Shown here piece by piece: positions 1 to 64,000 of a DNA stretch of 64,000 nt (the stretch's first letter is position 1; every line of letters starts with the position of its first letter). This DNA comes from Cylindrotheca closterium (taxonomy: Eukaryota; Bacillariophyta; Bacillariophyceae; Bacillariales; Bacillariaceae), in assembly GCA_933822405.4 (NCBI GenBank), contig CAKOGP040002069.1:164951-228950 (forward strand), written 5' to 3'. A program made the translations under genes and the position numbers. The notes beneath the pieces are model-generated. The model was not told the DNA's origin. It saw only the letters and a list, made by a program, of their open reading frames with translations, and did not search any database.

Positions 1-3000
1 GTTCTGCCACGCTCTTATTCTTGAATTGCTTGGCTATCATGTGTTCATCTTTGACGAGTTGGGCATTGGAGAAACCCGAGTGATCAACATCATGAATCAA
101 TGCTGCAAGAATGACACTGAATCGAGTAATCGGATCAGAGGTGATTCCGTACGTATGGTCATGGATGGACCCTCCAATGTCATTCGACTTAGTGACGGTC
201 TCGTCAGCGTTCAGTAGATCCTCTGCAGCGACGATTCGAGACAGCAGCTTGGACACAGACATTGTAACGTGACTTGCATGCTCAAAGTTGTGAAATGGAT
301 TCTTTCTGTACATTAGGGCAATTGACGAGACATATAGTTGCATTTGCTCTATCACGACCTCTGGGAGCTCAATTTCGTCGATATCCTTTTGCCGTGTGTA
401 CACTTCTGAATCGAATTCAGGAAGGGGCACAATCTCCACGACCTCGTCAAGAATGTACATTTGTCTCTTGATTGTATCCTCCTTTTGATCGAGGGCCTCT
501 TCGAATTGTTTAGTTTTGATTCCTGTCGCCATTCTCTGGGCCACAATCTGCTTCAATGCCTTGGCAAGAACGTCAACATTCCATTGGCAGAGCCGTTTGA
601 GCTTTGCCGGGAGCATTGCTTCAACAGCATAGTGATTGGCAGATTCAAAGTCTTCGGGAAGCGTGTTTCGATTGGTCTTTTCAAAGTCGTCGCTGTTATG
701 CGCTGAGTATACCATGGCATGTTCCTCTCCCTCTTCTTTTCTCGTCAAAAGCCAGTATGTCTGCAGCTTACCCTTGCCCTTCGCCATCACCGCTTGCCCT
801 CGCCTTCGAAGCAAGTGACCGTCGTCGCCACTTCTAATCAGATGTGCCGTTTCTCCAGAGACTTGAATCCTGTTTCGCATACCGGTGGACTCGATTCGTG
901 ACGCTGTATTTACAGTGTCACCAAACAGCTGAAAACGCGACTTGTCTCCACGAAGAACTCCAGCTGTAATAGGCCCGCTATGCATACCGACACGAATGCC
1001 CAACTCTGCAGTATCTGGTCCTAGAGTTGTTTCAAGGAATCCAACAAGCTCGCCAAACCTATCAACAATCTCCCGAGCGAATGAAGCCATGATATTCGCG
1101 TGGTCTTTGGTTGGTTCTGGACAGCGGCAGAAACGACAAGATAGTGAGTCCAGTGTCATGAAGCCTATTCCTTAGACAGTTAATCATACTTACCAGGCAA
1201 ACCGGTCACAGCCACGTAGCAATCGCCCACCGTTTCTACCTTGAACACTTTTCTCTTCTTGGCGATCACATCAAAGGCTCGATACACACTTTCGAGCAGG
1301 GTGAAAACTTGAGCTGGTTCCCGGACGGAACTCCAAGCAGTGAATCCGCAAATGTCAGCAAAGATGACTGTCGAATCCAAGAATAGATCTGCGATTGGCT
1401 TTGAAGCGAACGCATCCAATGAACCTCCATTTGGATTGCTCTTCATGAAGCTCTTGAGTTGGAATCTTGACGACTTGTTGAAGATAGTATCATTCCCTTC
1501 GATGCTTTTCGGTCGCTTTTTCGGTGCTGCATTGTTATCTCCCTTCTTTTCGAGGCCAAAAAGCCGATCTCTGATCGATTTGGGGTAGAGAACAGAGAGT
1601 AGTTGTTCCGATCTCGAGGCAACATGAAGTAGCCTCCTTTGTCTCATGCGTACCGCGGAATCGTACAGATACAGAATCAGGCACATGAATGCAAACGAAG
1701 CGGCAATCACTCCGCCCGTTACTGCTGGATACTTGAGATGGTATGTGTAGTAGAATTCAGAAGTCGAAAATACCCGAACGGTGTAGGTACAGTCTGATCC
1801 TGCAATATGTTGCGTGGCGACATCTGGAGCAAAGGGAAACTCAATCTCGTGGTCATCGTAGTCTGGATCGTGGTGATCACCAAATCCTACGAATTCAGAT
1901 TTTTGGCCGGTTACCTTCATGGTAAAGACCACGTCGCAGCCGTCATCCACTACAATATGAACGGGAGGAACAGGATTGTCACTCAAAAGAGCGAATAGGG
2001 GGAACCAACTCACATCTGAATTCAAGATTGCAACAACTTCTTGTCCCGTCGAGTCTTTGAATACAGGCTGAAGGAAGAGACTATGTGGCTGGGCTTGGAC
2101 ATCAGGATCATATAGTTGAACAAAATCTTGATTTGACAATCCGAGGAGATCAGTCATGGCAGATGCTTTGGTCTCGAGGACAGTGTCGAAGACATTGCTA
2201 TAATGTGTGTCCGAGCGCATGTTGAAATTCACCATATCACCATTGCGAGGAGCTCGGATTGTTTGCCAAATGGGGAGAAATGGGCCCGACCCTTCTTCTG
2301 GAATCTTGTCTCCGGCAGACAGTCGAAAAATGGATGGAAAGATATCCGTTACATTATCTGGCTGAGGTTCTTGTTGAAAGGCCAGACTATCAGCAATCCA
2401 ATGCTGGCGTCTCTGCGTGTAGTTTGACCACTCCTTCTTTTCAATCTCATGGACAATAGGGGAAAGAAATATCATCCCCGCATGGGTTGTCTTCATGAAA
2501 TTTGAAACGATCATGGGGTAGTTATCATCGGTGAAGTAGGGCCACGTTGTGTTTGAGTTGGCCGCCAGTCCAGTGAGAGTCGATGCAAGTGATTGAAAGT
2601 CAGTGAGACGCTCTGAGAGTCGTCTATAGCTCAGCTGTTTGATGTCCCCAGCAACAATGCTAAACTGTTTTCAACAAGCTGTAAGATACTGAAATGATCC
2701 GATATAGGCAAGCACAGAAGCAACAGATAACATACCTTTTTATCGAAATCGTGGTCCTCCTTTGCTTCGAGGTAGAAATAAGTCGCAACGCCGGCAGCGA
2801 TTGTGACAGATATCATGAGGAATAAGATTAAATATCGAAAGCATGAAATGGCAGACCTTTCGAACTCATCATCCAAGCCGACACCTTCTTTTTCTTCTTC
2901 GGAATAATGGTCGTTTCTACCCGATGCACCAAATTGGTTTTCTTGCTCTACAGTGCTGACACTTAGGTCCATTGTTTCTTCCACAGTTTTCGATGTTGAT

Positions 3001-3101
3001 CCCTTCATGATTTCAGACGAGAATTCGCCGCCTTTGTCTATCATACTGCTGCTTAGGTTTACTGTTTCTTCAACAGACTTCGATGTGAAACCTACTTCCA
3101 T
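1..3101 (-). CDS. Receptor-type guanylate cyclase fused to cyclic-nucleotide phosphodiesterase (3' end outside window)
   Basis: Three exons are visible: 2736-3101, 1194-2664 and 1-1116. The introns are GT-AG and both joins keep the frame. Order: acidic cytoplasmic N-terminus, TM1 (about residues 85-110), an extracellular region of about 300 residues, TM2 (in the run PAVTGGVIAASFAFMCLILY), a class III cyclase domain, then a PDEase domain. The cyclase has both metal Asp sites (FADICGF and VETVGDCYVAV) and the NTASR Asn/Arg pair. The purine-selecting Glu of guanylate cyclases is present (KVETVGD), but the usual second selector Cys reads Gln (RFQLFGDTVN), so GTP specificity is likely rather than certain. 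The PDE part shows HNFEHASHV and HDVDHSGFSNAQL, the class I metal-binding histidines and Asp. One protein would therefore both make and hydrolyse cGMP at a membrane. The C-terminus runs off the left edge. Confidence 0.93.
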
Positions 3102-4116
3102 GGTTCAGGTTTCGGGATATCTGGAAGATAGAGCGGAATAATGTAAGATTTACATCCAGATGAGTGACGTGCGTGAAGGCAAAAGACCCATGAGCGCGTT
3201 TCAAGCTCGAAACCAGATTTAAAACACGAATGGAATCGCTTTGGGACAGATTACATAAAGGCGTTTGCTTAGACCAGATTTTTTTGAAAAAACAAAAAAT
3301 CATCGACAGCTGCGTCAGCGAAGAAAAACCTGTGTCTGCATATGCACGGCGTAATTCCTCACTGCCAGATATTACCTAATAAAGGCGTTTGCAAGACCAG
3401 ATGTTTGTCGCAAATCATCTAGCGTCAGCAAATTTTAAAACTTGCAATAAAACAGTAAAAGGGCGAATTGTGTTCGAATAAAATCACTTGATCCAATCAT
3501 GATAGTTTTGCGGTAATATCAATGACAGACGGAAGATTTTTCATGTTTAGGTACATCTCAGCTCATTTTCCACAATGTAAAGAACTAAGCGATGGCATTC
3601 TTGAACAGACGATATTGCTGGTAGCACTACCCTTCCAGTAGGTACCCTCAAACTCTATCCTGAATACATCACTACGAACATGTCGGTATGACCTGCTGGA
3701 CCTACCAGGTGGTACTGTACCGCATTGACTAAATGACTTAAAACTTTTAAATGTAGGTTTCTTTATTTTTATTTTTAAATGTGCACAGGTGCCAGGTACA
3801 GGCAACAGGCAACTGGCCTTCAGGTCATCTTAATGCGATGGTAGCAACAGCAGGAGTCTCATCATTGGATTGGTGATTACGTCAACATTGATGAATAGCA
3901 CTTCGACCTTTTCCAGCACTACAACAAATCAGCACACGTTTTTGTCCACAATGACAATCCAATGCTCGAATACGATGCAACGAAGCTAGCACTACTCCCA
4001 TCTAATGATATCATGAAATCTAGTTTTGTGTGCGTTGTAGATCTTTTGTGGCCGTTCCCAGTTGGCAACAGGCACAATCATATGTTGACCAACCATCATA
4101 TCGCAAGCTGTAGCTA
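3102..4116. other. Intergenic, no gene seen
   Basis: This AT-rich spacer holds the promoter of the cyclase gene and the 3' flank of the LRR gene. Around 3640-3730 there are several GGTACC/GTACCG-type words, part of a motif that recurs across the window. No ORF here has coding character. Confidence 0.6.
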
Positions 4117-6117
4117 TTACCAACAGAATGAGCAACATGTGCAGTTCATTCCAACTCCAGTGTCGTTCGTTGCACAGTCTGCTTCCAGCACTTCCAAATC
4201 GTCAATCGGTGCATCACGCAAGGCGCAGATGTCCTCAGGCATTTCACCCGTCAAATTGTTATCCTGCAAAGTCAACACTGACAAGCCAAGGAAACCGCCA
4301 AGTTCCGAGGGAACCTGTCCAGTCAGTCTATTGTTATGAAGTTGAATCCGTTGAAGACTAATGATACCGCCCAATTCCGAAGGAATCTGACCTTGGATGT
4401 TATTGTCTTGCAAATACAACCGTTGAAGTCGCTTCAGCTGGCTAAGACTACTTGGGATCTCACCGGATAGCCTATTATCATGCATGTAGAGGTTCACCAA
4501 GTCAACAAGACCGCCAAAGGCTGCTGGAATCGTACCATTTAGTTGGTTTCCAAACAAAAAGAGTTCATCAGCATCCAAAAGGCCAGAGAGCTCATCAGGG
4601 ATTTGACCTGTCAGCAAGTTCTCGTTCAGGTACATGAAATCGACGTCTCCGAGCTTTCCAACCTCTGGTGGGATGGTACTGCGATGGATTTGAAGAGTTG
4701 AGGAATGAGAAATGAGTTTAGACGAAAAGGACTAAGGCGATCTCTCACTTTCTTACCCTCTCAGCTTATTACGGAACAAAAAGACAAAATCAAGATTGTC
4801 CAAGTATCCAATTTCACTGCAGATTGGATTACAGAATGAATTGTGAGGAATACTGAAACAGTAATGAGGACGAATGGATACATCGCATACTTCTGCTGCT
4901 TACCTTGGAATGTGTCCATCAAGGTTCTGAACAGCAAGATCCAAGACTGCAATGCGTTCATCATCATTACAAGTCAATCCGAACCAGTCGCAAACGGAAA
5001 CATTTGGATCGAGCCAATTGTCGTTATTGAACCATGACGAGTATTGAGTGGAGTAGCCAAAGACAGCGGCCGCATAACGCTCCAAAAAAATGTGTTCTGA
5101 TTCTTCTGAATCCAAGGGGAATTCGATGGTGGTATCCATGTCGGTCAACCACTGTATAGCCGCGTGTTGTGGCGCATCCTCGTCTTCTGGCAGGTCCCCA
5201 AATTCCGATACCACTGCCTCGACCACAGCCGACTCTCGAGTAGTCGGTGCCATTGTGGGCGACATGCTGGGCAATATAGTCGGCGCAGCTGTCTGCTGCT
5301 GGTTGCGGCTGGAAGTAACGACAACGGCAGCAACGACACCTGCTAGTACAGCAGATCCCAAAAATGCATAAAGACAAAAGTTACGTCTCTGTCGCTGACG
5401 CTTGAGTCTATCTTCCGCCTCCACATCGACCACTTGAACAGCATTCTGTGTTTGCAGCACGTTTTCCAATGTTTGTTTCAGTCGTTCCTGGTCCTTCCTT
5501 TCATCCACTAGCTCGGCAGCGAGTTCTGATCCGTCTTGTGACTCGGGCGCCTTGGTCTCCTCCTCTTGGCGCGGTGGGTTATTGGTAACAGTAGTAGTAG
5601 GATCGTTATTGTTATTGTTTTCTCGGTAGGTAAATGGACTGCGACGAAGGGGGACTCCAGGTGGCACAGCGGTTGTGTCGTCGTCATCCTCAGTGACATT
5701 TATCGACTGGCGTGTAGCCAGGACAGTCGGCCCTGTAACCTTGGTATTACTCTTTCCCCTGACTGCAGTGACACCTGAGTTATTAGAGTTCCGGGTTAGT
5801 GGACCTTGTCGTTTTGCCTCGGACTTGATTTGGGAATCATCCATGGCAGACGAGCATTCAGTTTGAGAGCCTTCCACGAAAAAAGAACTCCTATCTTGGT
5901 CATCACTGCCATTGAGAACATACTGCGAAACGATTTGACGGCGTTGCTCCGATCGTTGGTCATCTTCATCGCCATCTTTCTCCATGTTGTTTTCGTTTGA
6001 ATTTGTTACAGAGTGAAATGCACCAGGAGCGACATCTTCATCTTCCGCAACCTTTCGTTGCTCTTCCTTAATTTCGGCATCTGATTTCTTGGGTGACATC
6101 TTGTTGACAGTCGTCAA
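4117..6117 (-). CDS. Single-pass membrane leucine-rich-repeat protein, three exons
   Basis: Exons 4904-6117, 4757-4852 and 4117-4678 join in frame through GT-AG introns to give 623 residues. The N-terminal ~245 residues are charged and low in complexity, ending in an RQRQRR stop-transfer run. A TM segment follows (about 247-271, FCLYAFLGSAVLAGVVAAVV). Next is a plant-type LRR cap with the paired Trp-Cys signature VCDWFGLTC. About seven 24-residue LRRs of the form LxxLxLxxNxLxGxIPxxLG follow, then a Cys-rich end cap (MNCTCCSFCW). The layout is typical of diatom LRR receptors: short intracellular tail, LRRs outside or in the lumen, no kinase. The ligand cannot be read from sequence. The gene lies 3' to 5' next to the receptor cyclase, but no joint regulation is visible. 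Confidence 0.9.
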
Positions 6118-6721
6118 GTACAGTATCTTGAGAGGGTAATGATATCATAGAGTATATATATAGTGCCTTCTTGAAAATGTTCTGAAAATACTGTAGCGTA
6201 ATAATGGCGGACGACGTACACGTGTACGGTTTCTTCCCAGTTCCAAGATGCGATTCGATTCCACTTCAGATATATTATTGAATGCATCGGAATCAATAAT
6301 AGTATAAGTAATGCACCGTGAGCTGGTACGAGTACAAGGAAGAAGGGAGGGGTGACAAATTCCAAAATGATGCATATCCTTCTTAGAAACATAATTTCAT
6401 GTCTATGGTCTTGTTTCCGGCAAGTGATTGCATTCTGTAAGCCAACATAGTGACTATACTTGACTTATTCAAGACTGCTGTGTTTTTCAGAAACAAATCG
6501 TTGTTTGTTTGGCACAGCTACAATATGGCCAACACGAGTAGGCCAACCAAGAACCCAATGTTTGGCGAGCCTTCATTCAACATCTCCATTTTTAAGTAGC
6601 TAACCATTTCTGACTTTCACATTATATGGACCCATCTATGTTTCATTCCTGAGGCTGAAAACTGTCTCTTGTGCGCGTGCATTCTTCAATGTTCATTCCT
6701 TCCCTTCGCTACCTGTATATC
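6118..6721. other. Intergenic, no gene seen
   Basis: This holds the promoter and 5' UTR of the LRR gene and the 3' flank of the small membrane protein. An ORF at 6114-6392 on the minus strand lacks coding character and is not annotated. Confidence 0.5.
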
Positions 6722-7063
6722 TCATCCAAAAAGTGCCGAACAGAACACAAAGGCATCCGTCGAACGAACCATCTTGAAAGTCGATTGGAGTTTTTGACGC
6801 AATCCATCGCGGACTTTGGAATTATGTTTCAGGTATTGTGATATCATAGTCACGGCCATGAGTGAGAAGAATACCAAAGCCATTTGCAAGAGGACTGGAA
6901 TTGGTACTGGTTCATAAGGATTGAACAAGTCATGATCCACTGGGGTTTGCTTTCTCGCTTCCTTTCCCATTCGAAACATGAGCATGGAACACAGAACCAC
7001 GCTCTTTTGCGATATTGGAGGCTGCTTCGACAATGGCTGCTCCTGGTCCTCTTCCTCTGACAT
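6722..7063 (-). CDS. Small membrane protein, unknown function
   Basis: This 113-residue single-exon frame starts with an acidic head (MSEEEDQEQP). It has a weak hydrophobic stretch at about 24-32 and a clear TM helix at about 56-74 (PVLLQMALVFFSLMAVTMI), then a basic tail. The ATG sits in a reasonable context and the frame keeps a charged-hydrophobic-charged layout typical of small organelle or ER tail-anchored proteins. I recognise no family. A spurious ORF is possible, though the composition argues for a real gene. Confidence 0.6.
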   Translation of the reverse strand: MSEEEDQEQPLSKQPPISQKSVVLCSMLMFRMGKEARKQTPVDHDLFNPYEPVPIPVLLQMALVFFSLMAVTMISQYLKHNSKVRDGLRQKLQSTFKMVRSTDAFVFCSALFG

Positions 7064-7889
7064 GGCGAAAAGGTCTCAGTGAATGGATCACTTGGCCCTG
7101 GTGCGTGAGTAGCTAGCTACTGTACGGTAGCTTTGTGGAAGCAAAGGATGGATATTGAATGCGAGGGATCCTACAATATAGCTAGCTATAGAGCGATGAG
7201 TGGTAAACAGACAAGATGAATTTTATGTGAAAGGATTGCGTCATCAGCATTTTCAAACCGTTTCTCAGACGGGCGCGCAATGCACATGATGAACATTGAT
7301 CAGAATATCCCCGAATAGTCGAATTGCTTGTTCTGAAACCCCCTTTTGTATCGTCTGCTGTGTGTCGGACGAAAACATGTTGGCCATTTTCAATTTTCAG
7401 CTATTATTATTCTCAAGAATGCTTTGCCTTTTATGACCACCACAACGGTACACCTTTTGAGGCCAATGTATTCATGATCCTATGCAAAAAATTGACTGCA
7501 CATCTGGCATTTCATCTAAATCATGACTACCTATCGTGTTCCAATGAATTGATCTGTCCTCATCGTTTTTTGGGCTCCGAAATGGCCGTTGAAAACCAAA
7601 CAAAGAGTATGGTCTGAATTTTGGTTTAGGGACCCTCTCGATGTCCTCTCGATATCCCCATTGCAATACACTTCGTGGCTCATGGTTCAGGGTTCGCCTC
7701 TTGACATATTATTAGATCCGCTGATATCATCTGGGGATGGGTATCAGGTTTCCTTTGTGGAAGGCTTCCAGTCCTACCTTTCAGCTACCAATTCGGTGGA
7801 ACAGAAACAAGGAATTGGCAGCTCTGGACCCCACAATAGGAGAAGGTGGAATCATACAGTATGTTGTAGCAAGCTTTCTTGATATATCT
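7064..7889. other. Intergenic, no gene seen
   Basis: The short ORFs here have no recognisable domains. The end of this stretch runs into the first copy of the 1.34 kb repeat. Confidence 0.4.
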
Positions 7890-9232
7890 CTCAATCGTCC
7901 TGAATTGTGATTGGACATTGAACTTCGAGCTTGGCGTCATTCACATTACAAACAACAAGTGTTGCTCGAACCGTTTCGGTTCGTATAGCTTGTTCTTTGG
8001 GGTCTACAGCCAGCCCCACATGCCAATAAGGACACCCTCCAGTTTCTGGAAGGATGCATTAGGCATTGGTACCTATGTCATGTTTGGGTATTGTTGAGCT
8101 CGTTTCATCGGCTTTTATTCCAAAGATTTTTGGATTCTCGGCTTGGAGTGCTTTATTGGTTGTCCATCGTCCGGCTGGTCCGCAAGGCCGCCATGGAGAC
8201 AGAGAACCCCTCAACAATACACCAGTCGCTTCTTTCAATCCCTATTGCTGCAGTCACATGCGACTTACCATAAGTTTGACCTGAAGCATGCATACAACGG
8301 CCTAAATGGGGTCAGAACTCATGTAAAAAGTAAGTGCACCCCAATGCCATCACCGGTCAAAATGTTGGCCTTAATTTCTTTGAACTAGTTTATTCTAACT
8401 CGTATTTGCTGTTCTTGGGCACATTTGCCAAGGTCAGGTGGGTTGAAACGGCAGGCAGCTTTCCATGTAGCAAGTTCGATAACTGCACTCACTTGACTCG
8501 GGTGATCCATTCGGCCTACATTACATAATATATAAGGACCCAAGAATCTTTTCCAGTCGCCACCACGGTGGTACCCAAACACGGTGTCATCAACACCAAA
8601 GTTTTCAAATATCCGTATAAACCATCAATTTGGGCGTTGTTTTGGAATGCTGCGGCAGAAGTCAGCCCTTGGGCGCCCATTCCCCATTTACATGATCTTT
8701 CCAAGGGGCGGTAGCCTAACAGGTAACATCCATAACACCAACGTATTCTAGACCAAAATTCGCAATTGAAAGTGCATAGAGCTGCAATCTATATGCATGT
8801 AATAAATCAAAAGAGTATAAATTGAAATAACACGATTTGTAGTGGGAACAAGGTCGTATGGTACGAGATCCGGCTCTTGCCTCTCCATTGAGTTTTGATT
8901 TGGACCCAACACCGCCCGTCCGTCTCCAGTCCAGCAATAATTTCGTCTCAACTTCATCATCATGTTGTCGTTTTCGTTTCCATCATTAATGGTGAGTTCG
9001 AGCCCAGAATTCTGCGTACACTGCATGACCGTGCAATGGACAGTCACAGTAAGTCTCTTGGTCTTCTGTTGATAGTTCTGTATGAAAGGAATTGGAATAT
9101 TATCTGTATTTGGGCCCAAACAAAACTACTTTGCATATCCCAACACACTTTACGTTCCACTTATCGGCGTCTTACAGAGCCCTGATTAAAGTACAAGTCA
9201 TATCTAAGGGCGCACGCTATTCTTTGAATCTT
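7890..9232. repeat. Diverged ~1.34 kb tandem repeat, copy A
   Basis: Anchors in the same order as copies B and C include CAACAATACACCAGTCGCTT near 8215, GCATACAACGGCCTAAATGG near 8287, a block around 8430-8525, and TTTTGGAATGCTGCGG near 8640. The left boundary is approximate because this copy is the most diverged there. Confidence 0.65.
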
Positions 9233-10560
9233 AATAATTCCTTGGGTCTTTGAGGATGGCGTTTAATGAAATCAACATGCTCCCAAATCGAACCCAAGCT
9301 CTGGTTGCAAAATCTGTTGCCCTCATGAAATCAGCGTTGGTGGACCCGGCAAGGCGGGAAAACGAATCAGCGATGCACAGATCTCTTCTTCGGATCCAAT
9401 GATAGCGATTGTGTCGTTTCCCAGGAGGAATCGACTTTCCAGAAGAGAATTGCCGACCAAAACGGCTGTTTGGTTCAGTAAAAGTGTATTTTTCATATAC
9501 CGGTATCCTTCGGAGGGTCCGCATGCCTGCCATGGCAAGGAGATAAAAACACTCATCAACAATACACCAACTCCTTCTTTGGATCCCTAAGATCAGAGTA
9601 TCATGCGAGCCGTCGATATGGTCGGTCTAAGTCAAGCATACAGTGGCCTCAATGGGGTCAGTAAAAATGTAAGTTTTGCCCCAAAACCAGTATTGGTCGA
9701 ATGCTGGCCTAAAACCTTCAAATTTCTTTCTTCTACCGCATCTTTGTCATCAATGGGTACATCTAACAAGGTTAGGTGGGTTGAAATGGGTCGTTTCTAG
9801 GTAGAAGTGTTTCAAAGGCACTTCCTTGACTTGGATAGTCCATTCGGATTGCACGCAAGAAAAGACCAAGAGTCTTTTCCAGTCGCTGTGTCGATACCCA
9901 CACACGAGGGGACCCTTACCAACGTATCCTAGTGTACTCTAAATAATCGATTTTTCGCGTCGTTTTGGAATGCTACGGTGGAAATGAGCCAACTTGGGCT
10001 ACAGTTTCCAATTGACCTCATCTGTCCAAGGGCAACAGGTGACTCCTCGATGGTTTTTCCTGGAATTTGATCTGTTTTAGACCAAATTTCCCAATTCAAA
10101 GTCGACAGGCGTCTAGAAAAAATGTAAATAATGCATAGTATACGTTGGAATAATAAGATTTGTAATCAGAACAAGGTCGTATGGTAGTGCGAGATCGATG
10201 CAGCTCTTTTATATTGAGTCTGCGAATTTTCACCAGAGTCCCGACCGTCCGTCACCCGTCGCAGAAGGAAAATGCTTTTCGTTTTATAATATCTGCAAGG
10301 AAGATCAGCCATGGCATATAATAAGTTGGAGCCAAGATTTCTGTGTGCATTACATGAAATCTGGAATTGACACTTACTCGAGTCTCTGCACCTTATAGGA
10401 ACGGCTCTGTATGAAAGGAAATGGATGACTTGTTTTCTCTGGGCACCAACAGGACCACTTTTCATATCCCAACATAGTCACCGTCTCACTTTCAACTTAT
10501 CGCAATCCCACGGAGTCCACTTGGAATTAGAAGTCCTTTCTAAGGGCGTAATATCTTCTT
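9233..10560. repeat. Diverged ~1.34 kb tandem repeat, copy B
   Basis: The anchors are CAACAATACACCAACTCC near 9566, GCATACAGTGGCCTCAATGG near 9638 and TTTTGGAATGCTACGG near 9962. Each is displaced about 1,350 bp from copy A. The 3' end (TCTAAGGGCGTAATATCTTC) matches the end of copy A near 9205. No intact ORF was found, and the reading frames are broken differently in each copy. Confidence 0.7.
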
Positions 10561-11460
10561 TGAATAATAATAATAATAATAAAGCCTTGGATCGAGGACA
10601 ATGATGTCCAATCGTGTTGCCATGCGCCCAATAATTCGAACCCGAGCTCTCGTTTCAAAATCTGGTGCTTTTGAGAGTTTGGCGTTGGTGAACCCCACAA
10701 GGCTCGAAAACGAAACAACAACATACTGATCTCTTTTTTCGAGCCGGCGAGAGTCATTGAGCCATTTTCCATAAGGATTGGACTTTTAGAAGAGCCATTC
10801 CGACCAAAACGGCGGGTTGATTCGGTATACTTGTCACTTTACCATCGTTCGGTAGGTCCATATATGGCCGTCATGGAGACGCAAGAAAACTCAACAATGC
10901 ACCAGTCACTTCCATTGATCTTGTGGAAAGAGCAGTAGGGAACTCCTCGATGGAATTGCCTAGATCAAGCATACGGTGGCCCAAATGAGGTCAGAACGCA
11001 CGGAAGTTTTGTCCCGAAGTCATTATTGGTCGAAGTTTGGCCAAAGTTCTTCGACATACTTCCCTTCTTACACATATCTGTCTTCCATGAGTATATATCG
11101 CAAGGCTGGAGGGGTTGGAATATGTGTTATCAATATAGAAGTGCTTCAACTGCACTCACATGACTCGGGTCATCAATTCAGCATTCATTACAGATGTGAC
11201 GAAGAACCTTTCCCAGCCGCCTTGACGATACGTAGGAACGGTGTGACCCCAACCAAAGTTGCAAGTATACATACAATGACCCATTTTGGGCGTTGTTTTG
11301 GATTGCCGCGGCGGAAATGAGATGGTGAACTACATGTATACCAGAGTTGTTTTGGATTGCCGCGGCGGAAATGAGATGGTGAACTACATGTATACCGTTT
11401 CTGGTTGATCTCATTCCATCATGATTTCAAGTGCCTCGATGGATTTTCTTCGAATCCGAT
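10561..11460. repeat. Diverged ~1.34 kb tandem repeat, copy C (3' shortened)
   Basis: This copy shares with B a GGCGTTGGTGAACCC-type block near 10680. It shares with A and B the GCATACGGTGGCCCAAATG anchor near 10970 and the TTTTGGATTGCCGCGG anchor near 11296. The part equivalent to the last ~400 bp of A and B cannot be followed past about 11460. Confidence 0.65.
11292..11399. repeat. 54-bp perfect tandem duplication
   Basis: The segment beginning GTTGTTTTGGATTGCCGCGG occurs at 11292 and again at 11346, with a 54-bp period. It lies inside copy C of the older repeat and is far more recent than that repeat. Confidence 0.9.
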
Positions 11461-11736
11461 CCATTCTTGACAAACATTAATTATTAAGAGTGCCTAAACC
11501 TTTAATCTATACACAAAAAGCAAATATAATACATGTTGAAAGAACAAATCTAATCACAGCAAGGTACAGTAATTGGTACGGTTTGGAGCTCATCAACTCT
11601 TTTGAAGTTATTATGGGCCTTCTTTCATGTAATCGGACGAGTCCAATTCAATCTTCGCTACGAATTAATTTTTTTCGAACGCATCATCACACCGGTATGT
11701 ATGCATGTTGAATGTACCGTAACTCTTTTAATTCAG

Positions 11737-12620
11737 ATGACATCTTTGGGTTCCCTTCTTGATGATCCAGACTTTCATCACACGCTATCATTATCTGTAA
11801 TCCTACTAGCACCGGTGGTGTTGCTGATTCTTCTGTTTTTTCAGCCTCCAACGTATGGCAAACTGTCCAATGACCAGAATACCAAATTCGGTCCATCACT
11901 GCCGGCCAAATGGTGCTGGATGATTTTTGAGTCTCCCAATTGGATTATCAGTACCATGTTGTTCCTACGACAATCATATTCCTTACCTTGGCCCAATCGA
12001 CTTTTACTGGGCTGGTTTGTAACTCATTACATCCACCGATCCATCTTGTACCCGCTCAAGATGCCAAGTAATTCAAAATTCCCTCTTGGAATTATGCTCA
12101 TGGCTGCCCCATATTGTGTTGTGAATGGATAGTAAGTGATTTTCTGAAACAAAACTTAAATTGTGATAGCTCTGAACAAATAATCTGATGCTTGTTTGGA
12201 AATCTTGTACATGGTAACAGTCTTCAGGCCCAGGATCTGTCCCAATTTCGGATGTATCATCAGGGGCATATCATGTCGCTCAACTTTATAGTTGGAACTG
12301 TGGTTACGCTATGTGGTTTTGGTATCGCCTATCAGTCAGATTCGACTCTGGTCCAACTGAAAAAATCAACTGGCACCTATCAAATACCAAAAGGGGGCAT
12401 GTTTCAGTTTGTTTCCTGTCCTCACTTTTTTGGAGAGATTCTCGAATGGACTGGGTTCTGCATTGCTTCCAATGGCTCATTAGCGACCTTGTCATTTGTC
12501 ATTTGGACGGCTTGCAATCTGATACCGAGAGCGTTGGCTCAACACCAATGGTATCACTCCAAATTTCCTGAAGAGTACAAACAGTTGCGACGAAAAGCTG
12601 TGATTCCACTCTTGCTATAG
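11737..12620 (+). CDS. Steroid 5-alpha-reductase (SRD5A/DET2)-type oxidoreductase
   Basis: Exons 11737-12131 and 12221-12620 join in frame (codon split TA|T) to give 264 residues, close to the usual ~260 of SRD5A1 and DET2. Hydrophobic segments span the whole length (for example SLSVILLAPVVLLILLFF). The C-terminal half carries the family signature: a Gly-Gly-Met-Phe-x-F-V-S-C-P-H-x-FGEILEWTGF run, then NLIPRALAQHQWYHSKFPEE and a basic RRKAVIPLLL end. The family reduces the 4,5 double bond of 3-oxo-delta4-steroids, or related enone sterol and lipid substrates, with NADPH in the ER membrane. The exact substrate is not readable. An in-frame upstream ATG at 11602 would add 45 residues; 11737 fits the family length and was chosen. 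Confidence 0.93.
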
Positions 12621-12767
12621 CATCGCATTGGCTCAATCATCAATGTCGTAAAACGACCAACATTTTGTTGTGACGTTGGACATATGTCCGTACTGCAGTA
12701 TTCTGACCGTCAGACTGCTAGGGTAGTACCGGTACGCATTCAATGTCAAGATCCAAAACTACGTGAC

Positions 12768-12842
12768 ATCACTCCAAGTTTCCAGAAGAGCGCAAGTATG
12801 TACGACACAAAGCTACAGTACGAATTGAATCTCCAATAGCAT
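12768..12842 (+). pseudogene. Detached duplicate of the 5-alpha-reductase 3' end
   Basis: About 75 bp beginning ATCACTCCAAGTTTCCAGAA resemble codons 240-264 plus the stop region of the gene just upstream (TATCACTCCAAATTTCCTGA near 12552). They carry several substitutions and have no reading frame of their own. This looks like a small local duplication or the remnant of a second gene copy. Confidence 0.7.
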
Positions 12843-13596
12843 ACACTGGATGACACAGGTTTATTAATGCTACTGTAAATCCGACCACTCACTCGTCGTT
12901 TGGATCCAGAAGAAGTAATCCTATGAGGTCATAATGGCACGACGATTATCCGTCTATAACATCACACCTAAACTCAGATTTCATCATTTCGTACGGTTGA
13001 ATGATCTGCTTTCATCGACACGTAACGGTGCCGCCTCCTTCCTAAGATCCGACATAACAGGTAACGGTGCTCTGTGCTGTCGTGCCAATACACAGAAGAC
13101 CAATCGTAGAAGTGATAGCGCTCGGGATTTCACAGAACTGGTCGAGGCGTAAGTCTTACGTCTTACTTCAACGTCTTCCTGCAGTTAACTGAGGCATAAT
13201 GTGAACGGACCCTTGTGAGCCGTCCTCATTGGATGACTTTCTGTGGAAGGTCAGAATTCAAAGAATTCAATACCATGGAATGGTGGAGGAAGTGTCAAAC
13301 TGATTCGGTTTCGAATATCTTGACACCTTCGATTTTTTACGGAGGATCAATTATAGCATTTTTGGGGGTCAAATCTAGCGTAAGTGATGTGTTTTTGCGT
13401 ACTTCAAAATTTTCGATATCATCGTTAATCGACAACATGTCACACACCTCTATGATTTCAGAAGCGACTTAATTAAAACTGTTTTCGCTATACGTTGCTG
13501 TGAAACCGATCGGCACTGAAATTCAAGCCGATGACACTTTCCTCTCACAATATTATCGTTCTTGTAGACCAAGGGCCAGATTTTTTGACATAAAAA
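12843..13596. other. Intergenic, no gene seen
   Basis: There is no supported gene. A 72-residue ORF at 12934-13152 has no recognisable feature and is left out. Confidence 0.4.
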
Positions 13597-14290
13597 ATGA
13601 AGATGCTTCCGCCAAACGAGAAGTTTGCAACCAGCACATACAACGATCATATGCCCTACAAGGCTTACTTTCACTCGTTGCTAAAGAGTTCAGGGGCTTC
13701 AAGACTGGAACTTGTACGTGATGATGCGATGATTCTTGGATCTGCTGATCCATTGGAGGACGCTCGATTCCTTTTGAACCATTGTGCTCCTCCAAAGGTA
13801 GACTCTGGACTACCAAGCCTTCCCAATCGAAAACCAAGCGTCGATAACTTGTTGCAGCTATTGAGCCAATCGGCTCCAAACGAGATGCGAATTGCACATG
13901 GTGACACTTGTTGCTGTGAATACCCCCATCACGAGTGCTCCTCTTTCTCACCACGCACTCAGCGTCGTGAACAAACCAACCAAGGTACGAGAAAATCGTG
14001 GCCTGGGTGCTCGGAGAGACCTTCCATTCGAGAAGTCGCAACTCCAGAGGAGTGCGATATTCCTCCAACAGCTCCAACAAGGCGAAGGGAAATGCCAGCT
14101 AGGAATTTTAACAAACGGAAACACTGCCGGTGGAGTGCTTCCTCAGTCCCTGCTACAAAGGTCGGATCATGAGAAAGATTCTACTTTGGCCAGCCAGCCA
14201 ATCCTGTTGCCATTGCCACCATGCTATTCAAAACTTTTGAGCCAAACCATGGCCTTGCATTTTGACTATGATGAAATGTACAATCTCTAG
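13597..14290 (+). pseudogene. Possible diverged RKxS-family gene, frame broken
   Basis: The first frame (13597-about 13890) carries VDSGLPSLPNRKPSVDNL, the same L-P-x-R-K-x-S site seen in the minus-strand genes that follow. Coding character then seems to move to the next frame (about 13890-14290, ending at a TAG). I found no clean GT-AG intron joining the two. This is either a decayed gene or a gene with an unusual intron. It would be the only plus-strand member. A 175-residue minus-strand ORF overlaps it and looks like its shadow. Confidence 0.35.
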
Positions 14291-14732
14291 ATCTAGACAA
14301 AATCACTATTATATAAAAATAAAGGTTCTTGCACAACAAGCTTGCCAATGAAAACTATGTTTGCCCGAGGCATACTCAACCGTTTCCACATATCCACTAG
14401 ACGGATGATCAGAATAGTACGATTGAGTCTAGTATAGGTTCATTCTCGAATGTTGGTAAAATTTGATTGCTAGCAAAGTTGCAAGTTACTATGGTACCAT
14501 CGTTCTCGCCTCACTACGCTTCAAAGGGAATTTGTGTTTGGAATTTCAGGTGTAAGGATCCCAGAGCGGAAGCATGGGGAGGCCAACGTGTTGCCAAAAT
14601 TGTATATTGTTCTATTGTAGGAGGAAAACAAGTTCATTTTTCTTCCGTCGGTTTGGTGGGTATGTTGTATCCTCGTATTCCTTTGTGAATTTAGGGCAAA
14701 GGAATGTGGGAAGTACTATAGCAGTAGCACTA
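14291..14732. other. Intergenic, convergent 3' flanks
   Basis: AT-rich 3' flanks of the 13.6 kb frame and of the minus-strand gene at 14733-15515. Nothing else was seen. Confidence 0.4.
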
Positions 14733-15515
14733 TCACAATTGACAGCTTGATTTCTTTCGCTCAGGCACGGATGGAACACCGTGATCGATGCTCTTCTCAC
14801 GACAGTGTCGAAATATGCTCCGAAAGCCATTCATGGTTTCTGGGGATATGCTTGGCTTTGACACGGTGGTGCCGGGAGAAGAATGAACCACGAAGATGTC
14901 GTTCGGTAGACCAAATGCAGGATTACAAGTTGAAGTGGACGATGGTGATGTACCTGTTGTTCTCGTTGAGTACAGCTTGACTCCTGGTGCCTGCTTGCGA
15001 ACTTGCGGGAATAAGGATTTCTTCGATTCGGCGGATGAAGGCTCAACACCAGTGATCAGATCAAACTTGGCGTTGCTCAGAGCCGGTGACGAGTTTAGGT
15101 TTTCAAAGGTTGCATTGCGCAAATTGTCCTTGGATTTCATGTTGTAGAGTGAAGCTTTCCTGGTTGGCATATTCAATCCCATTATCTGATTGGAAGAAGC
15201 CTTTCTTGTTGGCATTGGAAGTCCCATAGTTGAAGGCATTCTCGAAGGCGTCGTTCTCTCTTTCAGATTGTTAGCAGCAAACTTTCCCAGACTATCTCTT
15301 GACTTCATCGAAGTCAAGTTGGGTTTGCTTCCAAATCGCCAGTCTCGGTTCATGGCGAGAGGAGAAAAATTGTCAAGACTTCCTTCCCCCGCAGACGATT
15401 CATCGTCAATTGTTACGGCAGAGAGAAGACTGTGAAATGAGCCACTAATGGACAGAGGAATGCTCCCAATTGAGCTTCTACTCGAACTGCTCGTTTCCCC
15501 TTCTCCTGGCATCAT
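14733..15515 (-). CDS. RKxS-family protein 1 (unknown function)
   Basis: A single-exon frame of 260 residues, Ser-rich and predicted disordered. It has the hallmark sites of the cluster: two L-x-M-P-T-R-K-A-S repeats (about residues 100 and 114), then two N-A-x-F sites (LRNATFENL, LSNAKFDLI) and a final VPSVPERKKSS. The R-K-x-S core fits basophilic kinases (PKA, CaMK or AGC type), which is an inference. The N-terminus is acidic and Ser-rich (GSIPLSISGSFHSLLSAV then IDDESS). I recognise no catalytic domain or TM segment. It lies upstream of four more minus-strand members. Confidence 0.8.
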   Translation of the reverse strand: MMPGEGETSSSSRSSIGSIPLSISGSFHSLLSAVTIDDESSAGEGSLDNFSPLAMNRDWRFGSKPNLTSMKSRDSLGKFAANNLKERTTPSRMPSTMGLPMPTRKASSNQIMGLNMPTRKASLYNMKSKDNLRNATFENLNSSPALSNAKFDLITGVEPSSAESKKSLFPQVRKQAPGVKLYSTRTTGTSPSSTSTCNPAFGLPNDIFVVHSSPGTTVSKPSISPETMNGFRSIFRHCREKSIDHGVPSVPERKKSSCQL

Positions 15516-16575
15516 CTTCTAATCAACAGTCTACAGTCTACTGTCAATACCTTGGTGTCTCTCACTCTTTCGCTTTGAAGGATGATTTATATCAATGGTG
15601 ATATTTTAATCGTAATGGTGGTTCCTAATGCTGCCTGTGACGATGTTTCTTACGCTTCTGTTCCATATCAAGTGGTCCGCTTGTTGGAATGTGAAAAACG
15701 GTTTTCGAATTCTAGCTGTCGCGCTTGTATTTTGTTAGTGGCTTCTCTTTTCATTCACGCTTCCGGCCGGCAATAAGAACATTTTACTTATAATACGAAG
15801 AGATACTTCGCATGGGGCTTAAGAAATGCTGACGTATGCTTCCAAATTTCGCCAACAATTATGGATTTCACGATCCCAATGGTCCTTTCGCTTGTTTACG
15901 ACTTTGATAAAAGCTGGATTCTGAGCGATTCTGAAATGCGTTCAACATGCGTCATCACGATGATTGGAACTTCGATGTAGATCCAGCTTAGAACCTCAAT
16001 GAGAACGAGGCGAAATGAAAACTAAAGGAGCCCATTCCATGTGACCCTTTCTTCCCTTCACCCTTAACGTCACTCGCGACACTACCTTCTACCGGTACTG
16101 TTAGAAGTGGGAACACTACTTTTAAATGTCGTCTATATTGAATCTCAGCGTATGCGTCTGGTTACTCATTCGTACCTAGTCTTGGTCAACGAAAATATTC
16201 TCCACCTTTTGAAATGTTGTTCTTACCATTGGGACCGAGAAAGTGTCAAGTGACTTTTTGTAGTACTTGATTGCTTCATTCCATCTACCGAGTTTGGTCA
16301 AACAAACATGTTGTGTTAAAATGAATAATTCGTCATGTTTAGAATACAATAGTTTACAATAGTTTACAAGTGATCATTGTTGAGGAAAGCGTTTCCATCA
16401 ATGGGACTTTGATATCAAAATTTGCATGGGATGATCACGACGAGGATGTGACAATCGAACTGCTGATTCCTCCTCATAAAGGTGTATCGGATAGCATTGG
16501 GATTGCGCCAGCTGTCAATCTTCTTCTTTGATTGTTGTTGTTACTGCTGTCGTCGTCGTGGTGCTTGCTGATGTT
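15516..16575. other. Intergenic, no gene seen
   Basis: This contains the 5' region of RKxS gene 1 and the 3' flank of gene 2, with one TACCGGTA word at 16090-16097. No supported ORF. Confidence 0.45.
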
Positions 16576-17118
16576 CTAGTTATCGAATGTGGCGTTCTGA
16601 AGATCGGATAGAATGTTGCATTCTTGCGTGCTGGAACTTTGGTTGAGTGACAGCGAGCAGTTGTGTTGGGAGGGTTTTCGTCTTGGGACAGCGAGCGGAG
16701 TGTCCGAGTTCAAACTTGCTCTTGTCTTGCGGCTCGCCGAGCGTGGGCTCGTGATGGTTTCGAGACAAACAAATCGATCGAACCGTGAAAATGTGTTGTT
16801 CTTCTTTGAGTTCTTTACAATGTCAAATCTTGCATTGAGCATGGAATCTTGGTGATCCATGGCAAAGGAAGATGATGGGACTCTTCGGAAACTCATATCC
16901 ATGGAAGACTTGCGCTTTGGAATGCTGGGAGCCTTGGAACTCAGGATTGTGTCCAAACCCGCTTTTCGAAAGGCTTGAGCAACTCCTCGTCCTCGGAGAG
17001 AAATCGCAAAACTCTCTGCCGCATCAAGCGTCGGGGTGGTCACCGTGGATGCCAGACTACATGAAGAGTCGACAGCATAGAAGATGAAGCTTGGAACCTT
17101 TTGTCTTCTCATTGCCAT
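16576..17118 (-). CDS. RKxS-family protein 2 (unknown function)
   Basis: About 180 residues. The start at 17118 (MAMRRQKVPSFIF) was chosen because members 3-5 start the same way, 6-10 residues before a [VI]P-x-[LF]IF[CY] motif. An in-frame ATG at 17190 would add 24 residues. Then come a Ser/Thr-rich stretch, APSIPKRKSSMDMSFRR, MLNARFDIV, a conserved [DN]RF-x-C segment, DTPLAVPRRKPS and a final LQNATFDN. Two R-K-x-S sites and two N-A-x-F sites alternate along the chain. No globular domain was recognised. Confidence 0.82.
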   Translation of the reverse strand: MAMRRQKVPSFIFYAVDSSCSLASTVTTPTLDAAESFAISLRGRGVAQAFRKAGLDTILSSKAPSIPKRKSSMDMSFRRVPSSSFAMDHQDSMLNARFDIVKNSKKNNTFSRFDRFVCLETITSPRSASRKTRASLNSDTPLAVPRRKPSQHNCSLSLNQSSSTQECNILSDLQNATFDN

Positions 17119-17463
17119 CTTGATTTTCTTTTTATGAGCAACTGGGTTTTGTGAATTGAAGAAGCGAGATTGGAATTCTATGTGTTCCACGAAAACACAG
17201 TTTCAAAGTACAGTACAAACCGGAATATCCCTGTTCTGTTTGATTTATGGCTCGAGTACCGAAGAAGAACTCTTCCTGCAAAGTTCCACCGAAAATGAGT
17301 TCGAGAAGTTTGATCGTCTGAAACTTCCGGTACATAGGGTACAGCAGATGGTTCTTTTGACAGCACCTGGTACTGTACCGGTACGGAGAAAATAAAGCGG
17401 TATTGTTGGTGTTCCTCCAGATTCCCAGACCCAAACGAGGAGGAGGGCGAGTTTCCATGATTT

Positions 17464-17720
17464 CTGATGTCGGACAAACATTCGACCTTCTGCTCTACAA
17501 TATCTGCTCTACATGCAATCTTCAAATTCTTCACCATCTATTAGAGATGCTGGTATTATACCTACCGGTACTGTAGGTAGTATCATCAAGAGTGTGATAT
17601 TCTTGGTATCATCTTTTAAAAATTATCACAGTACCGGTAAAATAGCTCGATCATCACGAAGACTGACTCGCCACGATGTTTTCATGTCGGACAAACATTC
17701 AACCTTCTGCTCTACAGATC
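17464..17720. repeat. Short duplicated segment in RKxS intergenic
   Basis: A ~33-bp segment (ATGTCGGACAAACATTC..CCTTCTGCTCTACA) occurs at about 17465 and again at about 17684. The copies differ by one base. They flank AT-rich spacer with two TACCGGTA words. Confidence 0.7.
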
Positions 17721-17910
17721 ATAGTGAAGACTGATTCATTCGCCACATCGTACAATGCTGAGGGGAGGAGCGAATGTCATATATATGTCATTCCCGAGTG
17801 GAGAAAGACTCGACGATAACTGCCTGCTGGGCACTCCTCCGTGGTTTTTGAATCAAGTTGAAGCTCTATCCTTGCTTTGAACCTTGCTTGGAACACCCGC
17901 AAGCGATGGT

Positions 17911-18282
17911 GCTGGCTTGGCCAATGCGGACTCCTGCTGCTCTCTCTACCATTGCAATAGTGAAATCTTCTATCATTTTTGGCAATAATCATTTCGTTTA
18001 GATTTCATAGAACTGTTGCATCTTGCTACTGTACACCAGTGGATTGATTGTACTGTGATCCTCCCTTCCTGGTCTTTACATTCGAACATGGTTGTTGCTG
18101 GCTTGGCCAATGCGGACTCCTGCTGCTCTCTCTACCATTGCAATAGTGAAATCTTCTATCATTTTTGGCAATAATCATTTCGTTTAGATTTCATAGAACT
18201 GTTGCATCTTGCTACTGTACACCAGTGGATTGATTGTACTGTGATCCTCCCTTCCTGGTCTTTACATTCGAACATGGTTGTT
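17911..18282. repeat. 186-bp tandem duplication at the 3' end of RKxS gene 3
   Basis: The unit beginning GCTGGCTTGGCCAATGCGGA occurs at 17911 and 18097 and is essentially identical. The end of the second copy overlaps the last codons and stop of RKxS gene 3, so the annotated C-terminus of that gene lies inside the repeat. Confidence 0.92.
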
Positions 18283-18915
18283 GTTGAATCGTCTTGTTTG
18301 CACAGGTCTGGCTGGCAGTCTTTGGGTGGTGTTGTTGCTTTTACTACTGTGGCTGCTGGTATTGAGCAGGTCACCAAACTTTGCATTTTGCAAGCCAGAG
18401 AGCACTGTGAATGCTTTGATGGTTCGGGGGCTGTTCGGTGACAATGGTGACATGCAGCTTTGTTCGGACGACTTCCGTTGTGGGACAGTTAATGGGGTAT
18501 CAGAAGAACATTCACTGGTTCTTGTCTTGCGGCTTGCCTGGGTCAAGGCTGGGCTCCCGAGCATTGGTCGTACAAAACAGCCGAATCTATTGACCGGGGA
18601 ATGCAGTTTCTTCTTGCCACTAGCTTTTGGGCTGAAGGTGGCATTCCTCATGGATTCTTGATGGTCAATATGAAACGAAGAAGAGAGCTTCCGAAGACCC
18701 ATGCCCCGCGAAGACAGACGTTTTGGAAGACGAGGAGCTGTGTTGGACATCAAGGCATCATCCATGCCCAGCACGAGGCCAAAGCCTCTGCCAAGGCCAC
18801 GAAGGGAGCTTGGCCTTGAATCTTCAGCATCGAGGGTCTGATATGAAACTGCGGATGTCAAACTGGCGGAGGAGCCAACACAAAATATTAGGCTTGGGAC
18901 TCTTTGTCTTTGCAT
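18262..18915 (-). CDS. RKxS-family protein 3 (unknown function)
   Basis: 218 residues from the family-type start MQRQRVPSLIFC; an in-frame ATG at 18975 would add 20. It follows the same plan as members 2, 4 and 5: RVPSLIFCVGSSASLTS, then GRGFGL, APRLPKRLSSRGMGLRK, HQESMRNATF, VNRFGCF, DTPLTVPQRKSS and LQNAKFGDLL. One site reads K-R-L-S-S instead of RKxS but keeps Arg at -3. The last ~10 residues come from a 186-bp repeat, so the tail may differ between alleles. Confidence 0.85.
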   Translation of the reverse strand: MQRQRVPSLIFCVGSSASLTSAVSYQTLDAEDSRPSSLRGLGRGFGLVLGMDDALMSNTAPRLPKRLSSRGMGLRKLSSSFHIDHQESMRNATFSPKASGKKKLHSPVNRFGCFVRPMLGSPALTQASRKTRTSECSSDTPLTVPQRKSSEQSCMSPLSPNSPRTIKAFTVLSGLQNAKFGDLLNTSSHSSKSNNTTQRLPARPVQTRRFNNNHVRM

Positions 18916-19731
18916 CTTGGAAGTTGAGTTGTATCGTTCTTTGTCTTCCAGACGGAAATTATGAGAGCGGAACATGAAATTTCAACGTGAATGCGTACAG
19001 TACACTTTTGACCTGCACAAGAAAAGCTTTTAGTACCGTCGCGCGAAATACGCGATGTGTTCCCCGAAGTTAGGCCCGCACAATATATTAGCTATTAAAT
19101 TAGACATTTTATCCGAATGTCGTCGATTGATACAGCGGAGAAATCTAGTTCTGGCCATTAAATGAAATTGATTAAGGACACCAACAGAATATGGTTCAGA
19201 CTATCACACGGAGGAACTCTGGCACAAGCGCTTCGCTCCATGAAATACTTTATTTTAGTCGCCTTTAAGAAAATACCGTCGCACAAATCAAAGCTCCCGC
19301 GATGCCACGTAAACGAAACAACTGCAATACCGGTAGACCACAGGAGCTCAAGATGCAACGAAATGAACTAAGGTGTCTCGCAACATATTCTTATTTGTCT
19401 TATTGGAAGTAGCAGGCACAATTGAATTGTTTGTATGATTCCACCACTGTAGTATCCAGGTTTAACTTCTTGTTTGGTGTCGCAGGAGCGAGTTGATTCC
19501 AAACGAGGATGAGAATCCATTCACAGGTAGTACACCGCGCGCCTTGCAATCCATCATCACATTGAATTCGAAGATGATTTTTGTTGAACTGCTAGTTGGA
19601 CAGAACGGCGTGCCCAACGAGTTCCTTCGCTGCTTCTTGCTGGCTCGCTCTGCTGTATCTGCACCAGTGTTGACAATTCAGTCGTCAAAAGTAGCACATG
19701 TTGTCTTGACGCTTTACCTAGCTATCGGTGA
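18916..19731. other. Intergenic, no gene seen
   Basis: Promoter of RKxS gene 3 and 3' flank of gene 4. The plus-strand ORF at 19493-20041 is the antisense shadow of gene 4. Confidence 0.45.
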
Positions 19732-20196
19732 CTACTTTAAGCTCTGTTGTGATGGCTTTCGTAGCGGGATACTCAGTGGCGTATCCGTAGATCCTGCACT
19801 GCGAATTGTTTTGCGGCTACCCTCTGACAGACTTGGACTGAGCATAGGTGCAATGGAGCAGAACTTATCAAAGAGTGCTGACTTATTCTTCATTGTACTA
19901 TCGTCAATCTGGAATCTGGCGTTCATCTTGGATTCTCCGTGGCCACCAGTTCCAGAGGAGCACGATATCTTTCGGAAGCCCATTCCCCTCGAGGACTGGC
20001 GTCTCGGAAGACTTGGAGCCTTCGACTTTGTCGAAGTATAGTCCAAGCCAAATCGTTGACCAAATCCAGAAGATGGTCTGCAAAGCACATCTTCGGCATC
20101 CACCATCATGCTAGGATACGATATCATAGATGTCAGACTACTGGAGGAGTCGGCACAGAAGATGAGGCTTGGTATTCTTTGTCCTTGGAATGACAT
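19732..20196 (-). CDS. RKxS-family protein 4 (unknown function)
   Basis: 154 residues from MSFQGQRIPSLIFCADSS, aligned with members 2, 3 and 5; the frame is open upstream to 20403. Order: IPSLIFC motif, Ser-rich run, GQRFGL, APSLPRRQSSRGMGFRK, KMNARFQID, FDKFCSIAPMLSP, DTPLSIPLRKPSQQ. It ends right after the last RKxS site and so lacks the final N-A-x-F element that members 2, 3 and 5 carry. Confidence 0.82.
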   Translation of the reverse strand: MSFQGQRIPSLIFCADSSSSLTSMISYPSMMVDAEDVLCRPSSGFGQRFGLDYTSTKSKAPSLPRRQSSRGMGFRKISCSSGTGGHGESKMNARFQIDDSTMKNKSALFDKFCSIAPMLSPSLSEGSRKTIRSAGSTDTPLSIPLRKPSQQSLK

Positions 20197-21395
20197 GTTT
20201 TGGTTTCGCTGTGGTTGATGACTGTAGGTTTTCACTTGTTTTTGTGACTGTGGAGAAAATATGAGACGGGCGTTGGAGCTTGGGCAATTTGACAGCTGGT
20301 GCAAGGCCACACAACTTTTGAGTAACACACACAATGCATACGTTATAAATGTGAGTTGCGGGATTGTTTCGCACCTCATCCATTGATCATCTCTTCTAAA
20401 CATAAAGGCACGGAGATTCGGAGAAAACCATTTCCATTACTTTTTTAACTTCAAAAATATGGTTTTTAATATCTAGACGAGCTATCATATGCCATTAGTA
20501 CCAGATATAGGGTACTCATACTTTGAATGGGACCGCAGGTACTGTATGTTGCTCGTTGGTGTTTGCAGAACGGATGGCCCTCCTCGTGGCAGCCAACAAG
20601 GAATGCCGATGCTCCTCGACCTCAAACCACGTCCAACCAGCTGGTGGACTTGAAGAAGAAAGGAACCTAACCACCAGTTACATGTTAGATCGAATGCTAT
20701 TATATTGCTTTTGCTTCCTCCATTATAATATATCAATGATTACTAGCGACAGCACACCACTCGACTGTATTCGTCCTACGAACAACAAGAAGCCCATGCA
20801 TCGTCGTGGTCATGCGACAAAAGTCACAGAATAATAGATTCACAGAAATCGATATGCAGTTCAAGATACAGCGTGAATGGAAGTCTACAGTACTACTTCG
20901 TCCCGAAATGATAATGGCCTACTGGTATACTGCGAAGGAGAAAACGATTTGTGATTGATTGATTCGAGTCAGTCGTTGGGGTCGCGAACACGTTGCCATA
21001 TATAATGCCTCCACTTCTTTAAAGGTTATTTGTGTACCCTTGCCCTACACTATGGACACGCACTCGAAAGGATTTTGCTGAAAGGAACTAGGCTGAATTA
21101 GTTGCATGGTACAATTTAGAAGCAAATATGGAATCAATAGATACTAATCAGTCTTCTTTAAAACTAGAATGCCATGATCTGTTTTGAAGTCTCAAACTAT
21201 CACGTAAGCCCGTGTGGCTGCCATCTACTTTCAGCTTGATTGTTGCCACATTGTATCATCGAATGTATCGTTGATCTATGGTACTTCCGGCGCTGGATTT
21301 TCCATTCTCATCGTTTTTTGCATCACGATGGTCGCTTAGACTTGCGTTCGAATAGCATTGCTGTTCTTGAACAGTAACGCCTCCTATTATAGTTA
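20197..21395. other. Intergenic, no gene seen
   Basis: Spacer of 1.2 kb between RKxS genes 4 and 5. No coding frame is supported. Confidence 0.5.
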
Positions 21396-21965
21396 TCACT
21401 GGAGCAGTACCGTCCCGTCGATTTCCCACAAGTCACCAAAAGTGGCATTCCGAATATCAGGCAACTGGCGCCGGCTTTGTTGTTGTGACAAGGAGATCTT
21501 CTGCTGAGATGGTTTTCGTCGTGGCATAGTCAGGGGTGAGTCAGTGCTGCTGCTTTTGTGTGTCTTTCGACTAGACTCCGATAGAGTTGGGCTCAAAATT
21601 GGTGCAAGACAGCCAAATCGGTCGGCGAGCGAAGTCTTGGTGTTCTTGCCTGCTCCAATGCCGTGGCTTGAGTTATCAGCAGTCTTGAAGTTGGCATTCG
21701 CCATGGAATCTTGGCGGTCCATAGAGAAAGAAGAAGGCGCCCGTTGGAATCCCATATCTTGCGAAGGGAAGCGCTGTGGCAGGCTGGGAGCTTGTGACAT
21801 TGCAATGGAATCACCCCTCTTCATTAGACCAAACCCTCGGCCGATTCCGTGAATGGTTTTCGGCGGGCTCGTTTCATTTGTATCCACCGTTTGAAGTGTC
21901 ACCATGGATGCTAGACTTGTGGAGGAATCTGCGCAGAAGATGAGGTGTGGGATATTTTGTTTCAT
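21396..21965 (-). CDS. RKxS-family protein 5 (unknown function)
   Basis: 189 residues from MKQNIPHLIFCADSS, with an alternative ATG at 22082. Same order as its neighbours: IPHLIFC, GRGFGL, APSLPQRFPSQDMGFQR (first RKxS site degenerate), MANANFKTA, ADRFGCLAPILSP, DSPLTMPRRKPSQQ, IRNATFGDLW. The strict conservation of order despite low overall identity suggests short functional motifs separated by free linkers. Confidence 0.83.
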   Translation of the reverse strand: MKQNIPHLIFCADSSTSLASMVTLQTVDTNETSPPKTIHGIGRGFGLMKRGDSIAMSQAPSLPQRFPSQDMGFQRAPSSFSMDRQDSMANANFKTADNSSHGIGAGKNTKTSLADRFGCLAPILSPTLSESSRKTHKSSSTDSPLTMPRRKPSQQKISLSQQQSRRQLPDIRNATFGDLWEIDGTVLLQ

Positions 21966-23720
21966 CGTGAAGTATTCTGATGTATTGTTGTGGATTTTTG
22001 CGGTTGCATACCGGTAGTTTTGGCTTTGAAACACAAACCAACTGCTTGTGTGAGAAAGGGAACATCTGTCTTTTGTTCTCATTTTGTTTCGTCATTGCAT
22101 AATACCGGGTATATATTGTCCAATAGCTCTTAATGGCAAACTGTACACGTGGACTGATATATTTATTTTGTAACCAGATTTAAACTCCAAGAAATCTGAT
22201 ACATACAGTATGATACTAATGTTTTAGCAAGGGCATAAAGCGCGTAAGGAGCGTTAAATATCTAAATTTCGCAGTCTTTGCGAAGCATGATGAAAGAGCG
22301 GTATTATTCTGAAAGTTTTGCATTTGCGTGAGCTTTTTGGTTGAGGAGCACAAAAAAAAGCGTTTCCTTTTGGTGATCACGGCGTACGACGCAATACTTG
22401 CCACAACTTCTTCTGAAGTAGAGATGGAACGCAATTTAAACAAAAAACCGCTTATTGCCTCATACAGTAAACGTCCATTTATGCCGAGCGAGAACTACAG
22501 TAACAAGGAAGAAGCAGTCTCGTTCATCTTGCGCCCACGTAGTTGAACGAGGTGAAAGCCATACACTGTAATTACAGTAGGCCATTTGAAAAGTTACTAT
22601 TCTGATTGATTCGATTGCAAAAAAATTGCGGCGCACGTGAAATTTCACGTATGTGGCGAAAATCCAGCCATCGCATCTACTTCAGTACTTTTTAAAAAAG
22701 AGGGAAAACTGTCGTAACGCATGTCTCATCGATTGCACAAATCTTTGCAGTCAGAGTATTGTATATGACCAATTCTAGATGCCAAGGGTCGGATTTGGCA
22801 CCATTCAAAATGGGCCCGCCGTGTTGCACATTAGGACTATAGAGATTGCCTCGATCGCATCGAATTCAACTGGATGGAGAACCAGGCTAATCCGGGCGCA
22901 TAACTCATCAACCACCACGATTCAAGCGATGGAATTAGTTCACTAAAAGAGAAATTGACGAAAACATATTTGCACAAAGGAATCGCAAGAGCAGAGAGGC
23001 CTTCCTACCGATTTTATTGGCAAGCTTGTTCAGGTGGAAATGCGGTTACAAACAATACAACAACTCGCCGGATAGCAGATGCGTCAACCAAAAGCATCTG
23101 CGAACCACCATTTCAAAGGCACCAATACCTAAAGCTGTTAGCAAAGGTGTGAGATCCGGCATCCGACTTTTCCAGCGCATGGCAGAAATAAAGCAGCAGA
23201 CAACGATGAATTTCGATTGGTTATCCATTTGGCACACTAAGTGGATGACATTATCTAGCGTTGGCCTGGACGTACACTGTGGAGCAACCAACTTTGAAAC
23301 ATCGGAGAGAAAGAGTTTTCCAAGGTTGGGGATGTTGTTGTACGGGGGTACGATAGATTTTGAATCTCTACTGTAGAACCTTACTCTTGGTAAAACTACC
23401 CAAAACGTATTATACTTATGCTTCGCCCGGATTAGTTTCTTGAATTTTATCTATACTCTTGATTTTATGCTGTGGTACCTTTTAATATCCAACACGTTTG
23501 GAGTGTACATTGTACATACCGGTATCGTATAATCGTGACGGAGACCTTGCTTGTTCCATCTTTCCACAGATCTGCCTATCGAAGCATACATTTCCTACTG
23601 TGATAAGATGCTGTAATACATTCATATGGTTTGTGACAATAAGCTATATTCATTTAGTCTAGATTCTATGTATGTGTACTGTACATATGTTGGCATTGCT
23701 GATATCAGCATTCAGTGTCC
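21966..23720. other. Intergenic, no gene seen
   Basis: 1.75 kb without a convincing gene. A 119-residue ORF at 23017-23376 shows no family motif and is left out. A TACCGGTA word sits near 23517. Confidence 0.45.
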
Positions 23721-24311
23721 TTATCTTGCCGATAGGAAGGAGCCTAACGAGTGTCTTGGCTGTCTGCGTTTGTGCAGTGCAAATAGGTTATCACCTGAGG
23801 ACTTGCGCGTCGGTTTGCATAGTGCAGTATCTCCTTGGCTTGACGTGCTGAGTCGATGGAGGAGATTGGATCCTCGACGAACCGGTGACTGCTCGGATGT
23901 GATCACATCAAAGACAGCATTTGACGACGACTCGTGAACGCTGGTGCTTTGCTCATCACCAGTAAGACTCTCCCATGATAGTCGGCGTTCCGGTTTTCGC
24001 AATGGGACCTTGGAGTTGACTCTACTTGAGTCATCAAAGCGCGAATGCTGGGAAGTAAATGACATATCTAGAAGGTCAATTCCGTCTAGGACGGCCAGCA
24101 GAGCACTGGTATCCAACTCATTTGATTTGCTTGTCTCTTCCCGTGTTTGAGGCTCCCCAGAGCATCGCTCTCGAAGCACCATCATCGAAATCAGACTCGG
24201 GACACCACCTTCCTTCTTGCAGGCTTGAGAAAGCTCCATCTTGTTAGTCTTCGATGGCAACTTGCTTGAAGCACTAGGGAAGCAAAGATCTTGGCTGGAG
24301 TTTACAATCAT
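23721..24311 (-). CDS. RKxS-family protein 6 (unknown function)
   Basis: 196 residues; an internal start at 24239 (MELSQACKKEGGVPSLIS) would match the family N-terminus better. It contains GVPSLISMMV, a predicted helix ALLAVLDGIDLLDMSF, VPLRKPERRLSWESL, SSNAVFDVI, then CKPTRKSSGDNLF. The helix resembles the ILDEVLDIL core of the ILDE family. It is divergent from the ILDE gene at 24979, making it the first head-to-head pair in the cluster. Confidence 0.8.
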   Translation of the reverse strand: MIVNSSQDLCFPSASSKLPSKTNKMELSQACKKEGGVPSLISMMVLRERCSGEPQTREETSKSNELDTSALLAVLDGIDLLDMSFTSQHSRFDDSSRVNSKVPLRKPERRLSWESLTGDEQSTSVHESSSNAVFDVITSEQSPVRRGSNLLHRLSTSSQGDTALCKPTRKSSGDNLFALHKRRQPRHSLGSFLSAR

Positions 24312-24978
24312 GTTCTGTTCTACAGTAGCTATGATGTGTGATGATTGTAGACCGGAAGGAAAGTGAACAAAACGGATATTTTATGATGGAAGGTCGTTGA
24401 TCAGAAACCAGAAGGGCCATCAAGACGGAACTAATTGTCACGGTTATCGGTGGAATGCTGTTTACACCCTCGCAAGACAAATCTGCAATCCCAAATTGGA
24501 GTTGATTTGGTCATAAGGAGAAATGAAAAGCTCCTTCCATCACCGAATAAAAGAGTGTCAATTTGATCTTATATGTGGAAAGCCTGTCTTCATGCGGTTC
24601 TTTCAACCAACGAACCGGGACTTTTCCCTCATTTACAGATTGAACATTCGTTTTGTGAGCTTGAGCTCGGTGATACTTAGTGAACAAAAAAGAGCTTCTT
24701 CTAATTTGCTAGTCCTAACGGCCTGGCCGCTATGATGCGAAACGGGACTCTTTTTCCCCGTCTTCTGAAGCATTTTTTGATTTAATAATGATTCCAATAG
24801 TGATTGAACCTCAAAGGAACGGTAAATCAATGTACATGATATAAAACAGTACCGGTAGTGATTTGAAATTAAAAAAAGTGAGTAGCGAAAGATGGAAGGC
24901 ATTATTCTTTCTTCTACTTGGAGAGAAAGAGCTCTCTCATAATTTTGTACTGAAAGAAGTCAATTGACAAATATACTG
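24312..24978. promoter_or_regulatory. Divergent spacer between RKxS gene 6 and ILDE gene 1
   Basis: This 0.67 kb spacer must hold both promoters. The inverted-repeat block of the later cassettes is not obvious here, in line with this pair being older. Confidence 0.4.
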
Positions 24979-25287
24979 ATGACCTCCTGTGATAGCATCA
25001 ATCAAATAGGCTCCAACGGCATTCACTTGGCCAGGAATTACTTTCTGAGGCCTTCGTCTTCCTCAAGACTGCAGCCACCATCGGGTATCTTTCATGATGA
25101 TGGTGGTGAAGTTGGATCAGGAGATATCAACCGCAGCCGCCTTTCATCCCCTCGAAACAACACCGAGCACCTTGTGGAAATCTTGGATGAAGTCCTGGAT
25201 ATATTAAAGGAAGACTTCGATACGATTCAAAGGCTTGGTGCCAAGAGTAAGAAATCAAGAGACGTTGGTTATCAACGAAAACAGTGA
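24979..25287 (+). CDS. ILDE-family acidic protein 1 (unknown function)
   Basis: 102 residues starting MTSCDSINQIG. The diagnostic core is EHLVEILDEVLDILKEDFD, an amphipathic acidic helix, preceded by a Ser/Arg-rich stretch (SRLSSPRNN). Unlike later members it ends in a basic tail (AKSKKSRDVGYQRKQ) and has no poly-Asp run. It is the most diverged member and forms a head-to-head pair with RKxS gene 6. No known domain was recognised. Confidence 0.75.
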   Translation: MTSCDSINQIGSNGIHLARNYFLRPSSSSRLQPPSGIFHDDGGEVGSGDINRSRLSSPRNNTEHLVEILDEVLDILKEDFDTIQRLGAKSKKSRDVGYQRKQ

Positions 25288-25892
25288 CATTCATGCTGAA
25301 ATATATAATGACTGTCAAATGATCAAGACACCATCAGACTGCCACCAAGACGGGCATACTTACACTTCCTGGAAATACTGTACAGTCCATACACTGAAAG
25401 CATACACTGATATGTATTGCAACTGATATAGGAGATTGCCACGCAATTACTTCTTTCCTGTGCACAAGGAGAAGTCTCTTCTTGGATCTTACAGGAATTC
25501 CAAACATAAAATTAGGCGTATGATAAAGCTGAATGCGACAATGTTCTCTTTGTATTACTTGTTTGTATTAGCTTGCATAAAGTGTACGACATTCCAACTG
25601 ATGAGTCAAATTCTTGTCTGCGTGCAAAGGGCGAGACTCTCGAAACCTCTAGGATCTTCTCCATACATAGAAAGTAAGCGTACAGTATAATCTAAGATTT
25701 GAAATATATCTGATACAGTTGAATGCGAAAGGTGTTCTTCCTATAGCTTAAGGTGAAGTATCTTGGATCTTCTATGACCTCCAAACAGAGAGCAGCATAC
25801 AATCTAAGATTACTAAGTCAAATCTGATGCAGTTGAATGATGAGACAATGTTCTTTCTAATTGTTAAAAGCGATAGTGTTCTTGGTTTCATG
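25288..25892. other. Intergenic, convergent 3' flanks
   Basis: Spacer between ILDE gene 1 and RKxS gene 7. It contains two diverged copies of a CTTGGATCTT..CTAAGATT type segment (about 25482-25700 and 25760-25820). No gene was seen. Confidence 0.4.
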
Positions 25893-26663
25893 TTATTGCA
25901 TCGTCGCGTATTTCTTGTCCATGGACAATCTTCGAACGGGTTTCGACAAAATGTCCGTGGTGGCGGCTTCAATCAAGGTTGACTGAAACGCTGGTTTCGA
26001 AAGAGAGAGGCAGGAGTTGTATGGGGAGGTCATAGAAGCCCCTTGCTTGTTTCCTTGCTTTAAATTCTTGTAAGCTTCTTTGTCTGGGGAAGACATGTCA
26101 ATGGAGCCCTTTCGCACAGGTTTGCGAAGAGTCTTGAAAACGGAGTTCTTGGGGGACCTGGATGATTTGTCTTCCCACTTTTCGTCATTAACGTCAGTAG
26201 GAACCGATTGGGCTCGTCGCATCTTGTCCGTTGGCATCGGCATCTTAGGTAATGCCGATCCTATACCATATCCCAAATGAATCCGTTCTTCGTTTCTTCG
26301 GATGACTGCATCAAATGGCGAGGTTTCCTTCTTGATTGGCCGGTCAAAGGCAGCATTTCGCATCGTGGGGAGTCCCTCCAATGACTTCTTTCGTTCTGGC
26401 TTCAGGATTGGCATGGTGGAGTACTCCTTACCGAGCTGTTTTCTTTCGTGCTTGGATGATGCTTTCAAAGCTGCATCAATACCATCCAGAATGTTCAAGA
26501 TCTCTTGTGCACGGGTTCGTTTCGGGATAGTAGCCTTGAATTCAGTGGAGTTGTTCGCTTCGCTGTCATCTTCGAAAGTAATGACCGAAACACAGCTGTG
26601 GTTATCCCAGGCCTGTACATCCTTTGGGACGCCTCTCTTCGCTTTGCCGGTACGGGAAACCAT
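25893..26663 (-). CDS. RKxS-family protein 7 (unknown function)
   Basis: 256 residues. It carries a helix AQEILNILDGIDAALKAS near residue 52 (compare ILDEVLDILN), then MPILKPERKKSLEGL, MRNAAFDRP, two further KP-V-R-[KR]-[GL]-S sites (TLRKPVRKGSIDM, LSKPVRRLSMDKK) and a Lys-rich middle. With members 6, 8 and 9 it forms the subgroup whose site reads K-P-[EQV]-R-[KR]-x-S. No plus-strand partner is visible upstream, where duplicated sequence and the copia element now lie. Confidence 0.82.
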   Translation of the reverse strand: MVSRTGKAKRGVPKDVQAWDNHSCVSVITFEDDSEANNSTEFKATIPKRTRAQEILNILDGIDAALKASSKHERKQLGKEYSTMPILKPERKKSLEGLPTMRNAAFDRPIKKETSPFDAVIRRNEERIHLGYGIGSALPKMPMPTDKMRRAQSVPTDVNDEKWEDKSSRSPKNSVFKTLRKPVRKGSIDMSSPDKEAYKNLKQGNKQGASMTSPYNSCLSLSKPAFQSTLIEAATTDILSKPVRRLSMDKKYATMQ

Positions 26664-26872
26664 TGTTTTGTTGTTTGTATTTTTTGTGTGGTTTTACTGT
26701 ACCGGTATACTGTATGAGGATGGATGTGCAACCGCACCGTGGCAGAAAAACGTTGCAGTTTCGGCCTGCTGACGCGGTGGGCGGTGGGGCATATATTATT
26801 TGTCAGTTTTTTGAAGTTTGATTACTGTCCGCGCGGCATTTAAAGTTGATGTTAAATGATTGCAACACGAAT

Positions 26873-27054
26873 GATCACTCTGCAAGAGCACTTTGCTTTA
26901 TTTGTTAGGGTTGAACATGCTCGAATCGAAGTGACAGACAGGTGTATTTATAATGGATTTTTTTGTACCGGTAGGGAACAGACAATCAGAGGGGCTTGCG
27001 TAACAAAAATCATGTTGTTCTCGTTTTGGCAGAGGGGCTAAGGACTCACTTGGA
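26873..27054. repeat. Pre-insertion flank, copy 1 of a duplicated segment
   Basis: GATCACTCTGCAAGAGCACT onward is repeated after the N gap at 29186-29496. The two match closely except for a 128-bp insertion in the second copy (29312-29439). Copy 1 ends exactly where the copia LTR begins. Confidence 0.9.
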
Positions 27055-27422
27055 TGTTGCAAAACCACGTTGATAAGGCTCAAACTAGGTTTTGGGGCGT
27101 TGTCAATTTGGGGTTGAATATAGATTCGTTTGAAAATCGATTTTAAAATAATTGTGAGCAGTTTGAAGACTCAAACTTCTTTTAGTCGTGCTACATTCGT
27201 CTGATCTGATCTGAACCAACTCCAACCAATCCCGCTGGATTGTTAGTTATAGAATGTTGGAGATGTAGCGTGATAGCCGTAGCTTCTACGCTGACAACTT
27301 CCTCTGATCTGATCAAGTTGGATTCGTGTTAAGTTTTCTCACCGAATCCGACTCACTCGATCACTCAGACATTCAGTCGATTCGATCAAATCTCAGACCT
27401 CAGAATCCCTGGTATTCGTTCA
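27055..27422 (-). repeat. Putative 3' LTR of a Ty1/copia element
   Basis: On the plus strand the 368-bp segment starts TGTTGCAAAACC and ends ATTCGTTCA, giving TG...CA ends. Just inside is CTCCCTCTTTT, which on the coding strand is the polypurine tract AAAAGAGGGAG directly before the LTR. The outer edge coincides with the breakpoint against the empty copy at 29496. The other LTR would lie in or beyond the gap. Confidence 0.7.
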
Positions 27423-27499
27423 CTCCCTCTTTTGATCAAATCGATGATCTTCCTATCAACCCATGATCATCTTTCTGAACTTGATGAGTAGCTCAGCGT

Positions 27500-29172
27500 T
27501 CAAAGGTTTCTCAACACGTCAGCTGGTTGCTCTTTTGCATCTATCTTGTGAATAGTAATCCCATTACCAATGTATGACCTGAAATGATGTAGCATGCAGT
27601 CTAGGTGCTTTGTTCTTGGTTGAAACTTATGCACTCTAGCAATTTCCAGAGTTCCGGTATTGTCTTCAAATACTCGGTAGTGTACCTCTGCAATTGGGCT
27701 TTCAATCGGGATTTCATACTTGATCATCTCCTTGAAAAGGTTCATGATGGGTATTGCTTCACGAAGTGAGTATAAAAGATTCCAGTGTATTCTGACTCTG
27801 TTGATGATAACGCAATCTCAGTTTGCAGCTGCGACTTCCAGACGATAGGACAACCTGCGAAATTGATGAAGTAGCCATGCCTTGATCTTGCTGTATTGCA
27901 ATCCTCATATTCTTTGGGATCCCAATTTCCAGCGAAGTCAGCATTGACGTGGACCTCCAATCCTTTCGTTCTATCAGGTTGTAGAATCAATCTTTTGTCT
28001 TTTGTGCCCTTGAGATATCGCGCCAACCATCGTACTGCCTTGCCATGCTCCTTCTTTGGGCATGTACTGAACCTTGCACACTGGTGAACAATATAAGCGA
28101 TGTCCGGCCTTGAACCCTTCTCCAGGTAGTTTAATTTTCCAATGACAGATCTGTAGTGAAACGATCCATCAAACTCTGGAGAATCAGAATGTTTTGACAA
28201 CAGCTTTGATGATGCTGCTGGGATTGGTCGTGTCGCCGTGTCCTCCTGCATGTTTAGGTCCTTCAGAATCTGATCAATCAAATGTGGTTGGGTGAGGTGT
28301 ATAGAACCGTCAGGCTTCCTTTCAATGTTAACCCCAAGAAAGTCTTGAATGTCCCCTTCATCAGTAATGTCCAGGATTTCCCCAATTTCAGCCACAACTC
28401 GGTCAATCTCGGCTTGATCGGGTCCCGCAAGAATGGAGTTGTCTGTGTACAAAACTTACATCACATTTCCTTTGTAAAAGACACATTCATCGTAATTGGA
28501 TTTCTTGAATTCCAATTTATCGACGAGAACCTTCGTCAAATATTGATACCAGACTCGGCTTGCTGCCTTTCCTCCATAAATGTTTTGATGCAACTTTAAA
28601 ATGTATTCGTTACTGTTTCCATCGACAACTTTGAAACCAGCTGGAAGCTTCATGTAGAGCTCCCTCTCAACTGGTGCTTGCGGAAATGCCAGGACATAGT
28701 CGATCTGCTTGGTTTTCCACCCAAGCATTGCAGAGACAATCAGAAGAGTTCGAATCGAGTTCCAACTTGCAACTGGTGCATATGTTTGGTCGTAGTCTTG
28801 TCCATATTTCATCTTGGACCCGTCAAAGTTCAATCTTGCTTTGTACTTTTTGACTTCCCTCGTTCGAATATCTCGTTTTTGTTTCATTTGCCATACTGTT
28901 GGAAAGATTGTAGCTCCCTCTGGAACTGATGTCCGATGGATGATTGAGAAGTTCTCGTTCTTGAGTTGGTCTTCCCATTCCTTCTTCATCGCCTTTCAAA
29001 ATTCACCTGCATCCTTCTCACGCATAGCTTCATGCATGTACATCGTGTCAGGGTCAGAGGTTGCCTTGAAAATCTTCAACGGATCCTGCTTGGCTTCTCC
29101 AGAGTAAGCTGGGAACATTGCTTGGAAGCAGAATATTTCACCTTCAATACATTTCTTTGTGGCGTTTGATAG
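27500..29172 (-). pseudogene. Copia pol remnant (reverse transcriptase-RNase H), stops and frameshift
   Basis: Reverse transcriptase is recognised from KYKARLNFDGSKMKYGQDY, TYAPVASWNSIRTLL, QIDYVLAFPQAP and LYMKLPAGF. RNase H is recognised from HGYFINFAGCPIVWKSQLQT, ALSSTESEYTG and KHLDCMLHHFR. It cannot make one protein. There is an in-frame TGA near 29000, an in-frame TAA at 28456-28458 just before the YTDN box (normally YVDD), and a one-base frameshift near 27750, between the ESEY and FKEM parts. The second catalytic Asp of the YxDD box also reads Asn. Confidence 0.9.
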
Positions 29173-29175
29173 CTC

Positions 29176-29185
29176 NNNNNNNNNN
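29176..29185. other. Assembly gap (10 N)
   Basis: Ten N bases separate the truncated copia element from a second copy of the pre-insertion sequence. The gap size is likely nominal. Confidence 0.99.
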
Positions 29186-29496
29186 GATCACTCTGCAAGA
29201 GCACTTTGCTTTATTTGTTAGGGTTGAACATGCTCGAATCGAAGTGACAGACAGGTGTATTTATAATGGATTTTTTTGTACCGGTAGGGAACAGACAATC
29301 AGAGGGGCTTGCCGTATCTCATCGGTCCTTGGACACTCATGGTGGCAGGACAAGAGATCGAGTTCAGAGCCTTGACAATCATTGACCTAGTGACCAACTT
29401 AGTCGAAATTGTGCGCATTAAGGACAAAACGTGTGCGAACGTAACAAAAATCATGTTGTTCTCGTTTTGGCAGAGGGGCTAAGGACTCACTTGGAT
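29186..29496. repeat. Pre-insertion flank, copy 2 (without copia, with a 128-bp insertion)
   Basis: Repeats 26873-27054 and then continues into unrelated unique sequence (ACTTTTTCGGGC) where copy 1 has the LTR. This is the pattern expected of the unoccupied allele or an unoccupied paralog. Confidence 0.88.
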
Positions 29497-30071
29497 ACTT
29501 TTTCGGGCTTTTTATTTCGCGAAAGCAATATATATATCATATGAATGAATGGATTACTCGTACTGTAGGAGTCGAGATGCCCGGAACCAGGAACCAGTGA
29601 GTGGTACCGGTATTAGCAAGGATAAAGTATTAGGTAAGGTACAGTACATATTTGCTGAACGGCCCATTGCAAGTGCGAGCTCAAAGGGCCAACAGTACCA
29701 GTACCCTTGTACGAGAATACAGCCGGACAAAACCGTCGGCGATTGATCCCGCTGTAATCAACATCCAAAACGCTACCGTTTACGATAGCTATTGAAGAGT
29801 TGTGAGCAGCATGGATGACTGACAGAGTAATGATTTCTGATTTCAATAGTTATAATGTATCAGTTCGTGTAAAAGTCAATTGCTCGCTACATCTTTCCCT
29901 CTTTACTTGTGCCTCAGTGTTCCCCCAAAATTCTTCAAAATATAGTAGTATTATCCTCGCTATCGGTTATTTCTGCCACTTGTCTGGTCGTCGAGGCTTG
30001 CAGTAGTAATCCTTTCAATCCTTGTCGTATTGGTATCATTATTTTAATAAAATATGTAGAGTCAGGTGCAT
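29497..30071. other. Intergenic, no gene seen
   Basis: 3' flank of RKxS gene 8, with TACCGGTA at about 29604. No gene supported. Confidence 0.45.
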
Positions 30072-30794
30072 TCATGATTTCTTCCTACGAGTCGACGAGT
30101 GAGTCGATCTGGAATGTGCGGATCGACGAGGGGAATGTGCAGATCGATGCGGAGAATGCGGACCAATGCTTGACTTTCGCGTTGGCTTCTGTAGGGTCTC
30201 TGTCATCGAAGGAGAGGACCATTTGGCACCCACAGATGGCACGGAATAAGCGGAACCTTCATCCGCATCTGTGATCGAACTGTCTTCTGGAAGGTCATCG
30301 TAGCCCCCGCGCAAACTCTCTTCATACTCTACATAATCCGAATGGTACTCGTCGCACTCAGGTGCCTCTATGTGATCGAAGACAGCGTTCAAGGCAGATT
30401 CGATGTGAGAATAGTCTTCCACTGAATCTTTCCGTTGTGGTTTGAGCAACTGCATAGACGAATTTCGTTTTTCACGCTCGTCTCCAAGAGCATTAGTTCG
30501 TTTCGTGTGTCTTTTCTTATTCTTGCTGGTTCCACCATTCTCTGGCAAGTCCAATTCTAATAAAAGCCTCGCAAAACCGCTTGCGCTATTCGTTGTCTTG
30601 TTACGGGTGTTTCTGGTTGGAGTCGTCCTCGTGGGCGTATTTATTCGAGGAGATTCGAAAATGGAATCATCGCCATCTCCTCCAATCGTCAACATGGAAA
30701 CGAGTGCGTCACAGGACTGAGGTGCATGTATCTTATTCCTCTGGGGGAATGGCAGAGGACTGCTATGGTCAGCTAGTTTCGAGTGGTTATCCAT
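30072..30794 (-). CDS. RKxS-family protein 8 (unknown function)
   Basis: 240 residues from MDNHSKLADHSSPLPFP, a start shared with members 9, 11 and 12; in-frame upstream codons reach 30851. It contains ALVSMLTIGGDGDDSIFESP, Thr/Arg repeats (TPTRTTPTRN), a helix GFARLLLELDLPE, LLKPQRKDSVEDYSHIESAL, NAVFDHIEAP, an acidic region and TLQKPTRKSSIGPHSPHRSA with an Arg/Ser/His-rich tail. Basic phosphosites alternate with acidic blocks. It is divergent from ILDE gene 2 and is the first of the modern cassettes. Confidence 0.85.
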   Translation of the reverse strand: MDNHSKLADHSSPLPFPQRNKIHAPQSCDALVSMLTIGGDGDDSIFESPRINTPTRTTPTRNTRNKTTNSASGFARLLLELDLPENGGTSKNKKRHTKRTNALGDEREKRNSSMQLLKPQRKDSVEDYSHIESALNAVFDHIEAPECDEYHSDYVEYEESLRGGYDDLPEDSSITDADEGSAYSVPSVGAKWSSPSMTETLQKPTRKSSIGPHSPHRSAHSPRRSAHSRSTHSSTRRKKS

Positions 30795-30950
30795 GGTTGC
30801 AGTATTATGACTAACGCGTACCCAACGTTGCGTGTGATGCTGTATACCCACCCACTACCAGGTACCTGTTACCATCGGTCCGGTATTGATGGCGGGCATA
30901 GAGTTTCCTTTGGTCGCGAAATGTGATGCTGATTGAAAACTCTCTTTCGG

Positions 30951-31170
30951 AGGGGCTATGGTAACTCCGAAAACGCGACGGTATTCGATCGGAACAAGTG
31001 ACATTTAGGATTCGCCGCGAACTTTTGTTGCATCCCGGAAAAAATAACCGACACACTGTGATCTTTTTTCTGCTTGGGAAATGTTGCCGTCTCCAAGTAG
31101 AGGGGCTATGATAACTCCGAAAATACCACCGCATTCAATACACCGAAAGTAAAGTTGAACTTCGTTTGTT
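30951..31170. promoter_or_regulatory. Bidirectional promoter block, RKxS 8 / ILDE 2
   Basis: Two related elements, GGGGCTATGGTAACTCCGAA at about 30952 and GGGGCTATGATAACTCCGAA at about 31112, are each followed by a CGGTATTC or CGCATTCAAT word. The second continues into a core with the palindrome AAGTTGAACTT (31152-31162). The same order occurs in the other cassettes. Confidence 0.65.
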
Positions 31171-31473
31171 TTAGGGCCTGAAAGAAATATCATTCAATAA
31201 ACCCACTTCAAATTATTTGTCAGAATGATGCATCGTATTGCACTTCAATCAAAGCGAACCCGCATTCCAGCTGATCGCCACTATTTTGTCTGATCAGATT
31301 TTAATGTTTTGTTTACCTCCTCGTGTCAACGAACCGAACTATTCATTCTTCCGATCAGAACAGCTGAAAGACTCGCCGTAACCAAAACCGCAATTCCCAA
31401 TGCAAATTCACATCACTCTATGCTCACAAATCAGCCAGAAGCAGTTACGAAACAGCAACCGATACTATCAATC

Positions 31474-31713
31474 ATGACTCACTCTAACAACTTGAAACAA
31501 TTGTCATCAACTCGCCGCCCAATGTCATTGGACGCTGCCCTCAAGACGATGCCATCTCCCGACTTCCTTCCACGTGCTCTCCCTAGGGATGATTCACCGG
31601 AAGGACGAAGAGACTTTTTGGTTGGAATCTTGGATGAAGTCCTTGACATTCTGAATGAGGACATCTTCGACGACGATCTCGACACCAAGTCAGACCACGG
31701 CTTGCCGCAATAA
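31474..31713 (+). CDS. ILDE-family acidic protein 2 (unknown function)
   Basis: 79 residues from MTHSNNLKQLSSTRRPMSLD. An ATG further upstream in frame is not conserved in the family. Plan: N/Q/S-rich head, RRPMSL site (Arg at -3 to Ser), MPSPDFLPRALPRDDSPEG, then the core FLVGILDEVLDILNEDIF and an Asp-rich end (DDDLDTKSDHG). The core should form an acidic amphipathic helix. It has a head-to-head arrangement with RKxS gene 8. Confidence 0.82.
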   Translation: MTHSNNLKQLSSTRRPMSLDAALKTMPSPDFLPRALPRDDSPEGRRDFLVGILDEVLDILNEDIFDDDLDTKSDHGLPQ

Positions 31714-31778
31714 AAGGGGTGACACACAATTTCACCTCTGCTAGCTACCATGTACACATGAAAATGTAAAAAACAAAA

Positions 31779-31786
31779 TGTAAATA
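31779..31786 (+). promoter_or_regulatory. UGUAAAUA element in ILDE 2 3' flank
   Basis: TGTAAATA lies 66 bp after the stop within AAAATGTAAATATAGA, a context kept in the other copies. It matches the UGUANAUA consensus bound by Pumilio/PUF proteins. Binding is inferred. Confidence 0.55.
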
Positions 31787-31793
31787 TAGACAT

Positions 31794-32298
31794 AGATATT
31801 ATTCAATACAGATTCATTCATTCATAGACTATGCAATAGTGTGTTGAGACAATTGGCTCGTTTCAAACAGCTCTACTGCAGTCCCACCAAATGCTGCTGC
31901 CAGTATGATCCTTTTCAACGTAGACTTGTTTTGTGCTGATTTACAATTTTGATCGAAGTTACATCTCGCTACCCTCTACTGCATCATCTAATAAATGAAA
32001 TAAGAAGCGAATTTGTATCAAGAATATTTGTTCCTATGTCTTTACATTGCAGTTATTCATTGTGTCAAGGCAAAATGGTGGTTTGCCTCATTATGGGGGC
32101 ACCACGAGACTTATTATTGGTGTTGTATCGTCAGCCCGGCACACCACGGCCCGCAAGTAGCTGGAGTAGCACGATTCGGGAGAGAGACTTATGGTGTCCT
32201 TTGCAATGGACGTGGGAGATTTTTCTTCTTTTTGTCTTTCGTTGGTCGTCGAGGCATGTAGATTTCGTTTCAATTGTTACTCCGGTACATTTTCTTGC
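31794..32298. other. Intergenic between cassettes
   Basis: Convergent 3' flanks of ILDE 2 and RKxS 9. No gene is supported. Confidence 0.45.
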
Positions 32299-32808
32299 TC
32301 AATCTGCAGATCGATGGGGAGAATGGGGAGCATAACCAAGGCTCGACCTTCGCACTGGCTTCTTGAGGACCTCGGTCATCACGTGTGTTGACCATTTTGC
32401 ACCTGCTGCAGACGGGATGGAACTTTCTTCACAATCCCACTGGCACCCGGCACCCTCAGGTGCCTCAATGATGAGATCGAAGACAGCATTTAGTGCTGAT
32501 TCGAGATGAGCCAAGTCTTCCATTGACTTTTTCCTTTGGGGCTTCATCATGGGCATGGAAGAATTTCGCTTTTCACGAAGCAGCCGCTCCTCGTTACCAA
32601 GAGTAGCATTGACTCTTTTTGTGTGTCTATCGAAGAGGAGCTTCGTAGGAGATTCATCCAAAATAGAATCATCACCATAATCCTCGCCAAGGGTCAACAT
32701 GGAAACCAGTGCGTAGCAGGACTGCGGTGCATGTATCTCATAGGGAAGTGTCTTCTGGGGAAATGGCAGAGGGCTGCTATCGTCAGTTAGTGTCCATCGG
32801 CAATCCAT
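32299..32808 (-). CDS. RKxS-family protein 9 (unknown function)
   Basis: 169 residues from MDCRWTLTDDSSPLPFP; an ATG seven codons upstream (MQRLKEN) is also possible. It contains HAPQSCYALVSMLTLGED, DDSILDESPTKLLFD, MPMMKPQRKKSMEDLAHLES, NAVFDLIIEAPEG and VLKKPVRRSSLGYAPHSPHR. It is shorter than member 8 through loss of the Thr/Arg-repeat region. Head-to-head with ILDE 3. Confidence 0.85.
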   Translation of the reverse strand: MDCRWTLTDDSSPLPFPQKTLPYEIHAPQSCYALVSMLTLGEDYGDDSILDESPTKLLFDRHTKRVNATLGNEERLLREKRNSSMPMMKPQRKKSMEDLAHLESALNAVFDLIIEAPEGAGCQWDCEESSIPSAAGAKWSTHVMTEVLKKPVRRSSLGYAPHSPHRSAD

Positions 32809-33039
32809 ATTTTCCTTCAGTCTTTGCATAAAAGTGACCCCAATTGTCGTCAACAATTTCTCGTCAAAATACCGTCTGGTCGAAACCATAACTGCGCTTA
32901 CCTACCGGTACCTGGTACCGTTTACGTGTACTGGTATTTTCAAATGTACATGCGGTCCGGTATATTGTCTGTTCGGATCACGAAGAACCCTTATCATCCT
33001 CAGGTCGCGAGACGTACAGTGTGAGCTGTATGCACGGGC

Positions 33040-33125
33040 TGTGGTCTGTGATATTATCTCCGAAAACACGACGACGGTATTCAATACGGCACACCATTGT
33101 GAAGTTGAACTTCAGCAAGTTTTAG
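33040..33125. promoter_or_regulatory. Bidirectional promoter block, RKxS 9 / ILDE 3
   Basis: CTCCGAAAACACGACGACGG is followed by TATTCAATACGG and a perfect palindrome TGAAGTTGAACTTCA (33100-33114, 7-bp arms around G). The outer bases differ from the CCGAAG/CTTCGG arms of sister cassettes, but pairing is kept. Confidence 0.7.
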
Positions 33126-33507
33126 CTCCCAAAAGAAATATCAGCACTGTGTACATAATGTACCGAATTGAACACAATCATAGAAATGCTTAAAGCAGAG
33201 AAGCCAAATAAATTATCTGATCAAACATTTGGATTCAACGTGAAACGAATTTTGTAATACAGTGGCGTTCTTCAAGAATATCCGCCTTCTTCTTTTCAAG
33301 TTGCGAGCACTATGTATTAGCTAGGTAGACATATAAAAACATTGTGTTTTTAAAGTTCGATGGCGAAAAGACACCTCGGACGAAACCTAAAGGACTCTAT
33401 AGTGCGCAAACAAATCCCAGCATCAGATTTCATAACCAATTGCTCTCACAAATCAATATTTGCCACTTGAATCAATTGCAAGTTACCAAACACCAACCAA
33501 TATCATC

Positions 33508-33771
33508 ATGACTCAATCCAACAACAACTTGAAACAAGCGTCGCCAAATCGCCGCCCAATGTCATTGAAGTCTTCTGTTTTGCAAAATATGATGCCATCT
33601 TCCGACTTACTCCCCCGTCGTGCTCCTCCAAAGAATGATTCACCACAAGAACGAAGTGCCTTTGTGATTGGAATCTTGGATGAAGTCCTTGACATTCTGA
33701 ATGACGACATCTTTGACGACGAGGATGATCTAGTCTTCGACACCAAGTCAAACCGCCGGTTGTCTCAATAA
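33508..33771 (+). CDS. ILDE-family acidic protein 3 (unknown function)
   Basis: 87 residues, MTQSNNNLKQASPNRRPMSL head, MMPSSDLLPRRAPPKNDSPQ, then ERSAFVIGILDEVLDILNDD and FDDEDDLVFD, ending NRRLSQ. The RRPMSL site, the DLLPRR turn and the acidic helix are at the same spacing as in ILDE 2. A second R-x-x-S-like site sits at the very end. Confidence 0.84.
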   Translation: MTQSNNNLKQASPNRRPMSLKSSVLQNMMPSSDLLPRRAPPKNDSPQERSAFVIGILDEVLDILNDDIFDDEDDLVFDTKSNRRLSQ

Positions 33772-33840
33772 AGAAGAGGCAAAAACACGACCACACAATT
33801 TTGCCTCTTATTGGTAGCTAGTACCATGTACAAACGAAAA

Positions 33841-33848
33841 TGTAAACA
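33841..33848 (+). promoter_or_regulatory. UGUAAACA element in ILDE 3 3' flank
   Basis: TGTAAACA in the conserved context AAAATGTAAACATAGATA. It is a variant of the UGUAAAUA seen in the other copies. Confidence 0.45.
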
Positions 33849-34149
33849 TAGATACAGATTATGATACTCATTACAAAATCATAGATTCAGCCAGTCTTTA
33901 ATTCAAAGAGTTTTTAAAAAGTGTGTAGCGACATGCATCCGTGTGCAACGACATGCTGCATCTGTTCCTTATTTTAAACAACATTTCTCTTCTACTTTTG
34001 AAAAAGGACAATCCTGCTGCCTGATGCTATTGTTGGAACCAGAACAAGAACGCTATTATACTGTCTACTACTTTTCCCCTTCAGAGTCAATCGTTTGTGT
34101 GTTCTTGGCCGTGGCGGATGCCACCTGTACACTGCTTTGATTGACGGTG
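33849..34149. other. Intergenic, no gene seen
   Basis: Downstream flank of ILDE 3, with a partial match to the downstream flank of ILDE 7 (CAGTCTTTAATTC..AAGAG near 33892 and 44991). Confidence 0.4.
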
Positions 34150-34990
34150 CTAGGAGTAGTTCTATACTTGCAGTTCCGAAACGCCGTTACATAGACTGGA
34201 TCATAGGCGATTTCTGAATAGTCAATCAGCAGATTTTTGACGACAACCCGATCAGAACTTTGGAGGCTTTGGGTCTAGTTTTGTTGTCATACTGTCTTTG
34301 TTGCTCTTTTTTGGCAGTGACATTTGCATTTCCACCATCGGCATTAGGATCGTTATTATTTCCATCCCCGCCATGATTCAACACCATTGAATCGTCCATT
34401 ATTGTTGCTGCCATTTCAACATCATTCCAAGTTTTACAGCCATCCGCTTCTTGATTTCTTGCAAGGCAGAGTTGCAAAGCTTCCACCACCGTCCTTGGCG
34501 GAGTTGCGATTGTTTCCATTCGTGTCGGATTTCGTGAATCTCTTGCAATACCCTGGATCTTCTTTCTTGTTGTCGCCAAAGTCTTCCGACTCGTTGTCAT
34601 TGTTTCCAATGCTGCCATCCATATCAAACCCGATGCCACTGAGGGTTCCAAGACATCCTTCCGATAGTTCCACCCCTTCGACCATCAAGTTACCCTATAC
34701 TTTCGCTTTCGAGCCATTCTCAGTAGGGTATGGAGCTGTCGTCTTGTTGGTGTTGGTTGCCATCACGCCAATCCGCAGTCCATGTCTGCTGCTGGTTCCA
34801 TTATTTGGCAGTAAGTCCAATTCGAGTAATAAACTCTCGAAGGAAAGGATTCATTCTTCTTCACAAAATATGACTCATCATAGCATAGGAAGACTGCGAT
34901 GCATGTACTTCATTAGGGGTTGTCTTCTTTTTTGAAATGACAGAGGGCCGCTGTGTGGTCAAGCAGCGTCCATCAGCAATCCATCATATG
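34150..34990 (-). pseudogene. Chimeric pseudogene: RKxS 5' part joined to a fragment of the 45-48 kb gene
   Basis: The upstream part (about 34780-34990) keeps the start region and first codons of an RKxS copy (GACAGAGGGCCGCTGTGTGG, compare GGCAGAGGGCTGCTGTGGTC in gene 11) with frameshifts. The downstream part (about 34150-34700) is homologous to exon 2 of the gene at 45151-47860. It matches the coding sequence for GLIQIVAL, the EIQEAQHEW-LVEALKL stretch, DDPMVVD and the DPKSQSFARDVVKNLLIDYP region. A 141-residue ORF (34226-34651) is left by chance. This is the slot where the RKxS partner of ILDE 4 should be. Confidence 0.75.
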
Positions 34991-35169
34991 GTTTGGGTAC
35001 CGGTATGTGTTGTGTACGACTCTTTCAGTCCAGTCATCAAAGAATCCTCCTACTGTACCTTCTTTTTCTTGTCGCGAGATGTGCGGAGGTTGCTCCTAGA
35101 GGGCTGCAGTTAGGATCCGAAAGCAACACGGTACTCAATACCTCTTCTTGCTCCCAATCTCAAATCTTC

Positions 35170-35234
35170 GAGGGTGATGGTATCCCCGAAAACACCACGG
35201 TACTCAATACACCGAAGGTTAAGTTGAACTTCGG
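35170..35234. promoter_or_regulatory. Bidirectional promoter block, third cassette (split by Crypton downstream)
   Basis: AGGGTGATGGTATCCCCGAA, then AACACCACGGTACTCAATAC, then an inverted repeat CCGAAG-(11 nt)-CTTCGG at 35212-35234. This is nearly identical to the blocks of cassettes 4 and 5. The rest of this divergent spacer (to 35535) also matches theirs and resumes at 39615 after the Crypton. Confidence 0.75.
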
Positions 35235-35529
35235 CGTTTTCAAGGTCCCAGCACAAATATCACAATTCAGCACACAATGTACTGCGTACACGTGTACACG
35301 TACTGCGTAAACCAATAGTCTAGAAGAGCGGCTAATTGACATATCTGATCAGATACACCTGCACACAAACCGAACTTTTCTTCAGTCTTGTTCTCCAAGA
35401 ACATCGGCTTTCTGTCTTATCAGTTAAAGGGCATGGGTTCACATAGACATCGAAATGGCAGAAAGACACCCGTCGTCACAAAACTGCGGTACTGTCCAAA
35501 ATTCCAAGATCAGATTTCACACCCCCATT

Positions 35530-35535
35530 ATAATA
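35530..35535. repeat. Left ATAATA direct repeat of Crypton
   Basis: ATAATA is present once in the sister empty site at 41502-41507 and twice around the element (35530-35535 and 39615-39620). Confidence 0.85.
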
Positions 35536-35753
35536 TAGAGTTATTACTGTATATATATATGTCCGTATGTCCCGTCTGCGTGCTTAATGTACTGCGGCTA
35601 CGGCAGGAGCATCCCAAAGTTTGTCCTAGCTACCGAGCGATAAATAATGCATCAACTGGCGGGTCACGCCCGCCTCCGCGCACATCTCACAGTGGTGCTG
35701 TGTCGGTACGAAATTCTCAACTCACACATGAACATCACAAATCACAACCCATC

Positions 35754-35999
35754 ATGAAGCAAGGCAACAAGCAAACAACAACAACACTCCAAGAAGAACT
35801 AAAAAGAGCATTGAAAACGCTGCAAGAAGCGAGGCTGCGAAAGGCAAAGGCAGATGACGAATTCGATTTGGCATCTGCTGAAGTTGCTGCCCTCGCCATG
35901 CAGCAGCTTACGACAACAAGGAACTCGCAGGCAACTAAAGTTGTGAATAATTCTACTTGTAAATGTAGCGAATGCGAAATAGTTATATGCGAAATATGA
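35754..35999 (+). CDS. Small coiled-coil protein inside the Crypton (putative)
   Basis: 81 residues from MKQGNKQTTTTLQEELKRAL. The middle is a strongly charged predicted helix (LQEELKRALKTLQEARLRK then ADDEFDLASAEVAALAM), and the end has CKCSEC. It lies opposite to the recombinase gene in the left part of the element. No family was recognised. It may be an accessory gene, captured host DNA or a chance ORF; the coding-like composition favours a gene. Confidence 0.45.
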   Translation: MKQGNKQTTTTLQEELKRALKTLQEARLRKAKADDEFDLASAEVAALAMQQLTTTRNSQATKVVNNSTCKCSECEIVICEI

Positions 36000-36678
36000 A
36001 TATCGCTTTACTTTATCTATGTGTGTCTATATGTGTGTGTATATTTGCATCGTGCCTTGTTTGTTGAAATGATACCATTTCGACTTGTCTGAATTTACAT
36101 CACTTGTAAGGCACCAAAATCACCGGTTCTGCCCCCTCTTTCGCGTTCGCTTCGCGTTCGAGAATAGCCTACGGAGAGGCTTTTGTTTTTTTCATACTTA
36201 GAGAAAAAGAACAATAAAGCAAGACTAACCAATTAAGGCATGAACTATTTTCGGTGTAATTGTTTCAGACTTTTCTGTAGAGAGTCAGTATCGTTTCAAC
36301 AGGTGCGATTTTTTTGAAGCATGAAAAATCAAAAAAAACGAGATGGAAGTCAATTTGTTTACGCGTTTTGCGTAGAACTGCGATTTGTACTGAGCTCTCC
36401 AAAAATGTTCCTGCCGCTCTAAGGCCTTTCATTACCAACTCCATGTATCAGCTCTACACAAGGCTACGAACGAAGGATATTGAGGGGAGGCTGAACATAC
36501 TGGAGGGGACGATTTCGTTTTCTCACCTTGGTGAAGAATTTTCTCAAAAACAAAGGACAATGGCACAAGGATGGCCTTTTCACCATGATAGAGTCTTTGA
36601 AACTCGCTAAAAACTTGTATTCCAATAGATAAAAAATGAACTAATAGATTATGTAAGCAAAGCTGTAAGCAAAGCTGT
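36000..36678. other. Crypton internal spacer, no supported gene
   Basis: AT-rich sequence between the small plus-strand ORF and the end of the recombinase gene. A 98-residue plus-strand ORF (36314-36610) has no recognisable feature. Confidence 0.4.
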
Positions 36679-39339
36679 CTAAGTATCTGATCTTCGTCCG
36701 CGTCGTGCGTGAACTGGAATCCAATTCTTATTTTGCAAGTACTGCACGAAACTTCTCATGTTTTTGTTCAAATCCACCGCATACTTTTCATTCCATTCGT
36801 TGCAAACCGAGTCGATCGACTTGGATTCGGCTTCAGACTTCTTTTTAATCGCAAGACAAATCCTGCCTTGTCTTGAGACGCGTTGTTGTATGTTTTTTCC
36901 CCTCCATTTTGCGCCGTGCAACTCCTCCAAAGCGGCAACTCCTCCAGCCATTGGCATGTCCTTGTAGTTTCCTAGGCCGTGCCATTCGTCCCACATACCT
37001 TTTAGATTGTTGTGTTGCGATTCAAACGTAAAACTGCGAATTTGTTCCGTCAGATGCAGGGGATTCGCAGCCGCCGCAATTGTTTGTTGTTGCATTGCTG
37101 GAAGTGCTGGAAATGCTGATGGTGCGGTAGCGGTAGCACTCCGCATATCTCCGACCATCGATGTCATTCCGCTGAGTAGCGACTGCCATGTTGCGAGCAT
37201 CGTGTCCCGCATAATCGCCGCCTGCCATGTTGCGAGCGTCGTGTCCCGCATCATCGCCGGGATCGCCTCCCTCAAATCATTTACATCTTTCTTTACTTCC
37301 ATTATATCTTCTCCGTTTCGCCGAACGCCCTGCCCCAGGCTGTTGAAATGCTCAATGACGCCGGGAAGCACAGCGTCAACGGTGGCAGTTCGCACCTCAA
37401 CAGCATGCGACAATTCCAGTCGCATTTTCGCTGTGTATTCCTGAGAAAAGGGGTCGTGTTAGAAGACAAGGAAAAGCAACAAGCAACAATCAAACAGTAC
37501 AGTACAGTGGAACTTACCAGGAATAACTGATTGCGGAAGAGCTCCGGAAAGGCCTGGAAAAACATGTGGCCATCGCACCTTTCCGGATGCAGGACCTTCA
37601 TTGCCGCCGCGTCCTGCAGGATGATTGTTCTGAGCCGCAAGAGCATTTCTAAGAAACCCCTGGCGGTTCCTAAATAGTATCCACCCATGCGACTGCCCTT
37701 GCTCTTGCAAGCCGCCTCAACTTTTTCCAATGCACGATCCGCGAAGGGGAAAATTTTCTTCTCAAGTTCTTCAGGTGGAACAACCAACGCTCGCGGATTG
37801 TAGTACCGCCCCTCGCTGGTTGTAAACCCGGCAGCGGCTCTCATTGCCTTGAGTGGCAGATGGGTGCTGTAACACTGGTCGCGGATGTTGACCGCCCAGT
37901 TGCCCAACATTCGAATAAACTCTTCGTCAATCTCTAGGTACTGAAGATTCATGTTTCCAAACAGCCTTCCAAGGTGCTGTAAATGTGTGGATGGAATGCC
38001 CAGCTTACCTAGAATCTCCCTCATTGAATCGCTGAAGTTCTTTGGCTTGATGGGCCTTTTCCGCCCTTCCTCGGCAGTTTCGGCTCCATTGTGTGTTCCG
38101 AATGATACCAACAGCTTGATATCATACCACGCACTGTTGTCGGTGAAGTCTGGGCAACGATCTTCCTCGAACTCGCCAGAAAGTTTGAAGCGAGACAACA
38201 AGTAAAATCCGAGAGCTCCGATCGGGCATAATAGTACGTTCTTGTGACGCATAGACCGTCCGTAGAACACCTTGCCCCTATTTGTTTTGCCATCACACAT
38301 TTGCATGATTAAGCAATCCCAATCTTGAGACTCTTTAGCTTCGTTCCGACCCTTAATTAGAAAGCAATCAGATAATTCCGCAGAATGTAGACTTTCCATA
38401 CGAAGAACACCACTCAAGGTAAATAAAAACATTAAGCGATGTCTTTGTCATAAATAAACATTAGAGCCATATATAAAATCTCAGACAATTAAGGAACAAA
38501 CAATTTTCGTACCTAATTGAACCAAATGCGTTTCGAAGAGTGGATTTGGTGAAACCCTCCCTCCACATCTCCTCCTCGATGAGCTTGTCTTTCCCTTTCC
38601 CCTTCAACAGGGTATGGTCAGGGTTCATCTTCTCCTTGTGGTGCACTTTTTTCATTACCCCCTTGCGCCTTTTCACTAGCAGTTCTAAATCCTTGCACCA
38701 GGGAGTCCATATTTCCTGGTTCCAATCCAATCCAGTGGTTTTGTTTCTCAAGTTTTTTTCGTGGAGTTTTTTTATCGCACATTTGTACTGATTGAAACAG
38801 TCGTACCCTGGCGACGAACCCTCGCCCTCTGGTAAGTCACCAAAACATAAATGCGGTGGCACATGGTTTGTGTCCGTGTCCGGTGATCCTCGCGTTGCGC
38901 TCCAAATTCGGTTGTATTCCTCAAGATTGAAGTAACCACTGGTGCCTTTTTTCTTTCCACGTGGTCTCACTTGGCGATGAACAACATAATAAAAAAATTT
39001 ATACACTTTTTCAAAGGTGACATGACATGGGACGGGATCGTCACCGTAGACTACCCTGCAAAACTCCAAAAATTCAGCCTCTTTGGGCTCGTAGGCTGCT
39101 TTCGTATTGGGTTTTGCAATGGCATCGAGCACGTTTCCAACCCATTGCTGATGTTGTTGCAGTTGCGACTGGGCTTCAACATGCCTCGCACCATCCGCCA
39201 GCGCCTGGCCTGGCGAGCGATTATACGGCTGTTGCTGAACAATTTCAGTACGACCCACACCAAATTGAGGAACAACCATAGTCACTACGGCAACTACAAT
39301 TTTATGATTTCCAATCACCGCATTGGTGCACCGTATCAT
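36679..39339 (-). CDS. Crypton tyrosine recombinase (Ndc10-like core, GCR1-like C-terminal domain)
   Basis: Exons 38513-39339, 37518-38412 and 36679-37440 join in frame (AG|T codon, then phase 0) to give 827 residues. The N-terminal ~270 residues contain a SAM-like core-binding region (NTKAAYEPKEAEFLEFCR...FEKVYKFFYYVV). The catalytic part shows Arg in SGVLRMESLHSAEL, the His/Arg pair in STHLQHLGRLFGN, Arg in FIRMLGNWAVNIRDQ and the likely nucleophile Tyr in QCYSTHLPLKAM, in the R..HxxR..Y order of tyrosine recombinases. ARALVVPPEEL-like and IFPFAD runs match the Ndc10/CBF3 domain. The C-terminal exon has WDEWHGLGNY...GGVAALEELHGAKWR, a GCR1_C-type DNA-binding domain usual in Cryptons. The start at 39339 is the first ATG in frame. 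No disabling change was seen, so the protein may be active. Confidence 0.88.
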
Positions 39340-39479
39340 AGGCCATTTGCCTTCCCCCAAAATTGGCTCGAACTTGACGATTCCAGCACAGTCGCCGTCT
39401 TTGAGCAGTTTGATGCAGGACGGGAGTATCAGAACGGTCTGCCAGTCCTACGGAATGGACGAAATGACGTCAGTGAGCA

Positions 39480-39554
39480 ATTAATAACGGGAGTTATTAA
39501 TGGCTCGATGCGTCATCGAGCTGTCAGGGCCATAAGTAAAATAACAGTTATTTT
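39480..39554. repeat. Three consecutive perfect inverted repeats near the Crypton right end
   Basis: ATTAATAAC-(4)-GTTATTAAT at 39480-39501, GCTCGATG-(3)-CATCGAGC at 39503-39521, and AAAATAAC-(1)-GTTATTTT at 39538-39554. All arms are perfect. They lie 60-135 bp inside the right end, in the promoter side of the recombinase gene. Confidence 0.85.
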
Positions 39555-39614
39555 CAGCTCGAATTTAGGGCCCCGGCACTAGCGGACTGCAGAAACCTTT
39601 AGTCCCAGGTGAAA

Positions 39615-39620
39615 ATAATA
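39615..39620. repeat. Right ATAATA direct repeat of Crypton
   Basis: Second copy of the ATAATA hexamer that flanks the element. Confidence 0.85.
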
Positions 39621-39701
39621 CCCATCACATTGCTCTCACAAATCCATACTTCCAGCCACCAGAAGCAATTGCCAGTTTACCAAACACCAACCAATCATAT
39701 C

Positions 39702-39977
39702 ATGTCTACTCAATCCAACAACACCATGACCCAATTGTCACTAAGTCGCCCCCAAATGTCACTGAAGTCTTCTTTGCACAAGATGCACAAGGTGATGCCG
39801 TCCTCCGACTTGCTTCCGTGTGCTCCTCCAAAGGATGATACACCAGAAGAACGAAGCGCCTTCGTGATTGGAATCTTGGATGAAGTCCTTGACATTCTGA
39901 ATGACGACTTGTTCGACGACGACGACGATGACGACGACGATCTCGACTTCAACACCAACTCAGACCGCTGGTTGTAA
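39702..39977 (+). CDS. ILDE-family acidic protein 4 (unknown function)
   Basis: 91 residues, MSTQSNNTMTQLSLSRPQMS head, SSLHKMHKVMPSSDLLPC, then ERSAFVIGILDEVLDILNDD, nine consecutive Asp codons (mixed GAC/GAT) and NTNSDRWL. Its native promoter is now 4 kb away because the Crypton entered 166 bp upstream of the ATG, so expression may be changed. Nearly identical to ILDE 5. Confidence 0.85.
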   Translation: MSTQSNNTMTQLSLSRPQMSLKSSLHKMHKVMPSSDLLPCAPPKDDTPEERSAFVIGILDEVLDILNDDLFDDDDDDDDDLDFNTNSDRWL

Positions 39978-40033
39978 GAGGAGGTGACACAACCACATAG
40001 GTTTCCTGCCACTGCTACAATGTAAGACCAAAA

Positions 40034-40041
40034 TGTAAATA
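40034..40041 (+). promoter_or_regulatory. UGUAAAUA element in ILDE 4 3' flank
   Basis: TGTAAATA in AAAATGTAAATATAGATATA, 56 bp after the stop codon. Confidence 0.55.
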
Positions 40042-40477
40042 TAGATATAGATACAATATTTCCTACAGATACACTTATTCATGAGCTCGAAGAGTATTCA
40101 ATATTGTGTACTGGAGACATGATGATGCATTTGTTCCTTGTTTACAGAACACAAAGCAATTTTAGTTTGGGAAGAGGGTCATGTATCCTGCTGCCGATAC
40201 CCGTACTATTAGTACTCGAATTACACTACTCGATATTGAATATGGCTAGTCTAGTTAATTATGTAGAGAGATATTTGTCCCGTGTAAAAGTAACTATACG
40301 GCAACTTATTGTCTATTCTAATGATAAATGAATCTGTATCGAATAATATTTGTATCTAGATTTAGTTTCAATGTGGCTTTACATTATGCCACGGCAAAAT
40401 TGTACTTTGTCTCTTGGTGGGTTCAACAGGCCATGTGACTCGGTGATACCCTGAAAATTGTCTCGGACTGTCTCCTG
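40042..40477. other. Convergent 3' flank ILDE 4 / RKxS 11
   Basis: No gene seen. The sequence is conserved between tandem copies apart from small indels, for example 40216-40260 versus 42103-42130. Confidence 0.5.
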
Positions 40478-41035
40478 CTAATGCGCTGATTGATAGTGAG
40501 AATGCGGAGCATAAACAAGGCTCGACCGTCGCACTGGCTTCTGTAGGACCTTGGTCGTCACAGGTGAGGACCATTTCGATTCTGGAACTTCATCGTTGAA
40601 GTCTCCGTGCAAACTTTCAGCATAATTCCACTGGCAATCGTCACCCTCGGTAGCCTCAATGATATCGAAGACAGCGTTGAGGGCTGATTCGATGTGAGAG
40701 AGGTCCTCCATTGATTTTCTCCTTTGCGGCTGCAACATAGGCATGGAAGAATTACGGTTTTCACGAAGGACGAGTCGCTCCTCATCTCCAGAAACAGTGG
40801 TCCCTTTCGCCTGCCTGTTCTTGTTCTTGTTCTTGTTGATTGCACTCGTTGGCAAGCCCGATTCGCATAAGAGGCTGGCAGGAGATTCTTCAAAAATAGA
40901 ATCATCATCGTCCCCAATGGTCAACATGGAAACCAGTGCGTAGCTGGATTGTGATGCATGTATCTCATTGGGAAGTGTCTTCGTGGGGAATGGCAGAGGG
41001 CTGCTGTGGTCAGCTAGCGTCCAACGGCAATCCAT
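40478..41035 (-). CDS. RKxS-family protein 11 (unknown function)
   Basis: 185 residues from MDCRWTLADHSSPLPFP; MMQT at 41047 is an alternative start. It contains ASQSSYALVSMLTIGDDDD, SIFEESPASLLCESGLP, INKNKNKNRQAKG, MPMLQPQRRKSMEDLSHIES, NAVFDIIEATEGDD, a short acidic stretch, VLQKPVRRSSLVYAPHSH. Both phosphosite motifs and the NAVFD motif are kept at member 9 spacing. Head-to-head with ILDE 5. Confidence 0.87.
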   Translation of the reverse strand: MDCRWTLADHSSPLPFPTKTLPNEIHASQSSYALVSMLTIGDDDDSIFEESPASLLCESGLPTSAINKNKNKNRQAKGTTVSGDEERLVLRENRNSSMPMLQPQRRKSMEDLSHIESALNAVFDIIEATEGDDCQWNYAESLHGDFNDEVPESKWSSPVTTKVLQKPVRRSSLVYAPHSHYQSAH

Positions 41036-41143
41036 GGTTTGCATCATTGCATTAAAAAGTGAGACTATATTTTATAATTGTCGAAAATGCCAGTTCTCCA
41101 AAGAACCTAACGTATTGCACACCCCTGATTACAAACTCAATTC

Positions 41144-41214
41144 TTCGAGGGTGATGGTATCCCCGAAAACACCACGGTACTCAATAATACACCGAAGGTT
41201 AAGTTGAACTTCGG
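41144..41214. promoter_or_regulatory. Bidirectional promoter block, RKxS 11 / ILDE 5
   Basis: GGGTGATGGTATCCCCGAAA..CACCACGGTACTCAATAATA followed by the inverted repeat CCGAAG-(11 nt)-CTTCGG at 41192-41214. Confidence 0.75.
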
Positions 41215-41588
41215 CGTAAGGTCCCGACACAAATATCACAATTGGGTACCCAATGTACGTTACTGTACCGGACACAAATGGTCAAGAAGAGAGGCTAATT
41301 GACATAATCTGATCAGACTGTACACAAACCGAACTTTTCTTATCAGTCTTGTTCTCCAAGAACATCGGCTTTCTGTCTTATCGATTAAAGGGCATGGGTT
41401 CACATAGACATCGACATGGCAGAAAGACACCCGTCGTCACAAAATTGCGGTAAGGGTGCCGTTCTGTCCAAAATTCCGGGATAAGATTTCACACCCCCAT
41501 TATAATACCCATCACATTGCTCTCACAAATCCATACTTCCAGCCACCAGAAGCAATTGCCAGTTTACCAAACACCAACCAATCCTATC

Positions 41589-41864
41589 ATGTCTACTCAA
41601 TCCAACAGCAGCATGACCCAATTGTCACTAAGTCGCCCCCCAATGTCACTGAAGTCTTCTTTGCACAAGATGCACAAGGTGATGCCGTCCTCCGACTTGC
41701 TTCCGTGTGCTCCTCCAAAGGATGATACACCAGAAGAACGAAGCGCCTTCGTGATTGGAATCTTGGATGAAGTCCTTGACATTCTGAATGACGACTTGTT
41801 CGACGACGACGACGATGACGACGACGATCTCGACTTCAACACCAACTCAGACCGCTGGTTGTAA
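41589..41864 (+). CDS. ILDE-family acidic protein 5 (unknown function)
   Basis: 91 residues and nearly identical to ILDE 4 (head MSTQSNSSMTQLSLSRPPMS, otherwise the same core ILDEVLDILND and nine-Asp run). This copy keeps its original promoter and the uninterrupted ATAATA site where its sister received the Crypton. Confidence 0.86.
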   Translation: MSTQSNSSMTQLSLSRPPMSLKSSLHKMHKVMPSSDLLPCAPPKDDTPEERSAFVIGILDEVLDILNDDLFDDDDDDDDDLDFNTNSDRWL

Positions 41865-41920
41865 GAGGAGGTGACACAACCACATAGGTTTCCTGCCACT
41901 GCTACAATGTAAGACCAAAA

Positions 41921-41928
41921 TGTAAATA
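41921..41928 (+). promoter_or_regulatory. UGUAAAUA element in ILDE 5 3' flank
   Basis: TGTAAATA in the same context as in ILDE 4, at the same distance from the stop. Confidence 0.55.
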
Positions 41929-42355
41929 TAGATATAGATACAATATTTCCTACAGATACACTTATTCATGAGCTCGAAGAGTATTCAATATTGTGTACTG
42001 GAGACATGATGATGCATTTGTTCCTTGTTTACAGAACACAAAGCAATTTTAGTTTGGGAAGAGGGCCATGTATCCTGCTGAAGATACCCGTACTTTTAGT
42101 ACTCGAATCACACTACTCGATATTATGTAGAGAGATATTTGTCCCGTGTAAAAGTAACTATACGGCAACCTGTCTATTCTATTCAGTTTTCTACTAATGA
42201 TAAATGAATCTGTATCGAATAATATTTGTATCTAGATTTAGTTTCAATGTGGCTTTACATTATGCCACGGCAAAATTGTGCTCTGTCTCTTTGGTGGGTT
42301 CAACAGGTCATGTGACCCGGTGATACCCTGAAAAATTTTCTTGGACTGTCTCCTG

Positions 42356-42913
42356 CTACTGCGCTGATCGAAGGTGAGAATGCGGAGCATAAACAAGGCT
42401 AGACCTTCGTACTGGCTTCTGTAGGACCTTGGTCGTCACAGGTGAGGACCATTTCGATTCTGAAACTTCATCGTTGAAGTCTCCGCGCAAACTTTCAGCA
42501 AAATTCCACTGGCAATCGTCACCCTCGGCAGCCTCAATGATATCGAAGACAGCGTTGAGGGCTGATTCGATGTGTGAGAAGTCCTCTATTGATTTTCTCC
42601 TTTGCGGCTGCAACATAGGCATGGAAGAATTACGGTTTTCACGAAGGACGAGTCGCTCCTCATCTCCAGAAACAGTGGTCCCTTTCGCCTGCCTGTTCTT
42701 GTTCTTGTTCTTGTTGATTGCACTCGTTGGCAAGCCCGATTCGCATAAGAGGCTGGCAGGAGATTCTTCAAAAATAGAATCATCATCGTCCCCAATGGTC
42801 AACATGGAAACCAGTGCGTAGCTGGATTGTGATGCATGTATCTCATTGGGAAGTGTCTTCGTGGGGAATGGCAGAGGGCTGCTGTGGTCAGCTAGCGTCC
42901 AACGGCAATCCAT
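42356..42913 (-). CDS. RKxS-family protein 12 (unknown function)
   Basis: 185 residues and nearly identical to member 11. The differences seen are a few substitutions (RRKSIEDFSHIES for RRKSMEDLSHIES, EAAEGDD for EATEGDD, AESLRGDFNDEVSES, and SHLRSAQ at the end). They fall in linkers or conservative positions, and both R-R-x-S sites and NAVFDII are untouched. Head-to-head with ILDE 6. Confidence 0.87.
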   Translation of the reverse strand: MDCRWTLADHSSPLPFPTKTLPNEIHASQSSYALVSMLTIGDDDDSIFEESPASLLCESGLPTSAINKNKNKNRQAKGTTVSGDEERLVLRENRNSSMPMLQPQRRKSIEDFSHIESALNAVFDIIEAAEGDDCQWNFAESLRGDFNDEVSESKWSSPVTTKVLQKPVRRSSLVYAPHSHLRSAQ

Positions 42914-43023
42914 GGTTTGCATCATTGCATTAAAAAGTGAGACTATATTTTATAATTGTCGAAAATGCCAGTTCTCCAAAGAACCTAACGTATTGCACAC
43001 CCCTGATTACAAACTCAGTTCTT

Positions 43024-43092
43024 CGAGGGTGATGGTATCCCCGAAAACACCACGGTACTCAATAATACACCGAAGGTTAAGTTGAACTTCGG
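43024..43092. promoter_or_regulatory. Bidirectional promoter block, RKxS 12 / ILDE 6
   Basis: Same block as 41144-41214, with the inverted repeat CCGAAG-(11 nt)-CTTCGG at 43070-43092, continuing GCGTTTTCAAGGTCCCGACA. Confidence 0.75.
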
Positions 43093-43460
43093 CGTTTTCA
43101 AGGTCCCGACACAAATATCACAATTGGGTACACAATGTACTGTACCGTACACAAATGGTCAAGCAGAGAGGCTAATTGACATAATCTGATCAGACACACA
43201 AACCGATCTTTTTTATCAGTCTTGTTCTCCAAGAACATCGGCTTTCTGTCTTATCAATTAAAGGGCATGGGTTATTCACATAGACATAGACATGGCAGAA
43301 AGACAACCCTCTCGACACAAAACTGCGGTAAGGGTGCCGTTCTGTCCAAAATTTCCGGGATCAGATTTCATACCCATTACCCATCACATTGCTCTCACAA
43401 ATCCATACTTCCTGCCACCAGAAGCAATTGCCAGTTTACCAAACACCAACCAATCATATC

Positions 43461-43730
43461 ATGTCTACTCAATCCAACAATACCATGACCCAATTGTCAC
43501 TAAGTCGCCCCCAAATGTCACTGAAGTCTTCTTTGCACAAGATGCACAAGGTGATGCCGTCCTCCGACTTGCTTCCGTGTGCTCCTCCAAAGGATGATAC
43601 ACCAGAAGAACGAAGCGCCTTCGTGATTGGAATCTTGGATGAAGTCCTTGACATTCTGAATGACGACTTGTTCGAAGACGATGACGACGACGATCTCGAC
43701 TTCGGCACCAACTCAGACTGCGGGTTGTAA
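43461..43730 (+). CDS. ILDE-family acidic protein 6 (unknown function)
   Basis: 89 residues. The head and core match ILDE 4 and 5, but the acidic tail reads FEDDDDDDLDFGTNSDCGL. The Asp run has lost codons, as expected for replication slippage in GAC/GAT repeats. The ILDEVLDILNDD core is unchanged. Confidence 0.86.
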   Translation: MSTQSNNTMTQLSLSRPQMSLKSSLHKMHKVMPSSDLLPCAPPKDDTPEERSAFVIGILDEVLDILNDDLFEDDDDDDLDFGTNSDCGL

Positions 43731-43787
43731 GAGGAGGTGACACAACCACATAGGTTTCCTGCCACTGCTACAATGTAAAAACCAAAA

Positions 43788-43795
43788 TGTAAATA
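43788..43795 (+). promoter_or_regulatory. UGUAAAUA element in ILDE 6 3' flank
   Basis: TGTAAATA in AAAATGTAAATATAGATATA after the stop. Confidence 0.55.
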
Positions 43796-43913
43796 TAGAT
43801 ATAGATACAATATTTCCTACAGATACACTTATTCATGAGCTCGAAGAGTATTCAATATTGTGTACTGGAGACATGAATCATTTGTTCCTTGTTTGTTCAG
43901 AACAGAAAGCAAG

Positions 43914-44594
43914 TAAGGGAGATTTTTCTCCCTCTCCTTTCATTGAAAAAACTGGGACGTTCGTCTTCAAGACGATACATTTTTACTTCAGCTATCCTTG
44001 GTAGAGGAAAGGTACTATAGAGTTGGATTGTAAAGAACATTTGTCATTTCACCCTACTATTCTATGGTCGCGAGATGTACGGTGGAAGTCACCATACCCA
44101 TGGCATAGTTGCGATTAGATCCGCATGACGCAAACTCTACAGGCTAAATTGGTACTGGTCGCTGATTACAAACCCCTTCCTTGGGGGTTGTTACAACTCT
44201 CCAAAAACATGACGGTACTCAAATCACCGAAGGTATCTTGACCTTCGGGATTTTTAAAAGGTTGAAGCAAAATCACAACTGAGTGCACATGTACCTGGTA
44301 CGGTACCGAACTACCCACAGGTTCAAGAAGAGCGGCTAACTGACATCTCTGATCAAATACGAACCGAATTCCTCCAGGCTATCGGTTTCTGTGTGTTCAA
44401 TTAAGGTACACGTATATTGTAGACAAAACGACACTCGTCCGACAAAACTGCGGTACTCTACCGGTACTCGCGTGCAAAATTCCAGGATTAGATTTCGTAC
44501 ATCACACATCACCCATCACGACATATTGCTCTCACAAATCAAGATTGCCAACCAGAATCAATCGCCAGTTTACCAAACATCAACCAATTCTAGC
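43914..44594. promoter_or_regulatory. ILDE 7 upstream region; RKxS partner missing
   Basis: This has the spacer features of the other cassettes, including AACTCTCCAAAAACATGACG near 44193 and a perfect inverted repeat CCGAAGGT-(6)-ACCTTCGG at 44227-44248. It also has the GAGCGGCTAACTGACAT and CTCACAAATCAAGATTGCCA words before the ATG. No RKxS coding sequence can be found between ILDE 6 and this block, so the divergent partner has been lost. Confidence 0.65.
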
Positions 44595-44828
44595 ATGACT
44601 ACTCAATCCAACAGCAACTTATCACGAACGCAATCATCGTCGTTATTGAATTCTGCTATGCACAAGATGATGATGTCATCTTCCGACTTGCTTCCCCGTC
44701 GTCGTGCTCTTCCGAAGGATGATTCACCAGAAGAACGAAGCGCCTTTGTGATTGGAATCTTGGATGAAGTCCTTGATATTCTGAATGACGACATCTTCGA
44801 CGACGATCTCCTCCTCGATGCCAAGTAA
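44595..44828 (+). CDS. ILDE-family acidic protein 7 (unknown function)
   Basis: 77 residues, MTTQSNSNLSRTQSSSLLNS head, MMMSSSDLLPRRRALPKDD, then ERSAFVIGILDEVLDILNDD and IFDDDLLLDAK. It lacks the RRPMSL site of members 2 and 3 and the long Asp run of 4-6. It is the only modern member without an RKxS partner. Confidence 0.83.
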   Translation: MTTQSNSNLSRTQSSSLLNSAMHKMMMSSSDLLPRRRALPKDDSPEERSAFVIGILDEVLDILNDDIFDDDLLLDAK

Positions 44829-44916
44829 GAGAGAACAAGAGAGAACAAAATTTTGCCTCTTGCTAGCTAGCTAGTACTACTACAATGTACACAAACGAAA
44901 ATGTAAAGAACCAAAA

Positions 44917-44924
44917 TGTAAATA
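44917..44924 (+). promoter_or_regulatory. UGUAAAUA element in ILDE 7 3' flank
   Basis: TGTAAATA in AAAATGTAAATATAGATATA; a partial copy (AAAATGTAAAGAACC) sits 18 bp upstream. A CAAT/TCAA microsatellite follows at about 44952-44984. Confidence 0.55.
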
Positions 44925-45150
44925 TAGATATAGATTACTCATTTACAAAATCAATCAATCAATCAATCAAACAAACAATCGTTCATTCATTCAGTCTTTA
45001 ATTCCAAGAGCATTTAATAGTGTGCAGAGACATGCAATTTGTTCCTTTTTGCAAACCACAAAGGGAGAAAAAAAAGGACCATCCTGCGCTAACGATATTC
45101 ATACTTGGCCCGAACCACATGGACTACCTATTCCATATAAGGACTGTCTC

Positions 45151-47860
45151 TTACTTTGTCCCATTCGCGTCACTTGCTGCGGCGGCGGATGCCGCCACCT
45201 GTGCACCGACGGTAGTAGGAGTATTATGTTTACTTCCAGTCGTCCTAGTGTCTTGGTTCGGCGTAGTAGACTTTGCAGCAGGAGGGGCAATCTTCGGAGG
45301 AGCACTGACCGCCTTTGGATTCGGCGGGAGACTTTTCGTAGAAGATGATGAGGCAGTGACTTTTGCGGCAGCAGGTGTTGATTGGGACGTGTTGTTGGAT
45401 AGCGTCGATGCCGGCGTTGTTGTCGTCGTCGTTGCCTTGGACGGATTACTACTTGGTGTTGTTGTTGTTGTTGTGGCTGCTGCTGCTGCTGCTGCTGGTG
45501 TGGGAGTTTTGGGTAGTGGAGCTGGTTTGGGAGACGATTGGCCACTACCACTACTGGTGACCGTCACTGGTTTGGCACCACCACGGCCACCGCCACCACC
45601 ACTACCAGAGGCACCACCTTTAGAAGCAGGAGATCGTTTGCGCTTGGACTTTTTCTTTTTGCCGGAAGACGACGAACCACCACCAGAATTTTGGCTGGTC
45701 GCTTTGGTGGCTTGATTCAACGCAAGGGAAGCTTCCGAGGAAGCCGTTCCTCCCAGCACCAATCCAATGTCAATGTGCAAATTGCGAAGCGCCGTGACAT
45801 AGACTGGATCGTAGGCAATTTCGGGATAGTCAATCAATAGATTCTTGACGACATCCCGCGCAAAACTTTGAGACTTGGGGTCTAGTTTTGCCTTTTTGCT
45901 GCGTTCGTTGCTGCTCTTATTATTCTTGGCTTTGTCACTAGTATTCTCCGCACTAGTAGGATCACCACCACTATCTTGATTATTATTATCATTGTCCACC
46001 ACCATTGGATCATCCTCCACTGTTGTTGCTGTTGTTGTTGCTGCTGTTGGCATTATTTCATCATTACCATCATACGCATTGGTTTCAACAGCCACCCGCC
46101 TTTGTTCTTCCTGTTGCAAGAGCTTTAGTGCTTCTACCAATCGTTCTTGTCTCAATTGCGATTGTTTCCATTCGTGTTGAGCTTCCTGAATCTCTTGCAA
46201 TATATTGGCCGGTGTCACCACATGATGTCGTGGCTTTCCTCCCCCCACGCAGTACAATCGTTGTTGTTGTTGTTGTGGTTGTGGTTGTTGTTGTTGTGGT
46301 GGTGGTTGTGGTTGCGGTTGCTCTTTGTTCTTGTTGTCTTTGTCATTGCTGCCGTCTTCCTCCTGCTCCTCCTCCTCCTCCAACTCGTTGCCATGGTCAT
46401 TGTTGTTTTCCGACAATGCTACAATCTGTATCAATCCCAATGCCACTAGGAGTTCCAAAACATCCTTCCAAACACTTCCAGCACCACCACCACCACTAGT
46501 ACTGGTTTCAGGCAAGTTGAATTCCAATTGTGCTTCCGTCAATGGTCCATCTATATATATATATATATGCATGCATCATAATGATGTACAATGAAAACAA
46601 AAGATTAGCATTAGGATTTTGTTTCTAGTATATATATACACACACACACACACAAACACAAACACACACACAAACACACATATATAAAAACTTACAGGTT
46701 TCCAACAAGACATAAATATCATGAATCAATTGAGATACAATACTGTAATCATGACCGCCTTGTGGTTGTGGTTGACTTGTAGCAGCAATAGTAGTAGCAG
46801 TAGCAGTAGTAGTACCAGCAGTTCCATTTCCATCAGCAGCACCAGAAGGAGTATTATTGCTATTGTTACTATTGTTGCTGTTGGATGACTTTTTGGCCAA
46901 CGGTACTGGTTTGCCGTTATTGTTGTGAGCCGTTGTTGTTGTTGTTGTTGTAGCAACCTTGCTGCTGCTGCTGCTGCTGGATTGTGGTGGCACTGCAGGA
47001 GAGGTGGCTGCAGTAGTAGTAGTAGCAGCAGCAGCAGCTGGCCGAGCAGTTGTAGTAGCCTTGTTGGGGATTTTTGTCTTCACAGCACTAGTACTAGTAC
47101 TAGTACTAATACTAGTTGGCGGAGTAGTAGTAGTAGTAGTGTTAGTATTTGTTGTTCCTCCTTTGTTGGCAGGTTTTGCTGGTGTTGTGGTTGGTGTTCC
47201 GGTAGGTGATAGTATCACCGCTCTTGCTTGGGTAGCCGCCGCCGTGGCAGCATTCGTGGTGGCCGTGGGAACCGCTACCGATGGTGATGATGGTGGTGCC
47301 TTTTTGGTGATATTGCTGGCTGTCGTCGTCCTCGTCGTTGCCGTCGTTTGTGGTTGTGGCGCGTTTGCTTTGCCAGTACTAGTAGTAGTACTTCTTGTTG
47401 TTTTTGTTGTTGCGTTTGCGTTTGCACTTGTAGGATTGGATTTGTGCATTTTGGTAGGCGGAGGAGAAAAGGCAGCAGTTGTGGTTGTGGTTGTGGTGGT
47501 TGCATTCGTGGTGGCCTCCAATAGTTTCCGCTTCTTGGTTCCTCCAGTCGTCGTCCTATTCGTTATGGCATCGGTTGCATCTGTATTAGTTATTGACGAC
47601 TGTGCTGCTGCCACAGAAGTAGCAGCTTTCGGTATAGTAGACGAAGGAAGCCTCGCTGGCTTTGTCGTCTTTGATGTTGATGTTGACGATGATGCTTGTG
47701 GTGGAAGCTCATCGTTTGTGTTCAAAGGATGATCCTTTGCGGTTGGTGTTTTCGAGTCATTCTCATCTGTAGGAGGAGCATTAGGATCCGTCCTAATTGT
47801 TGCTGTCCTTTTGCTCTTTGCCTTTTGACGAGGTGGAGAGTCTCTGATTAATGTTGGCAT
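45151..47860 (-). CDS. Low-complexity nuclear-type protein with a short conserved helical module
   Basis: Exons 46696-47860 and 45151-46550 join in frame (T|AT) to give 854 residues; the intron is made of AC and AT microsatellites. The first ~350 residues are Thr/Ala/Ser/Asn-rich with Lys-rich patches (GGTKKRKLLEA, a likely nuclear localisation signal). The folded part appears to be GGHDYSIVSQLIHDIYVLLE-TYGPLTEAQLEFNLPE plus VWKDVLELLVALGLIQIVAL across the splice site, reminiscent of a winged-helix fold. After a Gln/Pro tract comes a helix (ILQEIQEAQHEWKQSQL) and the module FARDVVKNLLIDYPEIAYDP. The C-terminus is basic and Gly/Ser/Thr-rich (GKKKKSKRKRSPASKG). Probably a chromatin or transcription protein; the family is not identified. 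A fragment of exon 2 is duplicated at 34150-34700. Confidence 0.82.
46551..46695. repeat. Microsatellite-filled intron (AT and AC repeats)
   Basis: The intron of the 45-48 kb gene holds (AT)n at about 46552-46568 and an interrupted (AC)n tract at about 46634-46680. The GT-AG ends are intact. Confidence 0.9.
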
Positions 47861-48298
47861 GATGATGGACAATTTACTGTTTTGGTTGACGCTGTTGTTT
47901 GTTTTGTTGATACTATACAGTACTGTAGGTATATTCAATATATTCAATATATTCACTATGCTCCATCTCATCCGCCGTCAAGCTTCTGGTGCCCCATATC
48001 CGCAGTCCATTTCTGTTGTTGTCTGTCCGACTGCCCTCCGTCGATGCTCGCAGGCCCCATAATACTGTACCTACCTACCAGCATGGCATTCGTTCGTTCT
48101 TTCTGGAAACGCCAGCCTTCCGAATATGGTGGACTGGCTGGCGCGCATGAAAGAGATTTCAAAAACTCCACGACTTGCAGGAAGAGAGTAGGAACGAATG
48201 AAATTCATGAATGACTATATATACTGTACGTCTACTGATACCGGTAAATAAGATTGAGTAAACACACTTACAACAAAAAGTACAAAAGGAAGCAAAGG
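47861..48298. promoter_or_regulatory. Divergent promoter region
   Basis: About 440 bp between two divergent genes. It contains an ATATTCAAT triplicate at about 47930-47955 and one TACCGGTA at 48239-48246, about 55 bp before the plus-strand ATG. Confidence 0.45.
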
Positions 48299-49388
48299 AT
48301 GGATCCCGACATGGAAGACATGGACATGGTGCAAGACACAGAAGAAGGCAATGATGACTTTAGTGAACGCGAAGACATGGATGGCATGCACGTCATTCCT
48401 CCCATGAACAGCCCTGGTGGGAGTAGTGCGGGTGCCAATGGGAATGGCGGTGGGGATGGCGGATATGCGTACAACATGGGAGGATATTCGGTCAACATCA
48501 TGGAAAAACAAATGCCCTTTTTGGGACAATTGTTAGTAGCCCCCATTTTGATTCTCGCCTCCACCTTGGCCGAGTTCTCGTCCAAAAATTATGGGTACGC
48601 CACGGCCGTGGCTGTGGTGGCCATTTTGTTTTCCGCCGGTGGATTGTACTTGTTGCAAAAGGGTGAATTGTACAATCAGCAATTCATGGCCTTGCCCATT
48701 CTGGGACCCTGTTCCGTGGGATACACATTGTCGCTAGCAAACTTTGTGTGGTGGGGAGTCGCGGCTGGGATTTTGACGTTTAGTGGCCCATTTACTGTGG
48801 TACGTACAATATATAGTTTGTTGTTGTTGTTGATATTGCATTTGATATTGCATTTGATATTGCATTTGATATTGTATTTGATGTGGTTGTATTCCGTTCG
48901 CTAAAACAAATTCAATTGCTCTCTTCTCGGTATAGACTGGAAATGGATACTTTGCCGTATGGGCCGGTTTCTTTGCCTCTGCCTTGGGCGTGGGCATTAC
49001 GCAACATCATTTGCAGGATTTGAATCAAACCATTCGATTGGCCACGGCGAGCATTGTCATCATTTGTGCCGTCCCTTCCACGATGGGTGGCTTTTTTGAT
49101 TCCGAAGCCATCTTCGCCTTGACCTTGGCATGCTTTACTCTGGTCTTTTGCATCATTACCACCAACTTTTCCAGTCTCATTTCTCAACAAAATGCCTTTT
49201 ACATGCTCCTGGGATTGACACTTCTTTGGGTCATTGAAGCGGCTCTTGTTACCTTTCGAGGACCCTTTACCGAAACGGGCAATGGATATTTTGCGTCCTG
49301 GGGGGGTGCCTTTTTGTGCATTGTCTCGGCGTCCAGCAAAGCATCCAATGCGGGCTTGTCCTCACCGAACATGTCATCGAGTATTTAA
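48299..49388 (+). CDS. Multi-span membrane protein with an internal duplication
   Basis: Exons 48299-48799 and 48936-49388 join in phase 0 to give 317 residues. An acidic, Met/Gly-rich head of ~75 residues (MDPDMEDMDMVQDTEEG) is followed by about eight hydrophobic helices. The motif F-x-GPF-x-x-TGNGYFA-x-W occurs twice (FSGPFTV-TGNGYFAVWAGF across the splice site, FRGPFTETGNGYFASWGGAF near the end), each after a pair of helices, so the chain looks like two repeated four-helix halves. The tail is Ser-rich and cytosolic-looking. I know no named family. A transporter or scaffold of an internal membrane is possible, but that is a guess. Confidence 0.87.
48822..48890 (+). repeat. 12-bp tandem repeat inside the intron
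   Basis: (ATTTGATATTGC)n, about five units at 48826-48885, within the single intron of the membrane-protein gene. Confidence 0.9.
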
Positions 49389-49561
49389 AATAAAAACTAT
49401 ACAATACTTTTTAAATGAATGAAGGAAGTATGGATGTTTATTTTGTTTTGTTTTGTTTGTTTAACTATATGTGTAATGTGTATATACTACTATGTATCTA
49501 AACGATGAAGGAATGCCTCCAGTACCTACCGTATATCCTATGGTAGGACTCTTTTGGTATT

Positions 49562-51321
49562 TTAAACTCCCCAATCGGAAGCCGAAATCTGTACCTCCAG
49601 AGAATAACCATCTCCCAAGTCAATCATGTGTTCCACTTCAAACAGGGTCTTTTCCGTCACCTTCCATCCATACTTGGCAAGCAGGGCCGAAGTACTACCA
49701 CTGTCGCTGTTACCAAAGATGGAAGCAGTCCCTCCTACTCCTTGATGATTCTTCACAATGGATTCAAATTGTTCCAATAAGAATTTACGTTTTTCCCAAA
49801 TGTGCGGCGGAGTGGGAGCAAGAATGATCGGTGGTTGGGCCGTTTGTTTGGCAAGTCGGAGTTCTTGGGACATTTCAAACGAAAAAGTGCTGGCAGTAGT
49901 AGTGCTGGCAGAAGTAGCAGCAGCAGCAGTAGTATCATTGGACTTGGAATGATGAACTTCCAAAGTAGATGTCGAAGTAGTCTGAATCTTATGGCTGGCA
50001 TGTTTCCGCAAATATCGTCCCTGTTGACTACTATTACTCTTTTCTTCTTCTTCTTCTTCTTCTTCTTCCAGTCCTCGTCCTCGTCGATTCCTACCACCAC
50101 CACCACCACCACCGCCCACTGTACCATAAAATTCCACCAATTTGTCATAATTGGAAGCATCGGGAGACTTGTTCACACTAAAGTTCTCGGTGTAATCCAA
50201 ACAATTGCCAAGATCCGCATTGTTAAAGTCCTCACTGCGTGATTTTTGGAATTTTTTGGAATTTTTTGGAATTTTTGAATGCGACGAACAAAAGTTTGAG
50301 CAAAATGCAAAAAACACTTGTAGGATCCCAATATACAACACAATACAACAACGTACTCGGTATGAGGCAATCCAAAACCGTGACCAATCTCATGACACAT
50401 GGTATACTGTTTCAAGTCTAAATCCCCATTGCCCAGATAGTAATCGTTCATTTTGGCATTGCAATTGGCATAGTTCCGATCCCTATCCAAAATACAAGTG
50501 GCCAATCCCCTCCAGGGTTGCTCTCCATAATCACCATTGCAGACTTTGATTTTGCCATCGACGGGGGTGCATTCGGGATCGTGATCGACGCGGGTCGTGG
50601 TCAAGGACAGGGCATCGGGGGATCCAAATTCCCAATCCGTCACGGCGAGGGTGAAGACGGCCTGCCAGGAATCGTCCAGGGCATTCAAGATTTCCATTTC
50701 CAGACCGGTCTTGCTGGGGACCGACCAAACGCCGACAATTTGACCACCGGCAAAGGGATCTTGCAAATTGGTAATGTCAAAATCGGGAGAGACGCCCTTG
50801 GCAAAATTTTCCAAGGCACCGGCATTGCCCGTGGCAATGACCAGTCCAATGGACGAGGCAATGAGTAACAAGACGGCAAAGATGTACGAACAAATCTTGG
50901 CGGTCCCACACTTTTCGGGAGGGGCAATCCGTTGTCCCAAGGTAGTATTTTGGAATTTCTTGACCGGTCTGGCACCCATCTTTTTGGCCCGTTTGTATCC
51001 CTTTCCAGTCGCCTTGCGAACCTTTTTGGGGACTGCTTTGCGAACTTGTTTGGGCATTTTATGTTTCTTTGTTTTGAATTGTTGTTGTTGTTGTTGTTGT
51101 CCTCCTGCTCCTTGACCAGCAGAAGAATGATGACTGGAACCACCACCTAGATTGCTGTTGCCATCTGGCGGAGGAGGACGTCGTTTGCCCTTCATGAGGC
51201 CAGCATTATTATTAGCGCCTCCGCCACTGCGATCTTGCGATCTTCCGCGAGGACCAGGACCAGCGGAAGCACCTCTTCCACCGCCTTCACCGGTAGGGGT
51301 TTCACTTCGTCCTCGCACCAT
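49562..51321 (-). CDS. Membrane-anchored zinc metalloprotease (HExxHxxGxxH)
   Basis: Exons 50357-51321 and 49562-50234 join in frame (GA|T) to give 545 residues. The order is a basic cytosolic head rich in Gly, Ser, Gln and Lys, one TM helix (about residues 143-165, ICSYIFAVLLLIASSIGLVI), then a luminal or extracellular catalytic domain. The zinc site is CHEIGHGFGLPHTDEDF, the metzincin form HExxHxxGxxH, followed by GNCLDYT in the place of a Met-turn-like segment. The splice site falls within this motif, right after the third His and Thr. The later part has poly-Gly, poly-Glu and a Ser/Thr linker, then a folded tail (HIWEKRKFLLEQFESIV) ending YSLEVQISASDWGV. Likely a type II membrane protease of the matrixin/astacin-like clan; substrate unknown. 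Confidence 0.9.
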
Positions 51322-52119
51322 AATGAATAATGATGATGATGATGATGATGATGATTATTTACTTTTCTTATTACTTGTCACTGTCACTTGTTACTTGTTA
51401 GGACTGTATTGGAGTACACTTGTTTGATGTTGGTATGGTGTTATATTGACTGTGACGATGTACCGTGGTACGTGGTAGGTATATGCTGTATTATGATCAC
51501 AATAAGAGTGGCAACTGCAATGACTTGACAGTATACTGTACTGGTACTGTAACTGTATTGTAACTTCTTGAAAAAGTTGAAATGTCTCACACCACCGTTT
51601 TTCGGAAGGAAGGAATCAATCAATCGGATGCCAAAATTCGAAAATGCCCCGCAGTTTCGGGATTTTTCCATAAGTGGAGTTTCCAGGGATCGAAAAGTTT
51701 AGATGGCGTGGAATTGGACAATGAATGAAGAATGAGGGGGAATCGTTTTGGGAGAGGCATTTTTTTAAATATTCATGTCGCCCCCATTTCTCCATTCAAC
51801 CTCAGATCCATTTTAGCATCATCGGTAATATAATAATATAAGAAACAGAAACGTACAGTATAATATATATTCTTCCGCTCTGCACTCATCATATAAAGTA
51901 TATATAGTATCGCAAGGTCATAATGTCTGACCTCCTGGCACCCTCCTTTGTTGCGGCAACCCTTCCGGACCAGGTGGTTGGCGAATAACTGCACCAGCAA
52001 GTGAAATGGTGCGTTATTATTATTTTCAATTTGCGGCAAGAATTAAAATTGCAAGAGCAACAACAACAACAAGAAGCTAGCTAGCTAGTCAACAAGCTAT
52101 TTGCTATCTATTACCATTA
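51322..52119. other. Intergenic, no gene seen
   Basis: Promoter of the metalloprotease, with an ATG/ATC trinucleotide tract at about 51323-51356, and AT-rich spacer. A TAGC repeat lies at about 52075-52090. Confidence 0.45.
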
Positions 52120-52126
52120 TTACGGG

Positions 52127-52490
52127 TCCCATGGGATCGTCAATCTTTGCCAGCACCGATTTTGGCAAGCATGGGAAATTTGACGCTTCTCTCCCGAATT
52201 GCGTACAAGGTGGAATTTCCACCAAAGAATCATAATGATATGATGATGGCGACAATAAGGCTGCCCCCAATAATCGCAACAACAATAATAATGATTCCTC
52301 GTTGTCATCATCATCATCATCATCATCATCATCACGAGCGGCAGGTCATTGTACTCTTTCCCAACTTGCCGAAATTGAAATCCGCAATGGTGGCATTCTC
52401 AAGGCCAAATTGAGTCAAGACGACGACGACGACGACTACGACTACTCTACTACTACTAATAACAATAATAATAATACTGTGGAAGTATAG
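52127..52490 (+). pseudogene. Possible decayed or frameshifted Asn/Ser/Asp-rich gene
   Basis: An ATG at about 52130 opens GSSIFASTDFGKHGKFDASL, which stops at about 52232. Another frame continues with poly-Ser, then CTLSQLAEIEIRNGGILKAK and an Asp-Tyr-rich end stopping at 52490. The two halves read like one acidic protein with a frameshift or missed intron. There is no family support. Confidence 0.25.
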
Positions 52491-52776
52491 GCTTTGTCCA
52501 TATGGCGACATTGACAACAACAACAACAACAACAACTATTCGGAATCATCAAAAAATGGTACCCTTTCCATTTGGTTTGGTGGATTCTCTGGAATTTGGT
52601 TGACCATATATTCGGATGCGGTCGGAATTGAAAGGCGAAATTATGATTCAAAGTAGTATATAGTCCTAGAGTCACCTATTCTTTTTCAGTCTATACCTCG
52701 GCGGCTCGCAAATTACCTAGAACAAAAGTATTTCTATTTCTATTGATACAACCATAGGACTAGTATATATACTAAA

Positions 52777-55700
52777 CTAACCATTGTTCAAATTGGAAAA
52801 GGCAGGAAAGGTAGACTCGATCCGTTGCCGCTCACTTCCAGCAGTCACCAATTGACATGGTGTAGCTCCGTGGATCACAGATCCAAGGAGTAGCGTTGAC
52901 AATTCCAATCGTTCAATCGGATTCACATTGTCTTGAATGATCGTGTCCGCTACGCTTTTCTGGAAACAATGACTGGCACAGAGTACCACATGCAATTCCG
53001 AGTACGGAATCGATAATGCCCCACTGCAGCTCAGAGCGTCCAAAAGATCAAATGCATGGTTGGTCTCGGATCGAACGTCGCTTCCCGACAATGTTGATTC
53101 AGATGGCTTATTCTTCAACAGATTCTCTTGTCGTCTTCGTGTCCAAGTCTTGGTGGTCTTGATGACAGTAGATCGAAGTGCGCTGTCCTTATCAAACTGT
53201 TCGATTCGTTTGTTCAAAGCTTTTGGAATGGCCGAAAAGTCCAACGCACTGCTGCTGCTGCTGCTGCTACTACTACTACCACTTGTACCTTCCGTTTGAT
53301 GTTGTTGGTGTTGTGTTTTGCGTTTGCTACCCGAAAGGTTCTGTGATGCGGAAGCAGTGTCCTCGGCAATCGGAGGGGTGGGCGTCCGATGATGATGATC
53401 CCCTGATGGGGAAGACGGCGGGGGAGAATATGCCGGAGAGGACGATGCCTCTGGAAGTGCTGCTCCAGTTCTATTAGCGGCAACAGGTGGTGGTGGTGGT
53501 GGAGGCGTGCCAAACAAGCCACCACCAACACCTGGTGCTGCCATCGAAACAGCAGCAAAGGGATGACTTCCAAATGGTTGAGGCGCAGAACCCCCAAATC
53601 GCGCAGGGGCTCCAAACATTGTAGATGATTCAGCAGCCATGTCTGCTTTCATAGTAGCTTTTTCCAATTGATTCTCCATTTCCGAATTGATTACACCCAA
53701 GACCGACTCGACATGCGACTTGACAACGTCCACTTTTTCTTTCGAGGTGACAGAAGCAGACGGTTCGCCATCATATGACAATAGATCAGATGGTACCTGA
53801 TGCTCCACAAAGAGTTCCATGAGATCTTGGGTCAACTTGATCTCCTTGGCAAGCGAGTCTTCTGGGATGCCCAACAATTTTTCCAGCTGTGGTTTAATTT
53901 GAATGACCGCAATTCCAAATACCGAAGAGGAAAGCTGCATACTACGGAAGGCTTCTGCAAATCGCCGCTGCTCGGGGGACAGGGATTGAATCGCATCCTT
54001 GAATTCCTTCGCTGATGGCAACTCATTCAGCAACAATGGGATCATAACTTCGTCTTTGTTCTGAATAATGATGGCATCTTTCGGTTGCAATTCATCGACT
54101 CCCATCATTGTCCCCACCACCAAAAGGAAGGAAGAGAATTGTCGAGCACGCGCCACCAGTCGAAAGGAGTTTGAAATATTCTCACCTTGCGATCGAAAAT
54201 TCATCCAGCCGTGGAGATGCGTCTTCCCTGTCAGATTGACAGTGGTAGCTGCTGTCAACTGCACCTTGAGGGGAGGCGATGACATTACCTGGCGCGTCAG
54301 AGTGTGAATGGGCTCACCACCGTCTGTCTTTTCCAAGCTTATCACTCCATATGGATAATGTTGGGGTCGACCAATGGAATAGCAAAATGGTTTGGGCGGT
54401 GGCTGAAGGAAGCGAGAATTATGGTACCGAACAAATTCTTCCAAATCAGTTGTGGTGACTCGTTTCCCAATCGCAGCAAAGAGCTGCTTCTCCAGCATGT
54501 CCTCAATGTAATCGATGGCTTCTTTGTATTGTACAGAAAGGTGCCCCATGTGCACACACAGCACCACAATCTTGGCTTCAGCAGAAGATACTACACTCGT
54601 CGTTTGTGATGACGGAAATCCCGTTTGCAAAGTCTGAACTTTCTCTTCCAGTGACCGGACGTGTTCGTTCAATAGCTTGATGCAATCATCACCCGTCATA
54701 TTGACATTAACTCCTGATGTTGTGGAACCACCGGGGATCGCGAGCTGGGACTGACTGAGGCGCTCCGTTGCCATAGTATTTGGAACGCTGTCATTCGGAA
54801 TCGAGTCGTCCATAATCGGAAGAATTGGGACAGGAATTCCGATCGATGCGCAGGTATTGAGCCACCAGGAACTATCGTTGGCTTCCTTGACCACTGGATC
54901 GTGCTTCTCGATAACACCCCGCTGCAATGCATATGCAAAATAGGAACGGACATGGGAGGCCCATTGCTCCATGCGATTAAAATAGTCCAAGGCCTCATCC
55001 ACCTGGGCATTACGACGTGGAGTCTTTGCCTCATTGGTTTGGATGTGAAATACAGTTGTCTTTTTCACTGGGTCAATATGCTGCACAAACCAGTTTAGAA
55101 GAATGTCAATGGGTGGGTGCTCACGAATTTTGGCAATTGGCGAGTGATTCGATTGAGTAACAACAATGATAGACGAGGATCGACTCTGAAGTTCGGTGCC
55201 TTGATCTTGATCCGATCCCCAAAAAGCTCGCATAATCCACTTGACATCTACTTTCCAGTGGTATTCCTTGACACGTTTCATGAACGAGTGGATGGAAGTG
55301 GTCTTTTTGGTTCCTCCAAACGTGTTTTCTTCCGTCTCTTCCGTTTTGTGAGTAGTGGATGACGGCACCTCCACAATCTGTTCGTTCAAGAAAGTACAGG
55401 CTTCGGCTGCTTGGAAGCGCAAAGTAACCGACTGGGATAAAGCGTTATTGCTGGATGAAGCTGCAGCCTTTAATTCCTGTAGAATATTCAGAGTCAATCC
55501 TAGTTGTTCAAAACAATTCATGTGCGAGGCAATCGCCATATTTGAGAGCTGTTCCGCAAGATTGTACTTGTTTTCATATTTGTGATCCACATCACCTGCC
55601 ATTTTAGGATTTCGATTTGCTTCCAATATTTGCTCGACAGTTTTCATTGCATTTTCCACTACGGTGATTCAGAATTGAAATGTGATGAGACGTAAAGATG

Positions 55701-55818
55701 CAAAGAAATCAAGGGATGACGATGACATTTCCTATGCCGTCCTCCTTTATTCGAATCGACAGAAGAACTTACCTGAAGATCGGAATACTTGTTCGTTGAA
55801 ACCGCCATATCTCGACAT
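52777..55818 (-). CDS. Large conserved protein with an AKEFKDAIQSLSPEQ module, function unnamed
   Basis: A short first exon (55773-55818, MSRYGGFNEQVFRSS) joins exon 2 (52777-55658) across a 114-bp GT-AG intron (codon G|TG), giving 975 residues. The N-terminal third looks helical, with an SIIVVTQSNHSP strand-like stretch. A middle region has a coiled-coil (LLNEHVRSLEEKVQTLQTG). The most conserved block begins PPPKPFCYSIGRPQHYPYG and runs through FRLVARARQFSSFLLVVGTM, NKDEVMIPLLLNELPS, AKEFKDAIQSLSPEQRRFAE, VIQIKPQLEKLLGIP and LTQDLMELFVEHQ. I believe this block recurs in large protist proteins but cannot name it with confidence. The C-terminus has a Gly/Phe/Pro-rich linker, poly-Ser and a final helical part. 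Soluble, no TM seen. Confidence 0.85.
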
Positions 55819-56080
55819 GGTTCTCCTTTGTCTCGTGATTGTTTTGCTTGATACACTCTTTATATAGAGGTAGCACGTTTATGGTCGGTTATTGGTGTGG
55901 AGGGAAGTCAAACATGACGATCCCAATACTGTATCTTCTTCTATCCGTATCGAATCCAGTCATGACGTGCCAGCAGAAATGCCAGACCTGCATACCCGGA
56001 TTCGGGTTTCATATCAGTCTTGGGCGTATACACTGACAGACTCACTCATACTACCGTTGGCGTACGTAAACGCACAATAC
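55819..56080. other. Upstream flank, no gene seen
   Basis: 5' flank of the large conserved gene. Confidence 0.4.
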
Positions 56081-56219
56081 CACTCTGTAGTAATCGTGTT
56101 TTGAGACTTTTTTAGTTTTTTTATATATAAAAATTGTTTTGTCTCTCATAACACTGTTACTGAGGAACGAAGTACAGACAGCGTCTGTCATGCGACATAA
56201 ACACGATTACTACAGAGTG
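56081..56219. mobile_element. 139-bp MITE with 21-bp perfect terminal inverted repeats
   Basis: The arms at 56081-56101 (CACTCTGTAGTAATC...) and 56199-56219 (...GATTACTACAGAGTG) are perfect inverted repeats. Flanking 10-mers CGCACAATAC (56071-56080) and CACACAATAC (56220-56229) match at 9 of 10, fitting a 9-10 bp target duplication of the Mutator type. The interior has no ORF. Confidence 0.8.
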
Positions 56220-56229
56220 CACACAATAC

Positions 56230-57677
56230 TAATGGATCTTTCACAACCGTATTAATGAGTACCATACCTGGTACCAGGTACCATCGGCAAGGGGTATACT
56301 GGTACCTGGTACAGCGCAGTAGGAGCATTCATTGGCAATTGTACTGTGTATCGTAATTGGTTAATTCTAGTATGATTCCCTTCTTCGCTCCTTCGCTCCT
56401 TCGCTTCCACCTTCGTCTGAGCGAGAGTACGGTAGCCTATACCCTTTACGACCAGGTACCAGCCGCCACCACTCTAGTCAACATTGATTGATTGATTCAT
56501 TCAATGCTCATTCTGACACCCAGCAGCTGCTGGTGTTCGATGATGCCTAGTAGGTAATGAAACGGCCTTCGCAACAAGTTCTCCCTTTTGTGTCACTTTT
56601 GTTCATTCATCCCTCATGTCCAACCATCCTGCTTCTTTCAAAAGTATCAGTCGGGTTTCTATTTTAGCTGCGGGTACCATAATACCAACAACAAGAGGGT
56701 CATTGAATCACCGCTCCCAAGTGTCTGTTTGTACAACTATATATGATATTTAGCAACTTCCGGCATCATAAAAAAGGGGTGCCGAAGCGAAACTCACCCT
56801 TTTTGCGGCCAAACGCAACCGCCACTCCTCTCTCGACTGACTACTGTATTTCGCACGTGTGTACATATATATATATCATATATTGCGCAAGCGCGTGTCG
56901 AATGGCGAATACCTCCTCCAAAAAGGCGCGCCCACAGATCAGATTCTAGTATGGCCACCTCAGCAATAGCGGGATTCCCCAAGATTGACTGACTGACGGC
57001 AGAAACAAGACGGATGTTCTTTTTTGGAGACGTCTGGTGGATGATTCGCCCCACCACCACCAGATGCTGATGATGTGTTCCATTCATTCTTCATTCGTTG
57101 GATGTGGTAGTTTCTTCTACCCGGTACTGAAATTGGTACAAGAACAATAGCATCACCAGCACCTTGCTGTAGCTTGACATGGACCAGCTGCTGCTGATGG
57201 AAAAAGTAAAGCGGTTCCAGTTGGAGGGAGACTTGTAGCATGAAAGGTCTAACACTAAAGTATAACACTAAAGTACAACAATAGTATCCTACTGAATACA
57301 CAAGTTATATTATGCAATGAAACGCTTCATACATTCTTGTAGTTTAGTTGATATAATAAGAAAGCATGTATTTAAAATTGTGTTTTAGTAGGCTGCTGCT
57401 GCTATACCTCGTTTGGTAGGTGATCTCTAATCTATAACACCACAAACACTCTTTCGCGTGCGTTGTGCTCTTACCAAGAGTTGGAAAGAGTGAATCAATC
57501 AGCGATTTCATCAATGGAAATGAAGACTGCAACTGTGGCCGACAGTGTGGGAATGCCCACACAAACGGATGGTTTCTTCTTCTCCTTCTTCCACGATGAT
57601 GAAAAAGCTTGCGGCAGCCGGGAAAAAGTAGTGTAGATAGTGAATCAATGAATGAATCAAAGAATCGATCAATCCAT
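56230..57677. other. Intergenic, no gene seen
   Basis: It includes a cluster of GGTACC/CCAGGTACC words at 56260-56315 and a duplicated TCGCTCCTTCGCT at about 56383. No supported gene. Confidence 0.45.
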
Positions 57678-58838
57678 CTACCCGTGCCTTCGCAGCCTCT
57701 CTTTGCTTTGATTCCGCAGCATGGAAGATGCCGAACCCATCCGGCGGGGCGCCATGGGGTTAAAGACTCCAGAATTGTTTAGTTTGGATCGAGAAAGCTT
57801 GCTGCGCGACAGCTTGCTTCTCAACGCATTCGAGGAGCCAGAAGACGCGAGATTCAACAAATCTTGAGTAGAAGTCTTGCGTACCGGCATGGTAAGTGGC
57901 ATGGTGGAATGGTAGGACCCCTTTCGTGAGGACGCAAAGGAAGAGTTCTTTTTGCCCTTTAGACCTTTCGTCATGATATCGGGATTGCTGCGCGCAGTAC
58001 CCTTGGTCAATCCCTGTCCTTCTTTACTGCGCTTCCTGGAAGGCTTGCGAAGATCCATGGAACCATTTTCGATCAAACCATTCATGCTGATGCGGCTGAA
58101 ACTGGGTCTCATTTTGCTGCTGCTGCTGCCTGCACTGTCATTCATAAGGGAGTTCATGTCCACATTGACAGTCCTCCGTCTGCTGCCGCCACCGCTTCTT
58201 CCATTGCTGGAAGAAGAGGAAGAGGAGGCGGCAATGGTGGAAAGTAGAGTACCGAGAGAAGGACCAGAGTCGTTCTCTGGAAAGTCCCATCGGGAGTTTC
58301 TTCGCTTGTTTCCATCCCCTGTAGGGCTTCCCACAAGATCCCATTGGGCATTTGCCATTTTAGGTTTGGAGGAACCCCCTAAAGTACGCGTCTGTTTGCG
58401 GGGTGACTTCTTCGTGCTCCAGAACTTATCAATGGGGTTGTCTCCTCTCGTTGACGGTTGTGGTTTTGATTGCCCTGATTGCGGTGTTTGCGTCTGAGTT
58501 CTACAGCCCATCATGGCCTGTTTCAGGGCTAGACTCCTAGCATCAGCAATCGAAAGATCAAAGAGATCATCCGAGGAACACTTTCGTTCTGGTTTCGGGA
58601 TTGGCTTGGTGGAAGATCGCCTCTCTGATTTATCAAAGACTGGACTGTTGTGGTGTTCTGACAATCCAAGGTGGCAGGGCTCTGTTTCAGAAGACCACTT
58701 GCAGGGTCGTTTGCTGCTAACAATGGGGCTGCCATGAGTGCTGTCCGACATGAGAGAATCATCATCAAAGGAGATCTGAGAGACCTCACTCCGAAATGAG
58801 CCTTGTTGGCCTCGAATGAGCATAGGGATTCGGTTCAT
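57678..58838 (-). CDS. RKxS-family protein 13, long outlier (unknown function)
   Basis: 386 residues, the longest member, 15 kb away from the main cluster. It keeps the family order in an expanded form: PMLIRGQQGSF head, acidic QISFDDDSLMSD, PIPKPERKCSSDDLFDLS, MANAQWDLVG (N-A-x-W in place of N-A-x-F), poly-Ser/Gly, MDLRKPSRKRSKEGQG, PLTMPVRKTSTQDLLNL, then a run of RSKLSRSKLSRSKL repeats and a basic end. Four sites with Arg or Lys at -3 or -2 to Ser/Thr can be seen. No plus-strand ILDE partner was found upstream. Confidence 0.85.
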   Translation of the reverse strand: MNRIPMLIRGQQGSFRSEVSQISFDDDSLMSDSTHGSPIVSSKRPCKWSSETEPCHLGLSEHHNSPVFDKSERRSSTKPIPKPERKCSSDDLFDLSIADARSLALKQAMMGCRTQTQTPQSGQSKPQPSTRGDNPIDKFWSTKKSPRKQTRTLGGSSKPKMANAQWDLVGSPTGDGNKRRNSRWDFPENDSGPSLGTLLSTIAASSSSSSSNGRSGGGSRRRTVNVDMNSLMNDSAGSSSSKMRPSFSRISMNGLIENGSMDLRKPSRKRSKEGQGLTKGTARSNPDIMTKGLKGKKNSSFASSRKGSYHSTMPLTMPVRKTSTQDLLNLASSGSSNALRSKLSRSKLSRSKLNNSGVFNPMAPRRMGSASSMLRNQSKERLRRHG

Positions 58839-61518
58839 GTTGGTGGCTGTTCTTGCTGTTGCTGTTTCTATGTTTGCTATTACAACTACTACTTCTTTTG
58901 CTACTTCTATAGATTCTCACTTTTTTAAGCACCCACTGGAAAATGTACTTTGTAAGATGACTCGTACTTGAGTTTTTTGGTTTCTTTCCTGTTTTTAGTT
59001 CGGCTGCTGCTGCGAGATGCACTTTCCTTCTCTCCAAATTTTCCTACCGCGAGCTGCGTGCACAAAATTCTTCCCGATTCCTTTGGGAATCTTTACTTAT
59101 TTTTACTTAGTGCGGAGCCATTTGATAAATATATCTGGTCGGATTCTTCACTGAGATTTATACACATTTATTGGCAATTATCTCTGCCAGATACAGGCGA
59201 ACGTCTTATCGATATAAGTAACAGAGAGAAAATCGCCTTAGTTGTGTTGCTTTTGACATAAATTGTTAAGCCAGTAGCGCGGTTGATGTTCGCCCCAAGT
59301 AGGAAATTCGAGTCCTCTCCACACGTCATGTTCGATTTGCTAGACTGGCTACAATTCCAAGACTACCTGGTACCCACCACCGCCTGGCTGCGGGTGGGTG
59401 ACAAAATTACGGTACAACTGATCAAGAGCCATCAGCTCTCGGGCAAATACAAAAAATCGGGTCCACCACGTACACAGAATATATATAAACCGATCAGAGG
59501 GAGCTTTACGACCACAGAATACACCGATAGGACCAACAACATCCAACTTCATCATATATATATCCTTGGAATCGTAGTTTGGTCTTGCACACATTGTCTT
59601 ATATAAAATTGTTGGAACCATCCTCAACATGGGTCGAGCAAATTGGGACTCTGATCAGCAGTATCATACCGGTACAGTACCGGTACGATGAAAGTTCAGA
59701 TATCATCCTCCACGCAGATATCATCCTCCACGTGGCTGTGGAGTGATCCATTTGTTTGGGATCCATCATGCATTTTGAAACGACTAGTACGGTACCAAGC
59801 ATATATGAGCATGGCTGCTGGACTGGAGTAGTTCCAGCTCTTACTACTCGAGCTGCCTATCTACTACAAATAGTACATACTACTACAGCATGAAACGTTC
59901 TTCAGAGATTGAGTCAAACAACTGCAGACTCAATAGTGTAGTCATCTACTACTAGGTACCGATAGTAGTATCATGATTGTATTAATTGTAGTACTCTTGC
60001 CATCTCCCATCCTCCCAACCGTCACCGAAACGCTTGTGTCTCTTCAGCCATTTGTGTCAGCAATTGAAGTTAAAAGTATCGCATGGTACCATACTGAATA
60101 TATTCTTCTACCATCTCCTATCATCTTCCAACCCCCTCACCAAAATCTTGTGCTGTTCTTGGCGTTCAGTTGTACCTGCATCGGCAAGAATTTGTATTGA
60201 AGTTGCGAAGTGTCAAAAGGTGTCTGTCAAGGTGCCGTTCTCTTCTGCTATCTCTCGTCCTCCCACTCGTCACCAAGCTTCTTCTTGGCATGCATCGCAA
60301 GCAAGAATTGGTATTGAAGTTTGTGCATGCATTTATATACGGTATTATATATTGTATGCAGAAAACAAGGTATCGAGTGATTCGACCAATGAGTTCCCAA
60401 TCACCCGGAGTATCTCTTGATAGATTCGGAAAAGGCCTAATCTTATAAATTAAAAACACGTAAAGGAGCACAACCAGTTTTAGTCCAGGAGAATGAATTG
60501 GTGGCTGGAACAAAGACTGAATGGAGTGATTGACTGAGTCACTGCACTTACCGGTATTGTACATCTTAAAAAAGATGTACCACTTTTGTGTTGGAGGTAC
60601 AGTACCTACACCAGATACCGTTATTGTCACAGACACAGTACCACCATCAAAAGAGAAACAAAAAGGAGCATTTCTTTCCCTTGTATGTCCCATCATTGTT
60701 CTTGTTTTTACAAATGACTGACATTTCTTTTGGCATTGCTGAAGTGTCTGGCACTAGTAGCTACAGCACACAACAACAACTTCAAGTCGAACAGCCAGAT
60801 GCATCCTCGACGACCACTCTTGTCACTTGGTGATTGTATCCTCTACTATACGGGTACATGGTCGTCGTAGCAGTAAGTACAAGGTACAGGAGCGTGGTGT
60901 GCCGCTGGCCTATTATGACTAGGCCCACCACTACCGACGGAAATAAGGAGTACCACAAAATATGTGTTACCACAGCCAATTTCTTGCTTTCTATTTCCAG
61001 CAAAGAGTGAGTGTGTAGTACACCAGGTAATATTAAAATTTACCACACCAAGGGCGGGGGAAACAACAAAAAGAAGAGAAATACACCAATACATTCGGTC
61101 TTTTGGAAACTCTCCTCAGCTGCATATGATTGCTAGCCACTATTTTTATTGTTTCACAATCATTGAAGACATTAGTCCGATCGAAAGACTGAAAACTGTC
61201 TGCACTTCTTCTCCATATTTAGATGAGTGATTGATTCACGACGGGGCTACAGCATGCACCATAGCAGTTCTTGGTCGGTGACAGCTGGATCTGGTGAGAG
61301 GCGGCAGTGGATCGAGTCAGTCTACTAGCTTTCTGCCTTGCCCAAAGTGGAAGCCTTGCTTTTCTAGAAGGTTGCGAGCCGCGATATACCGGTACTACAG
61401 TACCGGTATCGCTTTCAAAGATCCGCATCTAAACGCTAAACAAGTACCTAAGCCAAAAAATCATCAATATTGTCAAAAGCCCAAGAGTTTTGTAATCGTT
61501 GTGCCTTCTTTATTTGTC
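58839..61518. other. Intergenic, 2.7 kb, no gene seen
   Basis: It contains three diverged ~120-bp direct repeats (below), two close pairs of TACCGGTA-type words (about 59669-59690 and 61386-61410) and a 24-bp direct repeat AGATATCATCCTCCACG at about 59698 and 59718. No ORF here has coding character. Confidence 0.5.
59995..60330. repeat. Three diverged ~120-bp direct repeats
   Basis: CTTGCCATCTCCCATCCTCC, CTACCATCTCCTATCATCTT and CTGCTATCTCTCGTCCTCCC each start a unit. Each is followed by a CCCTCACCAAAATCTTGTGC-like word and an AAGAATTGGTATTGAAGTT-like word. Confidence 0.55.
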
Positions 61519-62730
61519 TTAAGCGTCAAAAGTTTCTTCTACATCAGCCGACCCCGGGGCAGCAGCCACTTCTGGTCTAGCACCCTTATCCTCATCAGGA
61601 GTTTCTTCTGCATTGGCAGAGCCTTCGGCAACGACCGCTTCTTTCTCGGTAGGTTTCTCCTCCCCTTCCTTATCTGCGTTAATAATTTCTTCTACAACGG
61701 TCCCTTCTTGTTCACCAGGTTTGCCGACTTCTGTTTTCTCCCCCTTTTTGGCATTTGTATTGTCTTTCTTCTCCCCCGCCTTAAGAGCTCTCCATTTTTC
61801 GTTGAGTTTGCTGTATTGCTCCTTGTTTTTGGCTGCGATGCGTTCTGCCTGCTCTAGTTTCTGATTAGCGGATAGAAGATCCGCCTTGGACTTGCCCAAC
61901 TCTAGTTCGATGTTGGCAATGTGCTGTTCCAAGACTGGAATCTTCTCGGCATCGGTAGTCGGAGGAGTAGTCGTCTCGGTGGCTTCAGTTGTTCCTTCTC
62001 CCGTTTTGGGTACAGCGACGACGATGCAATTTTCGTAATCGACACCCTTCAAGTCTCTCCACTTTTCGTTCAATTGGGCATATCGCTTCTTGTACAAGAT
62101 TTCCATTCGCTCAGATTCCTTTAGCTTTTTCTTGGTTTCTTCGAGTTCCGTCATCAAGTCATCAGGATTTGCAGCCTTGCCTTTGTCCTTGTTCCTGTTG
62201 TTGCTGGTGTTATTATTGTTATTGCGACCACGATTTCGGTTATTGTTACGTCTGGCATTGTTGTTGCTCCCCTTGTCTGCTTCCTTTGCATCTTCACCAT
62301 CGCCACTTTCCTTGACCTCGGCAGTAGTTTCATCAGCACCCTTATCATCGCTTCCTTTGTTACCAGCCTTGCGGTTACGATTGTTGTTGTTGTTGTTGTT
62401 GTTTCGTCTGCGTCGTCTTGGACTGCCCCCACCTTCTTTCCTGGGGCTGCCCCCGCCTTCGTTACTACCGGCATCGGCAGGTGTTTCAGTCTCCTTTGTT
62501 ACGTCCTTATCACCACTATCTTGGTTGTTGTTGTTGTTTCGGCCTCGATTGCCTTTTCCTCTGGATCCACGACCACCACGTCCTCCTCTTCCACCACGAC
62601 CTCGTCCTGCACCGCCACCTTTTCCTTTGTCGCTGTTATCTTTTGCCTCACCCCCATCGGCAGCAGCTGAATCAGTTGTGTTACTTGGAGGTGCCTCTTT
62701 GGGAGGAGGGGATGCTACTTCGTCACTCAT
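61519..62730 (-). CDS. RGG-rich coiled-coil protein, probable RNA-binding
   Basis: A single exon of 403 residues. The head is acidic/Pro-rich (MSDEVASPPPKEAPPSNTTD), followed by an RGG box (GRGRGGRGGRGGRGSRGKG) and Arg/Asn tracts. Two coiled-coil repeats follow, each ending in a shared signature: YKKRYAQLNEKWRDLKG and NKEQYSKLNEKWRALKAG about 100 residues apart. The tail is acidic (Glu/Ala/Pro-rich). The RGG box suggests RNA or ribonucleoprotein binding and the repeats suggest self-association. It resembles granule-type proteins, but no named family is claimed. Confidence 0.87.
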   Translation of the reverse strand: MSDEVASPPPKEAPPSNTTDSAAADGGEAKDNSDKGKGGGAGRGRGGRGGRGGRGSRGKGNRGRNNNNNQDSGDKDVTKETETPADAGSNEGGGSPRKEGGGSPRRRRRNNNNNNNNRNRKAGNKGSDDKGADETTAEVKESGDGEDAKEADKGSNNNARRNNNRNRGRNNNNNTSNNRNKDKGKAANPDDLMTELEETKKKLKESERMEILYKKRYAQLNEKWRDLKGVDYENCIVVAVPKTGEGTTEATETTTPPTTDAEKIPVLEQHIANIELELGKSKADLLSANQKLEQAERIAAKNKEQYSKLNEKWRALKAGEKKDNTNAKKGEKTEVGKPGEQEGTVVEEIINADKEGEEKPTEKEAVVAEGSANAEETPDEDKGARPEVAAAPGSADVEETFDA

Positions 62731-63159
62731 GATTAATGTTTTAGCTTTGTTTTTCTGTGTATCTTTCGAAATAAATTAAACTCAGCTCAAATACCTTACT
62801 ATTGCTATAGTAAGTGGCGTGACGTTTTTTGCGAGCTGTAGTATTGATGGTGTGAGGTTGACATCGTCCTCTTGATGGTTTTCAACGCACGGTCATTTTA
62901 GAAACATAACCCGGATGCACATCGGAATTAGCGAAACGGTTCGCGGACTCAGAAATTGCTTGGGCGACAAATCCGATTCATTCCTCGTCACGTGCGGAAT
63001 AGTGACATCATGCATGACATGCATCTTCGTGAAGAATAGATTCCCCAATCCGAACCTGCAAACCCGAAGTCAAATTTTGATTGCTTTCCTCTACTGTTTC
63101 TCTCACAAAACAAAATCAATCAAACCAAACCAAACTTACCAAAACAAAACAATAGAATC
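62731..63159. promoter_or_regulatory. Divergent promoter region
   Basis: 430 bp between two divergent genes. The plus-strand 5' UTR side is made of CAAAACAAAATCAATCAAAC-type A/C-rich sequence up to the ATG at 63160. Confidence 0.45.
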
Positions 63160-64000
63160 ATGGGAATGTCTCATTCTATACTATTCAATGCTTCGTCAAT
63201 GACGAAGCAACTCCCACAACTGTACAAATCAAAGCAACTCAATGCAGAACTCGCATCCATCCAATCCGACAAGGATGATCTTGATGGATACGACTCGGAT
63301 TTTTCCGAAGACGAGCTCGAAGATCCCGAATGGAATGAACGCCTTGCCATTTTGGAAGACGCTTCCAATCTCGCAAAAATGGCGGACTTCTTTCTCAACC
63401 CTCACAAGGCAGTGGTGACCACCGATCCCTATGTCTGTGGACGCAACTATTTCTCGCGACCTTCTGCGCTCCCACAACAATCGCAAGAAGAGGAAGCTGA
63501 GCGAGAGTTGATCATGAACGAAATGAAGCAACTTAAACAACTTGCGATGGACTACCTACATCCAGAACGTCCAGTTGTCACTACCGATCCCTTTGCCTGT
63601 GGTCGCAACTACTTTACTCGTCCATCGGCACCACTTCCAGAAGATGAAGAGATTGCAGCGGAACGTGATCTCGTTTTGAAGGAGGCAAGACAACTCAAGA
63701 AGCTGGCTGTAGACTACCTACATCCAGAACGTCCAGTTGTCACTACCGATCCCTTTGCCTGTGGTCGCAACTACTTTACTCGTCCATCGGCGCCACTTCC
63801 AGAAGATGAAGAGATTGCAGCGGAGCGAGATCTCATTTTGAAGGAGGCAAGACAACTCAAGAAGCTGGCTGTAGACTACCTACATCCAGAACGTCCAGTT
63901 GTCACTACCGATCCCTTTGCCTGTGGTCGCAACTACTTTACTCGTCCATCGGCACCACTTCCAGAAGATGAAGAGATTGCAGCGGAACGTGATCTCGTTT
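63160..64000 (+). CDS. Tandem-repeat protein with CGRNYFTRPSAP units (3' end outside window)
   Basis: The frame opens at ATG 63160 (MGMSHSILFNASSMTKQLPQ) and is still open at the right edge, 280 codons. After an acidic lead (DGYDSDFSEDELEDPEWNER) come 54-residue repeats starting at 63412, 63574, 63736 and 63898. The unit is VVTTDPFACGRNYFTRPSAP, LPEDEEIAAERDLVLKEARQ, LKKLAVDYLHPERP. Unit 1 is diverged (DPYVCGRNYFSRPSALPQQS); units 2-4 are almost identical at the DNA level. Each unit has one Cys and a charged helix. No signal peptide or TM segment was seen. Function unknown; repetition suggests a structural or multivalent binding role. Confidence 0.88.
   Translation, partial: MGMSHSILFNASSMTKQLPQLYKSKQLNAELASIQSDKDDLDGYDSDFSEDELEDPEWNERLAILEDASNLAKMADFFLNPHKAVVTTDPYVCGRNYFSRPSALPQQSQEEEAERELIMNEMKQLKQLAMDYLHPERPVVTTDPFACGRNYFTRPSAPLPEDEEIAAERDLVLKEARQLKKLAVDYLHPERPVVTTDPFACGRNYFTRPSAPLPEDEEIAAERDLILKEARQLKKLAVDYLHPERPVVTTDPFACGRNYFTRPSAPLPEDEEIAAERDLV
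63412..64000 (+). repeat. 162-bp coding tandem repeat, at least four units
   Basis: Unit starts are spaced exactly 162 bp apart. Units 2, 3 and 4 differ at only a few bases (for example GCACCACTTCC/GCGCCACTTCC), while unit 1 is clearly older. The array continues beyond the window. Confidence 0.95.

Follow-up and report, generated by a model that had tools for sequence, protein, structure and literature searches.

A divergent pair of two gene families, RKxS and ILDE, in the diatom Cylindrotheca closterium and its inheritance as a unit

We describe a head-to-head arrangement of two gene families, RKxS and ILDE, which is repeated along a contig of Cylindrotheca closterium and which has been inherited as a unit through several duplications. 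The window, i.e., the whole stretch of 64,000 nucleotides that was analysed, contains five intact pairs, and two further head-to-head RKxS/ILDE pairs were found on unlinked contigs (C134 and C558). The reading to which we lean, with about even confidence, is that of a co-regulated divergent pair in Cylindrotheca-type diatoms, in which a disordered kinase-substrate-like protein and a small helix protein would act in one pathway.

Gene pairs in the window and on other contigs

All five intact pairs (p1 to p5) are located where the preliminary description had placed them. The members of the two families in the window are as follows.

23721..24311, minus strand: RKxS of pair p1 (196 aa)
24979..25287, plus strand: ILDE of pair p1 (102 aa), the most diverged ILDE in the window
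30072..30794, minus strand: RKxS of pair p2 (240 aa)
31474..31713, plus strand: ILDE of pair p2, with a second in-frame ATG at 31420
32299..32889, minus strand: RKxS of pair p3
33508..33771, plus strand: ILDE of pair p3
40478..41047, minus strand: RKxS of pair p4
41589..41864, plus strand: ILDE of pair p4
42356..42925, minus strand: RKxS of pair p5, 96% identical to that of p4
43461..43730, plus strand: ILDE of pair p5
34890..34990, minus strand: remnant of an RKxS N-terminus, pair p6, with stops and frame changes
39702..39977, plus strand: ILDE of pair p6, severed from its own spacer by an insert
44595..44828, plus strand: ILDE without a partner, spacer retained upstream
14733..15515, minus strand: RKxS member, unpaired
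16576..17118, minus strand: RKxS member, unpaired, tandem group
18262..18975, minus strand: RKxS member, unpaired, tandem group
19732..20403, minus strand: RKxS member, unpaired, tandem group
21396..22082, minus strand: RKxS member, unpaired, tandem group
25893..26663, minus strand: RKxS member without ILDE, LTR-like element ~210 bp upstream
57678..58838, minus strand: RKxS member, unpaired, with a relative on contig C212

Genes were regarded as head-to-head when they are divergent and their starts lie within 1 kb, a start-to-start limit taken from PMC7817982. Measured between ATGs rather than between TSS, the spacers of p1 to p5 are 667, 679, 618, 541 and 535 bp long, respectively, so that the window pairs (535–679 bp) fall within this limit. 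The same applies to the C134 pair, where 829 bp separate an RKxS gene of 229 aa from an ILDE gene of 87 aa, and to the C558 pair, which was located via its ILDE match alone and has an RKxS-type ORF 801 bp away on the opposite strand.

A sixth pair had been proposed to be split by a Crypton with a chimeric RKxS pseudogene, and this is borne out by a break in spacer homology and by the content of the insert. Similarity to the p4 spacer ends at about 35535 and restarts at about 39615, and an ORF inside the insert (37302–38432) matches Pfam NDC10_II with an E-value of 5.3e-30 and is Crypton-like. The RKxS remnant (34.89–34.98 kb) adjoins a partial copy of the ORF at 45.8–46.2 kb. The ILDE gene at 44595, previously said to have lost its partner, indeed has none, and a spacer of the pair type is still present upstream of it.

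Among the non-recent copies for which dS is computable, dN/dS is 0.32–0.44 for RKxS and 0.19–0.80 for ILDE, and both frames encode real proteins under purifying selection. The distances within the two families agree over six pairs (Mantel r = 0.99, a value reached by only one of the 720 permutations, namely the true pairing). Because dN/dS is below 1, the family distances agree and homologues of both families exist outside the window in public data, the pairs represent more than a chance arrangement. A scan of viral contigs for both families yielded no confirmed relatives. Relative to the window array the C134 pair is old, with dS of 0.96–1.31 for RKxS and 1.46–1.92 for ILDE. Taken together, the pairs at C134 and C558, the matching distances and the upstream elements common to C134 (see below) support the conclusion that the divergent pair is an inherited unit.

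The two protein families

The RKxS family is wider than the pairs: a profile recovers 12 window ORFs plus a doubtful one at 13597. The RKxS protein is largely disordered (the structure model has a mean pLDDT of 53), with P-x-[RK]-[RK]-x-S sites, usually at least two, flanking a short NAx[FW] segment. The P-x-[RK][RK]-x-S pattern is present in all 12 window members, one to three times apiece, and in four more of 467 ORFs, 13597 among them. Substrate consensus sequences of basophilic kinases are of the R-[RK]-x-S type, and the RKxS sites with their conserved serines conform to it; S112 and S176 are invariant across six aligned members. The family had been characterized as basic, which does not hold, the net charge being +3.9 in p1 and +0.6 in p2 compared to −3.0 in p3, −8.9 in p4 and −7.1 in p5, i.e., acidic in three of the five window pairs. 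Comparison with Pfam gave no match up to an E-value of 1 for nine members, and none up to 0.1 in another search.

ILDE is a small, mostly acidic protein with one confident element, a helix around VIGILDEVLDILN, and usually a free C-terminal glutamine. In the one structure model that was made, the single helix spans residues 46–67 of 87 (block-mean pLDDT 71–88). The expected combination of an acidic helix with an Asp run fails for the ILDE protein of p1, whose net charge is close to zero (−0.2) and in which the Asp run is missing. The C-terminal glutamine is a newly noticed feature, found in 18 of the 22 ILDE proteins scored (18 of 23 once p5 is included) and preceded by P, S, K, R, Q, A, T, L, N or G. 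Pfam and structure libraries contain no credible match to ILDE, the best Pfam E-value being 0.045 for one of 19 members. MMETSP is a transcriptome project, and an ILDE protein is present in its C. closterium set.

Upstream elements and explanations of the pairing

The following sequence elements were recorded in the spacers.

31289..31298, no strand assigned: TCTGATCAGA palindrome, p2 spacer
33216, 35344, 41308, 43185 and 44348: further TCTGATCA sites in spacers
31423..31432, plus strand: CTCACAAATC, located 51–67 bp ahead of the ILDE ATG
33445, 39635, 41522, 43394 and 44531: other CTCACAAATC sites

Each of TCTGATCA and CTCACAAATC is the sole motif of its length common to p2, p3, p4 and 44595 in its own upstream interval, and both recur in the matching interval at C134 (dS > 0.9), as happened in 30 and 2 of 5000 shuffles, respectively, with intervals chosen after the sites had been seen. 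When the whole 330 bp upstream is used instead, a common 8-mer occurs in 240 and a common 9-mer in 39 of 5000 C134 shuffles, which makes the evidence from these elements moderate. Both are absent from the tested intervals at p1 and C558, except for an 8-base piece of one of them at p1. Overall, the spacers resemble those of p1, C134 and C558 hardly more than expected by chance (z < 2.5 in local alignments, except 3.3 for p2–C134 and 4.7 for p3–C558). Within the cluster the sequence 3' of ILDE is conserved too, and in some comparisons this equals the conservation of the spacer.

The preliminary description took repeated co-duplication to imply that the two products work together or are balanced against each other. 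This interpretation is partly supported: the pairs at C134 and C558, the matching distances and the upstream elements speak for an inherited unit, but co-duplication alone implies no joint function because tandem copying of a 1.9-kb segment carries both genes along passively. Passive linkage of unrelated small neighbors in a compact genome, with the block spread by segmental duplication and each gene evolving separately, is the most serious alternative, although we consider it rather less probable than joint function. The tandem units carrying both genes are 1.88 kb long, and agreement between family distances is expected since tandem duplication copies neighbors together. Co-occurrence in this genome speaks half against a working pair: 12 of the 19 RKxS-type ORFs examined have no ILDE neighbor, and ILDE occurs alone at 44595 and C19 and in distant ILDE-only arrays on contigs C3 and C468. 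Among the pair-type ILDE genes, two of 10 lack a partner and another one of 10 has a broken one. What argues against passive linkage is that the head-to-head order is also found at the unlinked C134, in spite of its high dS, and C558, and that two upstream elements persist at C134. Searches for hidden partners gave negative results: plus-strand ORFs of at least 35 aa in eight stretches upstream of unpaired RKxS genes include no common small divergent partner (self-hits only), no ILDE was found beyond the LTR-like element beside the RKxS gene at 25893, and the sole RKxS candidate beside the C468 ILDE-like genes (E 0.6) lies opposite a longer ORF, has a low-complexity look and was rejected.

A common regulator could also account for the arrangement by itself, with a stress- or cycle-specific factor acting on TCTGATCAGA and the proteins acting in different places. 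The maintenance of TCTGATCA and CTCACAAATC in position is consistent with this explanation, which we regard as unlikely given that the elements are missing from the tested intervals at p1 and C558. Moreover, CTCACAAATC is retained without TCTGATCA at the lone C19 ILDE gene and therefore looks like an ILDE core element. Still less likely, in our estimate, is that ILDE inhibits or caps the RKxS proteins or their kinase in a pseudosubstrate-like manner, with dosage balance holding the pair together. Repeated co-retention of the pair and the contrast between a single small helix and a multi-site basic-Ser protein would suit such a balance, but three ILDE genes (39702, 44595 and C19) exist without an intact RKxS gene, unpaired RKxS genes are common, and the net charges of the partners do not compensate. 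The latter follows from the ranking of net charges, with p4 and p5 being the most acidic window pairs in RKxS as well as in ILDE; charge complementarity between partners was not seen, and a charge-based form of the bait/inhibitor couple suggested earlier is thus not favored. For a toxin-antidote or bait-inhibitor relation more generally, the lone ILDE genes at 44595 and C19 would be consistent with ILDE being the partner that does no harm, or with the absence of any relation of this kind.

In the preferred reading of a co-regulated pair acting in one pathway, both genes would be read divergently from a common upstream region of 0.54–0.83 kb, which may co-regulate them. The serines of RKxS would be phosphorylated by a basophilic kinase, and the putative docking helix of ILDE would bind the RKxS protein, or a partner bound by both. 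As proposed, such docking would place the two products in one pathway, in which they would as a rule be maintained in step with each other; this coupling would be loose, because ILDE genes also survive alone. An improbable elaboration is a diatom-specific phospho-switch, in which a basophilic kinase writes multi-site RKxS scaffolds, ILDE micro-helix proteins read or cap them, a C-end receptor recognises the terminal glutamine of ILDE, and the unit was amplified so that each scaffold variant keeps its own reader.

Significance and comparison with known systems

Two families without a Pfam or PDB match that are co-amplified in a diatom provide a tractable handle on lineage-specific genes, with concrete features to mutate, namely the helix and conserved C-terminal glutamine of ILDE and, in RKxS, two sequence boxes (P-x-RK-x-S and NAx[FW]). 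If the products interact, the array constitutes a natural series of related pairs for tests of partner specificity. Neither family was found, among the matches listed and at the level of titles and abstract openings, in literature on head-to-head pairs and bidirectional promoters in diatoms, divergent pairs in Phaeodactylum, and lineage-specific disordered genes.

TRIM7 recognises a C-terminal glutamine (PMC9394474), and its ligands share a free C-terminal Gln with ILDE. TRIM7 takes a C-terminal helix, whereas the predicted ILDE helix (46–67 of 87 in the one model) stops 20 residues short of the end rather than reaching a C-terminal hydrophobic-Gln.

Like eukaryotic head-to-head pairs with bidirectional promoters, the RKxS/ILDE pairs are divergent, have start codons less than 1 kb apart and are stable through duplication; they differ in that the families match no library searched and that many members are unpaired. 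Histone H2A-H2B and paired plant NLR genes are co-duplicated divergent partner genes. RKxS and ILDE have no Pfam match and no known complex, and partnerless ILDE genes exist, but they resemble these pairs in that two different families have been duplicated as a divergent unit.

Divergent pairs and the split pair

The window lies on contig CAKOGP040002069.1 (C517) in a genome of 47.6 Mb, and its principal members of the RKxS family (disordered proteins with P-x-[RK][RK]-x-S sites) and the ILDE family (small one-helix proteins) are the following:

p1: RKxS (-) and ILDE (+), left ends 23721/24979
RKxS 25893: 25893..26663 (-), unpaired RKxS member
p2: RKxS (-) and ILDE (+), left ends 30072/31474
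p3: RKxS (-) and ILDE (+), left ends 32299/33508
p6: RKxS remnant 34890..34990, ILDE 39702..39977
p4: RKxS (-) and ILDE (+), left ends 40478/41589
p5: RKxS (-) and ILDE (+), left ends 42356/43461
44595: ILDE gene without partner

The five head-to-head pairs of the preliminary description are all intact, p4 and p5 being recent copies of a 1.88-kb tandem unit. The sixth pair is split, as proposed: homology to the p4 spacer stops near 35535 and picks up again near 39615, and the insert is Crypton-like, since its product matches NDC10_II (5.3e-30), a type that Cryptons encode. Its RKxS remnant is broken, and beside it (34170-34690) lies a partial copy of an ORF at 45.8-46.2 kb. Flanking homology overlaps by about 6 bp at the insertion point. 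Upstream of RKxS 25893, at a distance of about 210 bp, another element (26873-29312) has identical 127-nt ends and, by eye, copia-like frames.

Both families consist of genes

Among non-recent copies with computable dS, dN/dS is 0.32-0.44 for RKxS (nine comparisons among p2-p5 and a copy on contig C134), and the ILDE values span 0.19-0.80. Those involving p1 or RKxS 25893 are saturated, with one ILDE exception (0.30). Near-identical copies are uninformative (RKxS p4-p5, 0.70 with four synonymous changes; ILDE p4-p5, 2.14, and p5-p6, 1.33, with one each; ILDE p4-p6, with none). With E allowed up to 1, a profile of the seven window ILDE genes found 20 proteins, 14 of them non-window, including one from the C. 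closterium set MMETSP0017; the ILDE relative P0018, recorded as C. closterium, matches contig C558 at 95% over the aligned part. For RKxS, a search with a limit of E 0.1 gave eight proteins, three of them non-window, and a wider one with a limit of E 1 gave five of eight, including one already known and P0029, a C. closterium protein identical, on side-by-side reading, to the C134 RKxS protein. Pfam and PDB searches gave no credible match for either family. We conclude that RKxS and ILDE are real genes.

The pair is inherited as one unit

Within the array the unit can be phased in two ways, because each ILDE gene is divergent from one RKxS gene and convergent with the next; the isolated C134 and C558 copies are head-to-head, which settles the phase as head-to-head. 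At C134, found by single-protein genome searches, the two genes are 829 bp apart. At C558, reached via ILDE alone (a gene readable in the genome copy in its N-terminal part only), the opposite strand carries an RKxS-type ORF at a distance of 801 bp, and a second lies behind it. Among 1388 ORFs, the near one gave 0.012 against a profile of the six paired RKxS proteins and 3.4e-5 after three outside homologues joined it; a single P-x-RK-x-S site is clear in its sequence, and no NAxFD box was seen there. Protein distances in the two families across six pairs correlate at r = 0.99, reached by one of 720 permutations, the true pairing. Repeated co-duplication had been taken to imply that the products work together; the agreement of distances demonstrates inheritance as a unit but not interaction.

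Of ten pair-type ILDE genes (seven in the window plus C134, C19 and C558), seven have an intact divergent RKxS gene, one a broken one and two none. Distant ILDE-like ORFs occur on contigs C3 (two) and C468 (three), with E-values running from 7e-21, scored by a sequence already in the profile, to 0.009; in the stretches examined around them no RKxS-type ORF reached E 1e-3. The last profile round gave 19 RKxS-type ORFs at E below 1e-3 (window 12, C134 1, C558 2, C212 1, counted once from two fragments, and C361 3), seven of them with ILDE; the iterated profile is Ser- and basic-rich, so its outermost members are less certain, and genome-search figures are lower bounds. In each of the 12 window RKxS members an NAx[FW] box accompanies P-x-[RK][RK]-x-S, and four other ORFs (of 467) have the site without the box. 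Four same-strand RKxS relatives in tandem at 16576-22082 form a separate subfamily with an N-terminal VPSLIF-like box, and C361 (L042 4963-8726) has three RKxS-like ORFs in tandem.

Upstream elements, protein features and a possible mechanism

TCTGATCA (and its complement) is the sole 8-mer common to p2, p3, p4 and 44595 at 330-150 bp before the ILDE ATG and is present there at C134 (single-base shuffles match in 30/5000), while CTCACAAATC, the sole 10-mer shared by the same four at 100-30 bp, occurs also at C134 (2/5000) and the lone C19 ILDE; both intervals were chosen after an earlier look at the sites. Over the whole 330 bp, shuffles match 8-mers in 240/5000 and 9-mers in 39/5000. Neither element is found in these intervals at p1 and C558, apart from CTCACAAA, an 8-base piece of one of them, within the 330 bp at p1; p1 also carries TGATCAGA elsewhere, 87 bp before the RKxS ATG. 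The 64-kb window contains 23 copies of the palindrome TACCGGTA. Alignable spacer similarity is mostly limited to the recent array, where sequence downstream of ILDE is conserved as well, and reaches z of 3.3 with C134 and 4.7 with C558. Promoter sharing by RKxS and ILDE is moderately supported.

The predicted ILDE model has a single helix (residues 46-67); the RKxS model, at a mean pLDDT of 53, is largely disorder with two 6-residue helices. The RKxS product had been called basic, yet net charge in the seven proteins measured ranges from -8.9 to +12.1, and the term therefore fits the motifs rather than the whole protein. A C-terminal Gln ends 18 of 22 scored ILDE members (binomial 4.5e-20, relatedness ignored), or 18 of 23 if the p5 protein P0002, which ends in L and had been left out, is counted, and also four further members on C3 and C468; the last residue is L in p4, p5 and p6 and K in 44595. 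Across ILDE-type proteins (L017, L019, L020, L021, L046 and window genes) the terminal glutamine is conserved even though the linkers before it align poorly.

Our preferred reading is that RKxS and ILDE form a co-regulated divergent pair whose products would act in one pathway, with RKxS probably phosphorylated and the ILDE helix probably serving in binding. As the likeliest contact, this helix would dock on RKxS or on a partner common to both.
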